64,000 bases of DNA. Origin: Flectobacillus sp. BAB-3569 (GTDB taxonomy: Bacteria; Bacteroidota; Bacteroidia; Cytophagales; Spirosomataceae). The DNA lies in contig NZ_NJFZ01000004.1 of assembly GCF_002270355.1 (NCBI RefSeq), positions 1 through 64,000 of the forward strand, given 5' to 3'. Position numbers and translations under genes: made by a program. The notes beneath the pieces were generated by a model. It was not told where the DNA came from. It saw only the letters and a list, made by a program, of their open reading frames with translations, and did no database searches. Shown piece by piece: positions 1-64,000 of this stretch (positions within the stretch are counted from its first letter, which is position 1; each line of letters opens with the position of its first letter).

Positions 1-84
1 AGGCAATAGGCAATAGGCAATAGGCAATAGGCAATAGGCAATAGGCAATAGGCAATAGGCAATAGGCAATAGGCAATAGGCAAT
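1..84. repeat. AGGCAAT heptamer tandem array, 12 copies
   Basis: Twelve uninterrupted, perfect copies of the 7-bp unit AGGCAAT begin at the window edge, so the array may continue upstream. It ends at a run of A. The unit resembles the AGGCA-type words found in the dispersed intergenic repeats near 40.1, 41.9 and 53.1 kb, so it may be an expanded piece of that family. It lies outside any recognisable gene. Function unknown. Confidence 0.97.
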
Positions 85-170
85 TAGAAAAAAAAATCGA
101 CCCCAACCTTATCTACTCGGTTTTTACAAACTTTTTTTGCTTTTTTTGCTTTTTTTTCAAAAAAAACTAA

Positions 171-281
171 CCCCTATCCCCTCACCCCTGAACCCTAAAA
201 AAAACACTTTGTGCCTCTGTGCCTTTACCCCTGTTCACTAACCCCTAAACCCTAACCCCTAACCACTAAACCCTATATCCC
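171..281 (-). other. C-rich tract with G-quadruplex potential on the minus strand
   Basis: C runs at 171-174, 178-181, 185-188 and 193-195 are separated by loops of only 3-4 nt. On the minus strand this satisfies the standard G3+N1-7 quadruplex rule. A second, looser set of C runs lies at 242-245, 250-252, 256-259, 271-273 and 279-281, in a telomere-like CCCTAA pattern. The tract ends about 15 nt before the response regulator start. A copy of a dispersed word (CTTTGTGCCTCTGT, 207-220) sits between the two sets. A structural or regulatory role is inference. Confidence 0.6.
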
Positions 282-296
282 TAAAACACCCAAAAA

Positions 297-1054
297 ATGA
301 GCATCATAAAAAGTATAATCATAGACGACGAACCCAAAGCACGGGTACTACTCAACGCAATAATTGAGCAATATTGCCCTGAAGTCCGTGTAGAGGCATT
401 ATGTAATGACTTACCGTCTGGCATCAAAGCCATCAAAAAGCATAAACCTGATCTAATTTTCTTAGACATAGAAATGCCAGGACACAGTGGACTAGAATTA
501 TTAGATTTTTTGACGAGGAAGAAGTAAACTTTGGTATCATTTTCACTACGGCTTACAACGAATATGCCCTTCAAGCATTTAAGTTTTCAGCGATTGATTA
601 TCTTCTTAAACCTATTCAGCACACCCAACTGATAGAGGCAGTTGAAAGATTTAGTCGCAAAAAGGAACAATCGCAAAATCAGCAACTAAAAGCTCTACAA
701 AGTAATTTGAATGTTTCAAAATCTTGGGAAGAAAAAAGAATCGTTGTACCCAATGGACAAAACTACAAGCTTTTGAGTCCATCAGATATCTTGATGGTAA
801 AAGGCGAAGGTTCTTACAGTGAATTGTATTTACAAGATGGAAGCAGAATTTTGGCTAGTAGAAATCTAAAGCATTTTGAAGAAATACTTTCTCATATTCC
901 TTATTTTTTCAGAACACATAAATCCTATCTTGTCAATTTGCAAACAGTAGTAGAATTTGTCAAAAGTGATGGAGGCTATTTGAATATCAAAGGCGGATTG
1001 GTGGCTGGAATCTCTCCTGAAAAAGTAGACGAGTTTTGGGAAAGACTCAAATAA
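297..1054 (+). pseudogene. LytTR-family response regulator, interrupted by a frameshift
   Basis: This is a two-domain response regulator. The receiver domain has the acidic pair D10-D11, phosphoacceptor D57 in FLDIEMP, and, after the frameshift, the conserved T (FTTAY) and K (YLLKP). A LytTR DNA-binding domain follows (VPNGQNYKLL, HKSYLVNL). The 0 frame stops at TAA 525-527. Reading moves back by one base at the T6 run 506-511 and then stays open to 1054. With one extra T the gene would encode 252 residues, the normal family length. The 0-frame heptamer is T TTT TTG, a canonical -1 slippery pattern, so real slippage is possible, but a sequencing undercall or true mutation is at least as likely. 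Such regulators usually pair with a LytS-type membrane kinase, which would lie outside this window. Confidence 0.85.
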
Positions 1055-1077
1055 TTAAATGAGCTGTGAATGAATGG

Positions 1078-1112
1078 GTAGAGACGCAAGACGCAAAGCA
1101 TTGCGTCTCTAC
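1078..1112. repeat. GTAGAGACGC palindromic intergenic repeat
   Basis: Inverted repeat with 12-bp perfect arms GTAGAGACGCAA and TTGCGTCTCTAC around an 11-nt loop. It lies just after the response regulator. A second member with a shorter loop is at 28249-28272. Palindromic GTAGAGACGC-type repeats are a known class of dispersed bacterial intergenic element; the assignment here rests on the sequence pattern only. Confidence 0.8.
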
Positions 1113-1161
1113 AGGTAAAACATAACATAATCACTCAATCACAACTCGCTAATTCAATCAA

Positions 1162-2574
1162 TTACAAAAGTGTACTAGGACAAACATAGTCTGTGAGTTT
1201 CAATTTATTCGTTGCTTTGATGGCACTAAAACCACCCGATACGTCTACCAAATTTTCAAAACCTCTCGCTTTCAAGATAGAAATAGCAATCATTGAACGG
1301 TAACCGCCTGCACAGTGTACATAAGTAGTGGCATCACGGTCGATACTTGCCATATAATTGTTTAAAAAATCTAAAGGCGCATTTTCTATACCAATCACAT
1401 GTTCAGAATCATACTCGCTTTTACGACGTACATCTATAGCTTTGTGCGTATTATCTTTACTAAATTTATCCACAAAATCTTCTGCCGAAATTGTAGCTAC
1501 CGTATCTACCTCACGACCGTCGGCAGCCCAAGCTTCGAAGCCTCCTTTCAGATATCCTATACAATTGTCATAACCTACTCTTGACAAACGCAACACGGCC
1601 TCCTCCTCTTTTCCTTCCTCTGTAATCAACAAAATAGGTTGTTGTAAATCGGTAATCAATGTACCTACCCACGAAGCAAACTGACCTTCAAGACCAATAT
1701 TAATGGCATTAGGAATAAACCCTTTAGCAAAATCTTTGGCAGCACGAACATCCAACACAAGGGCATTTTCTTCGTTACTTGCCGCTTCAAATGCCGCAGG
1801 ACTAAGCGCTTGTGTTCCTTTGGCTATTACCTCATCGACGTTGGCATAACCTATTTTGTTCATTACGGCATTTTTAGGAAAATACTGAGGTGGCGTTACT
1901 AATCCTGTAAGTACCTCTTTGACAAATTGCTCTTTTGACTTGGCCTGTAAAGCATAGTTAAAACGCTTTTGGTTGCCCAATTTATCGGTTGTTTCCTTAC
2001 TCATGTTTTTACCACATGCCGAACCCGCTCCATGTCCAGGATATACGATAACATCATCGGGCAAAGTCAAAATTTTGTTTTGAAGACTTTCATATAATAA
2101 CCCAGCCAAATCTTCTTGTGTAAGATCAGATTTTACGGCTAAGTCAGGACGACCTACATCTCCAATAAAAAGTGTATCGCCAGAGAAGATGGCATTCTCC
2201 TTACCGTTTTCATCAATCAGCAAAAAGGTAGAAGACTCCATCGTATGACCTGGGGTATGCAATACCTTGATTTTGATATTACCCACTTTAAACTCTTCGC
2301 CATCCTCTGCAATGTATGCTGGATAAGCAGGTTGAGCAGTCGGTCCAAATACAATGGTAGCACCAGTTTTGTTAGAAAGGTCGATATGTCCCGAAACAAA
2401 ATCGGCATGAAAGTGCGTTTCGAAAACGTATTTGATTTGCGCATTATCTTTCTCAGCACGCTCGATATACGGTTTTGATTCGCGAAGTGGGTCAATGATG
2501 GCAACCTCTCCTGCTGATTCGATATAGTACGCTGCTTCAGCTAAACATCCTGTATAAATTTGTTCTACTTTCAT
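1162..2574 (-). CDS. MBL-fold hydrolase with tandem rhodanese domains (persulfide dioxygenase-like)
   Basis: Cytoplasmic protein of 470 residues. Residues 1-240 form a metallo-beta-lactamase fold with metal motif H54-F-H56-A-D58 and SGDTLFIGDVGRPDL, as in ETHE1-like glutathione-persulfide dioxygenases. Two rhodanese domains follow. The first lacks the catalytic loop Cys (ITEEGKEEE stands in its place) and is probably structural. The second has HCAGGYRS with the active Cys. The start is placed at MKVEQIYTG, 17 codons inside the longest frame, because the paralogue at 31189-32604 begins at the same point. The upstream region holds a CRP-like box and a TAATTTTG promoter element, so it likely belongs to the sulfur regulon described elsewhere in this window. 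Function in sulfane-sulfur oxidation or transfer is inferred from domains and promoter. Confidence 0.9.
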   Translation of the reverse strand: MKVEQIYTGCLAEAAYYIESAGEVAIIDPLRESKPYIERAEKDNAQIKYVFETHFHADFVSGHIDLSNKTGATIVFGPTAQPAYPAYIAEDGEEFKVGNIKIKVLHTPGHTMESSTFLLIDENGKENAIFSGDTLFIGDVGRPDLAVKSDLTQEDLAGLLYESLQNKILTLPDDVIVYPGHGAGSACGKNMSKETTDKLGNQKRFNYALQAKSKEQFVKEVLTGLVTPPQYFPKNAVMNKIGYANVDEVIAKGTQALSPAAFEAASNEENALVLDVRAAKDFAKGFIPNAINIGLEGQFASWVGTLITDLQQPILLITEEGKEEEAVLRLSRVGYDNCIGYLKGGFEAWAADGREVDTVATISAEDFVDKFSKDNTHKAIDVRRKSEYDSEHVIGIENAPLDFLNNYMASIDRDATTYVHCAGGYRSMIAISILKARGFENLVDVSGGFSAIKATNKLKLTDYVCPSTLL

Positions 2575-2622
2575 GACTTTCAGTTGGTTAAAAAATGTTT
2601 TCCTGATTGAAATTTGATAGAA

Positions 2623-2667
2623 CAAAATTAGTCTAGTCCTCTACGCTCTTCTGTAACATTCCTCACA
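2623..2667 (-). promoter_or_regulatory. Promoter with CRP-like box of the MBL-rhodanese gene
   Basis: On the minus strand a box TGTGA-GGAATG-TTACA (forward 2652-2667) is centred 33.5 nt upstream of the TTTG of TAATTTTG (2630-2623), a perfect TAnnTTTG element of the Bacteroidota type. This puts the box near -41, the position of a class II activator. A weaker GTGATAAATGTCA follows at 2676-2688. The same arrangement recurs at four other sulfur genes in the window. The rest of the gap 2668-2906 is AT-rich with no further signal that I can support. Confidence 0.75.
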
Positions 2668-2906
2668 AAGACTCGGTGATAAATGTCAGTGGAAAAAATG
2701 ATGGAAAGGGTTATTTTTGATATAAAGATTTAGGTAGTATTGGAAAAATACAGAGAGTAGCTTGTGTCATATCAACCCCTATTTTATAAAAACTTAGAAA
2801 TTTTTTATAATTTATCCACCAGAACAAAAAACATAACTATCTCATTTTCAATAAAAACCCCAAAAAACACAAGCCCAACTCAATACAAGTACTGTCATTT
2901 TAAGCC

Positions 2907-5900
2907 TTATTGCATATTCTCACTTTGAAGTTTACTCACATAGGCAGAAGGGGTAATCCCAAACTGTTTTTGAAAGTCTCTCGAAAAATTGGTAGGGATA
3001 TTATAGCCCACCATGTCTGCAATCTCGTTGATTTTATATTTGTTTTCTGCCAATAACTCTGCTGCTTTTTTCAGTCGAGATAAATTGATTAACTCATTTG
3101 GCTTTAAGTCTGATATTCCTTTAATTTTTCGGTAAAGCGTAGGTCGGCTCATGTTCATTAGAGAGGAAAGCAAATCTACATCCAGATTACTATCTGCAAT
3201 GCGTTCGGCAATAATAGCGTGGAGCTGTTCCAAAAACTGCTTATCGGCTGTTGAAAAAGCAATACCTTTGATATGCGTCAGCGGTGAGCGTGCAAAGTAT
3301 TCCTTAATAATATTTCGGTTATTAATCAGGTTTGTAATTTGTGCCGCTAGGTGTTCTAGCGAAAAAGGTTTTTCGATATAGGCATCTGCCCCTACTTCCA
3401 AACCTTCTATTCTGGAATTAATCGAACTTTTTGCCGTTAAAAATATAATCGGGATGTGGCTGAATTGCACATCTGTTTTTATTTTTTTACAAAGCTCGAT
3501 ACCATCCATTACAGGCATCATAATATCACTAATAACCAAATGAACATTTTCCTGCTCTAATATTTCAATGGCCTGTACGCCATCCAAAGCACGCATAACA
3601 TGATAAGATGCACTTAGCTCGCGACTCAAGTAGTTAAGAATTTCGACATTATCCTCCACAATCAAAATCACAGGTTTGCCTGTATCGTCGGCATCGATGA
3701 CTTCGTTACTGAATATCTCGGTTTGAGCATCTTCTTGATTACCCTTCAAATCCATCTCGTAGTCTTGATGAATAGGAAGCGACAACAGAAAAGTATTTTG
3801 TTGCTCATTACGCAGATGAACTTCAACCTTTCCTTTGTGCAATTCGGCAAGCGAACGCGCCAACGGAAGCCCTATGCCTGTTCCTTCTTGCTTTTGATTG
3901 ACTTTTAGTCGAAAGAAAGGTTCGAAGATTTTTTCTTTACTTTCATGATCAATAATAAAACCGTCATTGGTAAACTCAATGTGAAAAAGTAAATCATCGC
4001 TACTAAATGGCAGGAGCTTTACTTTCACCGAAGTGTCGGCATATTTAACAGCATTATTGATTAGATTGCTAATAATCTTTTTACATGCCTCGATATCGAC
4101 ATAGGCATGTAGGGTTATTCTAGGCAGCTCAATTTTATAGTTTAGTTTTTTCTGTTCTGCTGCTGGCTTGAAGATCGTAAACACCTCATTGAGTAACTCG
4201 TTGATGTCGGTTTTGGTGAAATTCAAACTAAAGTTATTTGCTTCTGCTTTTCGGAAATCTAATAATTGATTAGTAAGGTCGATGAGGCGATTGGTATTCT
4301 TTTTAATCATGTTCAAATTATCAAATGTTTCTGGATTGGTATTCTTATCAGATAGTAGTTTATCTAATGGCATTTTGATTAATGTTAAAGGTGTTTTGAT
4401 TTCGTGGGCAACATTCGTAAAAAAGTCAATTTTGGCATTATAAATTTCTCGTTCTTTACCAATCTGGATAGTCTCTATTTCTCTTTTATTTTTTTCGCTA
4501 ATTGCTAAGTGATAGTACCTAAATAGCACAACGGCAATTGTACAGAATAGAACAAAATATGACACATAAGCCCAGCCAGAAGCCCACCAAGGTGGCATAA
4601 TGTCGATACTGAGTTTTGTTTCTTGGATACTCCAAACATTATCGTTGTTCGCTCCTTTAATCCTTAACACATAATGACCAGGTTGGAGTTTGGAAAAAGA
4701 TATTTTACGCTGACTCGACAAGCTATACCACTGGTTATCTAAGCCCTGCATTTGATACTGAAAACTATTCATTTTGGGAATAACATAACTGAGTAGCGCT
4801 ACATCAAAACTCAGGTTGGAGCGGTCGTAGGGAAGTTTAATTTTATCAGTATAAATGGGTGATTGGGTAATTGATGCTTCCTTATCGGCTATACTTAATT
4901 CTTTACCGTTGGCTCTAATACCAGTGATATACACGGCAGGAATATAGGTGTTTTTGATAAAAGATTCGGGTTTGAAGCTAATCATCCCAGCTACTGTACC
5001 AAAAAACAAGGTGCCATCTGCGCTCTTGTAAGAAGAATTATAATTGAACTGTTCGCTAGGAAGCCCATTTGCTTCTGTATAATTGGAGAATTTATCTGTT
5101 TTTAGGTTGAGCATGGACAAGCCTCTGGATGTAGAGACCCAACAGTTTCCTTTATCATCCTCCACCACTCTAAAAACCTGATTATCTAATAGTCCATCCT
5201 CGATACGATAGTTTTTAAATTTCCCTAAAATTGGGTTGTATCTCGAAAGCCCATGTTCGGTACAAAACCAAAAATCGCCATTTTTACTCTGGAAAAGGCT
5301 GTTAACATAGTTATCAAGTAGTCCATTTTTGTTACCTGCCACGTATTGAATTCTGCCTTTTTTGTTGGTGATAGGATTATAATAAAAGACGCCGTTCCCA
5401 TAACTAGAAGCCCAAAGTGTACCTTGTGCGTCTTGATGAATACTCTGGATTTGAGTATTAAAGAACTCCATTCTTGTAAAATCGTCGGTATCTCGATTGT
5501 ATTTATACAAACCAGACCATGTACCTACCAAAATATCTCCCTCTCGAGTTCTGTACAGTGTGACAATAAAATTACTCCCAAATGATCGAGGGGATTCTCT
5601 CGAATAATGCCGAATAACTTTATTGGTTTTCAAATCCATTACATCGAGTCCATGCTCATAGGTACCTATCCATAGGCGGTCGCCATCGGCTACTAAGCCA
5701 TGCAAATTTCGGTAGGTAATACTTCCTTTTTTACCATCAGGTAGGAAAGATTTGATTTTACCTGTTTTCAAATCTAGTTGATTGAGCCCAGCATCTTCTG
5801 TACCAATCCAGAGTTTGCCGTACTGGTCCATACAAATTTCGTGAATCAGACTTCCGCTGATACTATTGTTAGGTAAAGGAAAATACTTTTTGAAACGATT

Positions 5901-6881
5901 GAATTCGGAAGAATAGTAATTTACACCTCCAAACTGAGTGCTAAGCCATATACCATCTTCTTTATCCTTGAAAATCCGGTTGACAATATTATCGGAAATG
6001 GAATAGGGATTATATTTTTCTTTTTGGATATGTTTAAACTGAAGTTTTTTGAGGTCTAAAATAAAAAGCCCTGATTCTGTACCAAGCCACAACTTACCAT
6101 TATTCTGCAAGATGGAATAAACATGAATGCCATCTTTTTGAGCGGCATTTTTAGAAATATCAACAACTTTTCCAGCCTTATAATTGTATAACCATAGTTT
6201 TTTCATGTTTCCGACCAACAAGGTTGTATCTGAAACTGTATGAAGAATCATATCGGTGAATATCTCTTTCCCTCCTGTTAATTTTGAAAAATCATACGAG
6301 GTAAAATCTCCTTTTTGAGCATTGTAATGGCTAATCGTGCCATTACCACTAGCAATCCAAACTTTCCGTGCCTCTGAAACATGAATAGAGACGGTATAAC
6401 CTGCCCAACCAAAGGTCTGAACTTTACCTGTTTTTTGATTATACCGATACAATTGATGATCAGCGATAACCCAAATACCCCCGTTATAATCGCCTCTCAA
6501 CATCCGAACCTCGCCTGGAGGAATCAATTTGAAAGCCGTAAATCGCTCTGTAAGAGGGTTGTAAATGTATATACCCTTATGTGTTCCTATCCATAGTTTT
6601 TCATCTTTAGCCTCATATATAGACGATATCGCATCATCGCCAAGGCTAGTAGAGTCACCATGTTTGTTTCTGAAGATTTTGAATGTATTTCCGTCAAATC
6701 GATTCAACCCATTACGACTGGCAATCCAAATAAAACCCCTTTTATCTTGAATAATATCACGAGTGGCATTGCCCGACAACCCATCTGAAACCTTATAGCT
6801 TTTGAAATAATACCGAACATCCTGCCCTGCACAAGCCATACTAAAGAGTAAACCACAAATCGTAATGAGAAGATTTTTCAC
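2907..6881 (-). CDS. Hybrid two-component system sensor/regulator (HTCS), one-protein
   Basis: Protein of 1324 residues with every part of a two-component pathway. It has a signal peptide ending near SMACAG, a periplasmic two-component regulator propeller (about 25-690, repeats such as IWIASRNGLNRFD, LWIGTEDAGLNQLD), a Y_Y_Y domain (about 700-765) and a transmembrane helix near 775-795. Then come a HisKA domain with H in NVAHEIKTP near 826, a HATPase (GTGIGLPLA), a receiver domain with D in ISDIMMP near 1118, and a C-terminal AraC-type helix-turn-helix (MSRPTLYRKIKG, FGITPSAYV). The gene is divergent from susC with a 248-bp shared control region. In this family the propeller senses a glycan fragment or related ligand and the AraC part activates the neighbouring SusCD operon. 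The ligand cannot be read from sequence. Confidence 0.96.
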   Translation of the reverse strand: MKNLLITICGLLFSMACAGQDVRYYFKSYKVSDGLSGNATRDIIQDKRGFIWIASRNGLNRFDGNTFKIFRNKHGDSTSLGDDAISSIYEAKDEKLWIGTHKGIYIYNPLTERFTAFKLIPPGEVRMLRGDYNGGIWVIADHQLYRYNQKTGKVQTFGWAGYTVSIHVSEARKVWIASGNGTISHYNAQKGDFTSYDFSKLTGGKEIFTDMILHTVSDTTLLVGNMKKLWLYNYKAGKVVDISKNAAQKDGIHVYSILQNNGKLWLGTESGLFILDLKKLQFKHIQKEKYNPYSISDNIVNRIFKDKEDGIWLSTQFGGVNYYSSEFNRFKKYFPLPNNSISGSLIHEICMDQYGKLWIGTEDAGLNQLDLKTGKIKSFLPDGKKGSITYRNLHGLVADGDRLWIGTYEHGLDVMDLKTNKVIRHYSRESPRSFGSNFIVTLYRTREGDILVGTWSGLYKYNRDTDDFTRMEFFNTQIQSIHQDAQGTLWASSYGNGVFYYNPITNKKGRIQYVAGNKNGLLDNYVNSLFQSKNGDFWFCTEHGLSRYNPILGKFKNYRIEDGLLDNQVFRVVEDDKGNCWVSTSRGLSMLNLKTDKFSNYTEANGLPSEQFNYNSSYKSADGTLFFGTVAGMISFKPESFIKNTYIPAVYITGIRANGKELSIADKEASITQSPIYTDKIKLPYDRSNLSFDVALLSYVIPKMNSFQYQMQGLDNQWYSLSSQRKISFSKLQPGHYVLRIKGANNDNVWSIQETKLSIDIMPPWWASGWAYVSYFVLFCTIAVVLFRYYHLAISEKNKREIETIQIGKEREIYNAKIDFFTNVAHEIKTPLTLIKMPLDKLLSDKNTNPETFDNLNMIKKNTNRLIDLTNQLLDFRKAEANNFSLNFTKTDINELLNEVFTIFKPAAEQKKLNYKIELPRITLHAYVDIEACKKIISNLINNAVKYADTSVKVKLLPFSSDDLLFHIEFTNDGFIIDHESKEKIFEPFFRLKVNQKQEGTGIGLPLARSLAELHKGKVEVHLRNEQQNTFLLSLPIHQDYEMDLKGNQEDAQTEIFSNEVIDADDTGKPVILIVEDNVEILNYLSRELSASYHVMRALDGVQAIEILEQENVHLVISDIMMPVMDGIELCKKIKTDVQFSHIPIIFLTAKSSINSRIEGLEVGADAYIEKPFSLEHLAAQITNLINNRNIIKEYFARSPLTHIKGIAFSTADKQFLEQLHAIIAERIADSNLDVDLLSSLMNMSRPTLYRKIKGISDLKPNELINLSRLKKAAELLAENKYKINEIADMVGYNIPTNFSRDFQKQFGITPSAYVSKLQSENMQ

Positions 6882-6979
6882 CTAATTCTTTCTAAATAAT
6901 GATAGTATTAAAGTATGCTTGTGAAGCAACTTTTGTAAATATATCCCTATGTAATTACTATTTTTTCACAAAAATAAAC

Positions 6980-7008
6980 ATTGAGACAGATTGATTTTAA
7001 ATTGAGAC
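6980..7008. promoter_or_regulatory. Direct repeat, candidate operator of the hybrid regulator
   Basis: Perfect 8-bp direct repeats ATTGAGAC at 6980-6987 and 7001-7008 start 21 bp apart, two helical turns, in the HTCS-susC divergent region. AraC-type regulators commonly bind direct repeats on one face of the helix. A small hairpin (ATGGATT/AATCCAT, 7095-7113) lies in the susC leader. The role of both is inferred. Confidence 0.45.
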
Positions 7009-7129
7009 TCAGCGATTATTCCATTAATAAATTAAGCAGGAACTTCGTAAAAAATTTTAATTATATCCAATTTATTAATCAAATAGTAACAATAATGGAT
7101 TCTAAAAATCCATCTAAACAACCATTTTG

Positions 7130-10126
7130 ATGAAAAAAAACTTGTACAAATTGGCACAAGGTACGAAAAAGCTTTTGCAAAGCGGACTATCTCCAAAGAC
7201 AGCCTTTGCAGTGCTTTTCAGTATGCTTGTAGCTATATCTGGAGCCGCTCTGGCTCAGAAAAACACCTCTATTTCTGGTAAAATTATGGACAAACAAGGT
7301 ACTTTACCGGGTGTTTCGATACTTGAGAAAGGTACTAGCAATGGAACGAGAAGTGATGGTAATGGAAAATTTACCTTAACACTTTCTTCTGATGCAAAAA
7401 TATTAATCATTTCTCACGTAGGGTATCTCACCAAAGAAGTCGATGTAAAAAACAAATCTTTGGTTGAAATTACACTAGAAGAAGACCAAAAAACCTTAGA
7501 GGAAGTAGTCGTAATCGGTTATGGTTCATTGAACAAAAGAGAGGTTTCAAGTGCTATTACACACTTAGGTTCGAAGGATTTATTACGTGTGGGTGGCAAT
7601 AACCCATTGATGGCTATCCAAGGAAAAGTAGCAGGGCTTTCGGTAACCAACACAGCCAGTGCAGACCCTAACTCTTCACCTAGTATTCAGCTCCGTGGAG
7701 CATCTTCACGTAGTGCAGGTCTTGGACCATTGTTTGTCGTAAACGGTATCCCCGGAGGAAATATCGACAACATCAATCAAAACGAGATTGAATCTATCGA
7801 CGTACTAAAAGGCGGTGCGGCATCTGCAATCTATGGAACACGTGGTAGTAATGGGGTTATTGTAATCACTACGAAAAAAGGCTCTGCCGAACCTCGTTTG
7901 TTTTATGATAGCTATGTCACTTTTGATTATCTAGCCAATGAATTGAAGGTACTTTCTAAAGACCAGTTCCTTGCGAATAAACGTGGTGTAGATTTTGGTG
8001 GAAATACCAACTGGATGAAAGAAGTAAGTCGTGCGCCTTCTTTCTCTCAAAAGCATACCTTACAATTTTCTGGTGGAAACGGTCAAACGAACTACTTCAC
8101 TTCCTTAGACTTTAGAGATGCTGAAGGAATTGACTTACGTTCAGCAAAAAGAGAATACGGCGGTCGTGTTAACATCAACCATACTTCAGCTAACAACTTG
8201 GTGGCTTTGACTTTTAGTGCAGCACCACGCTATGCCAAAACAAGTGGAGCAGACTACAGCGGATTTAACTATGCTTTAACCCTAAACCCAACGTTATCAG
8301 TTAAGGATGTTGCGGGCAAATACAACTATATTACTTCTGGATTTTTTGCCAACAACCCTGTAGAAATTGCCAAGAATATTTTGGCTGACCAAGAGTTTAA
8401 GTTGTTGGATTTCAATGGTTCTGCCAAGTTGAATATTCTTCAAAACTTAAACACTAGTGTAACTTTTGGAGAAGTAAGTTCTTCGTATCGTAATATGAAC
8501 TTTACACCATCTACTATTACACCAGTAATCAATGGTAGTGGTCGTAATACAGCTTCACAATCGTTGGATGAATATGACCAGAAAAGTGTGGAATGGTTAG
8601 GCAATTACTTCTTAGACATCAAAAAACATTCTGTTAAACTACTCGCTGGATATTCATACCAATATTTTACGGCATCAGGTTTTAGCGCTAGCAACGAGAA
8701 GTTCCCATCAAATGTACTTACTTACAATGCATTAGGAACAGGTCTTTGGAACTTAGAAAAAGGAATCAACAACGTAGGCTCATACAGAAATAGCTCTAAA
8801 TTGATTGCCTTCTTTGGTCGTTTGAATTATGATTTTGATCAAAAATATTACTTATCAGTAAGTCTTCGTAAAGAAGGTTCTTCGAAATTTGGCTACGATA
8901 ACAAATGGGGTTACTTCCCTGCGGCTTCTGCTGCATGGCACCTAACGCAAGAAAACTTCATGAAGGGTGTTTCTTGGTTGAATGAATTAAAGCTACGTGC
9001 CGATTATGGTGAAACAGGTAACCAAGATTTTGGCAATTACTTATCCCTTGATACCTATGGTAGTTATGGTTATTATCCGTTCAATGGTACTTCTTACCAA
9101 GTATGGGGACCAAGCCAAAACACCAACTACAACTTACGTTGGGAAAAGGCTATCAACTTCAATGCTGGTCTTGACTTTGCACTATTGGATAATAAAATCA
9201 GCGGTAGCATAAACTACTACGTGCGTACTAACAAGGATTTGTTGGGTTCTTACAACGTACCGAACCCTCCGAATATTCAGGGAAGTACCTTCGCCAACGT
9301 AGGTACTATGAGAAACACAGGGGTTGAATTACAATTAAGTGCCGCTGTGGTAAATAAAGGAGACTTTAGCTACAACCTTAGCTTGACAGGTGCATACAAT
9401 GATAACAAATTTGTATCCTTCTCTAGCGACTTGTTCAAAGGACAAACTTATATCGACGTAGTAGGAATGCCAGCACCGGGCAGCCCAGGTACTCTTCAAC
9501 GTTTGCAAGAAGATAGACGCATTGGTAGTTTCTATGCACTCAAATCAGCAGGAGTAAATGAGAGTGGCGCATTATTGGTGTACAACAAAAACGGCGATAT
9601 CATCCCAGCAAATCAAGCTAACAACGACGACAAACAATTTATAGGAAACGGTCTTCCTAAATTCACGACAGGTATTTCAAACAATTTCAAATACAAAAAT
9701 TGGGATTTGAGTATCTTCCTTCGTGGGGCATTTGGTTATCAGTTATTTAATACTTATGCTTTCTACTTGGGTACGCCTGCTACACAAGAAAATGCAAATG
9801 TTCTTGCTTCAGCTTACGATGGCGGTAAATACTCAAAACTTACCAGTACCTCAACTTACTCGTCACTTTCAGATTATTTCTTGGAACCGGGTGGGTTCTT
9901 GAAAGTGGACAATATTACCTTAAGTTATACTCAGCCTTTGAAAGTTAAGTTTATGAAATCGGCACGTATCTATGCTACAACTAGAAATTTGGCTACGTTC
10001 ACGAAATACACTGGTGGCGACCCAGACTTAGTACAAGTTAACGGTTTGTATCCGGGTGTCAACAGTTCATTAAACTACTACCCTTCTACAACCCAATTGT
10101 TGATGGGCTTACAACTTACTTTTTAA
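7130..10126 (+). CDS. SusC/RagA-type TonB-dependent outer-membrane transporter
   Basis: Protein of 998 residues. It has a signal peptide ending near GAALAQ, a carboxypeptidase-regulatory-like domain at about 45-120 (SISGKIMDKQGTLPGVSI), the TonB-box-like EEVVVIGYGS, a plug domain with LKGGAASAIYGTRGSNG, and a C-terminal 22-strand-type barrel ending in the aromatic terminus LLMGLQLTF. The ATG at 7130 is preferred over the TTG one codon earlier. It precedes a SusD gene by 22 bp and is divergent from a hybrid sensor, the standard layout of a Bacteroidota glycan or organic polymer uptake locus. The substrate is unknown because no typical glycoside hydrolase lies in the locus. Confidence 0.96.
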   Translation: MKKNLYKLAQGTKKLLQSGLSPKTAFAVLFSMLVAISGAALAQKNTSISGKIMDKQGTLPGVSILEKGTSNGTRSDGNGKFTLTLSSDAKILIISHVGYLTKEVDVKNKSLVEITLEEDQKTLEEVVVIGYGSLNKREVSSAITHLGSKDLLRVGGNNPLMAIQGKVAGLSVTNTASADPNSSPSIQLRGASSRSAGLGPLFVVNGIPGGNIDNINQNEIESIDVLKGGAASAIYGTRGSNGVIVITTKKGSAEPRLFYDSYVTFDYLANELKVLSKDQFLANKRGVDFGGNTNWMKEVSRAPSFSQKHTLQFSGGNGQTNYFTSLDFRDAEGIDLRSAKREYGGRVNINHTSANNLVALTFSAAPRYAKTSGADYSGFNYALTLNPTLSVKDVAGKYNYITSGFFANNPVEIAKNILADQEFKLLDFNGSAKLNILQNLNTSVTFGEVSSSYRNMNFTPSTITPVINGSGRNTASQSLDEYDQKSVEWLGNYFLDIKKHSVKLLAGYSYQYFTASGFSASNEKFPSNVLTYNALGTGLWNLEKGINNVGSYRNSSKLIAFFGRLNYDFDQKYYLSVSLRKEGSSKFGYDNKWGYFPAASAAWHLTQENFMKGVSWLNELKLRADYGETGNQDFGNYLSLDTYGSYGYYPFNGTSYQVWGPSQNTNYNLRWEKAINFNAGLDFALLDNKISGSINYYVRTNKDLLGSYNVPNPPNIQGSTFANVGTMRNTGVELQLSAAVVNKGDFSYNLSLTGAYNDNKFVSFSSDLFKGQTYIDVVGMPAPGSPGTLQRLQEDRRIGSFYALKSAGVNESGALLVYNKNGDIIPANQANNDDKQFIGNGLPKFTTGISNNFKYKNWDLSIFLRGAFGYQLFNTYAFYLGTPATQENANVLASAYDGGKYSKLTSTSTYSSLSDYFLEPGGFLKVDNITLSYTQPLKVKFMKSARIYATTRNLATFTKYTGGDPDLVQVNGLYPGVNSSLNYYPSTTQLLMGLQLTF

Positions 10127-10148
10127 TTTCCTGATTAAAACTCAAAAC

Positions 10149-11876
10149 ATGAAAAAGAATATTATTTCAAAATACTTACTTCGGTTTTCTATCTGTATGC
10201 TGCTATCAATGACGATAGGCTGTACTAATCTGGACGAAGAGCTATACGACAGGATTACTTCAGAAAACTTTCTCCAAACACGTGACGACGTAATCCGAGA
10301 TTTCTTACGTCCATTTGAACACAGTTATTGGAGTATTCAAGGTGGCAATACATTCATGCTACAAGAAAATAGTTCAGACGAAATGATGACGCCAAACCGC
10401 CAAGGTGACTGGTTTGATGGCGGTCAGTTCCAGCGCGTGCATTACCACACTTGGACGCCAAACGACGGTTTCACTAGCGACCCTTGGAATGCCCTTTATG
10501 GTGGTGTAACACTAGCAACAAACTCCATTGAAGACTTGGAGGGAATTTCAGACCCAGCTAGATTCAACATGACACGTGCTGAAGTAGATGGAATGATTGC
10601 CGAACTAAAGGTACTTCGCGCATGGTTAAATCTTCGTTTGTTAGATTTTTACAGAAATATCATAATCGTTACCAAAGTAAAAGGACAAAGTGCTGGTGGC
10701 TTACAAGTACCTCCTCAGGAAGCTTTCAATTTCATTGAAAAAGAACTGAAAGATGCCATTCCACAACTTTCTACCAATACCACTTTGGGTAATAACGTAG
10801 CTGGACGTTGGACAAAAGGCGGTGCTGCAGCATTATTAGTAAGATTGTATCTAAATGCTAAGGTATACACGGGCACAGATCGCTTTGCTGATTGTGCTAA
10901 AGTATCTCAGGATATTATTAATGGCGTGTATGGTGGCTATGAATTAGAAAGCCGTTGGGATGCTCCTTTTGACTATACTAACCCTACTTCTAAAGAAACA
11001 ATCTTCGGTTTTCCGGGAAGTTTCAGCTTAACACACTGGCAGTATGATGGTGGTATGTATTTCTGGATGTTACCTAACCTTGCTCCTAGCTATTTTGGAT
11101 TTACTGATTTTGGTAATGCCAACCCTAAATATGCGATGCAACCAGGTCTTGATGTAGATGGAGTTGAATATAGTCATACACTAGGAAAACCATTTGTGAA
11201 GTTCCAAAAATACAAGGATGACTTACGTTTGAAAAAATATAAAAATCTTGGAAATAGCAAGCGTGAAGGTATGTTCTTGTATGGTTATTTACCTTATGTC
11301 AACTCATCTGGTAAGCAGGATACTGTTAGAGGTTTCAAAGGTCCATACCCTCTTTACATAAGAGACCAAGTTGGTAAATTCCTTGATGCAAAACCAGGAA
11401 CTGTAATTGCCGACAAAGTTTCAAATATGAACAATGCCGATAACAACTCTGGAATTTTCCCTGTGAAGTATCCATACTACCCAAGTAGCGACGCCAACAA
11501 AATCTCTTCAGCTTATGCAGAAGTTCGTTATGCTGAAATTTACTACTCTTTAGCAGAATGTAAATACAGAGCTGGTGACAAAGCAGGTGCAGCAGCACTC
11601 TTGAATGCCGTACGTAAGCGTAACTACCCAGAAGGTTCACCAAGTTTATATAGCGCTAGTGGTAACGAACTTACAGACCGCGAAATGCTTGACGAATGGA
11701 TGCGTGAATTCTTGGCAGAAGGTAGAAGAAGAACAGACTTAGTACGTTGGGGTGTATTCAGTACTGGTATTTGGTGGGATAAAAATCCTGATAAAGATAA
11801 CCATACAGACATCTTCCCAATCGGACAAAATGTATTGAACGCTTCTCCACAATTAAAGCAAAACCCTGGTTACTAA
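10149..11876 (+). CDS. SusD/RagB-family surface lipoprotein
   Basis: Protein of 575 residues, the substrate-binding lid of the upstream SusC transporter. It has a lipoprotein signal with lipobox Cys in MTIGCTNL, an N-terminal SusD-like region with TPR helices (EMIAELKVLRAWLNLRLLDFY) and the family's C-terminal signature (REFLAEGRRRTDLVRWG), followed by a short tail. It begins 22 bp after susC, in one operon. No frameshift is seen. The ligand cannot be predicted from the sequence. Confidence 0.95.
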   Translation: MKKNIISKYLLRFSICMLLSMTIGCTNLDEELYDRITSENFLQTRDDVIRDFLRPFEHSYWSIQGGNTFMLQENSSDEMMTPNRQGDWFDGGQFQRVHYHTWTPNDGFTSDPWNALYGGVTLATNSIEDLEGISDPARFNMTRAEVDGMIAELKVLRAWLNLRLLDFYRNIIIVTKVKGQSAGGLQVPPQEAFNFIEKELKDAIPQLSTNTTLGNNVAGRWTKGGAAALLVRLYLNAKVYTGTDRFADCAKVSQDIINGVYGGYELESRWDAPFDYTNPTSKETIFGFPGSFSLTHWQYDGGMYFWMLPNLAPSYFGFTDFGNANPKYAMQPGLDVDGVEYSHTLGKPFVKFQKYKDDLRLKKYKNLGNSKREGMFLYGYLPYVNSSGKQDTVRGFKGPYPLYIRDQVGKFLDAKPGTVIADKVSNMNNADNNSGIFPVKYPYYPSSDANKISSAYAEVRYAEIYYSLAECKYRAGDKAGAAALLNAVRKRNYPEGSPSLYSASGNELTDREMLDEWMREFLAEGRRRTDLVRWGVFSTGIWWDKNPDKDNHTDIFPIGQNVLNASPQLKQNPGY

Positions 11877-11888
11877 AAATAATTTTTA

Positions 11889-14800
11889 ATGAAATCTTAC
11901 AAGCCCTTGGCTGTGCTAAGTACCGCATTTTTATGTGCGGTATTTGGTACAGCCAGTCTTGGTTCAGGCAGTACTTCTACTGGCTTTAAACCATCCCCAA
12001 AACAAACTATCGCCCCCAATCCACGTCCTCGTGAAGCTTGGGTTTTACGCTCTGTACTTGATTCAAAACCTAGAATTTTAAGTATTGCCTTACACAATAA
12101 TCTTTGGCTTGCTTACAATACTAAAACAGCTTCATTGTACAAAGCTTGGTCTGGAAAAATCAATTTCAATGGCCCAGTTTACACTTCTTCGCATGGCCCA
12201 CAACCCATTTCAACGGGTATTACCTATATGGAGGAAACCGACGAAAACCCATGGCACATCGAAGTAAACGGTAAACAAATTATACCCGAAGTTAACTACA
12301 AAGGTCATACTATTCTGAACAATCAGGTTATCCTGAAATACGAATTAGCCTATCAAGGTCAGAAAATTTTAGTAGAAGAAAAACCAGAATTTTTTGAGGT
12401 AGGAAATGGCAAAGCGGGTTACGAACGTGTATTTACAGTAAAAAATATACCCACTGATGCTAAAGTATCTGTAAATATGCACTTGGCTTCGATGCTGGCT
12501 ACCACTGATTATTCAACAGATGGGAAATTTACAATAAGTAATCAACGTGATGAGCAAAGCCAAAATCAGGCTTTTAAAGCAATTGATGGAAAACTGACGT
12601 TAAACAATACGGGTAAAACTACCTTTTCTATTCACCTAACACCAAAACCTGAACAACCTCTAGCTACGCAAACGATGAGCAGATCTGAAATGATTGCGAA
12701 TCTTTTTGCCAAAAGTGATTGTAATACCTGTCATAATCAGGACGTAAAAACGGTGGGGCCATCGTACAAAGCCATCGCTGAACGTTACGAAAACAATGAG
12801 CAAAACCGCAATACGCTTATTGCCAAGGTAATCAAAGGCGGAGCTGGAAATTGGGGACAAATCCCGATGTCGCCACACCCTACTCTAAAAAAGGAAGATG
12901 CTGACGCAATGGTTTCTTACATCATGAGTCTCGATGCAGCCAAAGAAAGAGAACAAGCTGCGAGTAAACTGATGCCAAGACCTGCCTATAAGATTATTCT
13001 CAAAGCAGAAAAACCAAACCAATCCGCTAAAACCGAAAAACAAGGTATCGCCATCAACGTGTATCAATTTGCCAATGCAATTGGTGAAGTCCCTGAAGTA
13101 AATGATGAAATGTTGCCTGTAAAATCTGGTTCTATCAATGCTTTGCACTTAGATGAACAAGATTTTGGTGACTTGAAAGATAACTTTGCCATTTATGCCA
13201 GCGGTTTTATCAACATCAAGAAAACAACCAATATTGACTTTAGATTAGTTTGTGATGATGGCGGTAAACTCTTTATTGATAACAAACTCATTATCGATAA
13301 TGGTGTAAATCACGGTTTGCAACCTACCGACGGCGAAATTATTTTAAAACCAGGTAAGCATCCTTTCAGATTAGAATATTACCAAGGTTTGTACGGTAAA
13401 GGGCTTTCCTTGCAATGGCGACCTTACGGTAGCAAGGCTTTTGTAGTAGTACCGCCTTCTGTGTTTACTTATAAAGAATCTGCCATAAAAAATACAGGAC
13501 AAACAGCGATTAAGGTTCAGAAAAATGATATTCCGGGTGACCAATCACCATTAGTTGCGGTGCATCCAAGCTTTACTTTATCGCAGGCAAGACCAGACAA
13601 TTTTCAGCCCAAAGTAGGTGGAATGGATTTTCTATCTGATGGTAGAATGGTCGTGAGTACTTGGGATTCTCTGGGTTCTGTATATATTATTGACGGACGA
13701 AAAGCGGCTTCTCCAAGTGATATCCAAGTGAAGCGTATCGCTTATGGGCTTGCCGAACCTTTGGGTTTGAAAGTGGTGGATGATGAAATTTACATCATGC
13801 AAAAGCAAGAACTCACCAAACTAGTTGACTTAAATAAAGACGAGCTAATTGATGAGTACCAAACCATTTGCAATGGCTGGAAAGTCTCGGCCAACTTCCA
13901 TGAATTTGCTTTTGGACTAGTTTATAAAGATGGCTATTTCTACGGAACACTCGCTACAGCCATCAATCCGGGTGGTGCAAGTACCAAACCACAAATTCCT
14001 GACCGTGGAAAAGCCATCAAAATTTCAAAGAAAGATGGTTCATTCTCGTTTGTAGCTTCGGGTTTAAGAACGCCTAACGGCATAGGTTTAGGCGTAGATA
14101 ATGAAATTTTTATCGCTGATAATCAAGGAGACTGGTTACCTGCCAACAAAATTGTTCATTTACAAGAAGGTGCTTGGTATGGTTCTCGTTCGGTAGATTT
14201 TGAAGGTACTGCCAATCGTCAAGAAACACTGCCTGTGGTGTGGCTTACACAAGACGAAATTGGTAATTCGCCAAGCCAGCCAGCCAAACTTAATATAGGC
14301 CCTTATCAGAATCAAATGATTCACGGAGATGTAACCCACGGAGGAATCAAAAGAGTATTTGCCGAAAAAATAAACGGTACGTATCAAGGTGCAGTATTTA
14401 GATTTACGCAAGGTTTAGAAGCTGGTGTAAATCGCCTTGTGTGGAGTCCAGACGGCGCATTGTATATTGGTGGTGTGGGTTCAACAGGCAACTGGGGGCA
14501 CGCTGGTAAATTTAGTTATGGTTTACAAAAAATGACCTTCAATAATAAAGTAACTTTTGAAATGCTGGCAGTATGTGCCAAATCGGATGGCGTAGAAATT
14601 GAATTTACAGAACCATTGAAAGAAGGTGTTGGCGAAAAAGCGTCAGACTATGACATTCGTCAATGGTGGTTTAAGCCAACTGGCGATTATGGTGGTCCAA
14701 AATTGGATAATGAAAGCTTACCTGTAAAATCAGTAAGTGTATCTGCCGACCGCAAGAAAGTAACATTACAACTAGCTGGTATGAAAAGTAAACACGTTGT

Positions 14801-14894
14801 TTATATCCACTTAAACAGAAAAACGATTGTTAGTCAAAATGGCAATAATCTGTGGAGTACGGAAGCTTGGTACAACATGAATGTTTTACCATAA
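11889..14894 (+). CDS. Secreted cytochrome c / PA14 / beta-propeller dehydrogenase-like protein
   Basis: Multidomain exported protein of 1001 residues starting 12 bp after susD. An N-terminal signal region precedes a beta-rich domain of unknown type (about 45-250). A class I cytochrome c follows, with heme motif C-N-T-C-H near 278-282 and a probable distal Met in PMSPHP near 326. Then come a PA14-like domain (about 385-525, DDGGKLFIDNKLIIDNG), a glucose/sorbosone-dehydrogenase-like beta-propeller (about 545-870, LRTPNGIGLGVDNEIFIADN) and a C-terminal beta domain. The build suggests periplasmic or surface oxidation of a sugar-like compound with electron delivery through the heme. Its place in the SusCD operon suggests action on the imported substrate. 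Substrate and electron acceptor are unknown. Confidence 0.85.
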   Translation: MKSYKPLAVLSTAFLCAVFGTASLGSGSTSTGFKPSPKQTIAPNPRPREAWVLRSVLDSKPRILSIALHNNLWLAYNTKTASLYKAWSGKINFNGPVYTSSHGPQPISTGITYMEETDENPWHIEVNGKQIIPEVNYKGHTILNNQVILKYELAYQGQKILVEEKPEFFEVGNGKAGYERVFTVKNIPTDAKVSVNMHLASMLATTDYSTDGKFTISNQRDEQSQNQAFKAIDGKLTLNNTGKTTFSIHLTPKPEQPLATQTMSRSEMIANLFAKSDCNTCHNQDVKTVGPSYKAIAERYENNEQNRNTLIAKVIKGGAGNWGQIPMSPHPTLKKEDADAMVSYIMSLDAAKEREQAASKLMPRPAYKIILKAEKPNQSAKTEKQGIAINVYQFANAIGEVPEVNDEMLPVKSGSINALHLDEQDFGDLKDNFAIYASGFINIKKTTNIDFRLVCDDGGKLFIDNKLIIDNGVNHGLQPTDGEIILKPGKHPFRLEYYQGLYGKGLSLQWRPYGSKAFVVVPPSVFTYKESAIKNTGQTAIKVQKNDIPGDQSPLVAVHPSFTLSQARPDNFQPKVGGMDFLSDGRMVVSTWDSLGSVYIIDGRKAASPSDIQVKRIAYGLAEPLGLKVVDDEIYIMQKQELTKLVDLNKDELIDEYQTICNGWKVSANFHEFAFGLVYKDGYFYGTLATAINPGGASTKPQIPDRGKAIKISKKDGSFSFVASGLRTPNGIGLGVDNEIFIADNQGDWLPANKIVHLQEGAWYGSRSVDFEGTANRQETLPVVWLTQDEIGNSPSQPAKLNIGPYQNQMIHGDVTHGGIKRVFAEKINGTYQGAVFRFTQGLEAGVNRLVWSPDGALYIGGVGSTGNWGHAGKFSYGLQKMTFNNKVTFEMLAVCAKSDGVEIEFTEPLKEGVGEKASDYDIRQWWFKPTGDYGGPKLDNESLPVKSVSVSADRKKVTLQLAGMKSKHVVYIHLNRKTIVSQNGNNLWSTEAWYNMNVLP

Positions 14895-14916
14895 TGAAGA
14901 ATAAGATGTAATCGAA

Positions 14917-15062
14917 CATGAGTCATCCCTAATTTTAAAATTGAGATTATTTACCAAGTTTTCACTCAGCATAAGACGCAATCATTTTGTATTTACTGAT
15001 AGAATATAAATTGTAAAATAATCGCTCATTTAGACAATCACTAAATTAGGGATGGCTCATAT
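14917..15062. mobile_element. MITE-like element, 146 bp with terminal inverted repeats
   Basis: The left end (14917-14936) and right end (15043-15062) are inverted repeats matching at 18 of 20 positions, built on the core AAATTAGGGATG. The interior has no coding potential. A diverged relative in the opposite orientation lies at about 28196-28391. It shares the right-end sequence (GGGATGACTCATGT) and an internal stretch like GAGTGATTATTTTA. This looks like a non-autonomous element of an unidentified insertion sequence. I see no clear target-site duplication. Confidence 0.55.
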
Positions 15063-15099
15063 TTTTGCATAAAGCCCAATAATGCAATAACCTTTCACC

Positions 15100-15903
15100 T
15101 TACAAATACCTACCTAAATTCAATTCGGCATCGCTGTTCTGTTGCAACCCCTTAGCAAACAGGTTTTTCATTCTAATAGCCGCCTCTGGTTGTGCCAAGG
15201 CTTCAAAAAAGCGAGTTTGGGTATCCATAATCTGTTCATTTTTAGGATTTACCGCTCTTTCATTGATGATTGATTTGATTTCTGCAATTACTTTTTTATC
15301 AAACGACGCAATACGTTGAGCCAAATTTTCTACAAAAGCATCTAATTCGTCGTCGGCAATAGCACGGTTTACCCAGCCATAAGCGGCGGCAGTTTCGGCA
15401 TCGAAATCACTTCCACTCAAAATAATTTCTAATGCTTTTGCTTTGCCAGTCAGTAAATATAATCGTTCCATTCCGCCACCACCTGGGAAGATACTGAAGC
15501 CAATTTCGGGCTGACCAAAAATCGCTTTTTCTTTACTCGCAAATCGCATATCCATTGCCTGTGCAAATTCGCTACCCAATCCTCTGGCACGACCTCTAAT
15601 AGAAGCAATACTTACAAATGGAGCTTGTTCAAAACGTTTGGCAATGTCTGGCCAAGATTTTGAAAGTCCTGTTTTTCCAGCTCCTTTCGGGAAGCCCGTT
15701 GCTTTTAACACGTCTAAATGAGCAATAAAAAAGTCGGGATTGGCACTTTCAAAAACTACGACTTTTAGGTTTTCAGCGGCTTCAAACTCATCTATCAGGA
15801 CGATTAATTCTTCTGACATTTCAGGGCCAAAAAGATTGATTGGCGGATTGTCTATAATTACTTTCCAGTAACTATCGCTTACTTTTTGTGTTGTTAAAAT
15901 CAT
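15100..15903 (-). CDS. Enoyl-CoA hydratase/isomerase family protein
   Basis: Crotonase-fold protein of 267 residues. Seen: the N-terminal core VIIDNPPINLFGPEM, the oxyanion-hole region SIRGRARGLGSEFAQAMDMRFA and FGQPEIGFSIFPGGGGMERL, where crotonases carry catalytic acidic residues. Family members hydrate, isomerise or otherwise process acyl-CoA esters; the exact reaction is not visible. It is divergent from an HxlR regulator at 16014, so it is probably controlled by it. No fatty-acid oxidation partners are adjacent, so a detoxification or secondary role is possible. Confidence 0.85.
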   Translation of the reverse strand: MILTTQKVSDSYWKVIIDNPPINLFGPEMSEELIVLIDEFEAAENLKVVVFESANPDFFIAHLDVLKATGFPKGAGKTGLSKSWPDIAKRFEQAPFVSIASIRGRARGLGSEFAQAMDMRFASKEKAIFGQPEIGFSIFPGGGGMERLYLLTGKAKALEIILSGSDFDAETAAAYGWVNRAIADDELDAFVENLAQRIASFDKKVIAEIKSIINERAVNPKNEQIMDTQTRFFEALAQPEAAIRMKNLFAKGLQQNSDAELNLGRYL

Positions 15904-15952
15904 GGTATTACGTTTTTATTTGCAAAACAAAATCCATTACTTTACTTTTGCA

Positions 15953-15981
15953 AGTAGTTACTAATATGTGAAGTAATAACA
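15953..15981. promoter_or_regulatory. Imperfect inverted repeat in the HxlR/crotonase divergent region
   Basis: GTTACTA near 15957-15963 and TAATAAC at 15974-15980 form an imperfect inverted repeat between two divergent genes. The words resemble the perfect GTTACTACT repeat at the other HxlR divergent promoter near 24450, so it is a candidate HxlR operator. Weak support on its own. Confidence 0.3.
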
Positions 15982-16013
15982 AAAAGTAAACTAATATTGA
16001 TAATCATCTACTT

Positions 16014-16346
16014 ATGTCTGAAAAAAAATGTAATTATATTGAATGTCCTATTACCAGAACTGCGGATGTCATCGGTGGTAAGTGGACTTTACCCATTATT
16101 TTTGCTTTGATATACGAAACCAAACGTTTTAAAGAGTTGGAAAGAAGTATCGAGGGCATCAATACTCGTATGCTCGTGAAAGAACTCAAGCAATTAGAAG
16201 ACAATGGGCTTGTTACGAGAAAAGTCTATGCCGAAGTTCCTCCGCGTGTCGAGTACTCGTTGACTGATAAAGGAAAAGCCTTAAAAAACGTACTTATCGA
16301 AATGCGAGAATGGGGTAATCAGTACCTCTCATTATCGACCACATAG
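16014..16346 (+). CDS. HxlR-family winged-helix transcriptional regulator
   Basis: DNA-binding protein of 110 residues with the HxlR signature: N-terminal Cys (C6, C12), DVIGGKWTLPIIFAL, a winged helix with INTRMLVKELKQLEDNGLVTRK and wing VPPRVEYSLTDKGKAL. HxlR proteins typically respond to reactive aldehydes, quinones or oxidants, often through the N-terminal Cys. Divergent from the crotonase gene (110-bp gap) and convergent with the AraC gene at 16352, with only 5 bp between stops. One of three HxlR genes in an 11-kb stretch. Confidence 0.93.
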   Translation: MSEKKCNYIECPITRTADVIGGKWTLPIIFALIYETKRFKELERSIEGINTRMLVKELKQLEDNGLVTRKVYAEVPPRVEYSLTDKGKALKNVLIEMREWGNQYLSLSTT

Positions 16347-16351
16347 TTAAA

Positions 16352-17248
16352 TTAATTGAGATTAAAACTCATTTTTCTAAATTCAACAGGCGTCATTCCT
16401 GTCTGCTTTTTGAATAAGCGGGTAAAATAAGATGGACTTTCAAAGCCCAATTCATAAGCTATTTCGGCTACGCCTTGCTCTGCAATTTGTAAAAGATTTT
16501 TAGCTTCTGAAATAAGCGAAATATGAATTAACTCCATAGCGGTTTTGCCCGTTTCTTGTTTCAGTAAGTCACTTAAATAGCGTGGAGAAAGATACAGTTG
16601 CTCCGCCAGTTTGTTGACGGAGGGTAGCCCATTTGCTTGCAACTCTCCACTTTTAAAATATGCTTTTAATAAATCTGTAAACTTCGTAGCAGTTTTGCCC
16701 GTTACCTCTGCCCTATTGATAAACTGCCTTTTGTAATACCGTTGAGCATACATGAGTACCGACGCTACATGACTCAGAATAATCTCACGGCTGTACTCGT
16801 CGGTATTATTGAGATATTCGCCTTTTATTTTGTTGTGAAGTTCCCACATAATCGCTTCTTCTTTGGGCGAAAGGTGTAAAGCTTCGTTTGTTTCATAGTC
16901 AAAATAACCGTATTTCTCAATACTCTGATGCAATTCGTGTCCATTCAAATAATCCTCATGAATCAATAACATAAAACCTTTTTCCTCAAATTGCAGGTTT
17001 TTCATTTCGATAATCTGCCGAGGTTTTATAAATATCATCGAGCCATTGGTATGATCGTAAGGGGTACGACCATACAGAATTACGCCCGATTTTATCTTTT
17101 TAAAACCAATCATATAACAATCGCTTGTAAATTCTCGGTCGCCCAATGGACAGCCCGACTGGCAACCAACTACACTGAAAAGTGGGTGCTCGGGCATTGC
17201 CCAGCCATTGCCACGATGCAATTCGCTAAGGGTTTTGTAGTGTTTCAT
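16352..17248 (-). CDS. AraC-family transcriptional regulator
   Basis: Regulator of 298 residues with an N-terminal cupin-like sensing region and a C-terminal double helix-turn-helix (LPSVNKLAEQLYLSPRYLSDLL, then IAYELGFESPSYFTRLFKKQTGMTPVEFR). It is a clear paralogue of the AraC protein at 19232-20149: both have the same opening (HYK-SELH), IKSG-ILYG, PRQIIE and VHEDYL-GH motifs. The two genes flank, at 16.4 and 19.2 kb, a hydrolase and a short-chain dehydrogenase that they probably control. Adjacent to the hydrolase (54-bp gap) and possibly cotranscribed with it. Confidence 0.93.
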   Translation of the reverse strand: MKHYKTLSELHRGNGWAMPEHPLFSVVGCQSGCPLGDREFTSDCYMIGFKKIKSGVILYGRTPYDHTNGSMIFIKPRQIIEMKNLQFEEKGFMLLIHEDYLNGHELHQSIEKYGYFDYETNEALHLSPKEEAIMWELHNKIKGEYLNNTDEYSREIILSHVASVLMYAQRYYKRQFINRAEVTGKTATKFTDLLKAYFKSGELQANGLPSVNKLAEQLYLSPRYLSDLLKQETGKTAMELIHISLISEAKNLLQIAEQGVAEIAYELGFESPSYFTRLFKKQTGMTPVEFRKMSFNLN

Positions 17249-17302
17249 GGTATTTTTCGAAACAAAAAATCTAACGTATTTAACTATACGAAAAACTCTT
17301 CT

Positions 17303-18169
17303 TTAAGCTTGCTGAAGGAACAAATTGATGTAAGCACTCACAAACGTTGGATATTGATGCTGAGGACCATGTCCAGTTTCATGCAAAATAAGATGCTGGA
17401 TGGTAGGGGCATTTTTCAATAAGGGAAACCAGTTTTCCACGGCAAAACTTATATCATTATCACCCGAAACCACAAAGACTGGTGTTTGTAGAGTTTTATA
17501 ACGTTCCCTTAAATTGAGCTTGTCTTCTCTAAAAGCTATCGAGCCCGCAAAGTATCGTTGCAGAATGTCCTGAGTGGCAGGGATGAGACTGCGGTCTAAA
17601 CGTTGGGCAATACGTTCGTGCGAAGCTTGAGCCAATTGTTTGCTTTTTTCAGAAGATGGTTCAAAAAACAATACATATTCGTCCTCTAAATCGTTGGTAG
17701 GCTTCAAGGCTTTTTCAAAAAAGATAGGCTGAATTGGAATTTCAGTATTTCCTGGAGGGTTTGTTCCTACCAAAACCGTTTTCAGCACTCGGTCAGGATA
17801 CTGAAACATAAGACTTTGAGTAACCAAACCTCCATACGACCAACCCAATACATTAAACTGTTGAATGTCCAAATAATCAAGGAGTTGGATAATTTCTTTG
17901 GCTACATCAATGGTATTTAAAGGAAGTTCGCCTTCCGAAAGAGCAATACCCGAATAGTCGAAAATCGTAACTGTATTTTGAGACGCTAATCCGTCTAAAA
18001 AAAGTGGATCCCAAGTGTCTAAAACACCTCTAAATCTGTTCACTAAAACAAGGTGTTCACCAGTACCAAACTGACGATATGCTCTTTTTTTACCACCAAT
18101 TGTGGCAAATTGAGTTGCTGCGGTTAATGCTAAAGATTCTTTTTCGAGAAATTCTTGTGCATTTTTCAT
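17303..18169 (-). CDS. Alpha/beta hydrolase
   Basis: Cytoplasmic alpha/beta-fold hydrolase of 288 residues. The nucleophile elbow is GWSYGG (Ser), the acid is in VVSGDNDISF (Asp) and the histidine in HETGHGPQH. HGW in the oxyanion loop is replaced by NRFRG. The substrate is unknown; such enzymes include esterases, haloperoxidase-like enzymes and lactonases. The gene follows the dehydrogenase at 18222 by 52 bp on the same strand and probably shares its promoter. Confidence 0.88.
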   Translation of the reverse strand: MKNAQEFLEKESLALTAATQFATIGGKKRAYRQFGTGEHLVLVNRFRGVLDTWDPLFLDGLASQNTVTIFDYSGIALSEGELPLNTIDVAKEIIQLLDYLDIQQFNVLGWSYGGLVTQSLMFQYPDRVLKTVLVGTNPPGNTEIPIQPIFFEKALKPTNDLEDEYVLFFEPSSEKSKQLAQASHERIAQRLDRSLIPATQDILQRYFAGSIAFREDKLNLRERYKTLQTPVFVVSGDNDISFAVENWFPLLKNAPTIQHLILHETGHGPQHQYPTFVSAYINLFLQQA

Positions 18170-18221
18170 GTGAGTTATTTTCTAAATTGTTAAATGATTT
18201 GACAGGTTGAGTGAATCAATA

Positions 18222-19046
18222 TTAATGTCCGTGAGCGGCAATACTTACCTCTTTCCAAGCTTCAATTTCTTCAAGGCGATTTTTATAAACTTGATTCACA
18301 ACATAGTAAGCGATTTTTCCTAACAGTAATCTTTGTGGTGGATTTTCACTGTTGACTACTTTCAAAATGGCTTCTACGGTAGCTTCTGGTTTTCCCCAAG
18401 TCGCTGGATTTTCGCCAGAGGCTGCAAAGGCTGCACGTACTGGTGCGTAGTCTTCGATACTGTCGGTAGTTTGGATAGCCGAAGCACCTGCCCATTCTGT
18501 GGCAAAACCGTTTGGTTCGATGAGTGTAAATTTGATTCCTAAATGAGCTACTTCCGAGGCAATGGTTTCGCTAAGTCCTTCTACAGCAAATTTTGATGCG
18601 TTGTACAAACCTAACATTGGCAAAGTAGTAAGTCCTAAAAAGCTGGATACTTGAATAATATGTCCACTTTTTTGCTGACGCATAATGGGCAAAACTGCTT
18701 GAGTCACCCACAAAAGTCCAAAGAAATTCGTTTCCATTTGGTCTCTGGCTTGTTGCTCGGTCGTTTCTTCTACTGTACCGAATAAACCATAACCAGCATT
18801 ATTGATTAAAATATCAATGCCTCCAAAATGGGTAGCTACTTGACTCACAGCGTTGATTACATCTTGGCGGTTGTTTACGTCTAATTGTACGGGTAAAATA
18901 TTATCGCCATAGGTACTTACAAGGTCTTCTAAAGCAGCGATGTTGCGGGCCGTTGCGGCAACTTTATCGCCACGTTTCAAAAATGCTTCTGCCCAAAGTT
19001 TACCAAATCCTCTTGATGCGCCTGTAATAAAAATTGTCTTGCTCAT
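18222..19046 (-). CDS. Short-chain dehydrogenase/reductase (SDR)
   Basis: Classical SDR of 274 residues. It has the Rossmann motif TGASRGFG, NNAG, and catalytic Ser-Tyr-Lys in SSFLG...YNASKFA. The start is set at MSKTIFITGASRG, 12 codons into the longest open frame, because the fold begins there. A TAACTTTG promoter element lies at 19087-19080. A near-copy of the ATTTC/GAAT-GCAC motif found at the Dps and hydrolase promoters lies further upstream. It is divergent from the AraC gene at 19232. The substrate is unknown; a reductase for reactive carbonyls fits the neighbourhood. Confidence 0.9.
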   Translation of the reverse strand: MSKTIFITGASRGFGKLWAEAFLKRGDKVAATARNIAALEDLVSTYGDNILPVQLDVNNRQDVINAVSQVATHFGGIDILINNAGYGLFGTVEETTEQQARDQMETNFFGLLWVTQAVLPIMRQQKSGHIIQVSSFLGLTTLPMLGLYNASKFAVEGLSETIASEVAHLGIKFTLIEPNGFATEWAGASAIQTTDSIEDYAPVRAAFAASGENPATWGKPEATVEAILKVVNSENPPQRLLLGKIAYYVVNQVYKNRLEEIEAWKEVSIAAHGH

Positions 19047-19079
19047 GATGTTGTTCGTTTTTTGTTTATTTTGATATGA

Positions 19080-19136
19080 CAAAGTTAATTAGCCCCCTTA
19101 GCTGACGACTAACCCATTTCAGCGGAAGAATAGCAC
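19080..19136 (-). promoter_or_regulatory. SDR promoter with AraC-type motif
   Basis: TAACTTTG (minus strand, 19087-19080) is a perfect TAnnTTTG element. Upstream, in forward orientation, lie CATTTC, a 7-nt spacer and GAATAGCAC (19115-19136). The two promoters near 22.2 and 22.8 kb have the same words with a 5-nt spacer. A binding site for an AraC-family protein encoded nearby is likely but unproven. Confidence 0.45.
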
Positions 19137-19231
19137 AGAAATACGAAAGTGAAAGTGTCCTCAGAAAAAGCTTCGTTTCCTTATAATTTATTATCTTGTA
19201 GACTCATTTCTTATCTCTACTTACAACAGCC

Positions 19232-20149
19232 ATGGACAAACTGATCCATTATAAAAGCGTTTCAGAGTTACACGAAAAAAGTGGCTATCCACCTCCTGCC
19301 AATCCTTTAATCAGCCTTATGACTTGTAAAGAACTGATGAGTTATTCGTTGGGAGAATCAAGATTTACAGGGGATTTTTATATGATTGCCCTGAAAAAAA
19401 TTAAATCAGGCTACATTTTGTATGGCAAAACCAAGTACGACCACGAGAGTGGTTCAATGGTTTTTATGAAACCACGTCAAATTATTGAAGTAAGTAATGT
19501 ACAATTTGCCGAAAAAGGTTTTGTGATTTTTGTGCATGAAGATTACCTATCGGGGCATACGCTTCACAACCTCATAAAGCAGTATGGTTATTTTGAATAT
19601 GAAATCAATGAAGCCTTACATATTTCGCCTGCCGAAGAAAAGATTATGTGGGAGCTTTATGATAAAATCAGAACCGAATACGACCAAAATCAAGATGAAT
19701 TTAGTCAAGAAATCATCCTTTCTCATATAGATTCCATGCTAAAATACTCGGATAGATTCTATAAAAGACAGTTTATCGACCGTAGTAGTAACGTATCTGG
19801 CACCACCGTCAAGAAGTTTCAAGATATCCTCAATACTTATTTTCAGAAAGGCTTTCATAAAGATAGCGGACTCCCTACGGTCAATTACCTTGCTAATGAG
19901 CTGTTTCTCTCCTCAAGATATTTGAGTGATGTATTAAAGCAAGAAACTGGTATGACAGCACTCGAGCATATTCATATTTACTTGATTAAAGAAGCGAAAA
20001 ATCTTTTATTAAGTGCTAACGCAAATATTTCCCAAATTGCCTACGAACTAGGCTTTGAAAGTCCCTCCTATTTTACAAGATTGTTTAAAAAAGTAGTTGG
20101 ACAGACACCCGGTCAATACAAGGAGCATCATATAGCAGTAGCCAAGTAA
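19232..20149 (+). CDS. AraC-family transcriptional regulator
   Basis: Regulator of 305 residues, paralogue of the protein at 16352-17248 over its full length. The N-terminal part carries the shared sensing domain (SGYILYGKTKYDHESGSM), and the C-terminal part has two helix-turn-helix units (LANELFLSSRYLSDVLKQ and IAYELGFESPSYFTRLFKKV). Divergent from the SDR-hydrolase unit, so it probably regulates it and itself. The ligand is unknown. Confidence 0.93.
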   Translation: MDKLIHYKSVSELHEKSGYPPPANPLISLMTCKELMSYSLGESRFTGDFYMIALKKIKSGYILYGKTKYDHESGSMVFMKPRQIIEVSNVQFAEKGFVIFVHEDYLSGHTLHNLIKQYGYFEYEINEALHISPAEEKIMWELYDKIRTEYDQNQDEFSQEIILSHIDSMLKYSDRFYKRQFIDRSSNVSGTTVKKFQDILNTYFQKGFHKDSGLPTVNYLANELFLSSRYLSDVLKQETGMTALEHIHIYLIKEAKNLLLSANANISQIAYELGFESPSYFTRLFKKVVGQTPGQYKEHHIAVAK

Positions 20150-20222
20150 ACCACTCGTAATATCAAATTATAAAGCTTTTGCTTTTCTTAAAAGTATATC
20201 TGAGCGCAGCATTACCTTGTAA

Positions 20223-20267
20223 AATATAAAAAACTCGACGGAAATATTCTGTCGAGTTTTTTATATT
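20223..20267. terminator. Bidirectional intrinsic terminator
   Basis: A 17-bp perfect stem, AATATAAAAAACTCGAC and its complement, has an 11-nt loop and a T run inside the stem on either strand. It sits between the convergent AraC (+) and hydrolase (-) genes. A hairpin with the same ACTCGAC core ends the gene at 27545. Confidence 0.85.
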
Positions 20268-20380
20268 CTACGCTTAACTTTTTACCCTTCAAATAACATA
20301 GATTGGATTCAAAATGTATTTCGAGCTTTTTACCAAAAGTGAAACTTCTGCTTACATTGCTTTTGTACTGAGTTAAACTT

Positions 20381-21286
20381 TTACTGTTTGGCAAACTTTT
20401 CAAGTTCGGTATTGAATTTTTCTGACTCTTCTACGAATAAGGCATGGCCACTGTTTTCGAAGCGAATGATGCGGGAGTTTTTAATGCCTTTATTCAATTC
20501 ATTGGCAAATTCAAATGAACATAATTTGTCTTGTGTGCCATGAAAAATCGCCACTGGAATGCTGATTTTAGGTAGTTGTGGACGTAAATCAAGGTTTAAA
20601 AGGGCTTTTATTGACTCCGTGATGGCATAAGGTGAAGCTTCTAAATTGATGTTTTCTAACCATTTTTCTACATTTTTAGAAATATTTCCTTCTTTGGCAG
20701 GAAATGCAGCGCCAAAGCCTGCAATTAAATCTTGTCTGGCGGTCATAGTTTGCAAAACCAATCCGTTGCCATCAGCTTCCGAAATTCCAAACGGAGATCC
20801 TTCTCTCTGTCTCCACGAGGGTGCTGCCGCACCAAATAGTGCCAATTTGCTAATATGAGCCGCATTATACTTGGTTACATAGTGAATAACGACCGCACCA
20901 CCCATCGAAAAACCGCCCAAAACCGCATTTTCTATTTTTAGCTTTTCTAAAACTACCTTAATATCGTCCGAAAAAACATCGAAATCATAACGTCCATACG
21001 GTTTGTCTGACTTTCCGAAACCACGTAGTGTAATACCAATGACTCTAAAACCTTTACGACTCAAATATTGGTATTGGTACTCATACATTTCGTCGCTCAG
21101 TGGCCATCCATGAATTAATACAATTGGTTGACCTTCGCCTAGATCGGTTACATGAAGTTTTACATTTTTTTCTACTTCTATGTACTCTAATCTACCTGCC
21201 GAAGCGGGTTTTCTATTGCTTTGTGAAAAAACGACATTTGTAAATAGAAAAACTAAAATTGCTATTGCTAAAATTGACTTTTTCAT
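20381..21286 (-). CDS. Exported alpha/beta hydrolase
   Basis: Protein of 301 residues with a signal peptide (MKKSILAIAILVFLF...VVFSQ), so it acts in the periplasm or outside the cell. The hydrolase core has the oxyanion loop HGWPLS, nucleophile GFSMGG, acid in HGTQDKLC and histidine in NSGHALF. The motif set resembles non-heme chloroperoxidase/esterase proteins. The gene lies 40 bp after the frameshifted hydrolase at 21327-22147, on the same strand, likely in one operon, and is similar to it apart from the signal peptide. Confidence 0.88.
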   Translation of the reverse strand: MKKSILAIAILVFLFTNVVFSQSNRKPASAGRLEYIEVEKNVKLHVTDLGEGQPIVLIHGWPLSDEMYEYQYQYLSRKGFRVIGITLRGFGKSDKPYGRYDFDVFSDDIKVVLEKLKIENAVLGGFSMGGAVVIHYVTKYNAAHISKLALFGAAAPSWRQREGSPFGISEADGNGLVLQTMTARQDLIAGFGAAFPAKEGNISKNVEKWLENINLEASPYAITESIKALLNLDLRPQLPKISIPVAIFHGTQDKLCSFEFANELNKGIKNSRIIRFENSGHALFVEESEKFNTELEKFAKQ

Positions 21287-21326
21287 TGTATGTGGTATTT
21301 AAGAGTTTGCGATATTGATTGGATAA

Positions 21327-22147
21327 TTATTGATTAATGAATGTTAAAATATCGTTATTAATGGTTGCGGCCTCGGTTGTTGGCATACCGTGAGAGAAAC
21401 CTGGATATAAAATAAGCGTACCGTTTTGTAGCAATTCGTGTGCTTTTACCGCCGTGGTAGCATAAGGCACAATTTGGTCATCTTCGCCGTGCAATACCAA
21501 CACTGGAATGCTTACGCTTTTTAAATCTTCGGTAAAATCGGTTTCAGAAAATACTTTCACACAATCATACTGAGCCTTAATGCCACCCATCATGCCTTGT
21601 CTCCACCAATTATCTTGGATTCCTTTTTTACATCGGCACCTTCTCGGTTATATCCAAAAAACGGAATAGTAATGTCTTGGTAAAACTGAGCTCTGTTGTG
21701 CTGTGTATTGTAACGGATGTCGTCAAAAACTGCTAATGGCACTCCATCTGGATTTCTTTCATCAGCAATCATATATGGTGTAATGGCACTGATTAAAACC
21801 ACTTTGGCTACCCTGTCTTTGCCGTATTTTGCGGCATATCTAATGGCCTCTCCACCGCCTGTTGAGTGTCCAACGTGTATGGCATTTTTGAGGTCGAGAT
21901 GAGCAGTAAGTTCGGCTACGTCGGCTGCGTACGTATCCATGTCGTTGCCTTGGTAAGTTTGGGTAGAGCGACCATGTCCACGGCGGTCGTGTGCAATTAC
22001 TCTAAATCCTTTTTCGAGGAAAAACATCATTTGGGCATCCCAATCGTCTGATGATAACGGCCACCCGTGGTGAAAGAAAATGGGTTGACCTTGTCCTAAA
22101 TCTTTGTAGTAAATTTCTGTTCCGTCTTTAACTGTTAACTTGTTCAT
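21327..22147 (-). pseudogene. Chloroperoxidase-like alpha/beta hydrolase, frameshifted
   Basis: The 5' part encodes MNKLTVKDGTEIYYKDL, oxyanion loop HHGWPLS and nucleophile GHSTGG. The 3' part holds HGEDDQIVP (Asp) and PGFSHGMP (His). The frames join if one A is added to the A6 run (forward T run 21624-21629). The restored reading continues KKGIQDNWWRQG into MMGGIKAQYD and gives 273 residues, the usual family length. The 0-frame sequence at the break is A AAA AAG, the strongest known bacterial -1 slippery heptamer (as in dnaX). So three readings are open: undercalled homopolymer, mutation, or programmed frameshift. Without the shift the product lacks two of three catalytic residues. The start is at MNKL, 14 codons into the longest frame. 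Confidence 0.85.
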
Positions 22148-22186
22148 TTTTTTATAATTAAATTGTTTATGATTAATTTGATGATA

Positions 22187-22250
22187 CAAAATTGGAGCTA
22201 TTTTTTGGGGGTATCAATGGACGCATTTCGCTTTGAATTGCACTTTTTCC
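22187..22250 (-). promoter_or_regulatory. Hydrolase promoter with 37-nt conserved motif
   Basis: Forward 22214-22250 carries TCAATGGACG-ATTTCGC, a short spacer and GAATTGCAC with a T run. It is nearly identical to 22780-22817 in front of dps. In both cases the motif edge lies exactly 24 nt from the first T of the TTTG element (here CAATTTTG, minus strand). This fixed geometry marks a real operator; the adjacent AraC protein (22898-23728) is the obvious candidate binder. Confidence 0.65.
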
Positions 22251-22259
22251 CCGGGTGAT

Positions 22260-22727
22260 TTATTTCAAAAGCGTTCTTAAAATCCAAGCCGTTTTTTCAT
22301 GTTCTTGCAAAAGACCCGTGATAAAATCGCTACTGCCAAAGTCTTTGTAGGAATCGGCAAAAAGGCTGATATTACTTCTTAATTGAAGGATAATTGTTTC
22401 ATGGGCTGATAGTAAATCCTTGATAAATTCGGTGCTGCTGTTGATAGTCAAATTTATTTCTTGCAAACTTGTCAATTCAAGAAATGCCTTTAAACTGGCA
22501 GGTGCCGCGAAGCCCAAGGTTCTGATTCTTTCGGCAACAGAGTCAATTGTGGAAGCTAATTGATTGGCTTGATTATCGAATAATTGATGTTTATCGTAAA
22601 AGTCAAGTCCTTCTACATTCCAATGAGCATTTTTTGTTTTGGTAAAAAGTACATACTCATTGGCCAATAATTTTGATAGCTCATCGGCTACCTTTTTACG
22701 ATTATTTTCTGCTATTCCAATATTCAT
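22260..22727 (-). CDS. dps: Dps-family DNA-protection ferritin
   Basis: Protein of 155 residues of the Dps/ferritin-like four-helix family, which oxidises and stores iron and protects DNA under oxidative stress or starvation. Seen: the inter-subunit ferroxidase-type residues in KNAHWNVEG (His) and FDNQANQLASTIDSVAERIRTLG (Asp/Glu). The start is placed at MNIGIAENN, 13 codons inside the longest frame, which matches the family N-terminus. It has its own promoter with the motif shared with the downstream hydrolase and lies next to an AraC regulator. This supports an oxidative-stress role for the island. Confidence 0.9.
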   Translation of the reverse strand: MNIGIAENNRKKVADELSKLLANEYVLFTKTKNAHWNVEGLDFYDKHQLFDNQANQLASTIDSVAERIRTLGFAAPASLKAFLELTSLQEINLTINSSTEFIKDLLSAHETIILQLRSNISLFADSYKDFGSSDFITGLLQEHEKTAWILRTLLK

Positions 22728-22752
22728 TTTCGTCTTGGTTATTTTGATAATA

Positions 22753-22817
22753 CAAAGTTCCGCCAAATAGCCAAGCCACTCAATGGACGTATTTCGCCAT
22801 GAATTGCACTTTTTTCC
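22753..22817 (-). promoter_or_regulatory. dps promoter with 38-nt conserved motif
   Basis: Forward 22780-22817 matches the hydrolase motif at 22214-22250 at almost every position. The TTTG element (GAACTTTG, minus strand 22760-22753) is again 24 nt away. The core is CGTATTTCGC-N-GAATTGCAC. It is probably an activator site spanning about -31 to -68. Confidence 0.65.
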
Positions 22818-22846
22818 TAAATCATCGAAATTGAAAATTTAGACAC

Positions 22847-22875
22847 AAAAAAAGCATGAACTAAGGTTCATGCTT
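22847..22875 (-). terminator. Terminator of the AraC gene
   Basis: The stem AAGCATGAAC/GTTCATGCTT has a 4-nt loop and is followed on the minus strand by T7. It lies just beyond the stop of the AraC gene at 22898. Confidence 0.85.
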
Positions 22876-22897
22876 GGTATATTATAGATTCAAGAAA

Positions 22898-23728
22898 TTA
22901 GAAAAGTTTCCGAAATGAAGTAGGTGATATTCCTGTGTTTTTAGTGAAGAATCTTACAAAATAAGCGTCATCTTCGTAATTTAAACTATAGGCAATTTCT
23001 TTTACAGAAAGGGCAGTATGGGCTAACAAACGTTTACTTTCTAAGATTATCCGATTTTTGATGATGTCGTTTGGGGTATCTTTGCTAAGTAACCCTATTT
23101 TCTTACTTAAGCTTTTGGGAGTAATAGCCAGCATATCGGCATAGTCAGCTACTGTATGGTGGGTTTTGTAATTTTCTTCAACCAATTTGCTAAACTTTCG
23201 TAAAAACTGAACATCCGAATACTGCTCATTTTCAGCCAATTGATGTTGCTGTTTCCAAATACGTGTCGATTTTATAATAATCAGTTTCAATAAAATTCTG
23301 AGCATTTCTTCGGTGCTGGCATCATGCGATTCCATTTCAGATTTTATGTTGGCAATGATATTCTGAATATCCACTGATTGATTTTCATCCAATTCGATAA
23401 AAGGCACTTCAAAAACATTATTATACAAAATACCATCGCAAGCCACTTCTTGGTCATGAATTTCGATACAATAAAAGTCTCGGTTGAAATGAATTAGCTC
23501 AGCACCAGATGTATCAATATTCAATGGCTGGACTACCACTTTGGGATTTACAAAGAGTAGTGCATCGTGCGGCAAGATAAATTCTTGAAAATCAATTTTA
23601 ATACCGTAGTTCTGCGGAATAAAGATGACTTTTATGTGGTCTTCGATACGATACACCGACTTGGTGGTGTTGTTGTACACGGCCAAGTCGATGTTACCAA
23701 ATTGTTTGTAGTTAAATTGCTTAGTCAT
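22898..23728 (-). CDS. AraC-family transcriptional regulator
   Basis: Regulator of 276 residues with an N-terminal cupin-like domain (about 1-140) and a C-terminal AraC domain (HTVADYADMLAITPKSLSKKIG and VKEIAYSLNYEDDAYFVRFFTKNTGISPTSFR). It is not closely similar to the paired AraC paralogues at 16.4 and 19.2 kb. It lies directly upstream of dps and the hydrolases, whose promoters share a long motif, so it is the most likely local activator of an oxidative-stress unit. The signal is unknown. Confidence 0.92.
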   Translation of the reverse strand: MTKQFNYKQFGNIDLAVYNNTTKSVYRIEDHIKVIFIPQNYGIKIDFQEFILPHDALLFVNPKVVVQPLNIDTSGAELIHFNRDFYCIEIHDQEVACDGILYNNVFEVPFIELDENQSVDIQNIIANIKSEMESHDASTEEMLRILLKLIIIKSTRIWKQQHQLAENEQYSDVQFLRKFSKLVEENYKTHHTVADYADMLAITPKSLSKKIGLLSKDTPNDIIKNRIILESKRLLAHTALSVKEIAYSLNYEDDAYFVRFFTKNTGISPTSFRKLF

Positions 23729-23778
23729 GTTTTATACAAGTAAGCGATAAAGGTATCAAAAAATTGACACTGAAAGAT

Positions 23779-24393
23779 TTAAAAACTATATTCTTCCACA
23801 GTTTCTAAGGCTTTTGTGACAGCATTTTCACCAACATTTGGCACAAAAATACCCTCTAAACGGAAAGTACTAACATCCGTTAAACCCAAAAATCCAAGAA
23901 CCGTACGCAAATAATTCTCCGTGAAATCATACGCTTTCATCATACCTTCTGAATAAATACCACCCGACGCTATAGCCAAATAGACTTTTTTGTCCGTTAA
24001 TAAACCTTGAGGCGAACCTGTGGCATAACTAAAAGTTTCATTGGCACGAGCAATTTGGTCAAGCCATGCTTTTAGACTGGCGGGAATACTAAAATTATAT
24101 AATGGAACCGCAATAACCACAATGTCTGCCTCCTTAATCTGCTTAATTGCTTTTTCAGAAGGTTGAATAACTTCCAGTTGCTTTTGACTGCGTACATCCT
24201 TTGGTGTGGAAAATGCTTGGTACATTTCAGCAGTAAGAAAAGGAAGCGGGGTTTCCGATAAATCAAGTGTTTCAACAGTGTAGTCAGAATAAGTGCCTTT
24301 TAACCTTTCAATGATTGAATTTGATAGCTGATTACTTTTAGAAGCATCGCCGTTGATGCTTGCCTTAATATGAAGTACGTTCTTTTTTGACAT
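23779..24393 (-). CDS. azoR: FMN-dependent NADH-azoreductase
   Basis: Flavodoxin-fold quinone/azo reductase of 204 residues. Seen: N-terminal HIKASINGDASKSNQLS (FMN phosphate loop), VIAVPLYNFSIPASLKAWLDQIARA and the glycine loop AIASGGIYSEG. It uses NADH for two-electron reduction of quinones or azo dyes, avoiding semiquinone radicals. The gene is divergent from the HxlR gene at 24505 across an operator-like perfect inverted repeat. A TAGCTTTG promoter element is visible on the minus strand near 24421-24428. HxlR-type quinone- or aldehyde-sensing control of such reductases is well known. Confidence 0.92.
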   Translation of the reverse strand: MSKKNVLHIKASINGDASKSNQLSNSIIERLKGTYSDYTVETLDLSETPLPFLTAEMYQAFSTPKDVRSQKQLEVIQPSEKAIKQIKEADIVVIAVPLYNFSIPASLKAWLDQIARANETFSYATGSPQGLLTDKKVYLAIASGGIYSEGMMKAYDFTENYLRTVLGFLGLTDVSTFRLEGIFVPNVGENAVTKALETVEEYSF

Positions 24394-24449
24394 TTCTTTA
24401 ATATTTATTTTAATGATGCCACAAAGCTATGTACATTTGCTTTCAAAAA

Positions 24450-24479
24450 GTTACTACTATACATAAGGTAAGTAGTAAC
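24450..24479. promoter_or_regulatory. Perfect inverted repeat, candidate HxlR operator
   Basis: GTTACTACT (24450-24458) and AGTAGTAAC (24471-24479) are perfect 9-bp arms with a 12-nt spacer between the divergent azoreductase and HxlR genes. It lies 25 bp before the HxlR start and about 22 bp upstream of the TAGCTTTG element of the reductase, where a bound dimer would repress both. Confidence 0.65.
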
Positions 24480-24504
24480 CTTTAGGTTAGTAAATGATTT
24501 AATT

Positions 24505-24867
24505 ATGGAAAATGGAATTAGTGCCGAAAAGTGTAGAAACTCTATCAAAGCCCTTGAAGATGCCATGTATGTAATTGGCGGAAAATGGACTTTACGAGTA
24601 ATAATTGCTCTAAAAGATGGACATACACGCTTTAATGACATTCAGAGAACTATTGATGGTATCTCAGCAAAGGTCCTTTCGAGCGTATTGAAAGACCTTG
24701 AAGAAAATGGTTTTGTAAAAAGAAAAGTGGATATTGGTGTGCCTATAGTAGTTGAGTACGAACTGTTACCCTACGCTGAAACATTACAAGAAGTACTCTC
24801 AGCATTGGTATCATGGGGCGAAATGCACCGTGAGAAAGTGATTAGAAAACAGGAAGAGCTGGTCTAA
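24505..24867 (+). CDS. HxlR-family winged-helix transcriptional regulator
   Basis: Protein of 120 residues. N-terminal Cys in EKCRNS, YVIGGKWTLRVIIAL, helix-turn-helix ISAKVLSSVLKDLEENGFVKRK and wing VPIVVEYELLPYAETL are the family hallmarks. Probable thiol-based repressor of the divergent azoreductase gene. Convergent with the small NTF2-like gene, from which it is separated by a strong terminator. Confidence 0.93.
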   Translation: MENGISAEKCRNSIKALEDAMYVIGGKWTLRVIIALKDGHTRFNDIQRTIDGISAKVLSSVLKDLEENGFVKRKVDIGVPIVVEYELLPYAETLQEVLSALVSWGEMHREKVIRKQEELV

Positions 24868-24885
24868 AAACCTTACATTGATAAA

Positions 24886-24929
24886 GTAAAAAGAACATAT
24901 AACCACGTTGTATGTTCTTTTTACTTTTT
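24886..24929. terminator. Bidirectional intrinsic terminator
   Basis: The long stem AGTAAAAAGAACATA and its complement carries T runs on both strands. It lies between the convergent HxlR and NTF2-like genes. Confidence 0.9.
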
Positions 24930-24955
24930 GCCAAACTCCAAAATTCCTCAAGGTC

Positions 24956-25273
24956 TTATCCCGTAATTTTCAACGACTCAATTAGTCCGTTTTGGAATGT
25001 AAAATGATACGACAATATAATTGGACTACCCGGAAAATTACCTGAGACTTCTGCTTTTAGGACTTCTTCTTTTGCAGAATATTCTACAGGTTTCATCACG
25101 GCTTGGTACTCTTCATTAGCTTTTTTAATCCATTCTTGGATTTCTGTTTTTCCATTATGGTTTTTCCCTTCGTCAAAGACAGTGGCATTTTCCGAAAAAC
25201 AATTGGCGTAAGCCACACTATCGAAATTATTTTGTGCCTTTGTCAAAGCTACAATTACATTTGGTAAGTTCAT
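24956..25273 (-). CDS. SnoaL/NTF2-like small protein
   Basis: Protein of 105 residues of the cone-fold NTF2/SnoaL-like type (VIVALTKAQNNFDSVAYANCFSENATVFDEGK, then a beta-rich end SYHFTFQNGLIES). Such proteins are polyketide-cyclase-like enzymes, isomerases or simple binding proteins; no specific activity can be assigned. The start is MNLPNVIVA, because the longer frame runs into the SDR gene. It begins 19 bp after the SDR stop and is surely cotranscribed with it. Confidence 0.75.
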   Translation of the reverse strand: MNLPNVIVALTKAQNNFDSVAYANCFSENATVFDEGKNHNGKTEIQEWIKKANEEYQAVMKPVEYSAKEEVLKAEVSGNFPGSPIILSYHFTFQNGLIESLKITG

Positions 25274-25292
25274 ATTCTTGATTTTTAGATGA

Positions 25293-26087
25293 TTAAATGG
25301 TTGGTACTGTGCCACCGTCGATGACAAATTCTGTTCCTGTGAGATAATTGGCTCTTGGCGAAACCAAAAAGCCTACTAATTCGGCAACTTCTTCGGGTTG
25401 TGCAGGGCGACCAAAAGGTATTCCACCCAAAGCATCCATGACACTTTTAGTAGCTTGTTCGACACTTATATCAGAACTTTCGGCTATTCGCTCCATCATT
25501 GCCTTGGATGCACTGGTATTTATCCAACCTGGCGAAACCGTCAGCACCCGAACACCTTTGGGAGAGACTTCGTTTGATACACTTTTGCTGTAATTTATCA
25601 AACCAGCTTTTGCGGCAGCATAAGGCAAGGTTGAATCATACAAAGGCAACTTTGCCTGAATTGAGCCAATATGAATGATAACTCCGCTTTTCTGTTGGAG
25701 CATTTGGGGAAGAAATCCTCTATCTAAACGTACGGGTGCGAGCAAATTAGTCTGGATGGTCTGTTCCCAATCATCATCACTCAGCACCGCAAAACCACCA
25801 CCTTTAGTATCAGAGCCTCCCAAATTGTTTACCAGAATGTCGAGCTTGCCATATTTTGCCAAAACTTCATCCACTACTTTTTGTGTTCCTGCTGGTTTAC
25901 TCAAATCGGCGGCTATAAAATCTAATTGTTCATCTTCATCTTCGGGAGCATTTCTGGCTGTGACAATGACAGTTGCACCAGCTTGTAAAAGCCTTTCTGC
26001 AATGGCTTTCCCTGCCCCTTTTGTACCTCCTGTTACCAAGGCAATCTTGCCCGATAATTCATTATTGAAATTAAAGTGTTGTTCCAT
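25293..26087 (-). CDS. Short-chain dehydrogenase/reductase (SDR)
   Basis: Protein of 264 residues with TGGTKGAGKA (NAD(P) loop), the NNLGG variant of NNAG, catalytic Ser in IIHIGS, and YAAAKAG (Tyr, Lys). The classic C-terminal NYLTGTEFVIDGG is present. The start is at MEQHFNFNN. Forms a two-gene unit with the NTF2-like gene and is divergent from the HxlR gene at 26194. Substrate unknown, probably a small ketone or aldehyde. Confidence 0.92.
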   Translation of the reverse strand: MEQHFNFNNELSGKIALVTGGTKGAGKAIAERLLQAGATVIVTARNAPEDEDEQLDFIAADLSKPAGTQKVVDEVLAKYGKLDILVNNLGGSDTKGGGFAVLSDDDWEQTIQTNLLAPVRLDRGFLPQMLQQKSGVIIHIGSIQAKLPLYDSTLPYAAAKAGLINYSKSVSNEVSPKGVRVLTVSPGWINTSASKAMMERIAESSDISVEQATKSVMDALGGIPFGRPAQPEEVAELVGFLVSPRANYLTGTEFVIDGGTVPTI

Positions 26088-26143
26088 TTCTGTTGTTTTT
26101 TGTACAAATTTCTGACATACATACACATGAAACAATTACGGAA

Positions 26144-26156
26144 ATACGATTCGTAT
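26144..26156. promoter_or_regulatory. Palindrome in the SDR/HxlR divergent region
   Basis: ATACGA-T-TCGTAT is a perfect 13-bp palindrome midway between divergent genes. It is a candidate operator of the third HxlR protein and differs in sequence from the GTTACTACT repeat near 24450. Confidence 0.45.
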
Positions 26157-26193
26157 AGGGTTAAATTATTCCCATATTGCACCTTTTAGAACT

Positions 26194-26595
26194 ATGGATT
26201 ACTTTTGTTTTATGTATGAGAGAAAAATTTTGCCAAACTTAAATTGTGGTCTCGACTTGATTGGAGAGGTGCTTTATGGCAAGTGGAAAATCCGCTTGTT
26301 GTGGTTTATCAATGAAGGTCATAAACGCCCCAGCGAACTACAACGTAAGATACCCGATGCAACTCGAAGGGTGTTGAATATTCAGTTGAATGAGTTAGAA
26401 GCCCACGATTTAGTAACGAAGAAAATTTACCCTGTTGTTCCACCAAAAGTAGAGTACAGCCTGACTGAATTTGGCAAATCCTTAATTCCTGTGCTGTCGG
26501 TTTTGGGTCAATGGGGCGATAATAACGAAGAAAAACTACGATCGGTTATTATGAAACGATTAAATGCTGAAGACGAACAAAAATCTCCAAAATAA
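26194..26595 (+). CDS. HxlR-family winged-helix transcriptional regulator
   Basis: Protein of 133 residues: NCGLDLIGEVLYGKWKIRLLWF, helix-turn-helix TRRVLNIQLNELEAHDLVTKK, wing VPPKVEYSLTEFGKSL. An internal ATG six codons later (MYERKILP) may be the real start. Divergent from the SDR/NTF2-like unit, its probable target. Confidence 0.92.
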   Translation: MDYFCFMYERKILPNLNCGLDLIGEVLYGKWKIRLLWFINEGHKRPSELQRKIPDATRRVLNIQLNELEAHDLVTKKIYPVVPPKVEYSLTEFGKSLIPVLSVLGQWGDNNEEKLRSVIMKRLNAEDEQKSPK

Positions 26596-26627
26596 CACAC
26601 TTAAAATCAACAACTTAAATCTATTTT

Positions 26628-27545
26628 ATGATATATGAAAAACTTATACTTGCGATATTCTGCATACTTTTCTTGGGTAAACTTTCGGCTCAAACAGTGA
26701 AAGTCGATGAACACTCATTTTATAAAGATAGAATATCGAAAGCTCCACAAAGTGTTTTTGAAAAATTTATTGAGGCTGGAATGCAGCCAACCAACCACGA
26801 ATTGCCAGAGACTGAAAAGGTCAAAGTAGGTAAAGCCTTTGCAATACTGCCTCCATTGTATAAAAAGGTACTTAAAGAGCATCTTCAGAGTATCAGCTTT
26901 ATGGACAATATGCCCAATACGGCTCTAACATCGACCCTAGAAACGACTGGTTCAAGCAAACAATTTAATATCACTTTCCGTGCAGGAATTTTGAACGAAA
27001 CAATTTCTGAATGGGCAACATGGAAGGAAAAATCCGTATTCGATAATTCAGCCAATCCCACTATAGAAATACAGATAGATGCAGGCAAATTAGATGCTAT
27101 TCAATACGTTCTGCTACACGAAGCTACACATGTGGTTGATGCCGTTTTGGGATTTACGCCACACGCAGTAGAAGCGGATTCTTTGGTAGCGCATACGGAA
27201 TTCACAAGAAATATATGGCGTTTATTTAACAAACCAACCGCTCAATTCACGAATCCTACATTGGAAAAAACGCGTTTCCGAAGCGGAAAAATACAACCCA
27301 TAACTTCTGCTTCGGAGATTTATAACACTCTCAAAACAACTCCCTTTACATCACTTTACGGCATGGCTTCTTGGTATGAAGATGCCGCTGAACTCATTAC
27401 AATTTACCATTTGACGCAAAAGCTGAATCAGCCATTTGTAGTGTATGTGAAAGAAAATGGTAAAGTTATTTCAAGATTTGAACCGATGACGAATGCTTTA
27501 GTAAAGCAAAGAGCTAAAAAACTCAACTTTTTATACGTCAAGTAA
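26628..27545 (+). CDS. Exported HExxH protein, putative zinc metallopeptidase
   Basis: Protein of 305 residues with a signal peptide (MIYEKLILAIFCILFLGKLSAQ). A zincin motif H-E-A-T-H follows YVLL (near residue 164). A candidate third ligand lies about 90 residues later in WYEDAAELITIYHL. I do not recognise a named family, and peptidase activity is inferred from the motif only. It lies 32 bp after the third HxlR gene on the same strand, so it may share its transcript. A terminator follows. Confidence 0.7.
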   Translation: MIYEKLILAIFCILFLGKLSAQTVKVDEHSFYKDRISKAPQSVFEKFIEAGMQPTNHELPETEKVKVGKAFAILPPLYKKVLKEHLQSISFMDNMPNTALTSTLETTGSSKQFNITFRAGILNETISEWATWKEKSVFDNSANPTIEIQIDAGKLDAIQYVLLHEATHVVDAVLGFTPHAVEADSLVAHTEFTRNIWRLFNKPTAQFTNPTLEKTRFRSGKIQPITSASEIYNTLKTTPFTSLYGMASWYEDAAELITIYHLTQKLNQPFVVYVKENGKVISRFEPMTNALVKQRAKKLNFLYVK

Positions 27546-27625
27546 TCGTATAACACAAGATTGTACAATTACATCATTTGCTTTCTAGCTTTACAGCACA
27601 GCTCCTTCTCTTCACAACATAAAAC

Positions 27626-27658
27626 AAAAAACTCGACAGAAACTTTCCGTCGAGTTTT
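27626..27658. terminator. Intrinsic terminator with ACTCGAC core
   Basis: AAAACTCGAC/GTCGAGTTTT stem with an 11-nt loop, downstream of the HExxH gene. It has the same core as the terminator at 20223-20267. Confidence 0.85.
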
Positions 27659-27727
27659 GAGTTGCCCTTTCTATAATCTACTCTATTAAAATTTGTTAGT
27701 GGTTAAGGTATTTGAAAATATAGCCTT

Positions 27728-28048
27728 TTAGTAACTCATAATTCCACCTGACAAGTTATACACCTGCTCAAAACCGTTGTCTCCCATATATTTGCATGCA
27801 GAACCACTACGATTACCACTGCGACAGTACACCAAGTAGGTTTTATCTTTAGCTAATTGTGTTATTTTTTGTGAGAAATTCACATCCATCAAATCTATAT
27901 TAATTGCTTTTGGAATCGAACCTTGTTTAAATTCTAAAGCAGTACGTACGTCAATAATTACAGCATTAGGATTTTCAGAAATCATAGCCTTGAATGCTGA
28001 TGATGAAATATTTTCGTAGTTTTTCTTAGTTTTAAAAAAATCGAACAT
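27728..28048 (-). CDS. Single-domain rhodanese
   Basis: Rhodanese-like protein of 106 residues with catalytic loop C-R-S-G-N-R-S (YLVYCRSGNRSG), DVRTALEFKQGSIPKAINI and the closing NLSGGI. It transfers sulfane sulfur between thiols; the natural donor is unknown. There is no signal peptide, so it is cytoplasmic. Its promoter has a CRP-like box at the same spacing as the MBL-rhodanese genes, which makes it a member of the sulfur regulon. Confidence 0.93.
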   Translation of the reverse strand: MFDFFKTKKNYENISSSAFKAMISENPNAVIIDVRTALEFKQGSIPKAINIDLMDVNFSQKITQLAKDKTYLVYCRSGNRSGSACKYMGDNGFEQVYNLSGGIMSY

Positions 28049-28109
28049 GATCTTAGACGTTTAAATATTAATGGTTAAATGATACCTCTTGGCATCTTTA
28101 ACTATAGAC

Positions 28110-28154
28110 CAAAATTCGGTATAAAGTCACTGCTGTACAGTGATATATGTTACA
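28110..28154 (-). promoter_or_regulatory. Promoter with CRP-like box of the rhodanese gene
   Basis: Box AGTGA-TATATG-TTACA (forward 28139-28154) is centred 33.5 nt upstream of the TTTG of GAATTTTG (minus strand 28117-28110). A second inverted repeat with CACTG/CAGTG arms overlaps its edge (28128-28142), as a palindrome also does at the MBL-rhodanese promoter near 32.69 kb. Confidence 0.75.
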
Positions 28155-28195
28155 TAAGACTTTTTTATAAGAAAAAAATATCCCTACATCCTTCA

Positions 28196-28391
28196 TTTAA
28201 TTAAGTGAATTAAGAATGAGTGATTATTTTAAAATCTGTATTCTCGCAGTAGAGACGCAATGATTGCGTCTCAAGCCAATTCATATCTAGCATAGTAGCA
28301 TCAAAAAAGCGGTCGAAAATAATTTTCCGACCGCTTTTTTGATGAAAATTTGAAGAATAATTCTAATTCGAAAATTCGGGATGACTCATGT
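28196..28391. repeat. Diverged relative of the 15-kb MITE-like element
   Basis: The right end (AAAATTCGGGATGACTCATG, 28371-28390) and the segment GAGTGATTATTTTA match the reverse complement of the element at 14917-15062. It carries an extra GTAGAGACGCAA/TTGCGTCTC palindrome (28249-28272) and the cydB terminator. The left terminal repeat is decayed. No gene lies within it. Confidence 0.5.
28301..28342 (-). terminator. Terminator of the cydAB operon
   Basis: TCAAAAAAGCGGTCG and its complement form a perfect 15-bp stem with a 12-nt loop, and T6 on each strand. It lies downstream of cydB. Confidence 0.92.
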
Positions 28392-28434
28392 TTGATAAAG
28401 CAAATATTAAACATTACCCATCTTTCTAAACTTC

Positions 28435-29469
28435 TTAATAGCTTGTTTCGTCCAATTTTACTTTTCCTCTAAAAGTCCAAAATACAAAACCTGTGTATAG
28501 TCCCACCAAAGGCACGCCGATGGCGGCAAACGTTAGCATAATTTTGAGAGATTTATCGGTTGACGCTCCATTGTGGATATCTATGTGAAACTGTGGGTCG
28601 ATTGTGGATAACACAATATTGGGAAATAAACCTACAGCCACCAATGCCATCAACATAGCCGTTACAAAAGCCGAAGAGAAAAAGGCAAAACGATACTTAC
28701 GCTTCGTAATTTGTCGTGTAATGTTAGCTACAGCCAAAATCGTCAGTACAGGAAAGAAAAACATCATCGGTACTTCCTTAAATCTTTCGACCATGTGTGG
28801 CAAATATAACAGCGTGTAAACTGTACTTAAAGCAAACATCAACACAAAAAAGATGGTGGTATTTTTTACCAAAACTGTCAATTTAGCATAAAGACGATTC
28901 TCTGTTTTCATAACCAAATAAATAGCCCCGTGCATCATAAACAACGATAATGTTGTAATCGCCATCAAAATAGAAAATGGATTAAAGAAATCTCCAACTG
29001 TTCCTCTATAAATAAATTGGTCGTCGATTGGCAAACCTTGAATGATATTACCGAGTACCAATCCCAACGACAAAGCCAGCATAATACTCGAAACGCTGTA
29101 GCTCACATCCCATAGCTGACGCCACCAAGCCATTGGTTCTTTGGAACGAAATTCGATGGAAATAGCACGAAAAATTAATAATACCAAAAACAGCATAAAC
29201 AACTCATAAAAAGCCGAAAATACCGTTGCATATACTACTGGAAAACCCGCAAACAGCGCCCCTCCTCCTATTACTAGCCACACTTCGTTTCCGTCCCACA
29301 CAGGTCCGATGGCATTGAGTGCAATACGACGACTTTCTTCTTTTTTGAAAAATAAATGCAAAGCTCCTGCTCCCAAATCAAATCCATCCAAAATGGCATA
29401 TCCTGTAAATACACCACCCACGACCAAAAACCACCACGTAGGTAAATCGAGTCCAAAGATTGTTTCCAT
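28435..29469 (-). CDS. cydB: Cytochrome bd oxidase subunit II
   Basis: Polytopic membrane protein of 344 residues of the CydB family. Seen: GYAILDGFDLGAGALHLF near the N-terminus, GPVWDGNEVWLVIGGGALFAGFP and repeated hydrophobic helices. With CydA it forms a quinol:oxygen oxidoreductase with high oxygen affinity that resists sulfide and NO better than heme-copper oxidases. That suits its position between two sulfur-metabolism genes. It starts 32 bp after cydA. Confidence 0.95.
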   Translation of the reverse strand: METIFGLDLPTWWFLVVGGVFTGYAILDGFDLGAGALHLFFKKEESRRIALNAIGPVWDGNEVWLVIGGGALFAGFPVVYATVFSAFYELFMLFLVLLIFRAISIEFRSKEPMAWWRQLWDVSYSVSSIMLALSLGLVLGNIIQGLPIDDQFIYRGTVGDFFNPFSILMAITTLSLFMMHGAIYLVMKTENRLYAKLTVLVKNTTIFFVLMFALSTVYTLLYLPHMVERFKEVPMMFFFPVLTILAVANITRQITKRKYRFAFFSSAFVTAMLMALVAVGLFPNIVLSTIDPQFHIDIHNGASTDKSLKIMLTFAAIGVPLVGLYTGFVFWTFRGKVKLDETSY

Positions 29470-29501
29470 GATTTTTTATCTATTTGAATCAGAGGTTATT
29501 T

Positions 29502-30887
29502 TTATTGCAAAATTGGATTATCACGTTTTGAATAATCAGGAATATCGTCCGAATAATCGCCTGAATAATCGTCGGTCGGACCATGTTTGATTTTTTTATT
29601 AAGTAAATACACAAACAAACCAAACAAGAGAATATACACCAAGGTAAACAATACCAGTGAAAATACTACCTGTGAAGCCTTCAGGGATTGAGACAAAGCG
29701 TCGGATGTTCTGAGCAAACCATATACCACCCAGGGCTGACGACCCACCTCCGCCGAATACCAGCCTAGCTGATTGGCCAATTGTGGCAATAATACCGACC
29801 AAGCAAAAATTTGTAGTAACCAACGTTGTTCAAACAAAGTACCTTTCCACCACAAAAACGACGCTAGCAATGTCAATGCAATTAAAGTCATACCAATGGC
29901 GACCATTAAGTGATATGTCTGAAATACAAAATTGACCGCCTTCGGTTGATCTTCCTTCTTGAAGGCATTTAAGCCTGTAACAGGTTTGTTAAAATCTTGA
30001 TACAGTAAAAAACTTAATCCTTTCGGAATTTTAAGTCCTGACACTTCCTGCTTTTTGGTATCTACCCAGCCCAGCAAATACATATCCGCTACGGCTGAAG
30101 CTTCATAATGACCTTCGAAAGCCGCTAGTTTAGCTGGTTGATTATGTGCCACTCCGTCGGCCGATTTATGCCCAGAAAATAGTTGTAAAAGCGAAGCAAT
30201 TGTAGCCACAACCAGCGCTATCTTAAATCCTTTACGAGCAATTTCGACATGACGATTACGAAGTAAATAATAGGCGTTGACACTCAATACCAAAAATGAA
30301 CCTGCCAAAAACGAACCCAACAACACATGAGAAAGACGCTCGACAGAAGATGGATTGAAAACCATTGCCCAAAAATCGGTTATCACTGCACGGGCATAAA
30401 GTCCCTTACCTTCGATTCGAAAACCCGCAGGGGTTTGTTGCCATGAGTTGGCGACTACAATCCAAATTGCTGAAAACATCGAACCCATTGCCACCATAAC
30501 GGTTGAGAAGAAATGTACTCGTCGGCTTACTCGGTTCCATCCAAAAAGTAATATTCCTAAAAAGCCCGATTCGAGCGCAAAAGCAAAAATCCCTTCTGCC
30601 GCCAAGGCACTGCCAAAAATATCTCCTACATAGCGAGAGTAAACAGCCCAGTTGGTCCCAAACTCAAATTCCATGACAATACCTGTGGCTACGCCAATAC
30701 CAAAAATCAAGGCAAAGATTTTAATCCAAAAGCGAGTCATCTGAGCATAGGCTTCTTTGCCTGTGCGCAGATACTGGGCTTCCATGATTACCATCACGAT
30801 ACCAAGACCAATACTAAGAGGGGGATAAATGTAGTGAAACGCCACCGTAAAGGCGAACTGAATGCGAGATAGAAACGCTGTATCCAT
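29502..30887 (-). CDS. cydA: Cytochrome bd oxidase subunit I
   Basis: Protein of 461 residues. Early helix SRIQFAFTVAFHY carries the heme ligand His18. GRQPWVVYG and the Trp/Gln region NSWQQTPAGF are conserved. The quinol loop is of the short type, as usual outside Proteobacteria. The 301-bp region upstream holds the MBL-rhodanese terminator and a 24-bp inverted repeat, and no CRP-like box could be found there. The operon ends at the 28301 terminator. Product: terminal oxidase for low oxygen or sulfide stress. Confidence 0.96.
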   Translation of the reverse strand: MDTAFLSRIQFAFTVAFHYIYPPLSIGLGIVMVIMEAQYLRTGKEAYAQMTRFWIKIFALIFGIGVATGIVMEFEFGTNWAVYSRYVGDIFGSALAAEGIFAFALESGFLGILLFGWNRVSRRVHFFSTVMVAMGSMFSAIWIVVANSWQQTPAGFRIEGKGLYARAVITDFWAMVFNPSSVERLSHVLLGSFLAGSFLVLSVNAYYLLRNRHVEIARKGFKIALVVATIASLLQLFSGHKSADGVAHNQPAKLAAFEGHYEASAVADMYLLGWVDTKKQEVSGLKIPKGLSFLLYQDFNKPVTGLNAFKKEDQPKAVNFVFQTYHLMVAIGMTLIALTLLASFLWWKGTLFEQRWLLQIFAWSVLLPQLANQLGWYSAEVGRQPWVVYGLLRTSDALSQSLKASQVVFSLVLFTLVYILLFGLFVYLLNKKIKHGPTDDYSGDYSDDIPDYSKRDNPILQ

Positions 30888-31011
30888 AACATTGTGGAGT
30901 TTAGATTGAGATTGTATTGAGGGGATAGTGGCTAGCGTTTTTCAAGAAAATTATTACTCAAAACTGTTTCCCTGAAATCAATTTCCCTAAAGTTGGGGCA
31001 GAAAATGATAA

Positions 31012-31045
31012 AAAAAAGATACAGTTAAAGCAACTGTATCTTTTA
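31012..31045 (-). terminator. Terminator downstream of the second MBL-rhodanese gene
   Basis: AAAAGATACAGTT/AACTGTATCTTTT stem with a short loop and T8 on the minus strand. Confidence 0.85.
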
Positions 31046-31087
31046 CAATTTTTACCTAAAATCATACTAAAAAAAGGTTGTTAATTA

Positions 31088-31171
31088 GGGAACAGTGACA
31101 GAGGCACAAAGAGACAAAGGGTTCTACTTTATCTGATAACATATCCACTTTGTGCCTCTGTCACTGTTCCC
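31088..31171. repeat. Perfect 24-bp inverted repeat of the GGCACAAAG family
   Basis: Arms 31088-31111 and 31148-31171 are perfectly complementary over 24 bp with a 36-nt loop; the core is AGAGGCACAAAG. Related single arms occur at about 204-234 and 41216-41260. It lies between the MBL-rhodanese and cydA genes, next to a normal terminator, so termination is not its obvious purpose. Nothing else is seen in this gap. Confidence 0.9.
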
Positions 31172-31188
31172 TTTTACACTTTAAGTCC

Positions 31189-32604
31189 CTATTTTTTCAA
31201 CGTCGATGGGCATACAAAATCGGTTGTTTTGATACCTGCTTTCTGGATAGCACCGAAGCCTCCGTTAATATCAATGAAGTTTTCGATACCACGTGCTTTC
31301 AAAATCGAAGAAGCAATCATCGAGCGATAGCCCCCCGCACAGTGAATATAAAATGGTTTATTTTTAGGAAACTCCGACAAATTTTCGTCGATATAATCTA
31401 ATGGCAAATTGATAGCTCCGTCTACATGTTCTGCGGAAAACTCGCCAGGACGACGCACATCGATTACCAAAGGAGCCTCCTCTGAAGCTAGTCTTGTCGC
31501 AAATTCGGTTGCATCAATCGACTCTACCGTGTCTATTTCTTTACCTGAGGCTTCCCACGACTCAAAACCGCCATCTAAATAGCCAATAACAAAGTCATAT
31601 CCTACACGCGCCAATCGTGTGATGGTTTCTTCTTCTTGTCCTTTTTCGGTAATCAATAAAATTTCTTGTTTCAAGTCTGGAATCAATGCCCCTACCCATG
31701 GCGCAAACTGTCCATTCAAGCCAATATTGGTTGAGTTTGGTACAAATCCTTTGTTGAAAACTTGAGCATTGCGAGTATCCAACAATACGGCACCTGTTTC
31801 GTTAGCTGCCGCTTCAAATGCTTCTGGAGACAAAGCTTGTGCCGCACGATTCATGACTACGTCGATACTTTCGTAACCCTGCTTGTTCATCATCACGTTT
31901 TGTGGGAAGTATTGCGGTGGCTTACTCAAACCATCCGTTACTTCTTTGATAAACTGCTCTTTCGACATATCAGCACGAAGCGCATAATTGGTTTGTTTTT
32001 GATTGCCTAAAGTGTCGGTTGTTTCTTTACTCATGTTTTTACCACAAGCCGAACCAGCTCCGTGTGCAGGATATACAATCACGTCGTCGGGCAAAGTCAT
32101 CACTTTATTACGCAATGAATCAAACAAAAATCCAGCAAGGTCATTGATAGTCAAATCAGATTTTTGTGCTAAATCAGGACGACCAACATCTCCGATAAAC
32201 AAAGTATCACCACTAAAGAGCGCTTTTTCTTGTCCGTTTTCATCAATCAACAAATAACAAGTTGACTCCATCGTATGCCCTGGTGTGTGCAATACCTTGA
32301 TTTTCACTTTTCCTAACTGGAACTCTTCGCCATCTTTTGCCACATGAGCATCAAAGCCCGTTACTGCATTAGGACCATATACAATAGGTGCGTTTGTTTT
32401 CTTCGAAAGGTCGATATGTCCTGAAACAAAATCCGCATGAAAGTGGGTTTCGAAAACATATTTGATCGTTGCATTATTACGCTGAGCTTTGTTGATATAA
32501 GGCTGTACTTCGCGAAGTGGGTCTATTACAGCAGCTTCACCTTCTGACTCAATGTAATATGCTCCTTGCGCTAAACAACCTGTATAAATTTGTTCTATTT
32601 TCAT
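31189..32604 (-). CDS. MBL-fold hydrolase with tandem rhodanese domains, second paralogue
   Basis: Protein of 471 residues, similar along its whole length to that at 1162-2574. The MBL motif is H-F-H-A-D-F-V-S-G-H with SGDTLFIGDVGRPDL. The first rhodanese domain lacks the loop Cys (ITEKGQEEE); the second has HCAGGYRS. The likely reaction is oxidation of glutathione- or low-molecular-weight persulfide, with sulfur transfer by the active rhodanese. The promoter carries the CRP-like box with TAATTTTG. Two copies under the same control could differ in affinity or give dosage. Confidence 0.92.
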   Translation of the reverse strand: MKIEQIYTGCLAQGAYYIESEGEAAVIDPLREVQPYINKAQRNNATIKYVFETHFHADFVSGHIDLSKKTNAPIVYGPNAVTGFDAHVAKDGEEFQLGKVKIKVLHTPGHTMESTCYLLIDENGQEKALFSGDTLFIGDVGRPDLAQKSDLTINDLAGFLFDSLRNKVMTLPDDVIVYPAHGAGSACGKNMSKETTDTLGNQKQTNYALRADMSKEQFIKEVTDGLSKPPQYFPQNVMMNKQGYESIDVVMNRAAQALSPEAFEAAANETGAVLLDTRNAQVFNKGFVPNSTNIGLNGQFAPWVGALIPDLKQEILLITEKGQEEETITRLARVGYDFVIGYLDGGFESWEASGKEIDTVESIDATEFATRLASEEAPLVIDVRRPGEFSAEHVDGAINLPLDYIDENLSEFPKNKPFYIHCAGGYRSMIASSILKARGIENFIDINGGFGAIQKAGIKTTDFVCPSTLKK

Positions 32605-32658
32605 GGCTTTAAGATAGTTATGAATATTTTTAAAAGTCTATTTAATCGATTTATGCTT

Positions 32659-32703
32659 CAAAATTATAAGCTTATAACACAGAATTCTGTGATATATGTT
32701 ACT
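32659..32703 (-). promoter_or_regulatory. Promoter with CRP-like box of the second MBL-rhodanese gene
   Basis: Box TGTGA-TATATG-TTACT (forward 32688-32703) is centred 33.5 nt upstream of the TTTG of TAATTTTG (minus strand 32666-32659). It overlaps a perfect palindrome CACAGAATTCTGTG (32678-32691), which may be a second site. Confidence 0.78.
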
Positions 32704-32892
32704 TATATTAAAAGTTTTTTGAAAAAAAATGATAAATACTAATATCCGAAGTTAATCTTGGACAATTTGCTAGAGCAGCGTGATTATGAGATGGTGTTAT
32801 TCGTTAATAGTATATCCCTTATCATAATCAGACATATTACAATTTTATCTTTCTTATTACTGATAAAAGTAAAAAAGAATGGTCTAAAATTA

Positions 32893-32935
32893 TCAAAGCT
32901 GGAAAACATGGTTTAAACATGAGCTCCAGCTTTGA
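32893..32935 (-). terminator. Terminator of the acyltransferase gene
   Basis: TCAAAGCTGGA/TCCAGCTTTGA stem with nested CATG pairs and a T-rich tail on the minus strand. The rest of 32704-32892 shows nothing. Confidence 0.7.
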
Positions 32936-32953
32936 TTTTGATGATTGTATTTC

Positions 32954-34027
32954 CTATTTTTTTGTCTGGTATGGAAAATACTTTTTCAGGTTATTAATCG
33001 GTTTTTCGAAAAGAATCCAAGAAAGATAACTAGCTACCAATAAAACAATTAAGCTCGTAAAGTGATTACCGATGGCTGGTAGATGAAATTTTTGCCAGAC
33101 AAACCAAAACAATAAAGGCACTGTCATGTGATACACATATACGCCATAACTGATTTTACCAATAAAAACCATTGGTGCGCTCGATAACACTGCATTGAGC
33201 CAATGGGGTTTCGGACTACAAATCAGCGATAAAATATATGTACTGATACAAGAAATTGCGGTACGCAAGAATAAGATTTTCACCAAAGTGGCAGTGTTAT
33301 CTTTCACAAAAGACACATACAAAAGTATAGCGAGTGAAGGTATTACTGTGTATCGCAATAGGCGATGTAATTGGTCCTGCACTTGATTGATTCGATACCA
33401 AGAAAGTAATCCTCCCCACGCAAAACAATCAATACAAGTAAGAGTAATTAAACCTTGTCCTTGTTGAATATAGATAAAGTAAAATCTGAAAATAATGCCC
33501 AAAATTACGGTTGCCCAAAGCAGGGTAATCGTATGTTTTTTAGGTATTAAGAGCACTACAAATGCCCAAACCAAATAAAATTGTTCTTCTACTGCCAACG
33601 ACCAATAGGGCGAAAATGCGTCTGCCCAGAACCCTGTTTTTTCCAGCAAATGATTGTATGTATAAAGAATATAGTACCAAGGATGCTGATACAAATCAGT
33701 CGTAAAAGGAATATGCAATTTGGGTAATGCAAAACCAACGGCTAAAGTCAGATAGTAAATCGGGAAAATACGAAGTGCTCTTCTTATCATGAAATTTTTA
33801 TAGACCTGCACAGCATCACCCAAAGACTCTGTTTTGTTTTTGATAAGAATATCTGTAATTAAAAATCCACTCAAGACAAAAAAGAGCGTTACCCCTATCG
33901 TACCATTAGGAAGGGTATTGACCCAATGGTTGGTTGGCAACCAATGAAATATTAACACTAAACCAATAGCGATGGTACGAATACCGTCTAGCTGTGGAAG
34001 ATAGTTGTGTTGAGGTTTTGAAGACAT
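32954..34027 (-). CDS. Acyltransferase 3 family membrane protein
   Basis: Integral membrane O-acyltransferase of 357 residues with about ten hydrophobic helices. The N-terminal signature LDGIRTIAIGLVLIFHW contains the catalytic His, with FFVLSGFLITDILI and, later, SPYWSLAVEEQFYLVW. These enzymes acetylate or otherwise acylate sugars of the envelope or exported polysaccharides. The C-terminal SGNH domain of OatA-like proteins is absent. It stands alone between terminators; the acceptor is unknown. Confidence 0.92.
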   Translation of the reverse strand: MSSKPQHNYLPQLDGIRTIAIGLVLIFHWLPTNHWVNTLPNGTIGVTLFFVLSGFLITDILIKNKTESLGDAVQVYKNFMIRRALRIFPIYYLTLAVGFALPKLHIPFTTDLYQHPWYYILYTYNHLLEKTGFWADAFSPYWSLAVEEQFYLVWAFVVLLIPKKHTITLLWATVILGIIFRFYFIYIQQGQGLITLTCIDCFAWGGLLSWYRINQVQDQLHRLLRYTVIPSLAILLYVSFVKDNTATLVKILFLRTAISCISTYILSLICSPKPHWLNAVLSSAPMVFIGKISYGVYVYHMTVPLLFWFVWQKFHLPAIGNHFTSLIVLLVASYLSWILFEKPINNLKKYFPYQTKK

Positions 34028-34239
34028 ACAGATAAACGACCCATCTTTAGCAAAGACAATAACAAACAGGTTATCAGCGATTTACTAGGATATTTAAAAG
34101 GGTAAAATAAAGATTATGATCTATTTATTTCAAGAAGCAATTCTTGAAGTTGAAGTTTCGAAGATAACAAAATTGTCAGAACTTTAGTGAAGAATGTTTT
34201 AAAATTCCATTGAAAAGCCATTTCTGAGTTTTAGCCAAT

Positions 34240-34272
34240 AAAAAAGGAGGTCAATTGCTTGACCTCCTTTTT
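34240..34272 (-). terminator. Terminator of the M1 peptidase gene
   Basis: AAAAAGGAGGTCAA/TTGACCTCCTTTTT stem with a 4-nt loop, 17 bp beyond the stop. The remaining 34028-34239 shows no gene. Confidence 0.92.
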
Positions 34273-34288
34273 ATGCTAGAAAGAATTA

Positions 34289-36628
34289 TTATTTCTTAGC
34301 ACCTTGTACCGCTCCTGCTGCTTGTTTTTGCTGTTGCATTGGGTTTGGCATAGAAGGACGTTGTCCTTTGAACACTTGGAAACGAGTTGGTTGCTCTGGT
34401 TCACGAGGGAATGCGTTGTCTTCTGTGTTGATATCGGCAATCTCATAGAATGGGTCAAGTACCCATTTTGCTACTTTTTTATCTGTAGGGATTACTTTTT
34501 TCACGTCTTTGTCGTTCAAACGCCAAATTTCTGCTGGAATACGAACTACCTCGTCTGTACCATCTTCGAATACCATTTTGATAATCACTGGCATTGGCAA
34601 ACCTCCTTTGTTTTTCAAGTTAACTACATAGAAGTTTTTGTTGCCGTTTACCAATTGTTTCTCTTCGTCAGAAAGACCTGCTGTTGCTTGCTCAAAACGT
34701 TTTTTATCTGCTTCAGAAGTTGCATAACGGTCATAGCTGTTGTAGAAGTCACGCATATCTGGATTTGCCTCTACTACTGTTTGAGTAATATCTTTTTTGT
34801 TACGGATATTACTCATCGTTTGGCGTTTTGCTTCAGCTTCTGTTTTTGCTTTCGCATTCTTTTGTTCAGGAGATTGGTTGTCTATACCAAACCATTCAAC
34901 TGTTTCGATAGATTGGTCTACTGGCTCAACACCGTAGAACCATCCACGCCAGAACCAGTCCAAGTCAACACCTGAAGCATCTTCCATGGTACGGAAGAAA
35001 TCAGCAGGATATGGTTGTTTGAAAGCCCAACGACGAGCGTATTCTTTGAATGCCGCATCGAACAATTCACGACCCATAACCGTTTCGCGCAAGATATTCA
35101 AAGCTGTTGCAGGTTTTGCATAAGCATTTGGACCAAATGCCATGATATTATCAGAACCACTCATGATAGGTACTTGTTGAGTAGGGTCGGTTTTCATGTA
35201 AGGTACAATATACTGAGGCTCGCCACGACGAGAAGGGAAATCTCTATCCCACTCTTGCTCAGCCAAATACTGACAGAAAGTGTTCAAACCTTCGTCCATC
35301 CAAGACCACTGACGTTCGTCAGAGTTGATAATCATTGGGAAGAAGTTGTGACCTACTTCGTGAATAATTACACCAATCATACCAGCCTTTGTAGCTTCAG
35401 AATAAGTACCATCTGGCTCAGGACGACCACCGTTGAACGAAATCATTGGATATTCCATACCGCCACCCGAAGTAGCATGACAAGAATACGCTACAGGATA
35501 AGGATACGCCACCGAATGTTTCGAGTACGAACGCAATGTATGTGCTACTACCATTGTTGAGTATTGTCCCCAAAGTGGATTACCTTCTTTTGGATACAAG
35601 GACATAGCCCAAACTTTTTTACCTTCTACGTCTACTTGCATAGCATCCCAGATAAATTTACGTGAACTAGCAAAAGCAAAGTCACGAACGTTATCAGCCT
35701 TGTAAACCCATGTTTTCTTACCAGTTGGTTTACCCTTTTCAGCAGCTTCTGCCTCCTCTTGAGAAACGATTAATACTGGACGAGTAGCAGTTTTTGCTTT
35801 CTCCATACGCTTCAATTGTTCAGCTGACAATACTTGAGTTGGGTTTTGCAGTTCACCAGAAGCACCAACCACATGGTCGTTTGGCGCGGTAATGGCTACT
35901 TTGTAGTTACCAAAGTTCAAGGTAAATTCTCCTTGACCTAAGAATTGCTTGTGTTGCCAACCATATACGTCATTGTACACAGCCATACGAGGGAACCAGT
36001 GAGCAATGAAATAGTTACAGTTACCATCTTTTGCAAAATATTCATAACCCGAACGACCATAGTACTCAGTAATCAAGTAGTTCCAGTCGATTGAGAAAGA
36101 AACACTTGCACCTGATTTTAATGGGGTAGGCAAATCAATACGCATCATCGTGTTGTTGATGGTATAAGGTAAATTACCCCCTTTAGCATCACGCACTGAT
36201 GTAATGTTATAACCGTACTTTTTAGGATCAGTCAAATTTTTGAATTGAGCTGTACTAGCTTGCGGACCCAAGCCACCCGTTTTGGTAGTATTACCGATGG
36301 CATCTTCCTTAAAAAGGTTTTGATCTAATTGCAACCAAAGGTAACGAAGCTCGTCAGGAGAGTTATTGAAATACGTGATAGTTTCAGAACCAGTGATTTT
36401 ACGTTGAATATCGTCTAGTTCTACTTTGATGTCATAATCAGCACGTTGTTGGAAATAGTCCTTGCCAGGCGCACCCGATGCAGTACGATACGAGTTTGGC
36501 GTAGGCAAGTCGGTGCCTAGTTGTTCAAAACGCTTGTTGCCGTTATAAGGGCTGGCTGTTTGCTGTGCCAAAGCCCCTAAATTAGAGAAAGCAACCAAGC
36601 CAGAAAAAATCAACAGTATTTTTTTCAT
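34289..36628 (-). CDS. Exported M1-family aminopeptidase-like metalloprotease
   Basis: Protein of 779 residues with a signal peptide (MKKILLIFSGLVAFSNLGALAQ). The gluzincin core HEVGHN is near residue 422, followed by the third zinc ligand in WMDEGLNTF, with the substrate motif SGGGMEYP ahead of it. The N-terminal beta domain begins ADYDIKVELDDIQRKITGSETITYFNNSPDEL, typical of M1. The C-terminus is Gln-rich and low in complexity. It removes amino-terminal residues from peptides in the periplasm. Its terminator follows closely and it is monocistronic. Confidence 0.93.
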   Translation of the reverse strand: MKKILLIFSGLVAFSNLGALAQQTASPYNGNKRFEQLGTDLPTPNSYRTASGAPGKDYFQQRADYDIKVELDDIQRKITGSETITYFNNSPDELRYLWLQLDQNLFKEDAIGNTTKTGGLGPQASTAQFKNLTDPKKYGYNITSVRDAKGGNLPYTINNTMMRIDLPTPLKSGASVSFSIDWNYLITEYYGRSGYEYFAKDGNCNYFIAHWFPRMAVYNDVYGWQHKQFLGQGEFTLNFGNYKVAITAPNDHVVGASGELQNPTQVLSAEQLKRMEKAKTATRPVLIVSQEEAEAAEKGKPTGKKTWVYKADNVRDFAFASSRKFIWDAMQVDVEGKKVWAMSLYPKEGNPLWGQYSTMVVAHTLRSYSKHSVAYPYPVAYSCHATSGGGMEYPMISFNGGRPEPDGTYSEATKAGMIGVIIHEVGHNFFPMIINSDERQWSWMDEGLNTFCQYLAEQEWDRDFPSRRGEPQYIVPYMKTDPTQQVPIMSGSDNIMAFGPNAYAKPATALNILRETVMGRELFDAAFKEYARRWAFKQPYPADFFRTMEDASGVDLDWFWRGWFYGVEPVDQSIETVEWFGIDNQSPEQKNAKAKTEAEAKRQTMSNIRNKKDITQTVVEANPDMRDFYNSYDRYATSEADKKRFEQATAGLSDEEKQLVNGNKNFYVVNLKNKGGLPMPVIIKMVFEDGTDEVVRIPAEIWRLNDKDVKKVIPTDKKVAKWVLDPFYEIADINTEDNAFPREPEQPTRFQVFKGQRPSMPNPMQQQKQAAGAVQGAKK

Positions 36629-36796
36629 GGTCGATTTGTTGGTGAAAAATGTTTTTGACGAAATTAAGAAAAAAACAGTTTTAAGCAGTTGGTTTTTGTA
36701 TGCTATTTGGCAGGTAAAGTAAGGAGTTGAGCGAATTGAGTAGATTTTACAACTGTCTAGTAACCTTTTTTACAAATATTATTCTTTTATACAAAA

Positions 36797-36836
36797 CAAA
36801 AAAGCCCAATACAACCAGTGTATTGGGCTAAAAAGT
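36797..36836 (-). terminator. Terminator of the GMC oxidoreductase gene
   Basis: AGCCCAATACA/TGTATTGGGCT stem with a 5-nt loop and T6 on the minus strand, just past the stop. Confidence 0.92.
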
Positions 36837-36850
36837 GTTTTTGGATAAGC

Positions 36851-38563
36851 TTATAAATTACCCATTCTCATTTGCTTCACGGCGTAGTCGGCTGCACGAG
36901 CAGTCATGGCCATATAGGTCAATGATGGGTTTTGTGTTGAGGTGGATGTCATCGATGCTCCATCGGTGACAAATACGTTTTTACAAGCGTGCATTTGATT
37001 CCACTTGTTGAGAATCGATGTTTTAGGGTCTTTACCCATGCGAGCGCCACCCATTTCGTGAATATCCAAACCAGCAGCTTGTTTTGAATCGTAGGTCTTG
37101 ATATTTTTAAAACCTGCTTTCTCAAACATATCTGTCATTTGTTGCAAGTAATCTTTGACCATCTTTTCGTCATTATCATCATAACCTACAGCAATACGCA
37201 ATTGCGGAATGCCATAAGGGTCTTTCAAAGCTTTGTCGAGAGCTACATAGTTGGATTCTTTCGGGATAGTCTCGCCCATCATGTGCGAACCTACGCTCCA
37301 GCCTCCACGGGTTACCTTTCCTAGATTTGCTTTCAAATCTTCTCCGATACCTTCGCTACTGTTATACTCGATACGACGACCATCAAACCCTGCGGCATAT
37401 CCACGTAAGAAGTCTGTTTCTTGCTTATACACATTACGGAAACGAGGAATATAACCACTGTTCGGGCGGCGACCATCGGTTGTTGAATCCAATAACCCAT
37501 CATACTCGCCTGACACACGTGCACGGTAGTTGTGGAAAGCCACGTATTTACCCAATACTCCACTGTCGTTACCCAAACCATTTTGGAAACGATTTGAAGT
37601 AGAATTCAACAAGATCAAGTTGGTATTCAAAGCCGCTGCGTTGACAAAAATGATTTTTGCATAAAACTCAATCATTTCTTTGGTATTGGCATCAATTACT
37701 CTTACACCTGTTGCTTTCCCTTTTTTCTCGTCATAAATAATCGAGTGAACTACCGAATCAGGGCGAAGTGTCATTTTCCCTGTTTTCATTGCCCAAGGAA
37801 TTGTTGAGGCGTTACTACTAAAATATCCTCCAAATGGACAACCTCTTTCACAAATCGTACGATGCTGACACTGCGCACGACCTTGTTGTAAGTGAATTGG
37901 TTGTGCTTTGGTAATATGCGCCGCACGACCGATAATGATATGACGGTCTTTGTAATTTTTGGAAACTTGTTCCTTGAAATACTTTTCAACACAATTCAAA
38001 TCGTGAGGGGGCAAAAACTCACCGTCTGGAAGTGTATCCAAACCATCTTTGTTACCTGAAATACCTGCGAACTTCTCTACATAACTATACCAAGGAGCCA
38101 AGTCATTGTAACGAATAGGCCAATCTACCGCAAAGCCATCGCGTGCTGGTCCTTCAAAGTCAAAATTACTCCAGCGTTGCGTTTGACGTGCCCATAACAA
38201 AGATTTTCCACCTACTTGATAGCCTCTAATCCAATCAAAAGGCTTTTCTTGTACGTAAGGATGTTCTTTATCTTTGGCAAAAAACTGCGTTGTACCTTCG
38301 TAAAAAGCATAACATTTACTTACAATAGGATTTTCTTGTTTGACCTCATAAGGTAATTGCCCTCTGTGTTCGAATTCCCAAGGCTGTAACATCGTGGTCG
38401 GATAATCTACTACATGACGCACATCACGCCCACGTTCGAGCACCAAGGTACGTAAGCCTTTTCCTGTAAGTTCTTTGGCTGCCCAGCCACCGCTAATACC
38501 TGAGCCAATCACAATGGCATCATAGGTTCTATTTTTTGTGCTATCTATATTAAAATTACTCAT
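36851..38563 (-). CDS. GMC-family FAD oxidoreductase
   Basis: Protein of 570 residues with the FAD Rossmann motif AIVIGSGISGGWAAKEL, the GMC region GGKSLLWARQTQRW, a Cys-rich segment (CQHRTICERGCPFGGYF) and the C-terminal NVFVTDGASMTSTSTQNPSLTYMA. The start is MSNFNIDST, 21 codons into the longest frame. Members of this group oxidise sugars or sugar-like alcohols and pair with a small gluconate-2-dehydrogenase-subunit-3-like protein, present 132 bp upstream. It lacks a signal peptide itself and may be exported by its Tat-carrying partner (inference). Confidence 0.92.
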   Translation of the reverse strand: MSNFNIDSTKNRTYDAIVIGSGISGGWAAKELTGKGLRTLVLERGRDVRHVVDYPTTMLQPWEFEHRGQLPYEVKQENPIVSKCYAFYEGTTQFFAKDKEHPYVQEKPFDWIRGYQVGGKSLLWARQTQRWSNFDFEGPARDGFAVDWPIRYNDLAPWYSYVEKFAGISGNKDGLDTLPDGEFLPPHDLNCVEKYFKEQVSKNYKDRHIIIGRAAHITKAQPIHLQQGRAQCQHRTICERGCPFGGYFSSNASTIPWAMKTGKMTLRPDSVVHSIIYDEKKGKATGVRVIDANTKEMIEFYAKIIFVNAAALNTNLILLNSTSNRFQNGLGNDSGVLGKYVAFHNYRARVSGEYDGLLDSTTDGRRPNSGYIPRFRNVYKQETDFLRGYAAGFDGRRIEYNSSEGIGEDLKANLGKVTRGGWSVGSHMMGETIPKESNYVALDKALKDPYGIPQLRIAVGYDDNDEKMVKDYLQQMTDMFEKAGFKNIKTYDSKQAAGLDIHEMGGARMGKDPKTSILNKWNQMHACKNVFVTDGASMTSTSTQNPSLTYMAMTARAADYAVKQMRMGNL

Positions 38564-38647
38564 GAAATCAATGATTATTTGAAGAGCTGTCGAAGTTCGG
38601 TTTACAGCGTTGTTGCTAAAAAGCACTACTGATTAAATCATCGAGAC

Positions 38648-38685
38648 ATTTTTGCCGAACGCCCATAGCTCACTACCGAAAGCCT
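38648..38685. repeat. Dispersed intergenic repeat, partial copy
   Basis: A TTTTTGCCGAACGCCCATAG-type segment continuing into CTACCGAAAGCC. It matches the right part of the family also seen at 40071-40145, 41881-41985 and 53030-53265. Confidence 0.6.
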
Positions 38686-38695
38686 TTTACTTATT

Positions 38696-39205
38696 TTACT
38701 TCACTTTTATACATCCGTGGTATCTGCCTGGCACCATTTCATAATGCGTAATATTGGTCATTACGTATTCAGAATTGAGGTATCCACGTACTGTTAAACC
38801 TTTAAGCAAGCCATAAAAATCTTTGGTTTCGGCTCCACTTTCAAAGCTTTTCAACAATTCGATGCGCTGTGGTGTATCAAGCTGAGTAAATGGTTTGCTG
38901 TATTTTTGCTGAGCAACAGAGTCTATCTGGCCAATACCTTTGGCAAAAGCTGACTGTACTTCCTTAGAGTAACAATCGGCTACCATTTTTTGAACAAAAG
39001 TGTCCAATCCAAGGTCTTTTGCTCCAGGTGTGTTTGTCTTGGGAATAATGGTCTCAACAGCTTCGCTTAGTACACTCGCCAAATTAGGACGCAACCAATT
39101 TTTTGCGGTTATTGAGTTGGTCGACCAAGCATTTGCCCACTCGGGTAAAGCTACCGCTACTCCAATGAGCATCGCCATACTTTTTAAGGCATTACGTCTT
39201 TCCAT
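38696..39205 (-). CDS. Gluconate 2-dehydrogenase subunit 3-like protein
   Basis: Protein of 169 residues with a twin-arginine-type N-terminus (MERRNALKSMAMLIGVAVAL). The family core AVETIIPKTNTPGAKDLGLDTFVQKMV is followed by the C-terminal TNITHYEMVPGRYHGCIKV. It is the small partner of the GMC oxidoreductase, probably helping maturation or Tat export in complex with the flavoprotein. Same strand, 132 bp ahead of it. Confidence 0.9.
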   Translation of the reverse strand: MERRNALKSMAMLIGVAVALPEWANAWSTNSITAKNWLRPNLASVLSEAVETIIPKTNTPGAKDLGLDTFVQKMVADCYSKEVQSAFAKGIGQIDSVAQQKYSKPFTQLDTPQRIELLKSFESGAETKDFYGLLKGLTVRGYLNSEYVMTNITHYEMVPGRYHGCIKVK

Positions 39206-39552
39206 AAGTTTGTTTTTTAGTAGTAAGAAAATGGGATTATTTTTAGTCTTTGGGGATATTTCTTATCTTTATTATAACTTATAAAATCATCCTGAATAAT
39301 CACTCGTTAAACCCTTAAATGCAAGGACTAATACTTTTTTATCCTAAATCTTTGCAAAAAAATATTAGGACAGATTTTTATGAGCAATAACTCCCAATAT
39401 ACACATATTTTCATAAATGCTTATCCTTATTAACAAGGTTGCTGAAGCGGAAAATATAACATTTTTAAGAAAAAATTTACTTAAACAAAATATACAAACA
39501 GCGAGTTTAGCCTTCATTCAAGAGATTGTTTCATTATATCCTATTGTATTTT
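39206..39552. other. Intergenic region without a recognised feature
   Basis: The region is AT-rich and lies between the divergent gluconate-dehydrogenase-type gene (-) and the CxC-motif gene (+). It must contain both promoters. I see no clear TAnnTTTG element, no CRP-like box and no strong hairpin. Confidence 0.5.
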
Positions 39553-40041
39553 ATGGCACATGCAAATCCAGAACTCATCCAAGCCTTGCGTCGTACTGCC
39601 CAAAAATTGGCTATCGGAAATCCATACCAATGGGGGCACATGGGAAGTTGTAACTGTGGCAACTTAGCGCAAGAATTAACCCAACTCACCAAAGCACAAA
39701 TTCATGAATTTGCCATGCAAGGTCGTGGCGATTGGCGCGAGCAAGTAGAAGAGTTTTGCCCAACGAGTGGGCTTCCGATGGATTTACTTATTTCGGATAT
39801 GCTCAATCATGGTCTAACAACTTCCGACTTACAGAACTTAGAACGTTTGAGTGATAAAAAAGTTTTAGCTAGAATTCCATTAGAGCGTCGTGACAAAATG
39901 CGCCACAACTACCGTGACGATGTAGTTCTTTATCTTAACGAATGGGCGAATCAATTAGAAGAAGAATTGTTACCTAATATTAAGTTAGACTTGTCGTTCA
40001 TGAACGAAGAAAAAGTTGAAGCAAATTTGGTGACCATTTAA
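39553..40041 (+). CDS. Conserved-looking cytoplasmic protein with C-x-C motif, unknown function
   Basis: Protein of 162 residues starting MAHANPELIQALRRTAQKLA. It has no signal peptide or membrane segment. Visible features are GSCNCGNLAQELT (C-x-C) near residue 33-42, a further Cys in EEFCPTSGLP, and a helical, charged C-terminal half. The ATG at 39553 is preferred over one nine codons earlier, which would add a hydrophobic MFHYILLYF stretch. I do not recognise the family. It stands alone on the plus strand and is followed by a repeat and a terminator. Confidence 0.8.
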   Translation: MAHANPELIQALRRTAQKLAIGNPYQWGHMGSCNCGNLAQELTQLTKAQIHEFAMQGRGDWREQVEEFCPTSGLPMDLLISDMLNHGLTTSDLQNLERLSDKKVLARIPLERRDKMRHNYRDDVVLYLNEWANQLEEELLPNIKLDLSFMNEEKVEANLVTI

Positions 40042-40070
40042 GTATCAATATGCTTTAGTCAATAAGCCGT

Positions 40071-40145
40071 AGGCATTAGGCAAAAAACTTCTACAGATTC
40101 ATGGGAAATACTTTTGCCAAATGCCCATAGCTGACAGCCGAATAC
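40071..40145. repeat. Dispersed intergenic repeat copy
   Basis: Begins AGGCATTAGGCAAAAAAC and ends in TTTTGCCAAATGCCCATAG followed by CTGACAGCCGAA. Related to the copies at 38.65, 41.9 and 53.1 kb and, by its AGGCA words, to the array at the window start. Confidence 0.6.
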
Positions 40146-40240
40146 CAAGAGCGTTTTAAAGCTTTTTTATAATCAACTTGAATGTTAACAAAGGACTAAT
40201 CAACCAATTTTGTAAGCAAGCTTCTTACGTCTGAGTACTT

Positions 40241-40280
40241 AAATGCCGAAGATGATATCAAACCACCTTCGGCATTTTTT
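40241..40280 (+). terminator. Intrinsic terminator
   Basis: AAATGCCGAAGG-type stem: AAATGCCGAAG pairs with CTTCGGCATTT, followed by T6. It lies 200 bp after the CxC-motif gene and before the sulfur promoter, which it isolates. Confidence 0.85.
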
Positions 40281-40350
40281 ATTTTGTCTACTTCACAGAG
40301 GAAGGTAATTCTATTCATTTCCAGATTTGGGCTATAGAAAATTTGTGCTA

Positions 40351-40395
40351 TGTGATAAAAGTTACATTTAATGCCCTGTCATTAAAATAACTTTG
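40351..40395 (+). promoter_or_regulatory. Promoter with CRP-like box of the YeeE/YedE pair
   Basis: A perfect box TGTGA-TAAAAG-TTACA (40351-40366) is centred 33.5 nt upstream of the TTTG of TAACTTTG (40388-40395), a perfect TAnnTTTG. This leaves a leader of about 245 nt before the ATG at 40645, in which I see no strong structure. Confidence 0.8.
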
Positions 40396-40644
40396 TATCA
40401 TCAAAAAGAAATAATCATACAATGAATGACTACTTATCTTTATTCTTTTTGAAACTAAATATCGCTAACTATTTGTTTAAATGATACTTATGCTTTCTAC
40501 TTCTTCGGATAGACATCTTTTGATTCTCAAGCATTTTTTACCAATAAATTACTCAACGTTATAGAAATCCTATAAATTTTTAAGAAATTAGAAAATAAAA
40601 TACTTAATCTATAGACATTATTTTAAAACAATTTAAACATAATC

Positions 40645-41217
40645 ATGGAACTACTTGAATTCATTAAACAACCGTGGCCTTGGTATGTGGCAGGTCCTTT
40701 AATCGGACTTACAGTCCCTACTTTGTTATTAATCGGAAATAAATCTTTTGGTATATCATCGTCATTACGACATATCTGTGCGGCTTGTATGCCAGCAGAT
40801 ATACCATTTTTCAAATACAATTGGCGCAAAGAAATCTGGAATTTGATTTTTGTCTTTGGCGTTTTAATTGGTGGATTTATTGCTACTAATTTCTTAGCGA
40901 ATCCTAATGCCATTGTTATTAATCCTCAAACTATCAAAGATTTAAGCACCTTAGGAATTAAGGACTTTAATGGCTTGATGCCTTCCGATATTTTTGCGCC
41001 TGAAAATATTTTTAGCTTAAAAGGGTTGATATTCTTTGTCATCGGTGGCTTTATGGTTGGCTTCGGAACCCGTTGGGCGGGAGGCTGTACTTCAGGGCAT
41101 GCCATTATGGGTATCTCTAACTTACAAGTTCCGTCGGTGATTGCTACATGTTGCTTTATGGTTGGCGGTTTTGCTTCAACGCACCTGTTGTTGCCATTGA
41201 TATTTAAGTTATTTTAA
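40645..41217 (+). CDS. YeeE/YedE-family sulfur transporter, N-terminal-type half
   Basis: Membrane protein of 190 residues with about five helices and the family motif [10 protein letters not shown] after FGTRWAG. A second Cys cluster (HICAACMP) lies near residue 46. YeeE/YedE proteins import thiosulfate or related sulfur species through conserved Cys residues. In Bacteroidota they are often split into two half-length proteins, as here. The promoter has a CRP-like box. Partner at 41312. Confidence 0.9.
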
Positions 41218-41260
41218 AAAGGGAACAGGCACAAGGGACAAAGGCACAAAGTGTTCAATA
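41216..41260. repeat. GGCACAAAG-family repeat arm
   Basis: GGGAACAGGCACAAGGGAC followed by AAAGGCACAAAGTGTTC. It is similar to the arms of the inverted repeat at 31088-31171 and to 204-234 (opposite strand). It sits between the two YeeE/YedE genes. Confidence 0.6.
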
Positions 41261-41311
41261 GAGCACACAACTCTCACTTTTCTCGCACATATTTTTCATA
41301 GAAATATTATC

Positions 41312-41809
41312 ATGAAATCGACATTTGAAACTCCAATAGTAGAAAAAGAAGAATTCGTTTGCGAAGCGCCAAACGATATGAAAACTTCAGAAAGCAGTTT
41401 ATCCAATCTCAAATACCTCATCGTAGGAATTATGTTTGGTATCGTTTTCGTAAAAGCAGAAATTATTTCTTGGTTCAGAATTCAGGAAATGTTCCGTTTG
41501 CAAAGCTTCCACATGTATGGCGTTATTGGTAGCGCTGTGGTGGTAGGCATGATTTCGGTATTTCTCATCAAAAAATTCAATATCAAAACGCTATCAGGGG
41601 AAACGGTAGAGTTTCATCCCAAAAAATTCCAACAAGGACAAATCTACGGTGGTTTACTTTTTGGATTGGGCTGGGCTATTACAGGAGCATGTCCCGGACC
41701 ATTATTCGCTCAAATTGGTAGCGGTTTTGTAGCGGTCATTGTTACACTTTTGAGTGCTATTGCAGGTACTTGGACGTATGGGTATTTCAAAGAAAAGTTA
41801 CCAAACTAA
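41312..41809 (+). CDS. YeeE/YedE-family sulfur transporter, second half
   Basis: Membrane protein of 165 residues. A hydrophilic N-terminal 30 residues (with Cys in EEFVCEAPN) is followed by four helices and the signature GWAITGACPGPLFAQIG, whose Cys is the conserved transport residue. With the 40645 product it makes a complete YeeE/YedE unit. The 94-bp gap contains a dispersed repeat but no terminator, so cotranscription is likely. Confidence 0.9.
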   Translation: MKSTFETPIVEKEEFVCEAPNDMKTSESSLSNLKYLIVGIMFGIVFVKAEIISWFRIQEMFRLQSFHMYGVIGSAVVVGMISVFLIKKFNIKTLSGETVEFHPKKFQQGQIYGGLLFGLGWAITGACPGPLFAQIGSGFVAVIVTLLSAIAGTWTYGYFKEKLPN

Positions 41810-41847
41810 AGGCGACAAGGCTAAATATTAAAGCATTATCAGTCAAG

Positions 41848-41874
41848 AAAAAGCACCTCACAAGGGTGCTTTTT
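41848..41874 (+). terminator. Terminator of the YeeE/YedE operon
   Basis: AAAAAGCACC/GGGTGCTTTTT stem with a short loop and T5. Confidence 0.9.
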
Positions 41875-41880
41875 GCATTT

Positions 41881-41985
41881 AAGTTATGTGTTTAGGCACA
41901 AGGCAAAGAGTGTTAAAATATTTTTTAGTAACGATGGATATATTTTTTGCCGATTGCCGAGAGCTGAAAGCCGTAAGCTCAAAAA
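41881..41985. repeat. Dispersed intergenic repeat copy
   Basis: Word order: AGGCACAAGGCAAAGAGTG, TTAAAAT, TAGTAACGATGGATAT, TTTTTTGCCGATTGCCGAG, GCTGAAAGCCGTAAGC. It aligns along its length with the two inverted copies at 53030-53265. Confidence 0.75.
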
Positions 41986-42024
41986 TTAAATTTTATTTTG
42001 CCCACTAACTTAACATTCTTACTA

Positions 42025-42068
42025 TGTAACAAATATCACAGAACCTCTTAGATTATTTATAGAATTTG
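42025..42068 (+). promoter_or_regulatory. Promoter with CRP-like box of the SQR gene
   Basis: TGTAA-CAAATA-TCACA (42025-42040) is the box in inverse orientation. Its centre is 32.5 nt upstream of the TTTG in TAGAATTTG (42060-42068), one base off the spacing at the other four promoters. The ATG follows 24 nt later. Confidence 0.72.
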
Positions 42069-42091
42069 CAGAAAAAACCAAATTCTGAGCC

Positions 42092-43296
42092 ATGAACAAT
42101 CAATTCGAAGTTCTTATAGTCGGTGGCGGCAACGCAGGTTTGTCTGTTGCGGCACAATTGTTACAAAACAAATCTGGATTATCTATTGGTATCGTTGAGC
42201 CATCAGACAAACATTATTATCAACCAGCTTGGACCTTGGTAGGTGCTGGCGAGTTTGATATTGCCGATACTGAAAAGAACGAGAAAGATTATATTCCAGC
42301 AGGAAGTACGTGGATTAAAGATGCTGTAGCAACCTTTGAGCCAGAGCAAAATCAAGTTACTTGTAAAAGCGGAGCAAAATATACCTACAAGATTTTGATT
42401 GTAGCACCGGGCATTCAGATTGACTGGCAAAAAATTAAAGGTTTATCCGACACATTAGGCAAAAACGAAGTATCCAGCAATTACTCTTTTGATATTGCGC
42501 CTTACACGTGGGAACTTATCAAGAATTTCAATGGAGGCGTTGCTGTTTTTACCAATCCAAGTACTGCCATTAAATGTGGTGGAGCCCCTCACAAAATTAT
42601 GTATTTGGCATGCGATTATTGGCGTAAAAAAGGCATTTTAGACCAATGTGAAGTGCATTATGTGTCTGGCGCTGGTGTTATCTTTGGCGTAAAGGAATAT
42701 GCTCAAACCTTGGAAAAAGTTGTAGCAGACAATCACATACACACACATTTTGGTGCTAATACCGTAGCAATCGACGGAAAAAGCAAAACCGTTGTATATG
42801 AACAAAAAAATGCAGAGGGAGAAATTGTTCAGAAAAGTCTGAACTTCGATATGTGTCATGCGGTGCCTCCACAAAGTGCGCCTGATTTTATCAAAAAAGC
42901 CCTTTAGCCGACCCAAACAATGCTTTAGGATATGTTGAAATCAACAAAAATACGATGCAACATAGTCGCTATTCGAACGTGTTTGCCCTTGGTGACTGTA
43001 CCAATGCACCTTGTAGCAAAACGGGTGCTGCTATTCGTAAGCAAGCTCCTGTGGTTGTCGAAAATGTCTTGAAAGTCTTAGCACAACAAACTCCGACTGC
43101 TGAATATACGGGCTACAGCGCTTGCCCAATCCCAACGAAATATGGCAAACTGATGCTTGCAGAGTTTGATTATAGTAATACTCCCAAAATGACTTTCCCA
43201 TTTGACCAAGCCAAACCACGATGGACGATGTGGTTGCTCAAAAAATATATATTACCGTGGTTGTATTGGAATAGAATTTTGACAGGAAAAGCTTAA
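42092..43296 (+). pseudogene. sqr: Sulfide:quinone oxidoreductase (SQRDL/type II-like), frameshifted
   Basis: Flavoprotein oxidising sulfide and passing electrons to quinone. Seen: the FAD loop VGGGNAG at residues 10-16, YYQPAWTLVGAG, the first catalytic Cys in IKCGGAPHK (C162), VFALGDCTNAPCSKT, and the second catalytic Cys in YSACPIPTKYGK. The frame stops at TAG 42905-42907, just after an A6 run (42893-42898). Adding one A restores KKSPLADPNNALGYVEINKN and a 401-residue protein of normal length. The two catalytic Cys lie on opposite sides of the break, so an unrepaired gene would be inactive. A regulated promoter and intact flanks argue for a homopolymer undercall, but a real mutation is not excluded. 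Confidence 0.88.
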
Positions 43297-43316
43297 TAAC
43301 CTAACCCCTCATTTTC

Positions 43317-43356
43317 AAGCCGAAGAAGCTAGCTCGAAACTATCCTTCTTCGGCTT
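43317..43356 (+). terminator. Terminator of the SQR gene
   Basis: AAGCCGAAGAAG/CTTCTTCGGCTT 12-bp stem with a 16-nt loop. The T tail is weak (ATGTTATTTT). Confidence 0.75.
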
Positions 43357-43461
43357 ATGTTATTTTAAAACCTTGATAAAGTATATTAACAATGATTCAT
43401 ATACTAATATATTGTCGTATCTTGTAAGATATTATCCCCAACTTAAATAGACACCCTTAGC

Positions 43462-44091
43462 ATGAATTTATCTTTTGTAAAAGAAAAGTTTGTAGGCATT
43501 TTTGAAAAAGGATTGCTCGACGAATTAGAGAAAATTGGCAATTACATGGAGCTTGAAGAAGGTCATGTAATTATGCGCCCAGGAGGATATATCCGTACCG
43601 TACCAATTGTGCTGAGTGGTTCAATCAAAATCCTCCGCCCCGACGATGAAGGACGAGAAGCATTGCTTTATTATTTGGGAGGAATGGATTCATGCGCCAT
43701 GTCATTGAGCTGTTGTCTTGATCGCAAGCAAAGTGAGATATTGGCTATTACAGAAGAAAAGACCACACTAATTACTATTCCAGTCGAAAAAGTAGAAGAA
43801 TGGATGTGTAAATACAGCACATGGAAGCAGTTTGTTTTCCTGACTTACCAGCGCCGCTTTGAAGATCTACTGAATGCCATTGATGAGATTGCCTTTCATA
43901 AACTCGACGAACGTTTACTCAACTTGTTACAACGCAAAAGCAAACAAAGTAAAAGCTCTACCATCAATATCACGCATGAAGTATTGGCGGGCGAGCTCGC
44001 TACATCACGAGAGGTGGTATCTCGTTTGTTGAAACAATTAGAAAAAATAGGAAAAGTAAAACTCTCCAGAAATAAAATAGAACTCTGTTAA
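43462..44091 (+). CDS. Crp/Fnr-family transcriptional regulator, probable sulfur-response activator
   Basis: Protein of 209 residues with a cyclic-nucleotide-type beta-roll (about 10-115), a long dimer helix (about 118-145) and a winged helix-turn-helix with TSREVVSRLLKQLEK. The recognition-helix pattern R-E-x-x-x-R is that of E. coli CRP, which reads TGTGA. That half-site is present in five promoters of sulfur genes in this window. The beta-roll lacks the cAMP-binding RxS signature, has no N-terminal Fe-S cysteines as in FNR, and instead carries C78, C84 and C85 (DSCAMSLSCC) plus C116. A thiol or persulfide sensor is therefore plausible (inference). It lies 165 bp after SQR. No CRP-like box is seen in front of the gene. 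Confidence 0.9.
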   Translation: MNLSFVKEKFVGIFEKGLLDELEKIGNYMELEEGHVIMRPGGYIRTVPIVLSGSIKILRPDDEGREALLYYLGGMDSCAMSLSCCLDRKQSEILAITEEKTTLITIPVEKVEEWMCKYSTWKQFVFLTYQRRFEDLLNAIDEIAFHKLDERLLNLLQRKSKQSKSSTINITHEVLAGELATSREVVSRLLKQLEKIGKVKLSRNKIELC

Positions 44092-44600
44092 ATGAAACAC
44101 TGATGATCATTAGCCGTCTTCATAAACCGTAGATTTACCTTTACCTTCACCACTCACATTTGGAAGAGTATGCTGCTTTAAGTGACTCAATTAAAAATAC
44201 TTGGAGAAATATCGGCATACTCACACAGATAGCACTATTTTACTTCGAACAAGCTTCAATTATTTTCCCAGAAATGCGTTAAACCATTTTAACAAAGAAT
44301 TGTCAGAAAAATAACTAGATGATAAAAGCCTAGGATACAGGGAATAGACTTAAAAAAATAACCAAACTCCTTGACAAATTAAAAGATTGGTATTATCATT
44401 GCATCACGAATAACTGTTCAGTGATATTCTTCAGTTAAGCTCCTTACTAATAATTGCTTAACAATTATCTTCCACCTCGTACCAGATTTCCGAATTTTAA
44501 TTGTAACATTTATCATCTTGTTGTACGACTGTAAAGACGACTTAACCACCATTTTCCTGTAAGGCTCTTTTCATTACTATCAGCCTTATTTTTTACTCGT
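44092..44600. other. Long intergenic leader region before rho
   Basis: 509 bp without a convincing open frame. A possible promoter-like TTGAC at about 44370 lies ahead of TATTATCATTG, a poor fit to TAnnTTTG. The sequence TGTAA-CATTTA-TCATC near 44502 looks like a half CRP-like box but lacks both the TGTGA half and a properly spaced TTTG. A long untranslated leader would be consistent with the autoregulation of rho known in other bacteria. Confidence 0.4.
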
Positions 44601-46355
44601 ATGTATACTATTGAAGAATTAGAGTTTAAGCTCGTATCGGAGCTTCGTGAACTTGCTCAAAAATTAAATATCAACAATACAATTGACCTACCAAAAAAAG
44701 AACTCATCTATAAAATATTTGACCAGCAGGTAAAAGGTAACACCCCGTTATCGACTCCTGCAATTAGCGATGCTATGGAAAATGAACAAAAACCAGAGAG
44801 AAAAGTGAGGAAAGACACAGCCCCTGCTTCAGACAGCCCACGCCCAAAAAGACAACGAATTCAAAAAGTTGATAATCCTGTAGCAGAAGCCAACACGATC
44901 GCAAAAGCAGAACCAATTACTAAATCGGAACCTGCGTTAAAGGAAACTACCGTCAGAACAAGAACCGCTAAAGAGCCCAAAGCTAAAAATGAAGCGGTAG
45001 AAGATATTATCTTTGATTTTGATGAAGACCCAATTGTTATCGATTTGCCAGAAGACGTAGAAAACGAATTTGCTGACATCGATACTTCTTTTATCACAAC
45101 AGGAGGTGAAGATTTTGATTTAGGTTTCAAACAAGATCCACCAACCGATATTCGTCCAGAAGGCAACAAACCGAATAATGCACCAAATACCGCTGCAACT
45201 GTTCGTAAACCTATCTATAACCAAGCTATCCGTGAATTTGACGGTATCATCGAAAACGAAGGTGTACTCGAAATCATGCAAGATGGTGGATATGGATTCT
45301 TAAGATCGGCTGATTATAATTATTTGGCTTCTCCAGATGATATCTATGTTTCGCCTTCTCAAATCAAGCTTTTTGGTCTGAAAACAGGTGATACTGTGCG
45401 TGGAGCGATTCGTCCTCCAAAAGAAGGTGAAAAATACTTTGCCCTTTTGAGAGTAGAGTCTGTCAACGGTAAAACGACCGAAGAAATTCGTGATCGTATT
45501 CCATTCGAATACCTAACGCCGTTGTTTCCTGATGAAAAATTAAATCTTTCATCAAGAGGAGACCAATACTCAACTCGTATTCTTGACTTATTTGCACCAA
45601 TTGGTAAAGGTCAGCGTGGTATGATTGTAGCTCAGCCCAAAACTGGTAAAACAGTCTTGTTGAAAGAAATTGCTAATGCTATTGCCAAAAACCACCCTGA
45701 AGTATATTTGCTAATTTTGCTTATAGATGAACGTCCTGAAGAGGTTACAGATATGCAACGTAGTGTTCGTGCAGAAGTAATTTCATCTACGTTCGACGAA
45801 CAAGCTGAACGCCATGTAAAGGTTGCGAGTATCGTTTTAGAGAAAGCAAAACGTATGGTTGAATGTGGTCATGACGTAGTAATTCTTCTTGACTCTATCA
45901 CTCGTTTGGCTCGTGCGTATAATACTGTCGTTCCGTCATCAGGTAAAATTTTATCAGGTGGTGTCGATGCCAATGCGCTTCACAAACCAAAACGTTTCTT
46001 TGGTGCTGCTCGTAATGTTGAAAATGGTGGTTCATTAACAATCATTGCAACAGCCCTTATCGATACAGGTTCGAAAATGGATGAAGTTATTTTCGAAGAA
46101 TTTAAAGGTACGGGTAACATGGAACTACAACTCGACCGTAAGTTATCTAACCGTCGTATGTTCCCTGCTATCGACGTTCCTGCTTCTGGTACTCGTCGTG
46201 AAGATTTACTCATGGACAAAGAAACACTACAACGTGTTTGGATTTTGCGCAAGCACATGAGCGACATGAATTCAGTAGAGGCGATGGACTTCCTACTACA
46301 ACAAATGAGAAATACACGCAGCAACGAAGAGTTTTTAGCTTCGATGAATCGCTAG
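44601..46355 (+). CDS. rho: Transcription termination factor Rho
   Basis: Protein of 584 residues. Domains: a Rho_N helical domain (1-45), a long charged disordered insert (about 50-200, with [14 protein letters not shown] and the acidic [16 protein letters not shown]), an RNA-binding cold-shock-like domain with GGYGFLR (near 228), and a RecA-type ATPase with Walker A AQPKTGKT (near 344), [13 protein letters not shown] and the R-loop [15 protein letters not shown]. It is a hexameric RNA translocase that ends transcription. The insert makes it longer than the E. coli protein, as is usual in Bacteroidota. Confidence 0.98.
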
Positions 46356-46378
46356 TATTTTATCTGCATATATATATC

Positions 46379-46432
46379 AAAGCATTTGCTCATAAAAAAT
46401 GTATAGCATTATTTTTGAGCAAATGCTTTTTG
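46379..46432 (+). terminator. Terminator of rho
   Basis: AAAGCATTTGCTCA pairs with TGAGCAAATGCTTT, followed by T. Spacing 24 bp after the stop. Confidence 0.85.
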
Positions 46433-46597
46433 TTTCTCTTCCCTTATATTCTTCTCTGAGCATATTCCACTCTTTTCGTTAGTGACAAACACCTCTTCAA
46501 AAACAGTTTGTTATTTAAAAACAACTGTTCATTGCATTTATCGTGCTGCTCATATTTAAGCTAATTTTTCAAAGCATAAACTAAGTACCTTTGAATC

Positions 46598-46795
46598 AAT
46601 AATCACAAGCACGTCATAGCTCTTTAATTCAATGGCGGGGATTAAAGAAGCCTCATGAGCATAGTGTTAATGTCGAGTCACTCAAACAGTCCATAAATTA
46701 GTCTTTGAGCTAATATGCTTGAGTGCTTTCTCAAAAGCTAATCAAATATTAGAAAAACTAGTGCACAAGTTTTTAGGTTTTTGATTAGCTTTTTC
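46598..46795 (+). ncRNA. Candidate structured small RNA of about 200 nt
   Basis: A perfect TAnnTTTG element (TACCTTTG, 46586-46593) begins a region with no open frame. It folds into an irregular rod: AAGCAC (46607) with GTGCTT (46723), AGCTC with GAGCT, TAATT with AATTA, ATGG with CCAT, and an inner ATTAA/TTAAT hairpin. A strong intrinsic terminator follows (AAAAGCTAATCAAA with TTTGATTAGCTTTT, 46733-46794). Size, own promoter and terminator, and the long interrupted stem recall 6S RNA. I cannot confirm the family from sequence alone. The gene is orphan between rho and the convergent barrel-protein gene. Confidence 0.55.
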
Positions 46796-46822
46796 ATTGC
46801 GATCCTTACTTTGGTTTATAAA

Positions 46823-46863
46823 ACAAAAAAGCCTGCCATCTCTAAAAGGACGACAGGCTTTAG
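46823..46863 (-). terminator. Terminator of the sigma/barrel-protein operon
   Basis: AAAGCCTG/CAGGCTTT stem with T6 on the minus strand, downstream of the gene ending at 46894. Confidence 0.85.
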
Positions 46864-46893
46864 CCTCTATCTAAAATTCAAAATGATTCTTCC

Positions 46894-48192
46894 TTAAAAA
46901 GTGTAATTCAACTTCAACTCCCCTCCTAGTCCGTATTCTTTGCGGTAATTCACACTTTTTTGTTCAAAAGTATAGGTTGGTGTTAGCTGTACAGAGAAAT
47001 TATTGAAACGTTTCTCAATACCCAACGAAACCAAATAATTATTAAACAATTTGGTCTCTATTGATGAATTGACATTATTGATGGTTTGTTCAATATTCTT
47101 ATCTCTAAAGTCAAAATCTACTCTTCTTGTACCTGAAATATCCAAGTCTGTACCCACCTTACCCAGCACATAAAAATCGCTCTTTAATGGCAAATAATAG
47201 CCAATTCGAATTGGAACCTGTACTAGTGTACTTTGTTCTGCAATATTTTTGATTGGTGCACCAAATGGTATTTTAGGTGCAAACTTTACTCTAAAATCAA
47301 AATCGTTACGCATTTTGAAATGATCGTCATTTGGATAGCGCTGCACAGCCAATTGCGAATACTGAATACCCGCAGTTATACTCAAGCGTTTATCCAAAAA
47401 CAATTCCACGTGGGCACCAACGCCCAATTGTGCACTAGACACAACTCCTCCAACACCAGCACGTACATAGGCATCAGCTAGCGAAAAACGCATTCGTTGT
47501 GGGCCTTGAGTGGTATCTTCAGGCTCGTAATAACTAAAATCAGTCTTCGAAATTTGAGCTTTGGTATCAGCAGAATCCAATTTCCATGTTTTGGATTTTA
47601 GCCTACGCCAATCTGGAATAGCCAAATTTTTCACGATTGATTCTTCAGATTCATCAGCTTTATTGATAATCAAGTTGCCTTGGCTATCTCTTTCAGTATT
47701 TCCAATGCCCGTTTGTCCTTTGTACAACGAACCCTGATGAGCCACCTCCCAATCACCTGAGCCAAAGTCGGCCTCAGTTGCTTGATGTTTCTCAGCATTC
47801 AATCGTTGAACGGAAGCTTTCAAGTGTTTCTCTTGGTTTTGACTAGCACCCAAAGCAAGAGCCAATTCTGCATTTTTTTGTTCTTGTTGTTCTACCTGCT
47901 GAGCTAGCATTTCCTTTTCTACCAAAAGGCTGTCTTTTGTTTCTGTAACTGAAATTAATTGTTGCTGTAAATCTTTTTTTGCATAGTATTGGGTTAAGGT
48001 GGTAAAAAGCAGACTCACAATCGTGATGCTAGCAGCAATATACATTGCTTGTTTGCTCACAAGTACTTTCCAGTATGGTACTTGGTGGGCTTGAGCGAAA
48101 GCTTGGAATTTGTCCCAATCTTCCTCCCGAAAAGTGGGTTGAATTCCATCAAGTTTTTTCTTGATAGAATCATCAAATTGATCAGTTTTCAT
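46894..48192 (-). CDS. Anti-sigma-like membrane protein fused to an outer-membrane beta-barrel-like domain
   Basis: Protein of 432 residues. The N-terminal 45 residues are hydrophilic and may bind sigma. A transmembrane helix follows (KQAMYIAASITIVSLLFTTL), then a coiled coil (about 75-135, rich in Q, E and K) and a linker. The C-terminal part (about 230-432) has alternating barrel-type strands, ending LGGELKLNYTF with a terminal aromatic as in outer-membrane proteins. The start overlaps the end of the sigma gene by 11 nt, so the two are translationally coupled. The inner-membrane helix together with a barrel-like end is topologically odd. The likely role is a sensor/anti-sigma partner of the ECF sigma factor (inference). 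Confidence 0.8.
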   Translation of the reverse strand: MKTDQFDDSIKKKLDGIQPTFREEDWDKFQAFAQAHQVPYWKVLVSKQAMYIAASITIVSLLFTTLTQYYAKKDLQQQLISVTETKDSLLVEKEMLAQQVEQQEQKNAELALALGASQNQEKHLKASVQRLNAEKHQATEADFGSGDWEVAHQGSLYKGQTGIGNTERDSQGNLIINKADESEESIVKNLAIPDWRRLKSKTWKLDSADTKAQISKTDFSYYEPEDTTQGPQRMRFSLADAYVRAGVGGVVSSAQLGVGAHVELFLDKRLSITAGIQYSQLAVQRYPNDDHFKMRNDFDFRVKFAPKIPFGAPIKNIAEQSTLVQVPIRIGYYLPLKSDFYVLGKVGTDLDISGTRRVDFDFRDKNIEQTINNVNSSIETKLFNNYLVSLGIEKRFNNFSVQLTPTYTFEQKSVNYRKEYGLGGELKLNYTF

Positions 48193-48775
48193 AAAAATTG
48201 TTTGTTAATCCGACTGAGAATAAATGCGGATAATATGTCTTTATCATCTCTTGAAGTTTCAAACGGGCTTTCATAAAATTAGAACGTGACGTTCCTTCAT
48301 TGATACCCAACATCTCTGCAATCTCACGGTGATTGTATCCATCTACTACGTGCATCATAAAAACCGTTCGGTATGAGGTAGGTAGCTTTTGCACCAATGC
48401 CAAAATATCTTCTGCCGCCATTTTGTCAATCACATTTTCGTCATATACGGGCATGGTGGCATGCTCAACCTCTAAGCTGTATAAGTTCTTTTCTCGTTTG
48501 TGATAGTAATTAATGCACGTATTTACGAGAATCGTTCTAAACCACGCCTTAAACGATTGAATATTTTCATAACGATGGATATTTTGAAATACCTTCATAA
48601 AACTATCATTAAGTATTTCCTCCGCATCTTCCTGATTGGAGGCATACCTTTGACAGATATTTTTGGCATAACTGAAGTAACTCTTGAAGAGTACCTTTTG
48701 AGCGTCGGGATTTTGTTCTCGGCAAGCTCTTAAGACACTTTCAAGGTCATCCTTGTCAAAGTCGGTATTTTTTTT
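48182..48775 (-). CDS. ECF-type RNA polymerase sigma factor, start codon unresolved
   Basis: The first ATG (48598) gives 138 residues beginning MKVFQNIHRY, which cuts off sigma region 2. The frame stays open 59 codons further upstream and encodes a good region 2: KVLFKSYFSYAKNICQRYA followed by NQEDAEEILNDSF. Region 4 is LPTSYRTVFMMHVVDGYNHREIAEMLG. That extension has no ATG, GTG or TTG before an in-frame TAG at 48778-48776, which adjoins an A8 run (forward T 48768-48775). An error or indel in that homopolymer, or a non-standard start, is therefore likely. The gene overlaps the anti-sigma/barrel gene by 11 nt. Confidence 0.85.
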   Translation of the reverse strand, partial: KKNTDFDKDDLESVLRACREQNPDAQKVLFKSYFSYAKNICQRYASNQEDAEEILNDSFMKVFQNIHRYENIQSFKAWFRTILVNTCINYYHKREKNLYSLEVEHATMPVYDENVIDKMAAEDILALVQKLPTSYRTVFMMHVVDGYNHREIAEMLGINEGTSRSNFMKARLKLQEMIKTYYPHLFSVGLTNNFYEN

Positions 48776-48934
48776 CTAAAAAACAAAGGCTTAAGTGTTT
48801 TATAAAGCTAAGTTAAACATTTGAACAGACTATCTACTATGGTAATGGGCTGATATTCAATTATACCCATCAAAATCTTGTATTTTCTTTATCTGAAATC
48901 CTTCTAAATAGCTTGACTGCGATTAAGTGTTTTT

Positions 48935-48969
48935 CGTTGCCTGAAAAAAAAAAAAAAAATTAGGCAACG
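48935..48969. other. Hairpin with a poly(A)16 loop
   Basis: CGTTGCCT and AGGCAACG form a perfect 8-bp stem capped by G-A16-TT, between the divergent sigma factor and the exported barrel gene. No strong T tail follows on either strand. The A16 run (48944-48959) may vary in length. Confidence 0.7.
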
Positions 48970-49087
48970 TTTTATCACACGATTGAGGTCATGTTTATTG
49001 AATTCAAACCAATAACATATTGAGAATGAGTAACCTCAAATCTTAGTATGTAACTGTATAGCAAGAACCATTTATTATATACATTTT

Positions 49088-49765
49088 ATGAAAAAATTAA
49101 GAACACTTGTATTAATCAGCCTAACTACCATGACTATTGGCGCTATGGCTCAGCAAAGCGCTGTTGTAAAAGATTCTAGTAAGACAGAATACATTTTAAA
49201 AGGCCTAAGACCCGTAAAAATAAAGCAGATAGGAGTATATGTGGCTCCCGAAACTCAAATCAGTTATTTGGATGGTCATGTAAAGCCCTTGTTTGGAGGC
49301 TCGGCAATGATTTTATTAAATCAAAAATTAGGTATAGGGCTGAGTGGGTATAGTACAGGGCGTGGTTTTCGCAGTGGCGATGGAGTTGATTTTAGATATG
49401 GTGGTGTAAAGGTTGAATACACTTTCAGACCTAGCAAACGCTTCCACTTTAGTATTCCAATTTTGTTAGGAATGGGCTCTGCCAATGATAGAGAATACAA
49501 TGACAATAGAAATTCTCAGCCTTGGGGTGGTCCATCGAGAAATGGCTTTGGAAATCGCTTTTTTGTAGCACAAGGAGGCATAAATCTGGAAGGTAATTTG
49601 TTTAAATACGCTAAAGTTTTTGTTGGAGCGAGTTACCGTTTTGCAGGCATTGACAATCGTCGCTCAACCAGTACATTAGATTATAATCAAGTGAGTGGTC
49701 TGTCGGTAAATTTAGGGTTGAAGTTTGGTTTGTTTGACCATTCTCTTCAAAAGAAAAGCAAATAA
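49088..49765 (+). CDS. Exported outer-membrane beta-barrel-like protein, unknown function
   Basis: Protein of 225 residues with a signal peptide (MKKLRTLVLISLTTMTIGAMAQ). The body shows amphipathic strands (GVKVEYTFRPSKRFHFSIPILLGMG, AKVFVGASYRFAGI, LSVNLGLKFGLFD), like small PorT/OmpA-N-type barrels. It is divergent from the sigma operon, so it may be a target of that sigma factor. The gene is followed after 40 bp by the SGNH-like gene. Confidence 0.8.
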   Translation: MKKLRTLVLISLTTMTIGAMAQQSAVVKDSSKTEYILKGLRPVKIKQIGVYVAPETQISYLDGHVKPLFGGSAMILLNQKLGIGLSGYSTGRGFRSGDGVDFRYGGVKVEYTFRPSKRFHFSIPILLGMGSANDREYNDNRNSQPWGGPSRNGFGNRFFVAQGGINLEGNLFKYAKVFVGASYRFAGIDNRRSTSTLDYNQVSGLSVNLGLKFGLFDHSLQKKSK

Positions 49766-49805
49766 CGTATACTGGAAAAGGTTCAAAAATTAGCACTAAT
49801 ACAAC

Positions 49806-50606
49806 ATGAGAATCTTGGTAATTGGTGGGCATCAGGTTTTTGGATATGGTGTCGCTACATCTAAAGGATTTGTCGATGTACTTACCGAAAGCGTAAGTAC
49901 ACTCGACCACGAGCAGGTAGTTGTAGATACCTTGGTGCATTTTTCTATGGAAAAAACCATCGAGGCGCTTATGGGACTTGGCAATTATATTTCCAATTAT
50001 CAGTTAATAATCATTCAAAGTGGATTGGATGAACTTGATGGAGAGCGACCATGGACGCAATTATTAAATGACTCTTCTGATTCATTTAATAATCAGGTAG
50101 AAACAGACGAAGTGTACCGTAAAGCGATAATTGTACCATCCAATTTGGGTCTAATGCGGGAATTATATCGACCAGATCCTAATTTAAAGCAACCATCTTT
50201 AAGTTTCCCTTGGCTTCCTTATATCAAAAGGGTGCTATTAAATAAAATAGCGAGTACAGAGAAGCTTGGAGTTATCAAACACTTTGAGCGACAGCTTAAA
50301 GTAATGGTAAATCTGCTTCAAAACTTTAAAGAAAAGGTAATCTTAATTGGTCCACAACCTAGTTTGAATCCATGTACGCAATTACTACGAAATCTAGGAG
50401 AAAATATCCTCAAAGACGTTTGTAAAGCACAGGATTTTAATTGGTTCAAAACAATGGAGGTGATTGAACCTCACCCCTATTTTTTCTTGAACGATGGCAA
50501 GCATCTCAATGCACTTGGACATCGAGTGTTGGCAAGTCAGATACTAAGACACTATCGTTTTGAAGTTCGTAAACATCAATATTATTTCCAGCTATGTGAC
50601 AATTAG
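49806..50606 (+). CDS. SGNH/GDSL-hydrolase-like protein
   Basis: Cytoplasmic protein of 266 residues. It opens with the strand MRILVIGGHQVFGYGVATSKG, in the position of block I but with Gly-His-Gln where GDS(L) would normally supply Ser. It has an IIQSGLDEL strand and ends in the block V-like NDGKHLNALGH (Asp-x-x-His). Because block I lacks a clear catalytic Ser, enzymatic activity is uncertain. Lies 40 bp after the barrel gene and 51 bp before the S41 peptidase, probably in one unit. Confidence 0.65.
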   Translation: MRILVIGGHQVFGYGVATSKGFVDVLTESVSTLDHEQVVVDTLVHFSMEKTIEALMGLGNYISNYQLIIIQSGLDELDGERPWTQLLNDSSDSFNNQVETDEVYRKAIIVPSNLGLMRELYRPDPNLKQPSLSFPWLPYIKRVLLNKIASTEKLGVIKHFERQLKVMVNLLQNFKEKVILIGPQPSLNPCTQLLRNLGENILKDVCKAQDFNWFKTMEVIEPHPYFFLNDGKHLNALGHRVLASQILRHYRFEVRKHQYYFQLCDN

Positions 50607-50657
50607 TCTTAGCTATGCAGTCAAGCATTATAACACTCACTAAATTTTATAAATAGT

Positions 50658-52103
50658 ATGCTACGTTTCAACAACATCAAATTTATAACCGTATTCAGTA
50701 TTAGTCTGTTGGTATTTACGGCTTGTTCAAAAAAGGATGACACAACTGTTACTCCTTCAGACAATACCCAGCAGATTAATCAGTGGATTTATGATACGAT
50801 GTCAGATGCATATTATTGGTTCGATCAATTGCCAGCCATTAGTACGCTAACGTTGACAGATGCTTCTGATGATTTCTTTGAAAAGTTGGTATATCAACGT
50901 AGTTCTGTCGATAGATTTTCGATGGTAACAGATGATGTTGATGAACTCGCAAAAGAGTTTAATGGTGTTTCTAAAGTTTTTGGTATTCGTTACATGCTTG
51001 GTTATTTGGACAATACCCAAACTAACGTTGGCATTGTTTTAACTCAAGTAATAGGAGGAAGTCCTGCTGCGGTTGTAGGGCTTAATAGAGGTGATATTAT
51101 TGTAAAAATCAATGGACAGAATATTACTAGCAGTAATTTTTCTTCATTGATGGGTAACGAAACCGTTACTTTTACTTTAGGAAGTATAAGCAATGGTACC
51201 ATAACAGCTACTTCGAAGACGGTATCAGTAACCAAAGCAGAAGTTACTGAAAATCCGATAGCGTTTTCTAGTATTGTTCAAAAGCCATCTGCTAATAAAA
51301 CTATTGGGTATTTGGTTTATACACAATTTGTACCCGGGCTTGACAGTGGCGACACCCTGAAATACGACAATCAGTTACGAAGTATTTTTGCTGACTTCAA
51401 AGCGGCTGGCGTAAATGAGCTAGTATTAGATTTGAGATTTAATCCAGGAGGGTATATCAGTAGTGCCACAACCTTGGCTTCTCTGATTGTTAACAACTTG
51501 ACTACTAATAAGATTTTCTTTAAAGATCAATACAATAGTAAATATCAAACTTATTTTGCGAAGCAATATGGAAGCAATATATTTAACAACTATTTTTCTA
51601 TTGAAAAAAATAATATTGGCAATAATCTAAACCGAGTGTTCGTATTAACATCTAACGGAACGGCATCCTCAAGTGAGCTAGTGATCAATGGATTAAAGCC
51701 CTATATGCAAGTCATTACGATTGGAGAGCATACCTACGGTAAAAACCTGTTTGGAACACTGATAGCTGACGACCAAAAACGTTGGAAATGGGGAATTTAC
51801 ATGATGTTGGGTATCACTCAAAATGCAAATGGAGAATCAGACTATGGAAATATAAACGGAATCGCACCCACCTATGCTGTAGATGACAATGTATTGCCAA
51901 TACAGCCTTTAGGTAATGATTATGAACCGTTGTTTAACAAAGCCTTAACTGTGATGGGCGTGTCGATACCAAATACCAACGGCGCTCGCCAGAATGCAGG
52001 AATTTTATTAAACTACACCACCCATGAAAATTATGCAGATAATCCGATGAGGAACGAGAAATTTATGATCAAAAACTATCTCCCCAAATTAATTAACGAA
52101 TAA
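50658..52103 (+). CDS. S41-family (C-terminal-processing-like) lipoprotein peptidase
   Basis: Protein of 481 residues with lipobox Cys in LLVFTACSKK. It has a PDZ-like domain (about 120-195, GGSPAAVVGLNRGDIIVKIN), then the S41 catalytic part: LVLDLRFNPGGYISSA, the nucleophile region TSNGTASSSELVINGL and the Lys region HTYGKNLFG. It is a periplasmic serine protease of the tail-specific or tricorn-core type; the substrate is unknown. Its stop is 2 bp before the next small gene. Confidence 0.93.
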   Translation: MLRFNNIKFITVFSISLLVFTACSKKDDTTVTPSDNTQQINQWIYDTMSDAYYWFDQLPAISTLTLTDASDDFFEKLVYQRSSVDRFSMVTDDVDELAKEFNGVSKVFGIRYMLGYLDNTQTNVGIVLTQVIGGSPAAVVGLNRGDIIVKINGQNITSSNFSSLMGNETVTFTLGSISNGTITATSKTVSVTKAEVTENPIAFSSIVQKPSANKTIGYLVYTQFVPGLDSGDTLKYDNQLRSIFADFKAAGVNELVLDLRFNPGGYISSATTLASLIVNNLTTNKIFFKDQYNSKYQTYFAKQYGSNIFNNYFSIEKNNIGNNLNRVFVLTSNGTASSSELVINGLKPYMQVITIGEHTYGKNLFGTLIADDQKRWKWGIYMMLGITQNANGESDYGNINGIAPTYAVDDNVLPIQPLGNDYEPLFNKALTVMGVSIPNTNGARQNAGILLNYTTHENYADNPMRNEKFMIKNYLPKLINE

Positions 52104-52105
52104 TT

Positions 52106-52357
52106 ATGAACGTATCAGAAAGTATGACACTTTGCACGGTTAAAACCACGCAAAGACCTCATTACGATGAAATTGTCCAAAAGCTTTCCCAGTGTTGTTA
52201 TTGGTGCAAACAAACACTTGGCTTACAGCTTTTCAAAGGCTTTCAGATGGCTATTACGATTGCTAACCAAGAACTTACATTTGAATTAAAAGATTTTTCG
52301 TCAGAAAAAACTCCGACTTATTTCTTTGACTTGGTAGAGCAACACCCCCTAGCATAA
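52106..52357 (+). CDS. Small protein of unknown function after the S41 peptidase
   Basis: 83 residues, MNVSESMTLCTVKTTQRP, with a Cys cluster LSQCCYWCKQT near the middle and no signal peptide or membrane segment. Starting 2 nt after the peptidase stop, it is almost certainly cotranscribed. I do not recognise it. The Cys pattern (CC-x2-C) might bind metal. Confidence 0.6.
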   Translation: MNVSESMTLCTVKTTQRPHYDEIVQKLSQCCYWCKQTLGLQLFKGFQMAITIANQELTFELKDFSSEKTPTYFFDLVEQHPLA

Positions 52358-52492
52358 TATAGCCATAAGGTTTCATCCATAGCTTTTATGGATGAAATCT
52401 TAAACCCAACCGTTCATCTTTCTGCTACAAACTATTACGCGTGCCATCTTTACGTTTTACTAACCATATATTTTAACAAAATCTTTCATCCA

Positions 52493-52990
52493 ATGACACG
52501 TTATGAGTTCTTAAAATCAATGGGCTTTCAGGGAGGCGCATTAATGACATTGCTTGCCTCTTGCCAGTCAAACAATGACCCAACGCCTACTACTACCACG
52601 AGTTCTAGTTCATCATCAAGTAGTAGTTCGGGGAGCACTTCTGGGTCTACTTCCGGGTCAGGCACTTCGTCTGGTTCTTCTTCTGGCTCAACTCTTTTAG
52701 CGTCTGTAGACTAAACTGCCACTGCAAATGCGGCTTTAAAAAACAGTGGGGGCTATATTATTGTCAACAGTATTGTTGTAGCACGTACTGCTCAAAATAC
52801 TTATGTGGCAGCTACGCAAACTTGTAGCCATGAGCCAAAGAAAAAAGTAACCTTCGTGAACGGTGAATTTTTCTGTTCAGAACATGGCGCTAGATACAGT
52901 ACAACAGGTGTGGGACTTAATAGTTATGGAGCCAAAGGTTTAGCAGTATATACAGTGACCGTCAACGGTAATACATTAGAAATTTCATAA
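52493..52990 (+). pseudogene. Rieske-type lipoprotein with in-frame stop codon
   Basis: The frame starts MTRYEFLKSMGFQGGALMT with lipobox Cys in LLASCQS. It runs into a Ser/Thr/Gly-only linker of about 38 residues and then hits TAA at 52712-52714. The same frame continues to a Rieske domain (TCSHEPKKKV and FFCSEHGARYS) ending at 52990. The intact paralogue at 53312-53725 aligns on both sides of the stop. A single change TTA to TAA would explain it; unlike the window's frameshifts, this is not a homopolymer problem. The gene may be decaying, with the second copy functional. Confidence 0.85.
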
Positions 52991-53029
52991 GATTACACAT
53001 AAGCATCAATAATCGTGCAGAATAAGATT

Positions 53030-53265
53030 TAAGTTATGTGCCTAGGCACTGGGCAACAGGCATAGAGTGTTAAAATGTTTTTAATAACCACAGACATGCT
53101 TTTTTCCAAAGCTCACCGCCGAGAGCCCTTACCTGAAAGCACAATCTTAAATTTTAGCTTTCGGATTTCAGCTTTGGGCATTCGGCAAAACATATTTATC
53201 GTTGCTAAAAAACAAATTTTCACTCTTTGCCTTATGCCTGTTGCCTAAAACACAAAACTCCGAAT
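53030..53265. repeat. Pair of dispersed repeats in inverted orientation
   Basis: One copy reads forward from about 53030 to 53145 (AGGCACTGGGCAACAGGCAT...GAGTGTTAAAATG). A second reads in reverse from 53265 to 53155 (AGGCAACAGGCATAAGGC...TTTTGCCGAATGCCC). Together they form a roughly 235-bp imperfect inverted repeat between the two Rieske genes. They align with the copy at 41881-41985. No gene is seen in this gap. Confidence 0.75.
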
Positions 53266-53311
53266 CCAGCTCTCACAATTCAAATAAGTCCATTTACTAA
53301 CCATCTTAACA

Positions 53312-53725
53312 ATGACACGATACGAATTCTTAAAAAACGCAGGGTTTGGCGGAGCCGCCCTAATGACTCTTCTTACAGCATGCAGTAAAAGCTCAGATTT
53401 ATCTCCTATTGCCACCCCTGGAAGTGTAGATTTTACCCTTGATTTAACAGCGTCCACAAATGCTACCCTAAAAAATAGCGGCGGATATATCATCAATAGC
53501 AATGTGGTAGTAGCACGTACTTCACAAGGTACCTATGTGGCAGGTTCACACATTTGTTCACATGAAGCAAGAACAAAAGTGGTATTTCTAAACAATGAAT
53601 TTTATTGTTCAGAACATGGAGCTCGCTTCACTACAGCAGGGGTTGGACTAAATAGTTATGGAAGTGCAGGATTAAGTGTGTATAAAACCGAACTATCTGG
53701 AAATTCGTTACGTATTTATTCTTAG
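53312..53725 (+). CDS. Rieske [2Fe-2S] lipoprotein
   Basis: Protein of 137 residues with lipoprotein signal (MTRYEFLKNAGFGGAALMT...LLTACSKSS) and a Rieske cluster: C-S-H in HICSHEA and C-S-E-H in FYCSEHGARF. It should hold a 2Fe-2S centre outside the cytoplasmic membrane and carry electrons. The linker is short compared with the Ser-rich one of the upstream copy. It lies just before a thioredoxin/ApbE/DUF4266/DUF3570 cluster and probably belongs to the same redox function. Confidence 0.9.
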   Translation: MTRYEFLKNAGFGGAALMTLLTACSKSSDLSPIATPGSVDFTLDLTASTNATLKNSGGYIINSNVVVARTSQGTYVAGSHICSHEARTKVVFLNNEFYCSEHGARFTTAGVGLNSYGSAGLSVYKTELSGNSLRIYS

Positions 53726-53791
53726 AATAAAATAGTAATGTCAACGTCAATGACTGCGTTTTAGAATAAAGTCATTTTAACTCACAAAAAG

Positions 53792-54229
53792 ATGAAAATA
53801 CTAAGTGCTTTTGTCCTTTCCTTTCTTTTGAGCTTAGCTCCCGAATGGAAAACTGACTTTGCTTCTGCCAAACAAGAAGCTACGCAATCACACAAGTATA
53901 TTTTACTGAACTTTTCTGGTTCAGATTGGTGTGTGCCTTGTATTAGATTGAAAAAAGATGTTTTTGAAACAGGTACTTTTCAAAACTTTGCTACCGAAAA
54001 GCTGATATTAGTTCGTGCTGATTTTCCTCGATTATCAAAAAACAAATTGAGCCCAAAGCAAACCGAACATAATGAGGCTTTAGCAGACAAATATAATCCT
54101 GAAGGTAAATTCCCTTATACCTTATTGATTGATGCCAATGGTAAAGTCATAAAAACATGGGATGGCTATACCAACACGTCACCAGAAGAATTTATCGCTC
54201 AAATTAACAAGATTACGAATGCCCAATAG
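53792..54229 (+). CDS. Exported thioredoxin-fold protein
   Basis: Protein of 145 residues with a short signal peptide (MKILSAFVLSFLLSLA). The thioredoxin fold has the redox pair C-V-P-C in FSGSDWCVPCIRLK and cis-Pro in GKFPYTLLIDANGKV. This is the first gene of the ApbE-DUF4266-DUF3570 unit, and its stop overlaps the region of the apbE start. It probably reduces or isomerises disulfides in the exported proteins of the cluster. Confidence 0.9.
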   Translation: MKILSAFVLSFLLSLAPEWKTDFASAKQEATQSHKYILLNFSGSDWCVPCIRLKKDVFETGTFQNFATEKLILVRADFPRLSKNKLSPKQTEHNEALADKYNPEGKFPYTLLIDANGKVIKTWDGYTNTSPEEFIAQINKITNAQ

Positions 54230-54230
54230 C

Positions 54231-55162
54231 ATGAGCCACGTCGAAGTACATAAGCAGGGACATCGATTGATGGGTAATTATTTTGAAATTAGCGTAGTCA
54301 GCGATAATGCTGACTACGCTAATCGTTGTATCGATCAGGCCGTAGAAGAAATCAAACGTATTGAACGACTTTTGACTACCTTCAACGACCAAAGTCAAAC
54401 CAATCAAGTGAATGCAATGGCAGGAATTGCGCCTGTTGAAGTGGACGCAGAAATGTTTGATTTGATTGCTCGTGCACAACGCATATCAGCACTGACACAA
54501 GGTGCATTTGATATTACTTATGGATCGATTGACAAAAGCTTATGGAATTTTGATACCAACATGACCGCTTTGCCAAGTAAAGAGATCGCCTTGGAGTCTG
54601 TTCGATTGATAAATTATCAGCATGTTATCCTGAATCCAGAACGTCGCACGGTTTTTTTAAAAGAAAAGGGTATGCGTATTGGATTTGGTGGTATCGGAAA
54701 AGGTTATGCCGCAGAGAAGGCCAAACAGTTGCTAAAATCGTTAGGTATACAAAGTGGCATTGTCAACGCCGCTGGTGACCTTACTACTTGGGGCAATCAG
54801 CCCAATGGAAAACCTTGGACCATTGGCATTGCCAATCCACAAGCTGGCGAAAGTCCTTTTTCATACTTGTCCATTAGCGATGTGGCTGTGGCTACATCGG
54901 GAAATTATGAAAAATATGTGATGATTGATGGAAAAAATATTCCCATACCATCGACCCACAAACAGGCTTACCAGTATCAGGCATACAAAGCGTAACCATT
55001 ATAAGTCCCAATGCAGAGCTATCTGATGCTATGGCAACTCCCGTGATGGTCATGGGTATCAGAGTCGGACTAGATTTAATCAATCAAATGCGACAGATAG
55101 CTTGTATTATTATTGATGACCAAAACAAAATTTATACCTCACGGAATATTAACATAAAGTAG
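54231..55162 (+). pseudogene. apbE: FAD:protein FMN transferase (ApbE-like), frameshifted
   Basis: Seen: GNYFEISVV at the N-terminus, the active GGIGKGYAAEKAKQLLKSLG region, VNAAGDLTTWG, and the C-terminal DAMATPVMVMG. ApbE transfers FMN from FAD to a Thr/Ser of target proteins. The frame breaks at CCC 54942-54944. Adding one C gives NIPHTIDPQTGLPVSGIQS, the normal HxIDPxTG active-site motif, and a 310-residue protein ending at TAG 55160. As read, the product stops at TAA 54993-54995 without that motif. The start is ATG 54231, or possibly 54219. No clear signal peptide is present, although this family usually acts outside the membrane. Confidence 0.88.
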
Positions 55163-55287
55163 TAGTGTAAGTCCGAAAGTTAATGATGATCAAATCGTAA
55201 AATTATATTTTGTCCGTTTTACAATTTTCAATTTTTCGCATATTGCCAAAGCTTTGTTGATATTTCAAAAACAAATCAACTCTCAGT

Positions 55288-55518
55288 ATGAAGTCAACAC
55301 GTTTTAACAAAAAAATAGCAGCATTGCTATTGATGGGAGGCCTAGCCACAAGTGCTTGCCAAACTGTAAAGCCCTACCAAAAGGCCTATATCAATGATTC
55401 TGACATGGAATTGAGTTCTCGTAAGGTTGTCAAATTTGAACAAAACTTCCAACTGTATCGTGAAGGTGCTTCGGGTGCCAACGGCGGTAAAACAGGCGGC
55501 GGTTGTGGCTGTAACTAG
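55288..55518 (+). CDS. DUF4266 small lipoprotein with Gly-Cys-rich C-terminus
   Basis: Protein of 76 residues. A lipoprotein signal with Cys in LATSACQTVKPYQKAY is followed by the DUF4266 core (INDSDMELSSRKVVKFEQNFQLYREGASG) and the tail NGGKTGGGCGCN. The family recurs next to thioredoxin, ApbE and DUF3570 genes. The C-terminal GGGCGC may bind metal or be modified; no function is established to my knowledge. It starts 125 bp after apbE and 3 bp ahead of the next gene. Confidence 0.88.
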   Translation: MKSTRFNKKIAALLLMGGLATSACQTVKPYQKAYINDSDMELSSRKVVKFEQNFQLYREGASGANGGKTGGGCGCN

Positions 55519-55521
55519 TCT

Positions 55522-55989
55522 ATGATGAGTTGCTTTTTAAGAATACTACTAATTGTCTTTTGTATAGGTCATACGCCTCTACAAGCGCAGAACAAACGAG
55601 CAAAATTTTCGGTATCTACCACCAAAAAATACCCGAAAAAAGGCGAGACAATTCAACTTGTACTCGAAGCACAGATTTTCCCCAATTGGAAATTATATGC
55701 TAGCGAGCCACAGGTTGTCCCAGGGCCTAAACCTGCTCATTTGGTGATTCAGCCTCATGCCAGTTTTAAACTTGTTGGAGAGCTAAAATCTATTAATCCT
55801 CACAAAGAGAGAGACCCATACTGGAAAGGACAAGTAGTATATTTTGAGAAAAAAGCACGATTTACGCAAGCCATTCAAATTCTCGAATCAAATACTCAAA
55901 TCTCAGGCAAAATCATTTACCAATTGTGTACGACCAACAATAGCTCTTGTGTCCAATACCAAGACTCTTTCCAGGTTCTGTTACACTAA
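55522..55989 (+). CDS. DsbD N-terminal-domain-like exported protein
   Basis: Protein of 155 residues with a signal peptide (LLIVFCIGHTPLQAQ). An immunoglobulin-like beta domain resembles the N-terminal domain of DsbD: FPNWKLYASEPQVVPGPKPAH, then YQLCTTNNSSCVQYQDSF with the Cys pair near the C-terminus. In DsbD this domain takes electrons from a thioredoxin-like domain; here the thioredoxin is the separate protein at 53792. Two ATG codons (55522, 55525) could start it. Confidence 0.8.
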   Translation: MMSCFLRILLIVFCIGHTPLQAQNKRAKFSVSTTKKYPKKGETIQLVLEAQIFPNWKLYASEPQVVPGPKPAHLVIQPHASFKLVGELKSINPHKERDPYWKGQVVYFEKKARFTQAIQILESNTQISGKIIYQLCTTNNSSCVQYQDSFQVLLH

Positions 55990-56001
55990 ATTCATTGAAA
56001 T

Positions 56002-57234
56002 ATGAAAAAGCTTACACTGGCGATAGGTTTATATATGGGTGTACTTATTAGTGCATCTGCTCAAAAAACGGCTGATACTAGCAATTACCAAAGCCGTAAG
56101 TTAAAAGTAGAAGAAATTAATATCGTGTCTAGTTATTATCATCAAGATGGTAACAACTCGGCTGTAACGGGCGGTATTGGTACCGAAAAACTAACCGACT
56201 TTGGTAACACTTTTGATATTCGTTTCTCGAAATGGGATAGCAAAGCTCGTCAGCATTTTTTCACTTTTGAATTAGGTGTAGATGCTTACTCGTCGGCATC
56301 TTCAGATAAAATCGACCCTTTTACAGTATCTTCTGCCTCAATGACTGACCAGCGTATTTATCCGTCGTTGGCTTGGAGTGTGAATAATGCCAAAAAAGGA
56401 ACAACCTTCGGAGCAGTAGCCTCTTATTCGACCGAATACGACTACCAATCGTATGGAACAGGACTAAATTTTTCAAAAACATCTAAAGACGGGAATCGCG
56501 AGTTTAGTGCCAAAGTCAACGCATTCTTTGATACGTGGAAAGTAATTTTACCTTCCGAACTTCGTACAATTTACCGTCCAGATGGCACTTTTTATTTCTA
56601 TGGATCAGGTGGCGAAAATGACCCATATCCAGTTGACTATAAACCTCGTAACTCTTACAGTTCCTCATTCTCTTTGGCACAAGTTATCAATAAAAGAATG
56701 CAAGTGTTACTAACGGTTGACCCAGCATATCAAGCAGGTTTGTTGGCTACCAAATACCAACGTGTGTATTTTACTGACGGAACCGTAAAGTCAGAAGAGC
56801 TTCCTGATACCCGTGTCAAATTACCTATTGGTGCTCGTTTGAATTACTTTGCAGGAAACAAAGTCGTAATCCGTACATTCTATCGTTATTATCAAGACGA
56901 CTGGGGCGTAAAGGCTCATACATTTGAATTGGAAACTCCAATCAAAATGACGCCATTCTTAACCCTAAGTCCATACTATCGTTATTATACGCAAACCGCT
57001 GCGGACTACTTTGCCGCTTATGGTTCGCATAAGTTGAGTGACAAATATTATACAAGTGACTACGATTTGTCAAAACTTAATAGCAATATGGTAGGAACAG
57101 GTATTCGTATTATGCCTCCTCATGGTGTATTTGGTATCCAAAGCTGGGCTTCGCTTGAGCTTCGCTACGGACATTATATGCGCTCAAATGGCTTGACCTC
57201 AAATACCATTACCCTCTACGCAAAATTCAAGTAA
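56002..57234 (+). CDS. DUF3570 exported barrel-like protein
   Basis: Protein of 410 residues with a signal peptide (MKKLTLAIGLYMGVLISASAQ). The DUF3570 hallmark is DGNNSAVTGGIGTEKLTD near residue 50. The body is rich in beta strands ending with an aromatic/basic terminus (NTITLYAKFK), so it is probably an outer-membrane barrel. It closes the thioredoxin-ApbE-DUF4266 unit, 12 bp after the DsbD-N-like gene. The function is unknown; a substrate of FMN attachment or an electron-transfer pore are open ideas. Confidence 0.9.
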   Translation: MKKLTLAIGLYMGVLISASAQKTADTSNYQSRKLKVEEINIVSSYYHQDGNNSAVTGGIGTEKLTDFGNTFDIRFSKWDSKARQHFFTFELGVDAYSSASSDKIDPFTVSSASMTDQRIYPSLAWSVNNAKKGTTFGAVASYSTEYDYQSYGTGLNFSKTSKDGNREFSAKVNAFFDTWKVILPSELRTIYRPDGTFYFYGSGGENDPYPVDYKPRNSYSSSFSLAQVINKRMQVLLTVDPAYQAGLLATKYQRVYFTDGTVKSEELPDTRVKLPIGARLNYFAGNKVVIRTFYRYYQDDWGVKAHTFELETPIKMTPFLTLSPYYRYYTQTAADYFAAYGSHKLSDKYYTSDYDLSKLNSNMVGTGIRIMPPHGVFGIQSWASLELRYGHYMRSNGLTSNTITLYAKFK

Positions 57235-57343
57235 CAACGAAGGATTTTATTCAATTTCAGATTGGGGATTTTTGATTTCGGACATGAAGTAAAATTTGAT
57301 TATCTATTTACATTCCTAATTCATCACTCATAATTCATCACTA

Positions 57344-57394
57344 AAATTCAGGTTAGGATTTTTTCAAGAAAATTCTGACCTGAAATTTTATTTT
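57344..57394 (+). terminator. Terminator of the DUF3570 unit
   Basis: TTCAGGTTAGGATTTT and AAAATTCTGACCTGAA form a 16-bp stem with two G-U pairs and a short loop, followed by a T-rich tail. It lies 110 bp after the stop. The rest of 57235-57588 is AT-rich without a gene. Confidence 0.7.
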
Positions 57395-57588
57395 GAACCT
57401 TATACTCAATTTCCAGTCTAACTAATGACATTTTAGGGTGACGATTAAAATAATCTGCCGTTAAATTTGTTATAAAGAGGTATATTTTCGATTTTTGGAA
57501 AGGTTTATGTAGGCATTACAAGAAACTGTACTTCAAAAATAAAGGAAGATATATACCGCATTTACAGACATATTAAACAATCAATTTT

Positions 57589-58314
57589 ATGAAAAAGATT
57601 AGCTTTATTTTTGGACTACTTTTTGCACTTATTCTACAGGTCCAAGCTCAAACGGCAGACGAAATTTTTGGCAGATATTATGACGCAACTGGTGGCACAG
57701 AATTGTGGAAAGGTGTTAATAGCTATATCATCAAACAAGCATTTGTAGCAAATGCTCCAACAGATTTTACTCAAGAGACTAAAGTTTCTGTGGCAGGTCA
57801 GGGTATCTTAAAAACTAAGACTATCCTAAAAAGAGCCTTTATTTATGGCGCCAATCCGACAGAAGCTTATTTTAGAGTGCCAACAGGTAGTCTTGACAAA
57901 AATGTTGTTTATGAAACAAAAGACCTTAGCGACAAAGACAAAGCTGGTCTCAAACGTGAAATGACTGACGGTTTGTTGCCTTTTATCGACTATGCTAAAA
58001 AAGGCTATATTGCCACTTATGTAGGTTTGAAAGCAGACAACGGAAAGCCTGTTCATCAGATTGAATTATCAGGTAAAGATGTAAAATACAACTTGTTTTT
58101 TGACGCTACGACTTATCTTCTTGCAAAGTTGAAAACTAACTTGGCGTCAGGCGAAGAAATCACACAGGAGTTTACTACTTATACAAAAACTCCGTATGGC
58201 ATTAGCTATCCAAGTGCCTCAACTTACTACAGCAGCGTTGAAAAACGTAATACTAAAGTAACAACCACGGTGACATTCAATGATAAAATTGAAGCCAGCG
58301 TATTTAAAAAATAG
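57589..58314 (+). CDS. Exported LolA-like/outer-membrane lipoprotein-sorting-type protein
   Basis: Protein of 241 residues with a signal peptide (MKKISFIFGLLFALILQVQAQ). It contains ATGGTELWKGVNSYIIKQAFV and a series of antiparallel strands (YNLFFDATTYLLAKLKT), the layout of LolA/LolB-fold proteins of Bacteroidota. A lipid- or lipoprotein-binding role is possible. It has a very strong terminator just after it and is separate from tamB. Confidence 0.6.
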   Translation: MKKISFIFGLLFALILQVQAQTADEIFGRYYDATGGTELWKGVNSYIIKQAFVANAPTDFTQETKVSVAGQGILKTKTILKRAFIYGANPTEAYFRVPTGSLDKNVVYETKDLSDKDKAGLKREMTDGLLPFIDYAKKGYIATYVGLKADNGKPVHQIELSGKDVKYNLFFDATTYLLAKLKTNLASGEEITQEFTTYTKTPYGISYPSASTYYSSVEKRNTKVTTTVTFNDKIEASVFKK

Positions 58315-58353
58315 TTGTAATAACCTTACAACCCAAAGTGCTTTTTGATAGAT

Positions 58354-58413
58354 AACATTATGAGTAGTTCTTTTATGATTTTGAGTCATAAAACACTACT
58401 CATAATGTTTTTT
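58354..58413 (+). terminator. Strong terminator between the LolA-like gene and tamB
   Basis: A 15-bp perfect stem, AACATTATGAGTAGT and its complement, contains an inner TTTTATGA/TCATAAAA stem and is followed by T6. It makes the region upstream of tamB untranslated, which settles the tamB start at 58423. Confidence 0.92.
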
Positions 58414-58422
58414 ACCCTACTT

Positions 58423-61400
58423 ATGAAGTCATATATCCGCATCATACTATTTTCAATTGCTATCATCTTCCTATTCATTATAGGGGCTTTTGTCTATTTG
58501 CAAACACCAAGTGGCCAAGCACTAGTTACTACGGAAGTGACGAAATTCTTAGAAAACAAATTTGGCTCGAAAGTATCAGCCAAACGTATTGCCTATCATA
58601 TCCCCGATTGGATAGAACTTGACGAGGTATTTGTTGCTGATCATAAAAAAGATACACTCGTAGCTACCCACAAACTGTATGTTGACTTAGATATGTTTGC
58701 TTTGCTCAAAAGCAAGGTAGCCATCAATAAAGTGGAACTAGAAGGTATTCGTGCCAAAATCAAAAGGACTTTACCTGATACTACCTTCAATTTTGACCAT
58801 ATTGTAAAAGCTTTTGCCTCTCCTAATACGACCCCTGCCAAAAATGATACAACCCCAAGTAGTTTGTTGATGAACATTGGTAAGGTAAGTCTAAAAGATA
58901 TTCATGTTACTTATCTGGATAATGTCATCGGTACTGATGCCGATGTAGCATTCAAATCGTTTGAAACGACTTTCAAAAAAATTGACCTTAACTCATCTAC
59001 TTATCAACTGGCAAATGCGAAGCTCAATGGAGCAAATTTGCAGCTAAAAACCTATCCAGCATTAAAAGTATCACCTCCAGATACAAATTCAAGTCCTGTA
59101 AATTTTGGTTTTAAAAAAATTAATCTCGATGATATCACTTTTGATATTAGCGACCAAGTAGGTGGACTTTCAAGTAAAGGTCGCATTGCCAAAGCTAGTG
59201 CCGAGGCTGACAAATTTTCGATGGCAGAGCAACTGATGCATCTCAAAACCTTTTACCTCGACAATTCATCCGTTAAAGTAAGTATCAAACCAACGCCAAA
59301 ATCTTCACAAAAGCCTCTCCCTGCTCCTACTGTAGCACAGTCTAAAACACCAGAAAAAGGCTGGACATTTGGGGTGCAAAAGATTTTGATGAAAAACAAT
59401 ACCATTACTTATGATGATTTTGGAAAACCTCGTCAAAGTAAAGGTTTAGACCCTGCACATATCGGCATTACGCCCTTGAATATAGAAGCCGAAAGAATTC
59501 AATACTCTCCTAAAGGGGTAACAGGCTGGCTTCAAAACATTTCGATGAAGGAAAAAAGTGGTTTTGTTTTACAAAAACTTCAAACCGACTTCGCTTATAC
59601 AGACAAAAAAGCATTCCTTAAAAAACTTACTATTCAGACACCCAAAAGTATTATTAGTGATGAGGTAAGTTTAAGTTATAACTCACTCGACCAACTAAGT
59701 AAAAATATTGGAGCCACAAGAGTTGTAGTCAACCTCAAAGATAGCAAACTAGCTTTTTCTGACATACTCTTACTTGCGCCACAGCTAGCGCAAACGCCTC
59801 CTCTCGCAGGAAATAGTCAGGAGATATTGCGTTTTAAAGGCAAAGCCACAGGTACTATCAACAATTTGAGCATCGCAGGATTGACCATTCAAGGATTTGA
59901 CCATAGCAAAATTCAGTTGCATGGCAATATCGTTGGCTTACCTTCTGTTGAAAAAACAAGTGTAAAAGTCGGTATCGATGAAGTATCAGTGACTAAGAGC
60001 GATATTCAGAAAATCGTACCAAAAGAAATGCTTCCTGCGACTATTGAACTGCCCGAAACGATTGTGTTGAAAGGGACAATCGGAGGTAAAGTCAACAATC
60101 TGAATGTAAATACACAATTGATTTCTGATCTGGGCAAAGCACAATTTAAAGGCACACTTGTCAATATTACCGTCCCGAACAAACAGCAATACGACGGTCA
60201 GTTATCACTCAACGAGTTTGATTTGGGCAAATTACTCAAACAGCCAGAGCAATATGGCAAAATGACCTTAGTAACGGATTTTCATGGTAAAGGAACAAAT
60301 CCTAAAACTATGGATGCCGAAATAAAAGGCAAAATAGAACAAGCAGTTTTCAAGGGATATGACTATAAAGATTTGCAATTTGCCACCACGATTCGTAATC
60401 AGGAAGCGCAGATTAATGCTCTTTTTGAAGACCCAAATGCAAATTTCAATCTACAAGCAAAAGCTAATCTCGCGAATGAATATCCTGCTATTCAAGGTAC
60501 TTTAGCCATTAAACAGCTCAAGCTCAAAAATCTTCACCTTTACCCCGATGACATTGCTATCAAAGGACAAGTAAAAATGAACTTAACCAATACTAATCCT
60601 GCCAAGCTCAATGGAAGCATCGCGATTGATGAAGCCGCGGTAACGCAAGATGGTAAGCCTATTCCTTTGGACGATATTAAGATTTTGGCACAAAATAATA
60701 ACGAGCGTAACGCTTTCAGTATTCAAGCGCCATTTCTCAAAGCCCAAATGTTTGGTCAATTTAATTATGTCCAGTTAGCCGACATTATCATTTCGGATAT
60801 TAATCGTCATTTCAGAATCCCGAATCAAAATCCGAAACTTATCACCGAGCCTTACGATATCACCATCAAAGCCAAAGCGATTGGGCACCCTGCCATTAAA
60901 GCATTTGTACCAGCTTTGACAAGATTAGATTCCACCACTTTCAATGCAACACTAAGCAACGAAGCTGGTCATACCATGCAAATGGATTTGAAAATACCTT
61001 TTGTTGAATACGATACCATTCGTGTGCAACAAATAGCGTTTGGCATGCGCTCTGATTCGAGTAAAATTACTTACCAAACGAGTCTAGAAAAATTGAGCTT
61101 TAATGCTTTCCAAATGCTTAAAACCAAGCTTGATGGACAAGTAAACGACGATATAGCAAAATTCAACCTTGTTTTATTAGATTCTCTTCAGAAAGAGCAT
61201 CACCGAGTAGCAGGTCAAGTCGCCAACTTTTCAGACCAATTCAGAATCAATCTTTTGCCTGATGGGTTAAAACTCAATTATGAGCCATGGAAAGTTGCAG
61301 AAAATGGGTTCTTACAATACGGTCAGGCGGGATTGATTGTGAGTAATTTTTCTTTACAAAACCAAGAACAATTACTTCAGATTCATACCCCAGAAATGGC

Positions 61401-63375
61401 ACCGAATGCTCCTTTAGAGATTCTTGTCCAAAAGCTGGATTTACACAAAATGATTAAACTCGTATATCCAGATTCCACTATTGCAGACGGAACGATTGAC
61501 GGTAAAATCATTTTGGCCAACTATATGAAATCTCCCTCGTTTACAGGCGATGTAACCATACAAGGGTTTACCTTCCAAAATACACCAATTGGGGATTTGG
61601 TAGCACATGTGTATAACGAGACACCTGAGAAGATTTCGGTAAATACCACTTTGAAAAACGACCAAAATGATATAGCCTTAATCGGAAATTATATCTTGGG
61701 TGACAAAAAGCCATTAAATTTCTCACTGAATATCAACAAGTTGAGCACAAAAACTATTCAGGCATTTAGTTTTGGACAAATGCGACGTGCCAATGGTAGT
61801 CTCAACGGAAATATCACAATTAAAGGAGCAAACGAACAACCAGATATTGCAGGATTTATTGGTTTTGAAAAAGTGGCATTTGATGTTTCTCAATTAGGTA
61901 CAAAACTCTTGATTGATAAACAAAAAATCTATTTCCAAAACCATGAAATGGAATTCAAAAACTTTACCCTCAGCGATACGCTCAACCAACCTTTGAGAGT
62001 CAACGGTAAGATTATTTTCCAAAAACTTCCTGAAGTAGAATACAAACTGGCGATATCTACTAAAAACTTCATGGTGCTCAATTCAACGCGCAAAGACAAT
62101 GATTTCTTCTATGGCAAAGCCTTTGTTGATGCCAACATGAATATCAGTGGCTCAACAAGTACGGCAGTGGTTGATGGCAATGTAAAGTTGATTGAGAAAA
62201 GTAGCATTTTCGTTTTGATGCCCGACAATAGCGTAAGTGAAGAAGCCATCAACGATGTAGTGGTTTTTGTGGATAAAAATAAAAAGGCATTGACCAAAGA
62301 CTCTACCAATAGCAATCAGACGAAATATAATACTAGTTTTATCTCAGAAGTAAGTTTGTTATTGGAAGCCGACGAAAAGTCAGAAATGACTATTGTTGTA
62401 GATGAATTAAATGGCGATAACCTCAAAGTACGAGGCAAAGCTCAACTTAATGCTGGGATAAGCTCCAATGGTCAGCCTTACATTTTAGGGATTTACTCAC
62501 TTACAGAAGGTAGCTACGATTTGTCATTTGAACTTCTCAAAAAACAGTTTAAAATCAAACCAGGCAGTAACATCGTTTGGATGGGCGACCCTTTGAGTGG
62601 TAATATCGACATTACGGCGATTTACCAGACCATGGCCTCTCCGTCCGACCTGTTGAGTTCTACCGAATCGCAATATCGTCAAAAAATGCCTTTTGATGTA
62701 AACCTAAACCTAAACGGTCCAATGAAAAAATTGGAAACGTCTTTTAGTATTACCCTAAATGATAAAACACAACAGGCCATAGACAACGATGTCAAAACAA
62801 AAATAAATGATAGATTAAAGTATTTGGCTCAAACCGATATTGCCGAAAACAACAAACAGGTTTTTGCTTTATTGATTTTAAATAGATTTTTCTCTGAAAA
62901 ATCATCTGACTTTTTCTCTACAATCAACCCCGAAGCCATTGCTCGCCAAAGTGTGAGTAAACTTCTTTCTGACCAGCTCGAAAGATTGGCTGCCGACGTG
63001 ATTAAAGGGGTAAACTTGAGTGTGAATCTCAATTCTAGCCAAAGTAATATTGCAGGGCAGTCATCTGCCAGAACAGATTTGAACCTTGGACTATCCAAAG
63101 CTTTTTTCAATGATAGATTGAAAGTTGAGGTTGGGAAAAACTTTGAGCTTGAAAACACCAACGGTGTGCAACGAAATCCAACTGAGGTATTTGATAACGT
63201 CGCTGTAAACTATAGTCTTACAGAAGATGGAAGGTATCGTTTTAGGGCATTCCGTAAAAATCAATTCCAAACAGTTCTCGAAGGTTTTGTGGTAGAAACA
63301 GGCGTGAGTTTTGTCATTACCTTGGAATATCAGTCTGTGAAAGAGTTTTTCCAAAAAATAATAAGTAATTATTAA
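58423..63375 (+). CDS. tamB: TamB-like translocation and assembly module protein
   Basis: Giant protein of 1650 residues. A single N-terminal membrane anchor (MKSYIRIILFSIAIIFLFIIGAFVYL) is followed by a very long run of beta-helical AsmA/TamB repeats and a C-terminal TamB domain (about 1350-1640: LLLEADEKSEMTIVVDEL, RTDLNLGLSKAFFNDRLKVEVGKNF). TamB spans the periplasm as a beta-taco groove for lipid traffic or barrel assembly and works with TamA/TamL. An ATG 26 codons earlier is open but lies inside the terminator hairpin, so 58423 is used. The TamL gene follows 45 bp later. Confidence 0.92.
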   Translation: MKSYIRIILFSIAIIFLFIIGAFVYLQTPSGQALVTTEVTKFLENKFGSKVSAKRIAYHIPDWIELDEVFVADHKKDTLVATHKLYVDLDMFALLKSKVAINKVELEGIRAKIKRTLPDTTFNFDHIVKAFASPNTTPAKNDTTPSSLLMNIGKVSLKDIHVTYLDNVIGTDADVAFKSFETTFKKIDLNSSTYQLANAKLNGANLQLKTYPALKVSPPDTNSSPVNFGFKKINLDDITFDISDQVGGLSSKGRIAKASAEADKFSMAEQLMHLKTFYLDNSSVKVSIKPTPKSSQKPLPAPTVAQSKTPEKGWTFGVQKILMKNNTITYDDFGKPRQSKGLDPAHIGITPLNIEAERIQYSPKGVTGWLQNISMKEKSGFVLQKLQTDFAYTDKKAFLKKLTIQTPKSIISDEVSLSYNSLDQLSKNIGATRVVVNLKDSKLAFSDILLLAPQLAQTPPLAGNSQEILRFKGKATGTINNLSIAGLTIQGFDHSKIQLHGNIVGLPSVEKTSVKVGIDEVSVTKSDIQKIVPKEMLPATIELPETIVLKGTIGGKVNNLNVNTQLISDLGKAQFKGTLVNITVPNKQQYDGQLSLNEFDLGKLLKQPEQYGKMTLVTDFHGKGTNPKTMDAEIKGKIEQAVFKGYDYKDLQFATTIRNQEAQINALFEDPNANFNLQAKANLANEYPAIQGTLAIKQLKLKNLHLYPDDIAIKGQVKMNLTNTNPAKLNGSIAIDEAAVTQDGKPIPLDDIKILAQNNNERNAFSIQAPFLKAQMFGQFNYVQLADIIISDINRHFRIPNQNPKLITEPYDITIKAKAIGHPAIKAFVPALTRLDSTTFNATLSNEAGHTMQMDLKIPFVEYDTIRVQQIAFGMRSDSSKITYQTSLEKLSFNAFQMLKTKLDGQVNDDIAKFNLVLLDSLQKEHHRVAGQVANFSDQFRINLLPDGLKLNYEPWKVAENGFLQYGQAGLIVSNFSLQNQEQLLQIHTPEMAPNAPLEILVQKLDLHKMIKLVYPDSTIADGTIDGKIILANYMKSPSFTGDVTIQGFTFQNTPIGDLVAHVYNETPEKISVNTTLKNDQNDIALIGNYILGDKKPLNFSLNINKLSTKTIQAFSFGQMRRANGSLNGNITIKGANEQPDIAGFIGFEKVAFDVSQLGTKLLIDKQKIYFQNHEMEFKNFTLSDTLNQPLRVNGKIIFQKLPEVEYKLAISTKNFMVLNSTRKDNDFFYGKAFVDANMNISGSTSTAVVDGNVKLIEKSSIFVLMPDNSVSEEAINDVVVFVDKNKKALTKDSTNSNQTKYNTSFISEVSLLLEADEKSEMTIVVDELNGDNLKVRGKAQLNAGISSNGQPYILGIYSLTEGSYDLSFELLKKQFKIKPGSNIVWMGDPLSGNIDITAIYQTMASPSDLLSSTESQYRQKMPFDVNLNLNGPMKKLETSFSITLNDKTQQAIDNDVKTKINDRLKYLAQTDIAENNKQVFALLILNRFFSEKSSDFFSTINPEAIARQSVSKLLSDQLERLAADVIKGVNLSVNLNSSQSNIAGQSSARTDLNLGLSKAFFNDRLKVEVGKNFELENTNGVQRNPTEVFDNVAVNYSLTEDGRYRFRAFRKNQFQTVLEGFVVETGVSFVITLEYQSVKEFFQKIISNY

Positions 63376-63420
63376 TGGCTGATAGCAGTATGCTCAAAGC
63401 CTAACATAGCCATTACAAAC

Positions 63421-64000
63421 ATGATTCAAAAGAGTGCACTATATATTGGTCTCATACTTCTACTAGCCAGCTGCTCGGTAACGAAGAAGCTCCCTGCTGG
63501 CGAAAGCTTATACACGGGTGCAGACATTAAAATCAAAGCCGATTCGAGCATCAAAAAATCAGAAATAGAACGTGTTAATGCTGAGCTAGCAGAATTTGTA
63601 AGACCCAAGCCCAATACAGCCATCATGGGGTTTCCGTACCGAGTATGGTTATACTATGTCATGGGTGAGCCTCGCAAACCAAAGGGTTTTAGAACATGGT
63701 TTCGTCGCAAATTTGGTGAACCTCCCGTTCTTGCAAGTCGTGGAGTCATTAATGCCAATACCAAACAAATTAATGTCTTGCTGAACAATCAAGGCTTTTT
63801 TCGTACTACAGCATCAGGTGATATTATCGATAAAAATCGTTTAGCAAAAGCGGTTTATACTATTAATTTAAAACCACAATATTTGCTCGATTCGATTCAT
63901 TTTGAAACAGATGGAGATACCAGTGTTTTTGGAAAAGCATTACTCAATACTCAAAAAAGAACACTTTTGGTAAAGGGTAATCCGTATAATTATGAAACCT
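63421..64000 (+). CDS. tamL: TamL-like BamA/TamA-family outer-membrane lipoprotein (5' part)
   Basis: The open frame starts at ATG 63421 (MIQKSALYIGLILLLASCSV, lipobox Cys in LASC) and runs past the window end with no stop, 193 codons being visible. After TKKLPAGESLY it continues with VRPKPNTAIMGFPYRVWLYY and RTWFRRKFGEPPVLASRGVIN, then a POTRA-like region (QYLLDSIHFETDGD). The barrel lies outside the window. TamL is the Bacteroidota lipoprotein counterpart of TamA and acts with TamB, immediately upstream. Confidence 0.88.
   Translation, partial: MIQKSALYIGLILLLASCSVTKKLPAGESLYTGADIKIKADSSIKKSEIERVNAELAEFVRPKPNTAIMGFPYRVWLYYVMGEPRKPKGFRTWFRRKFGEPPVLASRGVINANTKQINVLLNNQGFFRTTASGDIIDKNRLAKAVYTINLKPQYLLDSIHFETDGDTSVFGKALLNTQKRTLLVKGNPYNYET

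Follow-up and report, generated by a model that had tools for sequence, protein, structure and literature searches.

We propose that a 64,000-nucleotide stretch of the Flectobacillus sp. BAB-3569 genome, referred to here as the window, encodes at positions 43462 to 44091 a Crp/Fnr-family regulator dedicated to inorganic sulfur metabolism. It is highly probable that this protein is a class II activator at a minimum of eight predicted promoters, with sulfane sulfur as its likely signal. In the proposed mechanism, a dimer of the regulator would bind TGTRA-N6-TYACA centred at -41.5 in sigma-A promoters whose -7 element is TAnnTTTG or something near it and which, in the five window cases, have no TTTG at -33. 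As a class II activator, it would activate rather than repress at least eight promoters, which precede two MBL-rhodanese genes, a rhodanese gene, the YeeE/YedE pair, an SQR gene, a SoxA/TsdA-type cytochrome c gene, a porin-like gene, and a gene for a YgaP-type membrane protein. The likely signal would be sulfane sulfur (persulfide or polysulfide), made when sulfide or thiosulfate enters, and the sensor may be Cys78 together with Cys84 and Cys85, which stand in place of the cAMP-binding loop of CRP.

The existence of a sulfur regulon under a Crp/Fnr protein had been predicted from the window alone, and four observations bear it out: the spaced operator lies before the same kinds of genes in other genomes, the regulator and the operator co-occur, the operator is often found close to the regulator gene, and the operator covaries with the recognition helix. 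The computation supports the operator, the spacing, the gene set, and the link between regulator and operator. We regard the regulon as real and conserved, with an identified regulator whose binding is predicted.

Operators, promoters, and sulfur genes in the window

The five boxes of the original prediction are where it had placed them (Table 1), with 0, 1, 1, 0, and 0 mismatches to TGTGA-N6-TTACA. The predicted spacing is also present: the end of the box and the first T of TTTG lie 25, 25, 25, 25, and 24 nt apart, and measured from the box centre the distance is 33.5 nt in four promoters and 32.5 nt in the SQR promoter. The boxes fit the proposed consensus, but their orientation is mixed; the G half is gene-distal in two promoters (MBL-rhodanese A and YeeE) and gene-proximal in three. 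Since the G half can lie on either side of the box, the operator is better given as TGTRA-N6-TYACA.

Table 1. Predicted operators, sulfur genes, and regulator gene of the window
Feature	Position	Strand	Sequence or annotation	Score
Operator 1	2652..2667	-	TGTGAGGAATGTTACA; box centre 33.5 nt before TTTG	25.0 bits, E 9.8e-7 in window
TTTG of operator 1	2623-2626		-7 element TAATTTTG	
Operator 2	28139..28154	-	Gene direction TGTAACATATATCACT; TTTG 28110-28113	25.9 bits
Operator 3	32688..32703	-	Gene direction AGTAACATATATCACA; TTTG 32659-32662 (TAATTTTG)	17.5 bits
Operator 4	40351..40366	+	TGTGATAAAAGTTACA; TTTG 40392-40395 (TAACTTTG)	21.6 bits
Operator 5	42025..42040	+	Gene direction TGTAACAAATATCACA; TTTG 42065-42068, spacing 24	22.8 bits
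MBL-fold/double-rhodanese protein A	1162..2574	-	ATG at 2574; behind operator 1	
Single-domain rhodanese	27728..28048	-	Pfam; behind operator 2	
MBL-fold/double-rhodanese protein B	31189..32604	-	Pfam; behind operator 3	
YeeE/YedE-type (Sulf_transp) half-transporter 1	40645..41217	+	Pfam; behind operator 4	
YeeE/YedE-type (Sulf_transp) half-transporter 2	41312..41809	+	Pfam	
SQR-like flavoprotein	42092..43296	+	Pfam Pyr_redox_2; behind operator 5	
Crp/Fnr regulator	43462..44091	+	Cys78-x5-Cys84-Cys85; recognition helix SREVVSR (Arg183, Glu184, Arg188)	

The downstream genes are of the kinds that had been named: Pfam recognizes Lactamase_B with two rhodanese stretches in each of two proteins, one single rhodanese, two Sulf_transp halves, and Pyr_redox_2. 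From its resemblance, we take MBL-fold/double-rhodanese protein A to be of the persulfide dioxygenase-rhodanese type. The best NCBIfam match of the SQR-like protein is type III SQR, at 133.7 bits and far under the cut-off of 525, and its reading frame is broken in the window (42092-42907 and 42955-43296); the two parts share one frame in the relatives L001 and L006.

Complete TAnnTTTG elements are found in three promoters (MBL-rhodanese A, MBL-rhodanese B, and YeeE); the rhodanese promoter is one base off, and in the SQR promoter the TA is one base farther from TTTG. The available text of a study of Flavobacterium psychrophilum (PMC9723704) gives its sigma-A consensus as TAnnTTTG at -12 to -5. 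On this numbering TTTG begins at -8 and the box is centred at -41.5, or at -40.5 for SQR; the claim that the box lies at about -41 thus stands once TTTG is taken as the Bacteroidota sigma-A -7 element. In Escherichia coli, class II promoters of CRP have the operator centred at -41.5. At -33, the position at which the box ends, TTTG is absent from all five window promoters, and the YeeE promoter carries TTTA. The 25-nt spacing to the -7 TTTG and the position of TAnnTTTG are those of a class II activator promoter, and the assignment of the predicted layout to that class, in which an operator centred at -41.5 overlaps with the region of the upstream promoter element, is well supported by sequence geometry.

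Repressor sites usually vary in position, and a base-exact -41.5 position beside a -7 element, without TTTG at -33, is instead the layout of a class II activator. We therefore consider it improbable that the regulator works, like BigR or CstR, as a repressor that sulfur species would release from these promoters, even though these two known sulfur sensors are repressors, as described in the available text of PMC9774590 and PMC5823870.

Elsewhere in the window, no box lies in front of the crp gene, and the sequence-model scan of the window gave no match in front of cydAB (28435-30887). One further site, upstream of rho at 44502, resembles the box but carries two mismatches and lacks a TTTG at the right distance, and it was rejected.

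Chance expectation and genome-wide ranking

The pattern had been described as hard to get by chance, which is true of the box with its spacing but not of the box by itself. With up to two mismatches, the bare box occurs 91 times in the window against an expected 91.7, and with up to one mismatch it occurs 511 times in the genome against 466 for the reversed pattern; at this chance-level frequency, the bare box was rejected as evidence. The box followed by 25 nt and TTTG is only slightly in excess genome-wide at up to two mismatches (390 versus 350 in the reversed control). In that form it was too weak to serve as a genome-wide detector, and a sequence model was used instead.

At up to one mismatch, the spaced pattern is found at 32 places in 6.62 Mb, 6 of them in the window, which makes up 1% of the genome; one of these six is the YeeE box on the other strand and one lies inside a gene, while the SQR site, with its spacing of 24, is left out. 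Four places have no mismatch: two are in the window, one precedes the SoxA/TsdA-type cytochrome gene on C29, and one, C75:107174, overlaps an ATP synthase gene by eye and was dropped as a chance match. The spacing itself peaks sharply in a set made up of the window and 27 relative loci (28 sequences; the same-genus loci L001 and L006 excluded): TTTG stands at offset 25 from 21 of 104 non-coding boxes and at offset 24 from 4, no other offset between 0 and 60 occurs more than twice, and of the 124 coding boxes one has TTTG at offset 25.

The sequence-only model, R1, was built from 15 aligned sites in genera other than that of the window. A scan of the whole genome had been proposed with the original prediction; when it was run with R1, the top eight matches (E values of 5.6e-5 to 0.049) were the five window sites together with C29:273718, C29:275550, and C15:52095, and in the window alone the five sites had E values of 5.3e-7 to 2.4e-4, with the next match at 0.014. 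Because the training sites were chosen with the consensus and spacing of the original prediction, that choice itself accounts in part for how high the sites of the window rank; the matches elsewhere in the genome and the gap to the noise are independent of it. The two C29 sites belong to a gene cluster that encodes a SoxA/TsdA-domain cytochrome, a DsrE-like protein, and, behind the DsrE gene, a 453-aa protein that has no Pfam match and is porin-like by eye. The C15 site precedes the gene for a 66-aa protein, whose near-identical counterpart at L192 is a YgaP-like_TM protein. The five promoters of the original prediction thus rank among the best, but the regulon is larger than had been claimed, with at least eight promoters predicted in the genome. 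There are 18 R1 matches below the top eight; five of them were read (C34, C99, C38, C22, and C49), and by eye none of the five precedes a sulfur gene. A box on C88 before what is by eye a cas8b-like gene has an E value of 0.40 in the R1 scan and is not counted in the regulon.

It is scarcely credible that chance matches have been taken for a pattern. The bare box is no commoner than chance, as that explanation would have it, but the genome ranking and the spacing peak contradict it, as do the co-occurrence and covariation described below.

Distribution in the Bacteroidota and genes behind the sites

A scan of related genomes had likewise been proposed, and it showed that in other genera, too, the spaced operator is found in front of genes of the kinds seen in the window. 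Among the named genomes scanned, 29 loci carry a relative of the window regulator, in genera that include Flectobacillus, Runella, Emticicia, Arcicella, Lacihabitans, Fibrisoma, and Flammeovirga, and in Flavobacteriales. Relatives of the window MBL-rhodanese, rhodanese, YeeE, or SQR lie in the fetched flanks of 17 of the 29 loci, three of which are counted on the strength of weak rhodanese-domain matches alone. A spaced box on the strand of the regulator (at most one mismatch, spacing of 24 to 26) is present in 18 of the 29 and absent from 11 at that stringency; in one Emticicia it precedes crp itself.

Regulator and operator also go together in larger sets of genomes. Among 150 genomes of the family, an R1 match (E up to 0.01; 82 genomes) is present in 78 of the 106 that have the regulator, defined by a strong match with E below 1e-30, versus 4 of the 44 that do not (Fisher p 1e-13), and among 296 genomes of the phylum, scanned at a threshold at which about three false matches are expected, the counts are 38 of 117 versus 3 of 179 (p 2e-14); these p values overstate the association because related genomes are not independent. 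Within the family, the proportion follows the identity of the regulator: 56 of 64 at about 56% or more, 22 of 42 at lower identity, and 4 of 44 where the regulator match is absent or weak. Two of these last four genomes are 63% and 71% complete. Of the 63 phylum sites outside the family, 22 are within 1 kb of a regulator and 27 within 5 kb. No R1 match was found in 28 of 106 family genomes and 79 of 117 phylum genomes with a regulator, under stricter filters and with the Val-type sites introduced below partly missed.

For the gene content behind distant sites, we chose by eye, among the matches listed, 60 sites on another contig than the best regulator relative or more than 30 kb from it; the choice is incomplete, it includes several close orthologues, and L162 and L165 adjoin a more distant paralogue. 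The next gene encodes a sulfur-type Pfam domain at 44 of these 60 sites: rhodanese-type at 22 (10 with Lactamase_B), TauE at 13, SoxA-TsdA at 4, Sulf_transp at 2, and SQR-like, OsmC, and YgaP-type at 1 each. The other 16 are five OprD porins, two examples of the porin-like 453-aa protein, and nine genes without an obvious connection to sulfur (transposase, AAA, ferritin-like, DUF983, efflux, multihaem cytochrome, and others). Around the phylum regulators, at least 35 of the 44 distinct genes that follow 45 spaced boxes are of rhodanese, TauE, YeeE, SulP, SQR, or OsmC types, an enrichment to which neighbourhood alone contributes in part.

The regulator and its link to the operator

The protein encoded next to SQR is, as had been claimed, of the Crp/Fnr family and has a recognition helix of the CRP type (R-E-x3-R). 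It matches PF00027 at 28.0 bits (cut-off, 27.5) and PF13545 at 38.6 bits (cut-off, 27), and its fold matches CAP/CRP structures; no NCBIfam model reaches its cut-off. The protein does not score as a cAMP-CRP (41.9 bits with the equivalog versus a cut-off of 266), and its loop reads MSLSCCLDRKQSE versus GEMGLFIESDTRE in the CRP-like protein 3iwz, whose loop residues are presumably the cAMP contacts of the phosphate-binding loop. The regulator differs from FNR, the Fe-S oxygen sensor, in that its first cysteine is Cys78 and an N-terminal cysteine motif is missing; by eye, the paralogue L089 has an N-terminal set of cysteines. No match to Prismane (PF03063), the domain of hcp, was found in the genome, although 5 of 14 control genomes have one, and a genome without hcp speaks against a role like that of HcpR.

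These comparisons bear on whether the regulator, while binding its sites, responds not to sulfur species but to thiol stress, redox state, oxygen, or nitric oxide, with the sulfur genes belonging to a broader stress response. Two stress sensors of the Crp/Fnr family, HcpR and PgRsp, are known in Bacteroidota (available text of PMC12040651 and PMC1274295), and some sites lie before ferritin/Dps, OsmC, and outer-membrane efflux genes. We judge such a role unlikely, though it deserves serious weight: in addition to the lack of a Prismane match, rhodanese, TauE, YeeE, SQR, and SoxA/TsdA types dominate the gene content, and no nitrogen-oxide family is found among the matches listed (25 of 29 families, and 17 families near the phylum regulators).

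Cys78 is present in 89 of 89 alignment rows, Cys84 in 85, and Cys85 in 82, with some genomes represented twice; Flammeovirga keeps Cys78 only and is missing Cys84 and Cys85. Cys78 and Cys84 align with the cAMP-binding loop of CRP-like proteins. The AlphaFold model of the regulator has a mean pLDDT of 84.5, and the cysteine-loop block from 81 to 90, at 59, is too uncertain for disulfide geometry to be judged. Gene content and the conserved cysteines together suggest sulfane sulfur as the likely signal, and it is plausible that the regulator senses it through these cysteines.

A strong tie between the protein and the DNA comes from covariation. Across the 89 rows (some genomes twice), Arg183 and Arg188 are invariant, whereas the position that corresponds to CRP Glu181, residue 184, holds Glu 71 times and Val 18 times. 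In 87 loci, coding sequence included, the search pattern was GT-x-A-N6-T-x-AC preceded by a T or followed by an A and lying 24 to 26 nt ahead of TTTG; base 4 in either half was free to vary. Glu184 loci (n = 51) yielded 43 sites in 34 loci, of which 40 have at least one G, whereas Val184 loci (n = 34) yielded 20 sites in 14 loci, mostly TGTAAC-N4-GTTACA, of which 2 have a G (p 9e-11; by locus, 33 of 34 versus 1 of 14, p 1e-9). Two loci have both regulator types, and one of them, L312, has both operator types. The search found no spaced site in 17 of the 51 Glu-type loci and 20 of the 34 Val-type loci. Base 4 of the operator thus covaries with residue 184, which ties the regulator to the operator; drawn from sequence alone, this is strong evidence for the predicted link between the two. 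The available text of PMC1274295 describes a like rule for HcpR proteins, in which helix residues are linked to operator bases.

This covariation also bears on the possibility that the boxes serve another Crp/Fnr paralogue or a general cAMP-CRP-type regulon and that the neighbouring regulator is a bystander. The genome has ten HTH_Crp_2 matches, five of them over the cut-off, the half-site is that of CRP, the paralogue L089 has K-E-x3-R at the helix, and one box, as mentioned, precedes a cas8b-like gene (by eye). However, among the seven readable Crp-like proteins of the genome (L096, of another family by look, and L097 and L098, with no usable frame, were set aside), R-E-x3-R is found only in the window regulator; moreover, the operator follows residue 184 of that regulator, sites are rare where its relative is missing, and the loop at the position of the CRP cAMP pocket differs. 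A bystander role is consequently very improbable.

Comparison with known systems and implications

The regulator shares with E. coli CRP its fold, the R-E-x3-R recognition helix, the TGTGA half-site, and the predicted operator position at -41.5. It differs in having a cysteine loop in place of the cAMP pocket, in its often asymmetric TGTGA/TTACA operators, in the -7 TAnnTTTG promoter, and in its sulfur gene set. HcpR and HcpR2 are also of the Crp/Fnr family and have related operators, wTGTGAnnnnnnTCACAw and GTAACnnnnGTTAC (available text of PMC1274295), but their regulons centre on hcp, unlike the sulfur oxidation and transport genes and the cysteine motif found here. The closest solved sequence is PDB 3dv8, a putative Crp/Fnr regulator from Eubacterium rectale (E 1.2e-21), which comes from another phylum and has cysteines aligned with Cys78 and Cys84.

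Sulfide-handling genes are controlled elsewhere by the activator FisR and the repressors CstR and BigR, as far as the available texts describe them, and CstR and FisR sense through cysteines (available text of PMC9774590). None of these is a Crp/Fnr protein, whereas the regulator described here is one, tied to sigma-A promoters of class II layout. PgRsp and CrpPg of Porphyromonas gingivalis are likewise Crp/Fnr proteins of the Bacteroidota, the former a heme-binding redox regulator and the latter a ligand-independent global regulator; in the available main text of the paper that describes them, the word "sulfur" does not occur (PMC12040651). CstR, SqrR, and FisR are named in a 2022 review of bacterial reactive sulfur species, whose available text mentions Crp twice, both times in the reference list (PMC9774590); that of a YeeE/SoxT study has no mention of Crp or Fnr (PMC11582611). 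Among the matches listed, the open-access literature holds no Crp/Fnr sulfur regulon in Bacteroidota, and other work may exist.

A wider reading is possible, and we offer it tentatively, as one that may well go too far. A Bacteroidota-wide branch of Crp/Fnr proteins may have turned the cAMP pocket into a cysteine sensor of sulfane sulfur and come to serve as a master activator of genes for oxidizing and transporting sulfide and thiosulfate, with operator and helix coevolving and, at one locus, two copies that would have given rise to two insulated operator classes.

Bacteroidota are abundant in waters, sediments, and guts, and among the literature matches listed, the sensing of sulfide and persulfide is described in other phyla. 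A regulator, an operator, and a gene set predicted jointly, along with a specificity rule that can be tested, would offer an entry point to the detoxification and use of sulfide and thiosulfate by heterotrophic Bacteroidota. Should the cysteine loop prove to be the sensor, sulfane sulfur would join the signals that are read by adaptations of the Crp/Fnr fold.

The predicted regulon in the window

The SQR-like gene is divided into two reading frames in the window, with the break at a homopolymer (a run of one base). Because the same-genus relatives L001 and L006 keep both parts of the counterpart within one frame, sequencing error is one possible cause of the split, and recent loss another. L006 is recorded as Cellulophaga sp. 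BC115SP; its regulator is 98% identical to that of the window and its gene order is the same, and it looks like a Flectobacillus relative that was wrongly named.

The cytochrome bd oxidase genes are flanked by two regulon members; the sequence model, run over the window, found no match in front of them. In the predicted YeeE transcript, a leader of approximately 245 nt would precede the gene, and a short reading frame lies within this leader.

Coordinates of features (window unless a contig is named)
Feature	Position
Cytochrome bd oxidase genes	28435-30887
Predicted YeeE leader	40400-40644
Short reading frame	near 40422-40484
SQR-like gene	42092-43296
Locus with two regulators (L312)	G237:C2:430000-440800
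Locus with cas-like genes (L061, window's own genome)	G000:C88:30000-40000
Spaced box in L061	C88:34806

Boxes at other loci

L312 encodes two regulator copies, one with Glu184 and one with Val184, and TGTGA-type and TGTAAC-type operators both occur within the same 11 kb. Elsewhere (L162, L165; L197, L292; L204, L270, L318), a second, more distant Crp/Fnr paralogue also has spaced boxes in its vicinity, and others precede genes for ferritin/Dps and outer-membrane efflux; these boxes may point to a wider regulon or may have arisen by chance. The L061 box has a good -7 element and is followed by genes that, by eye, are cas8b-, cas7-, and cas5-like, with replication-type genes nearby; this box represents either chance or a possible Crp/Fnr input into CRISPR expression.
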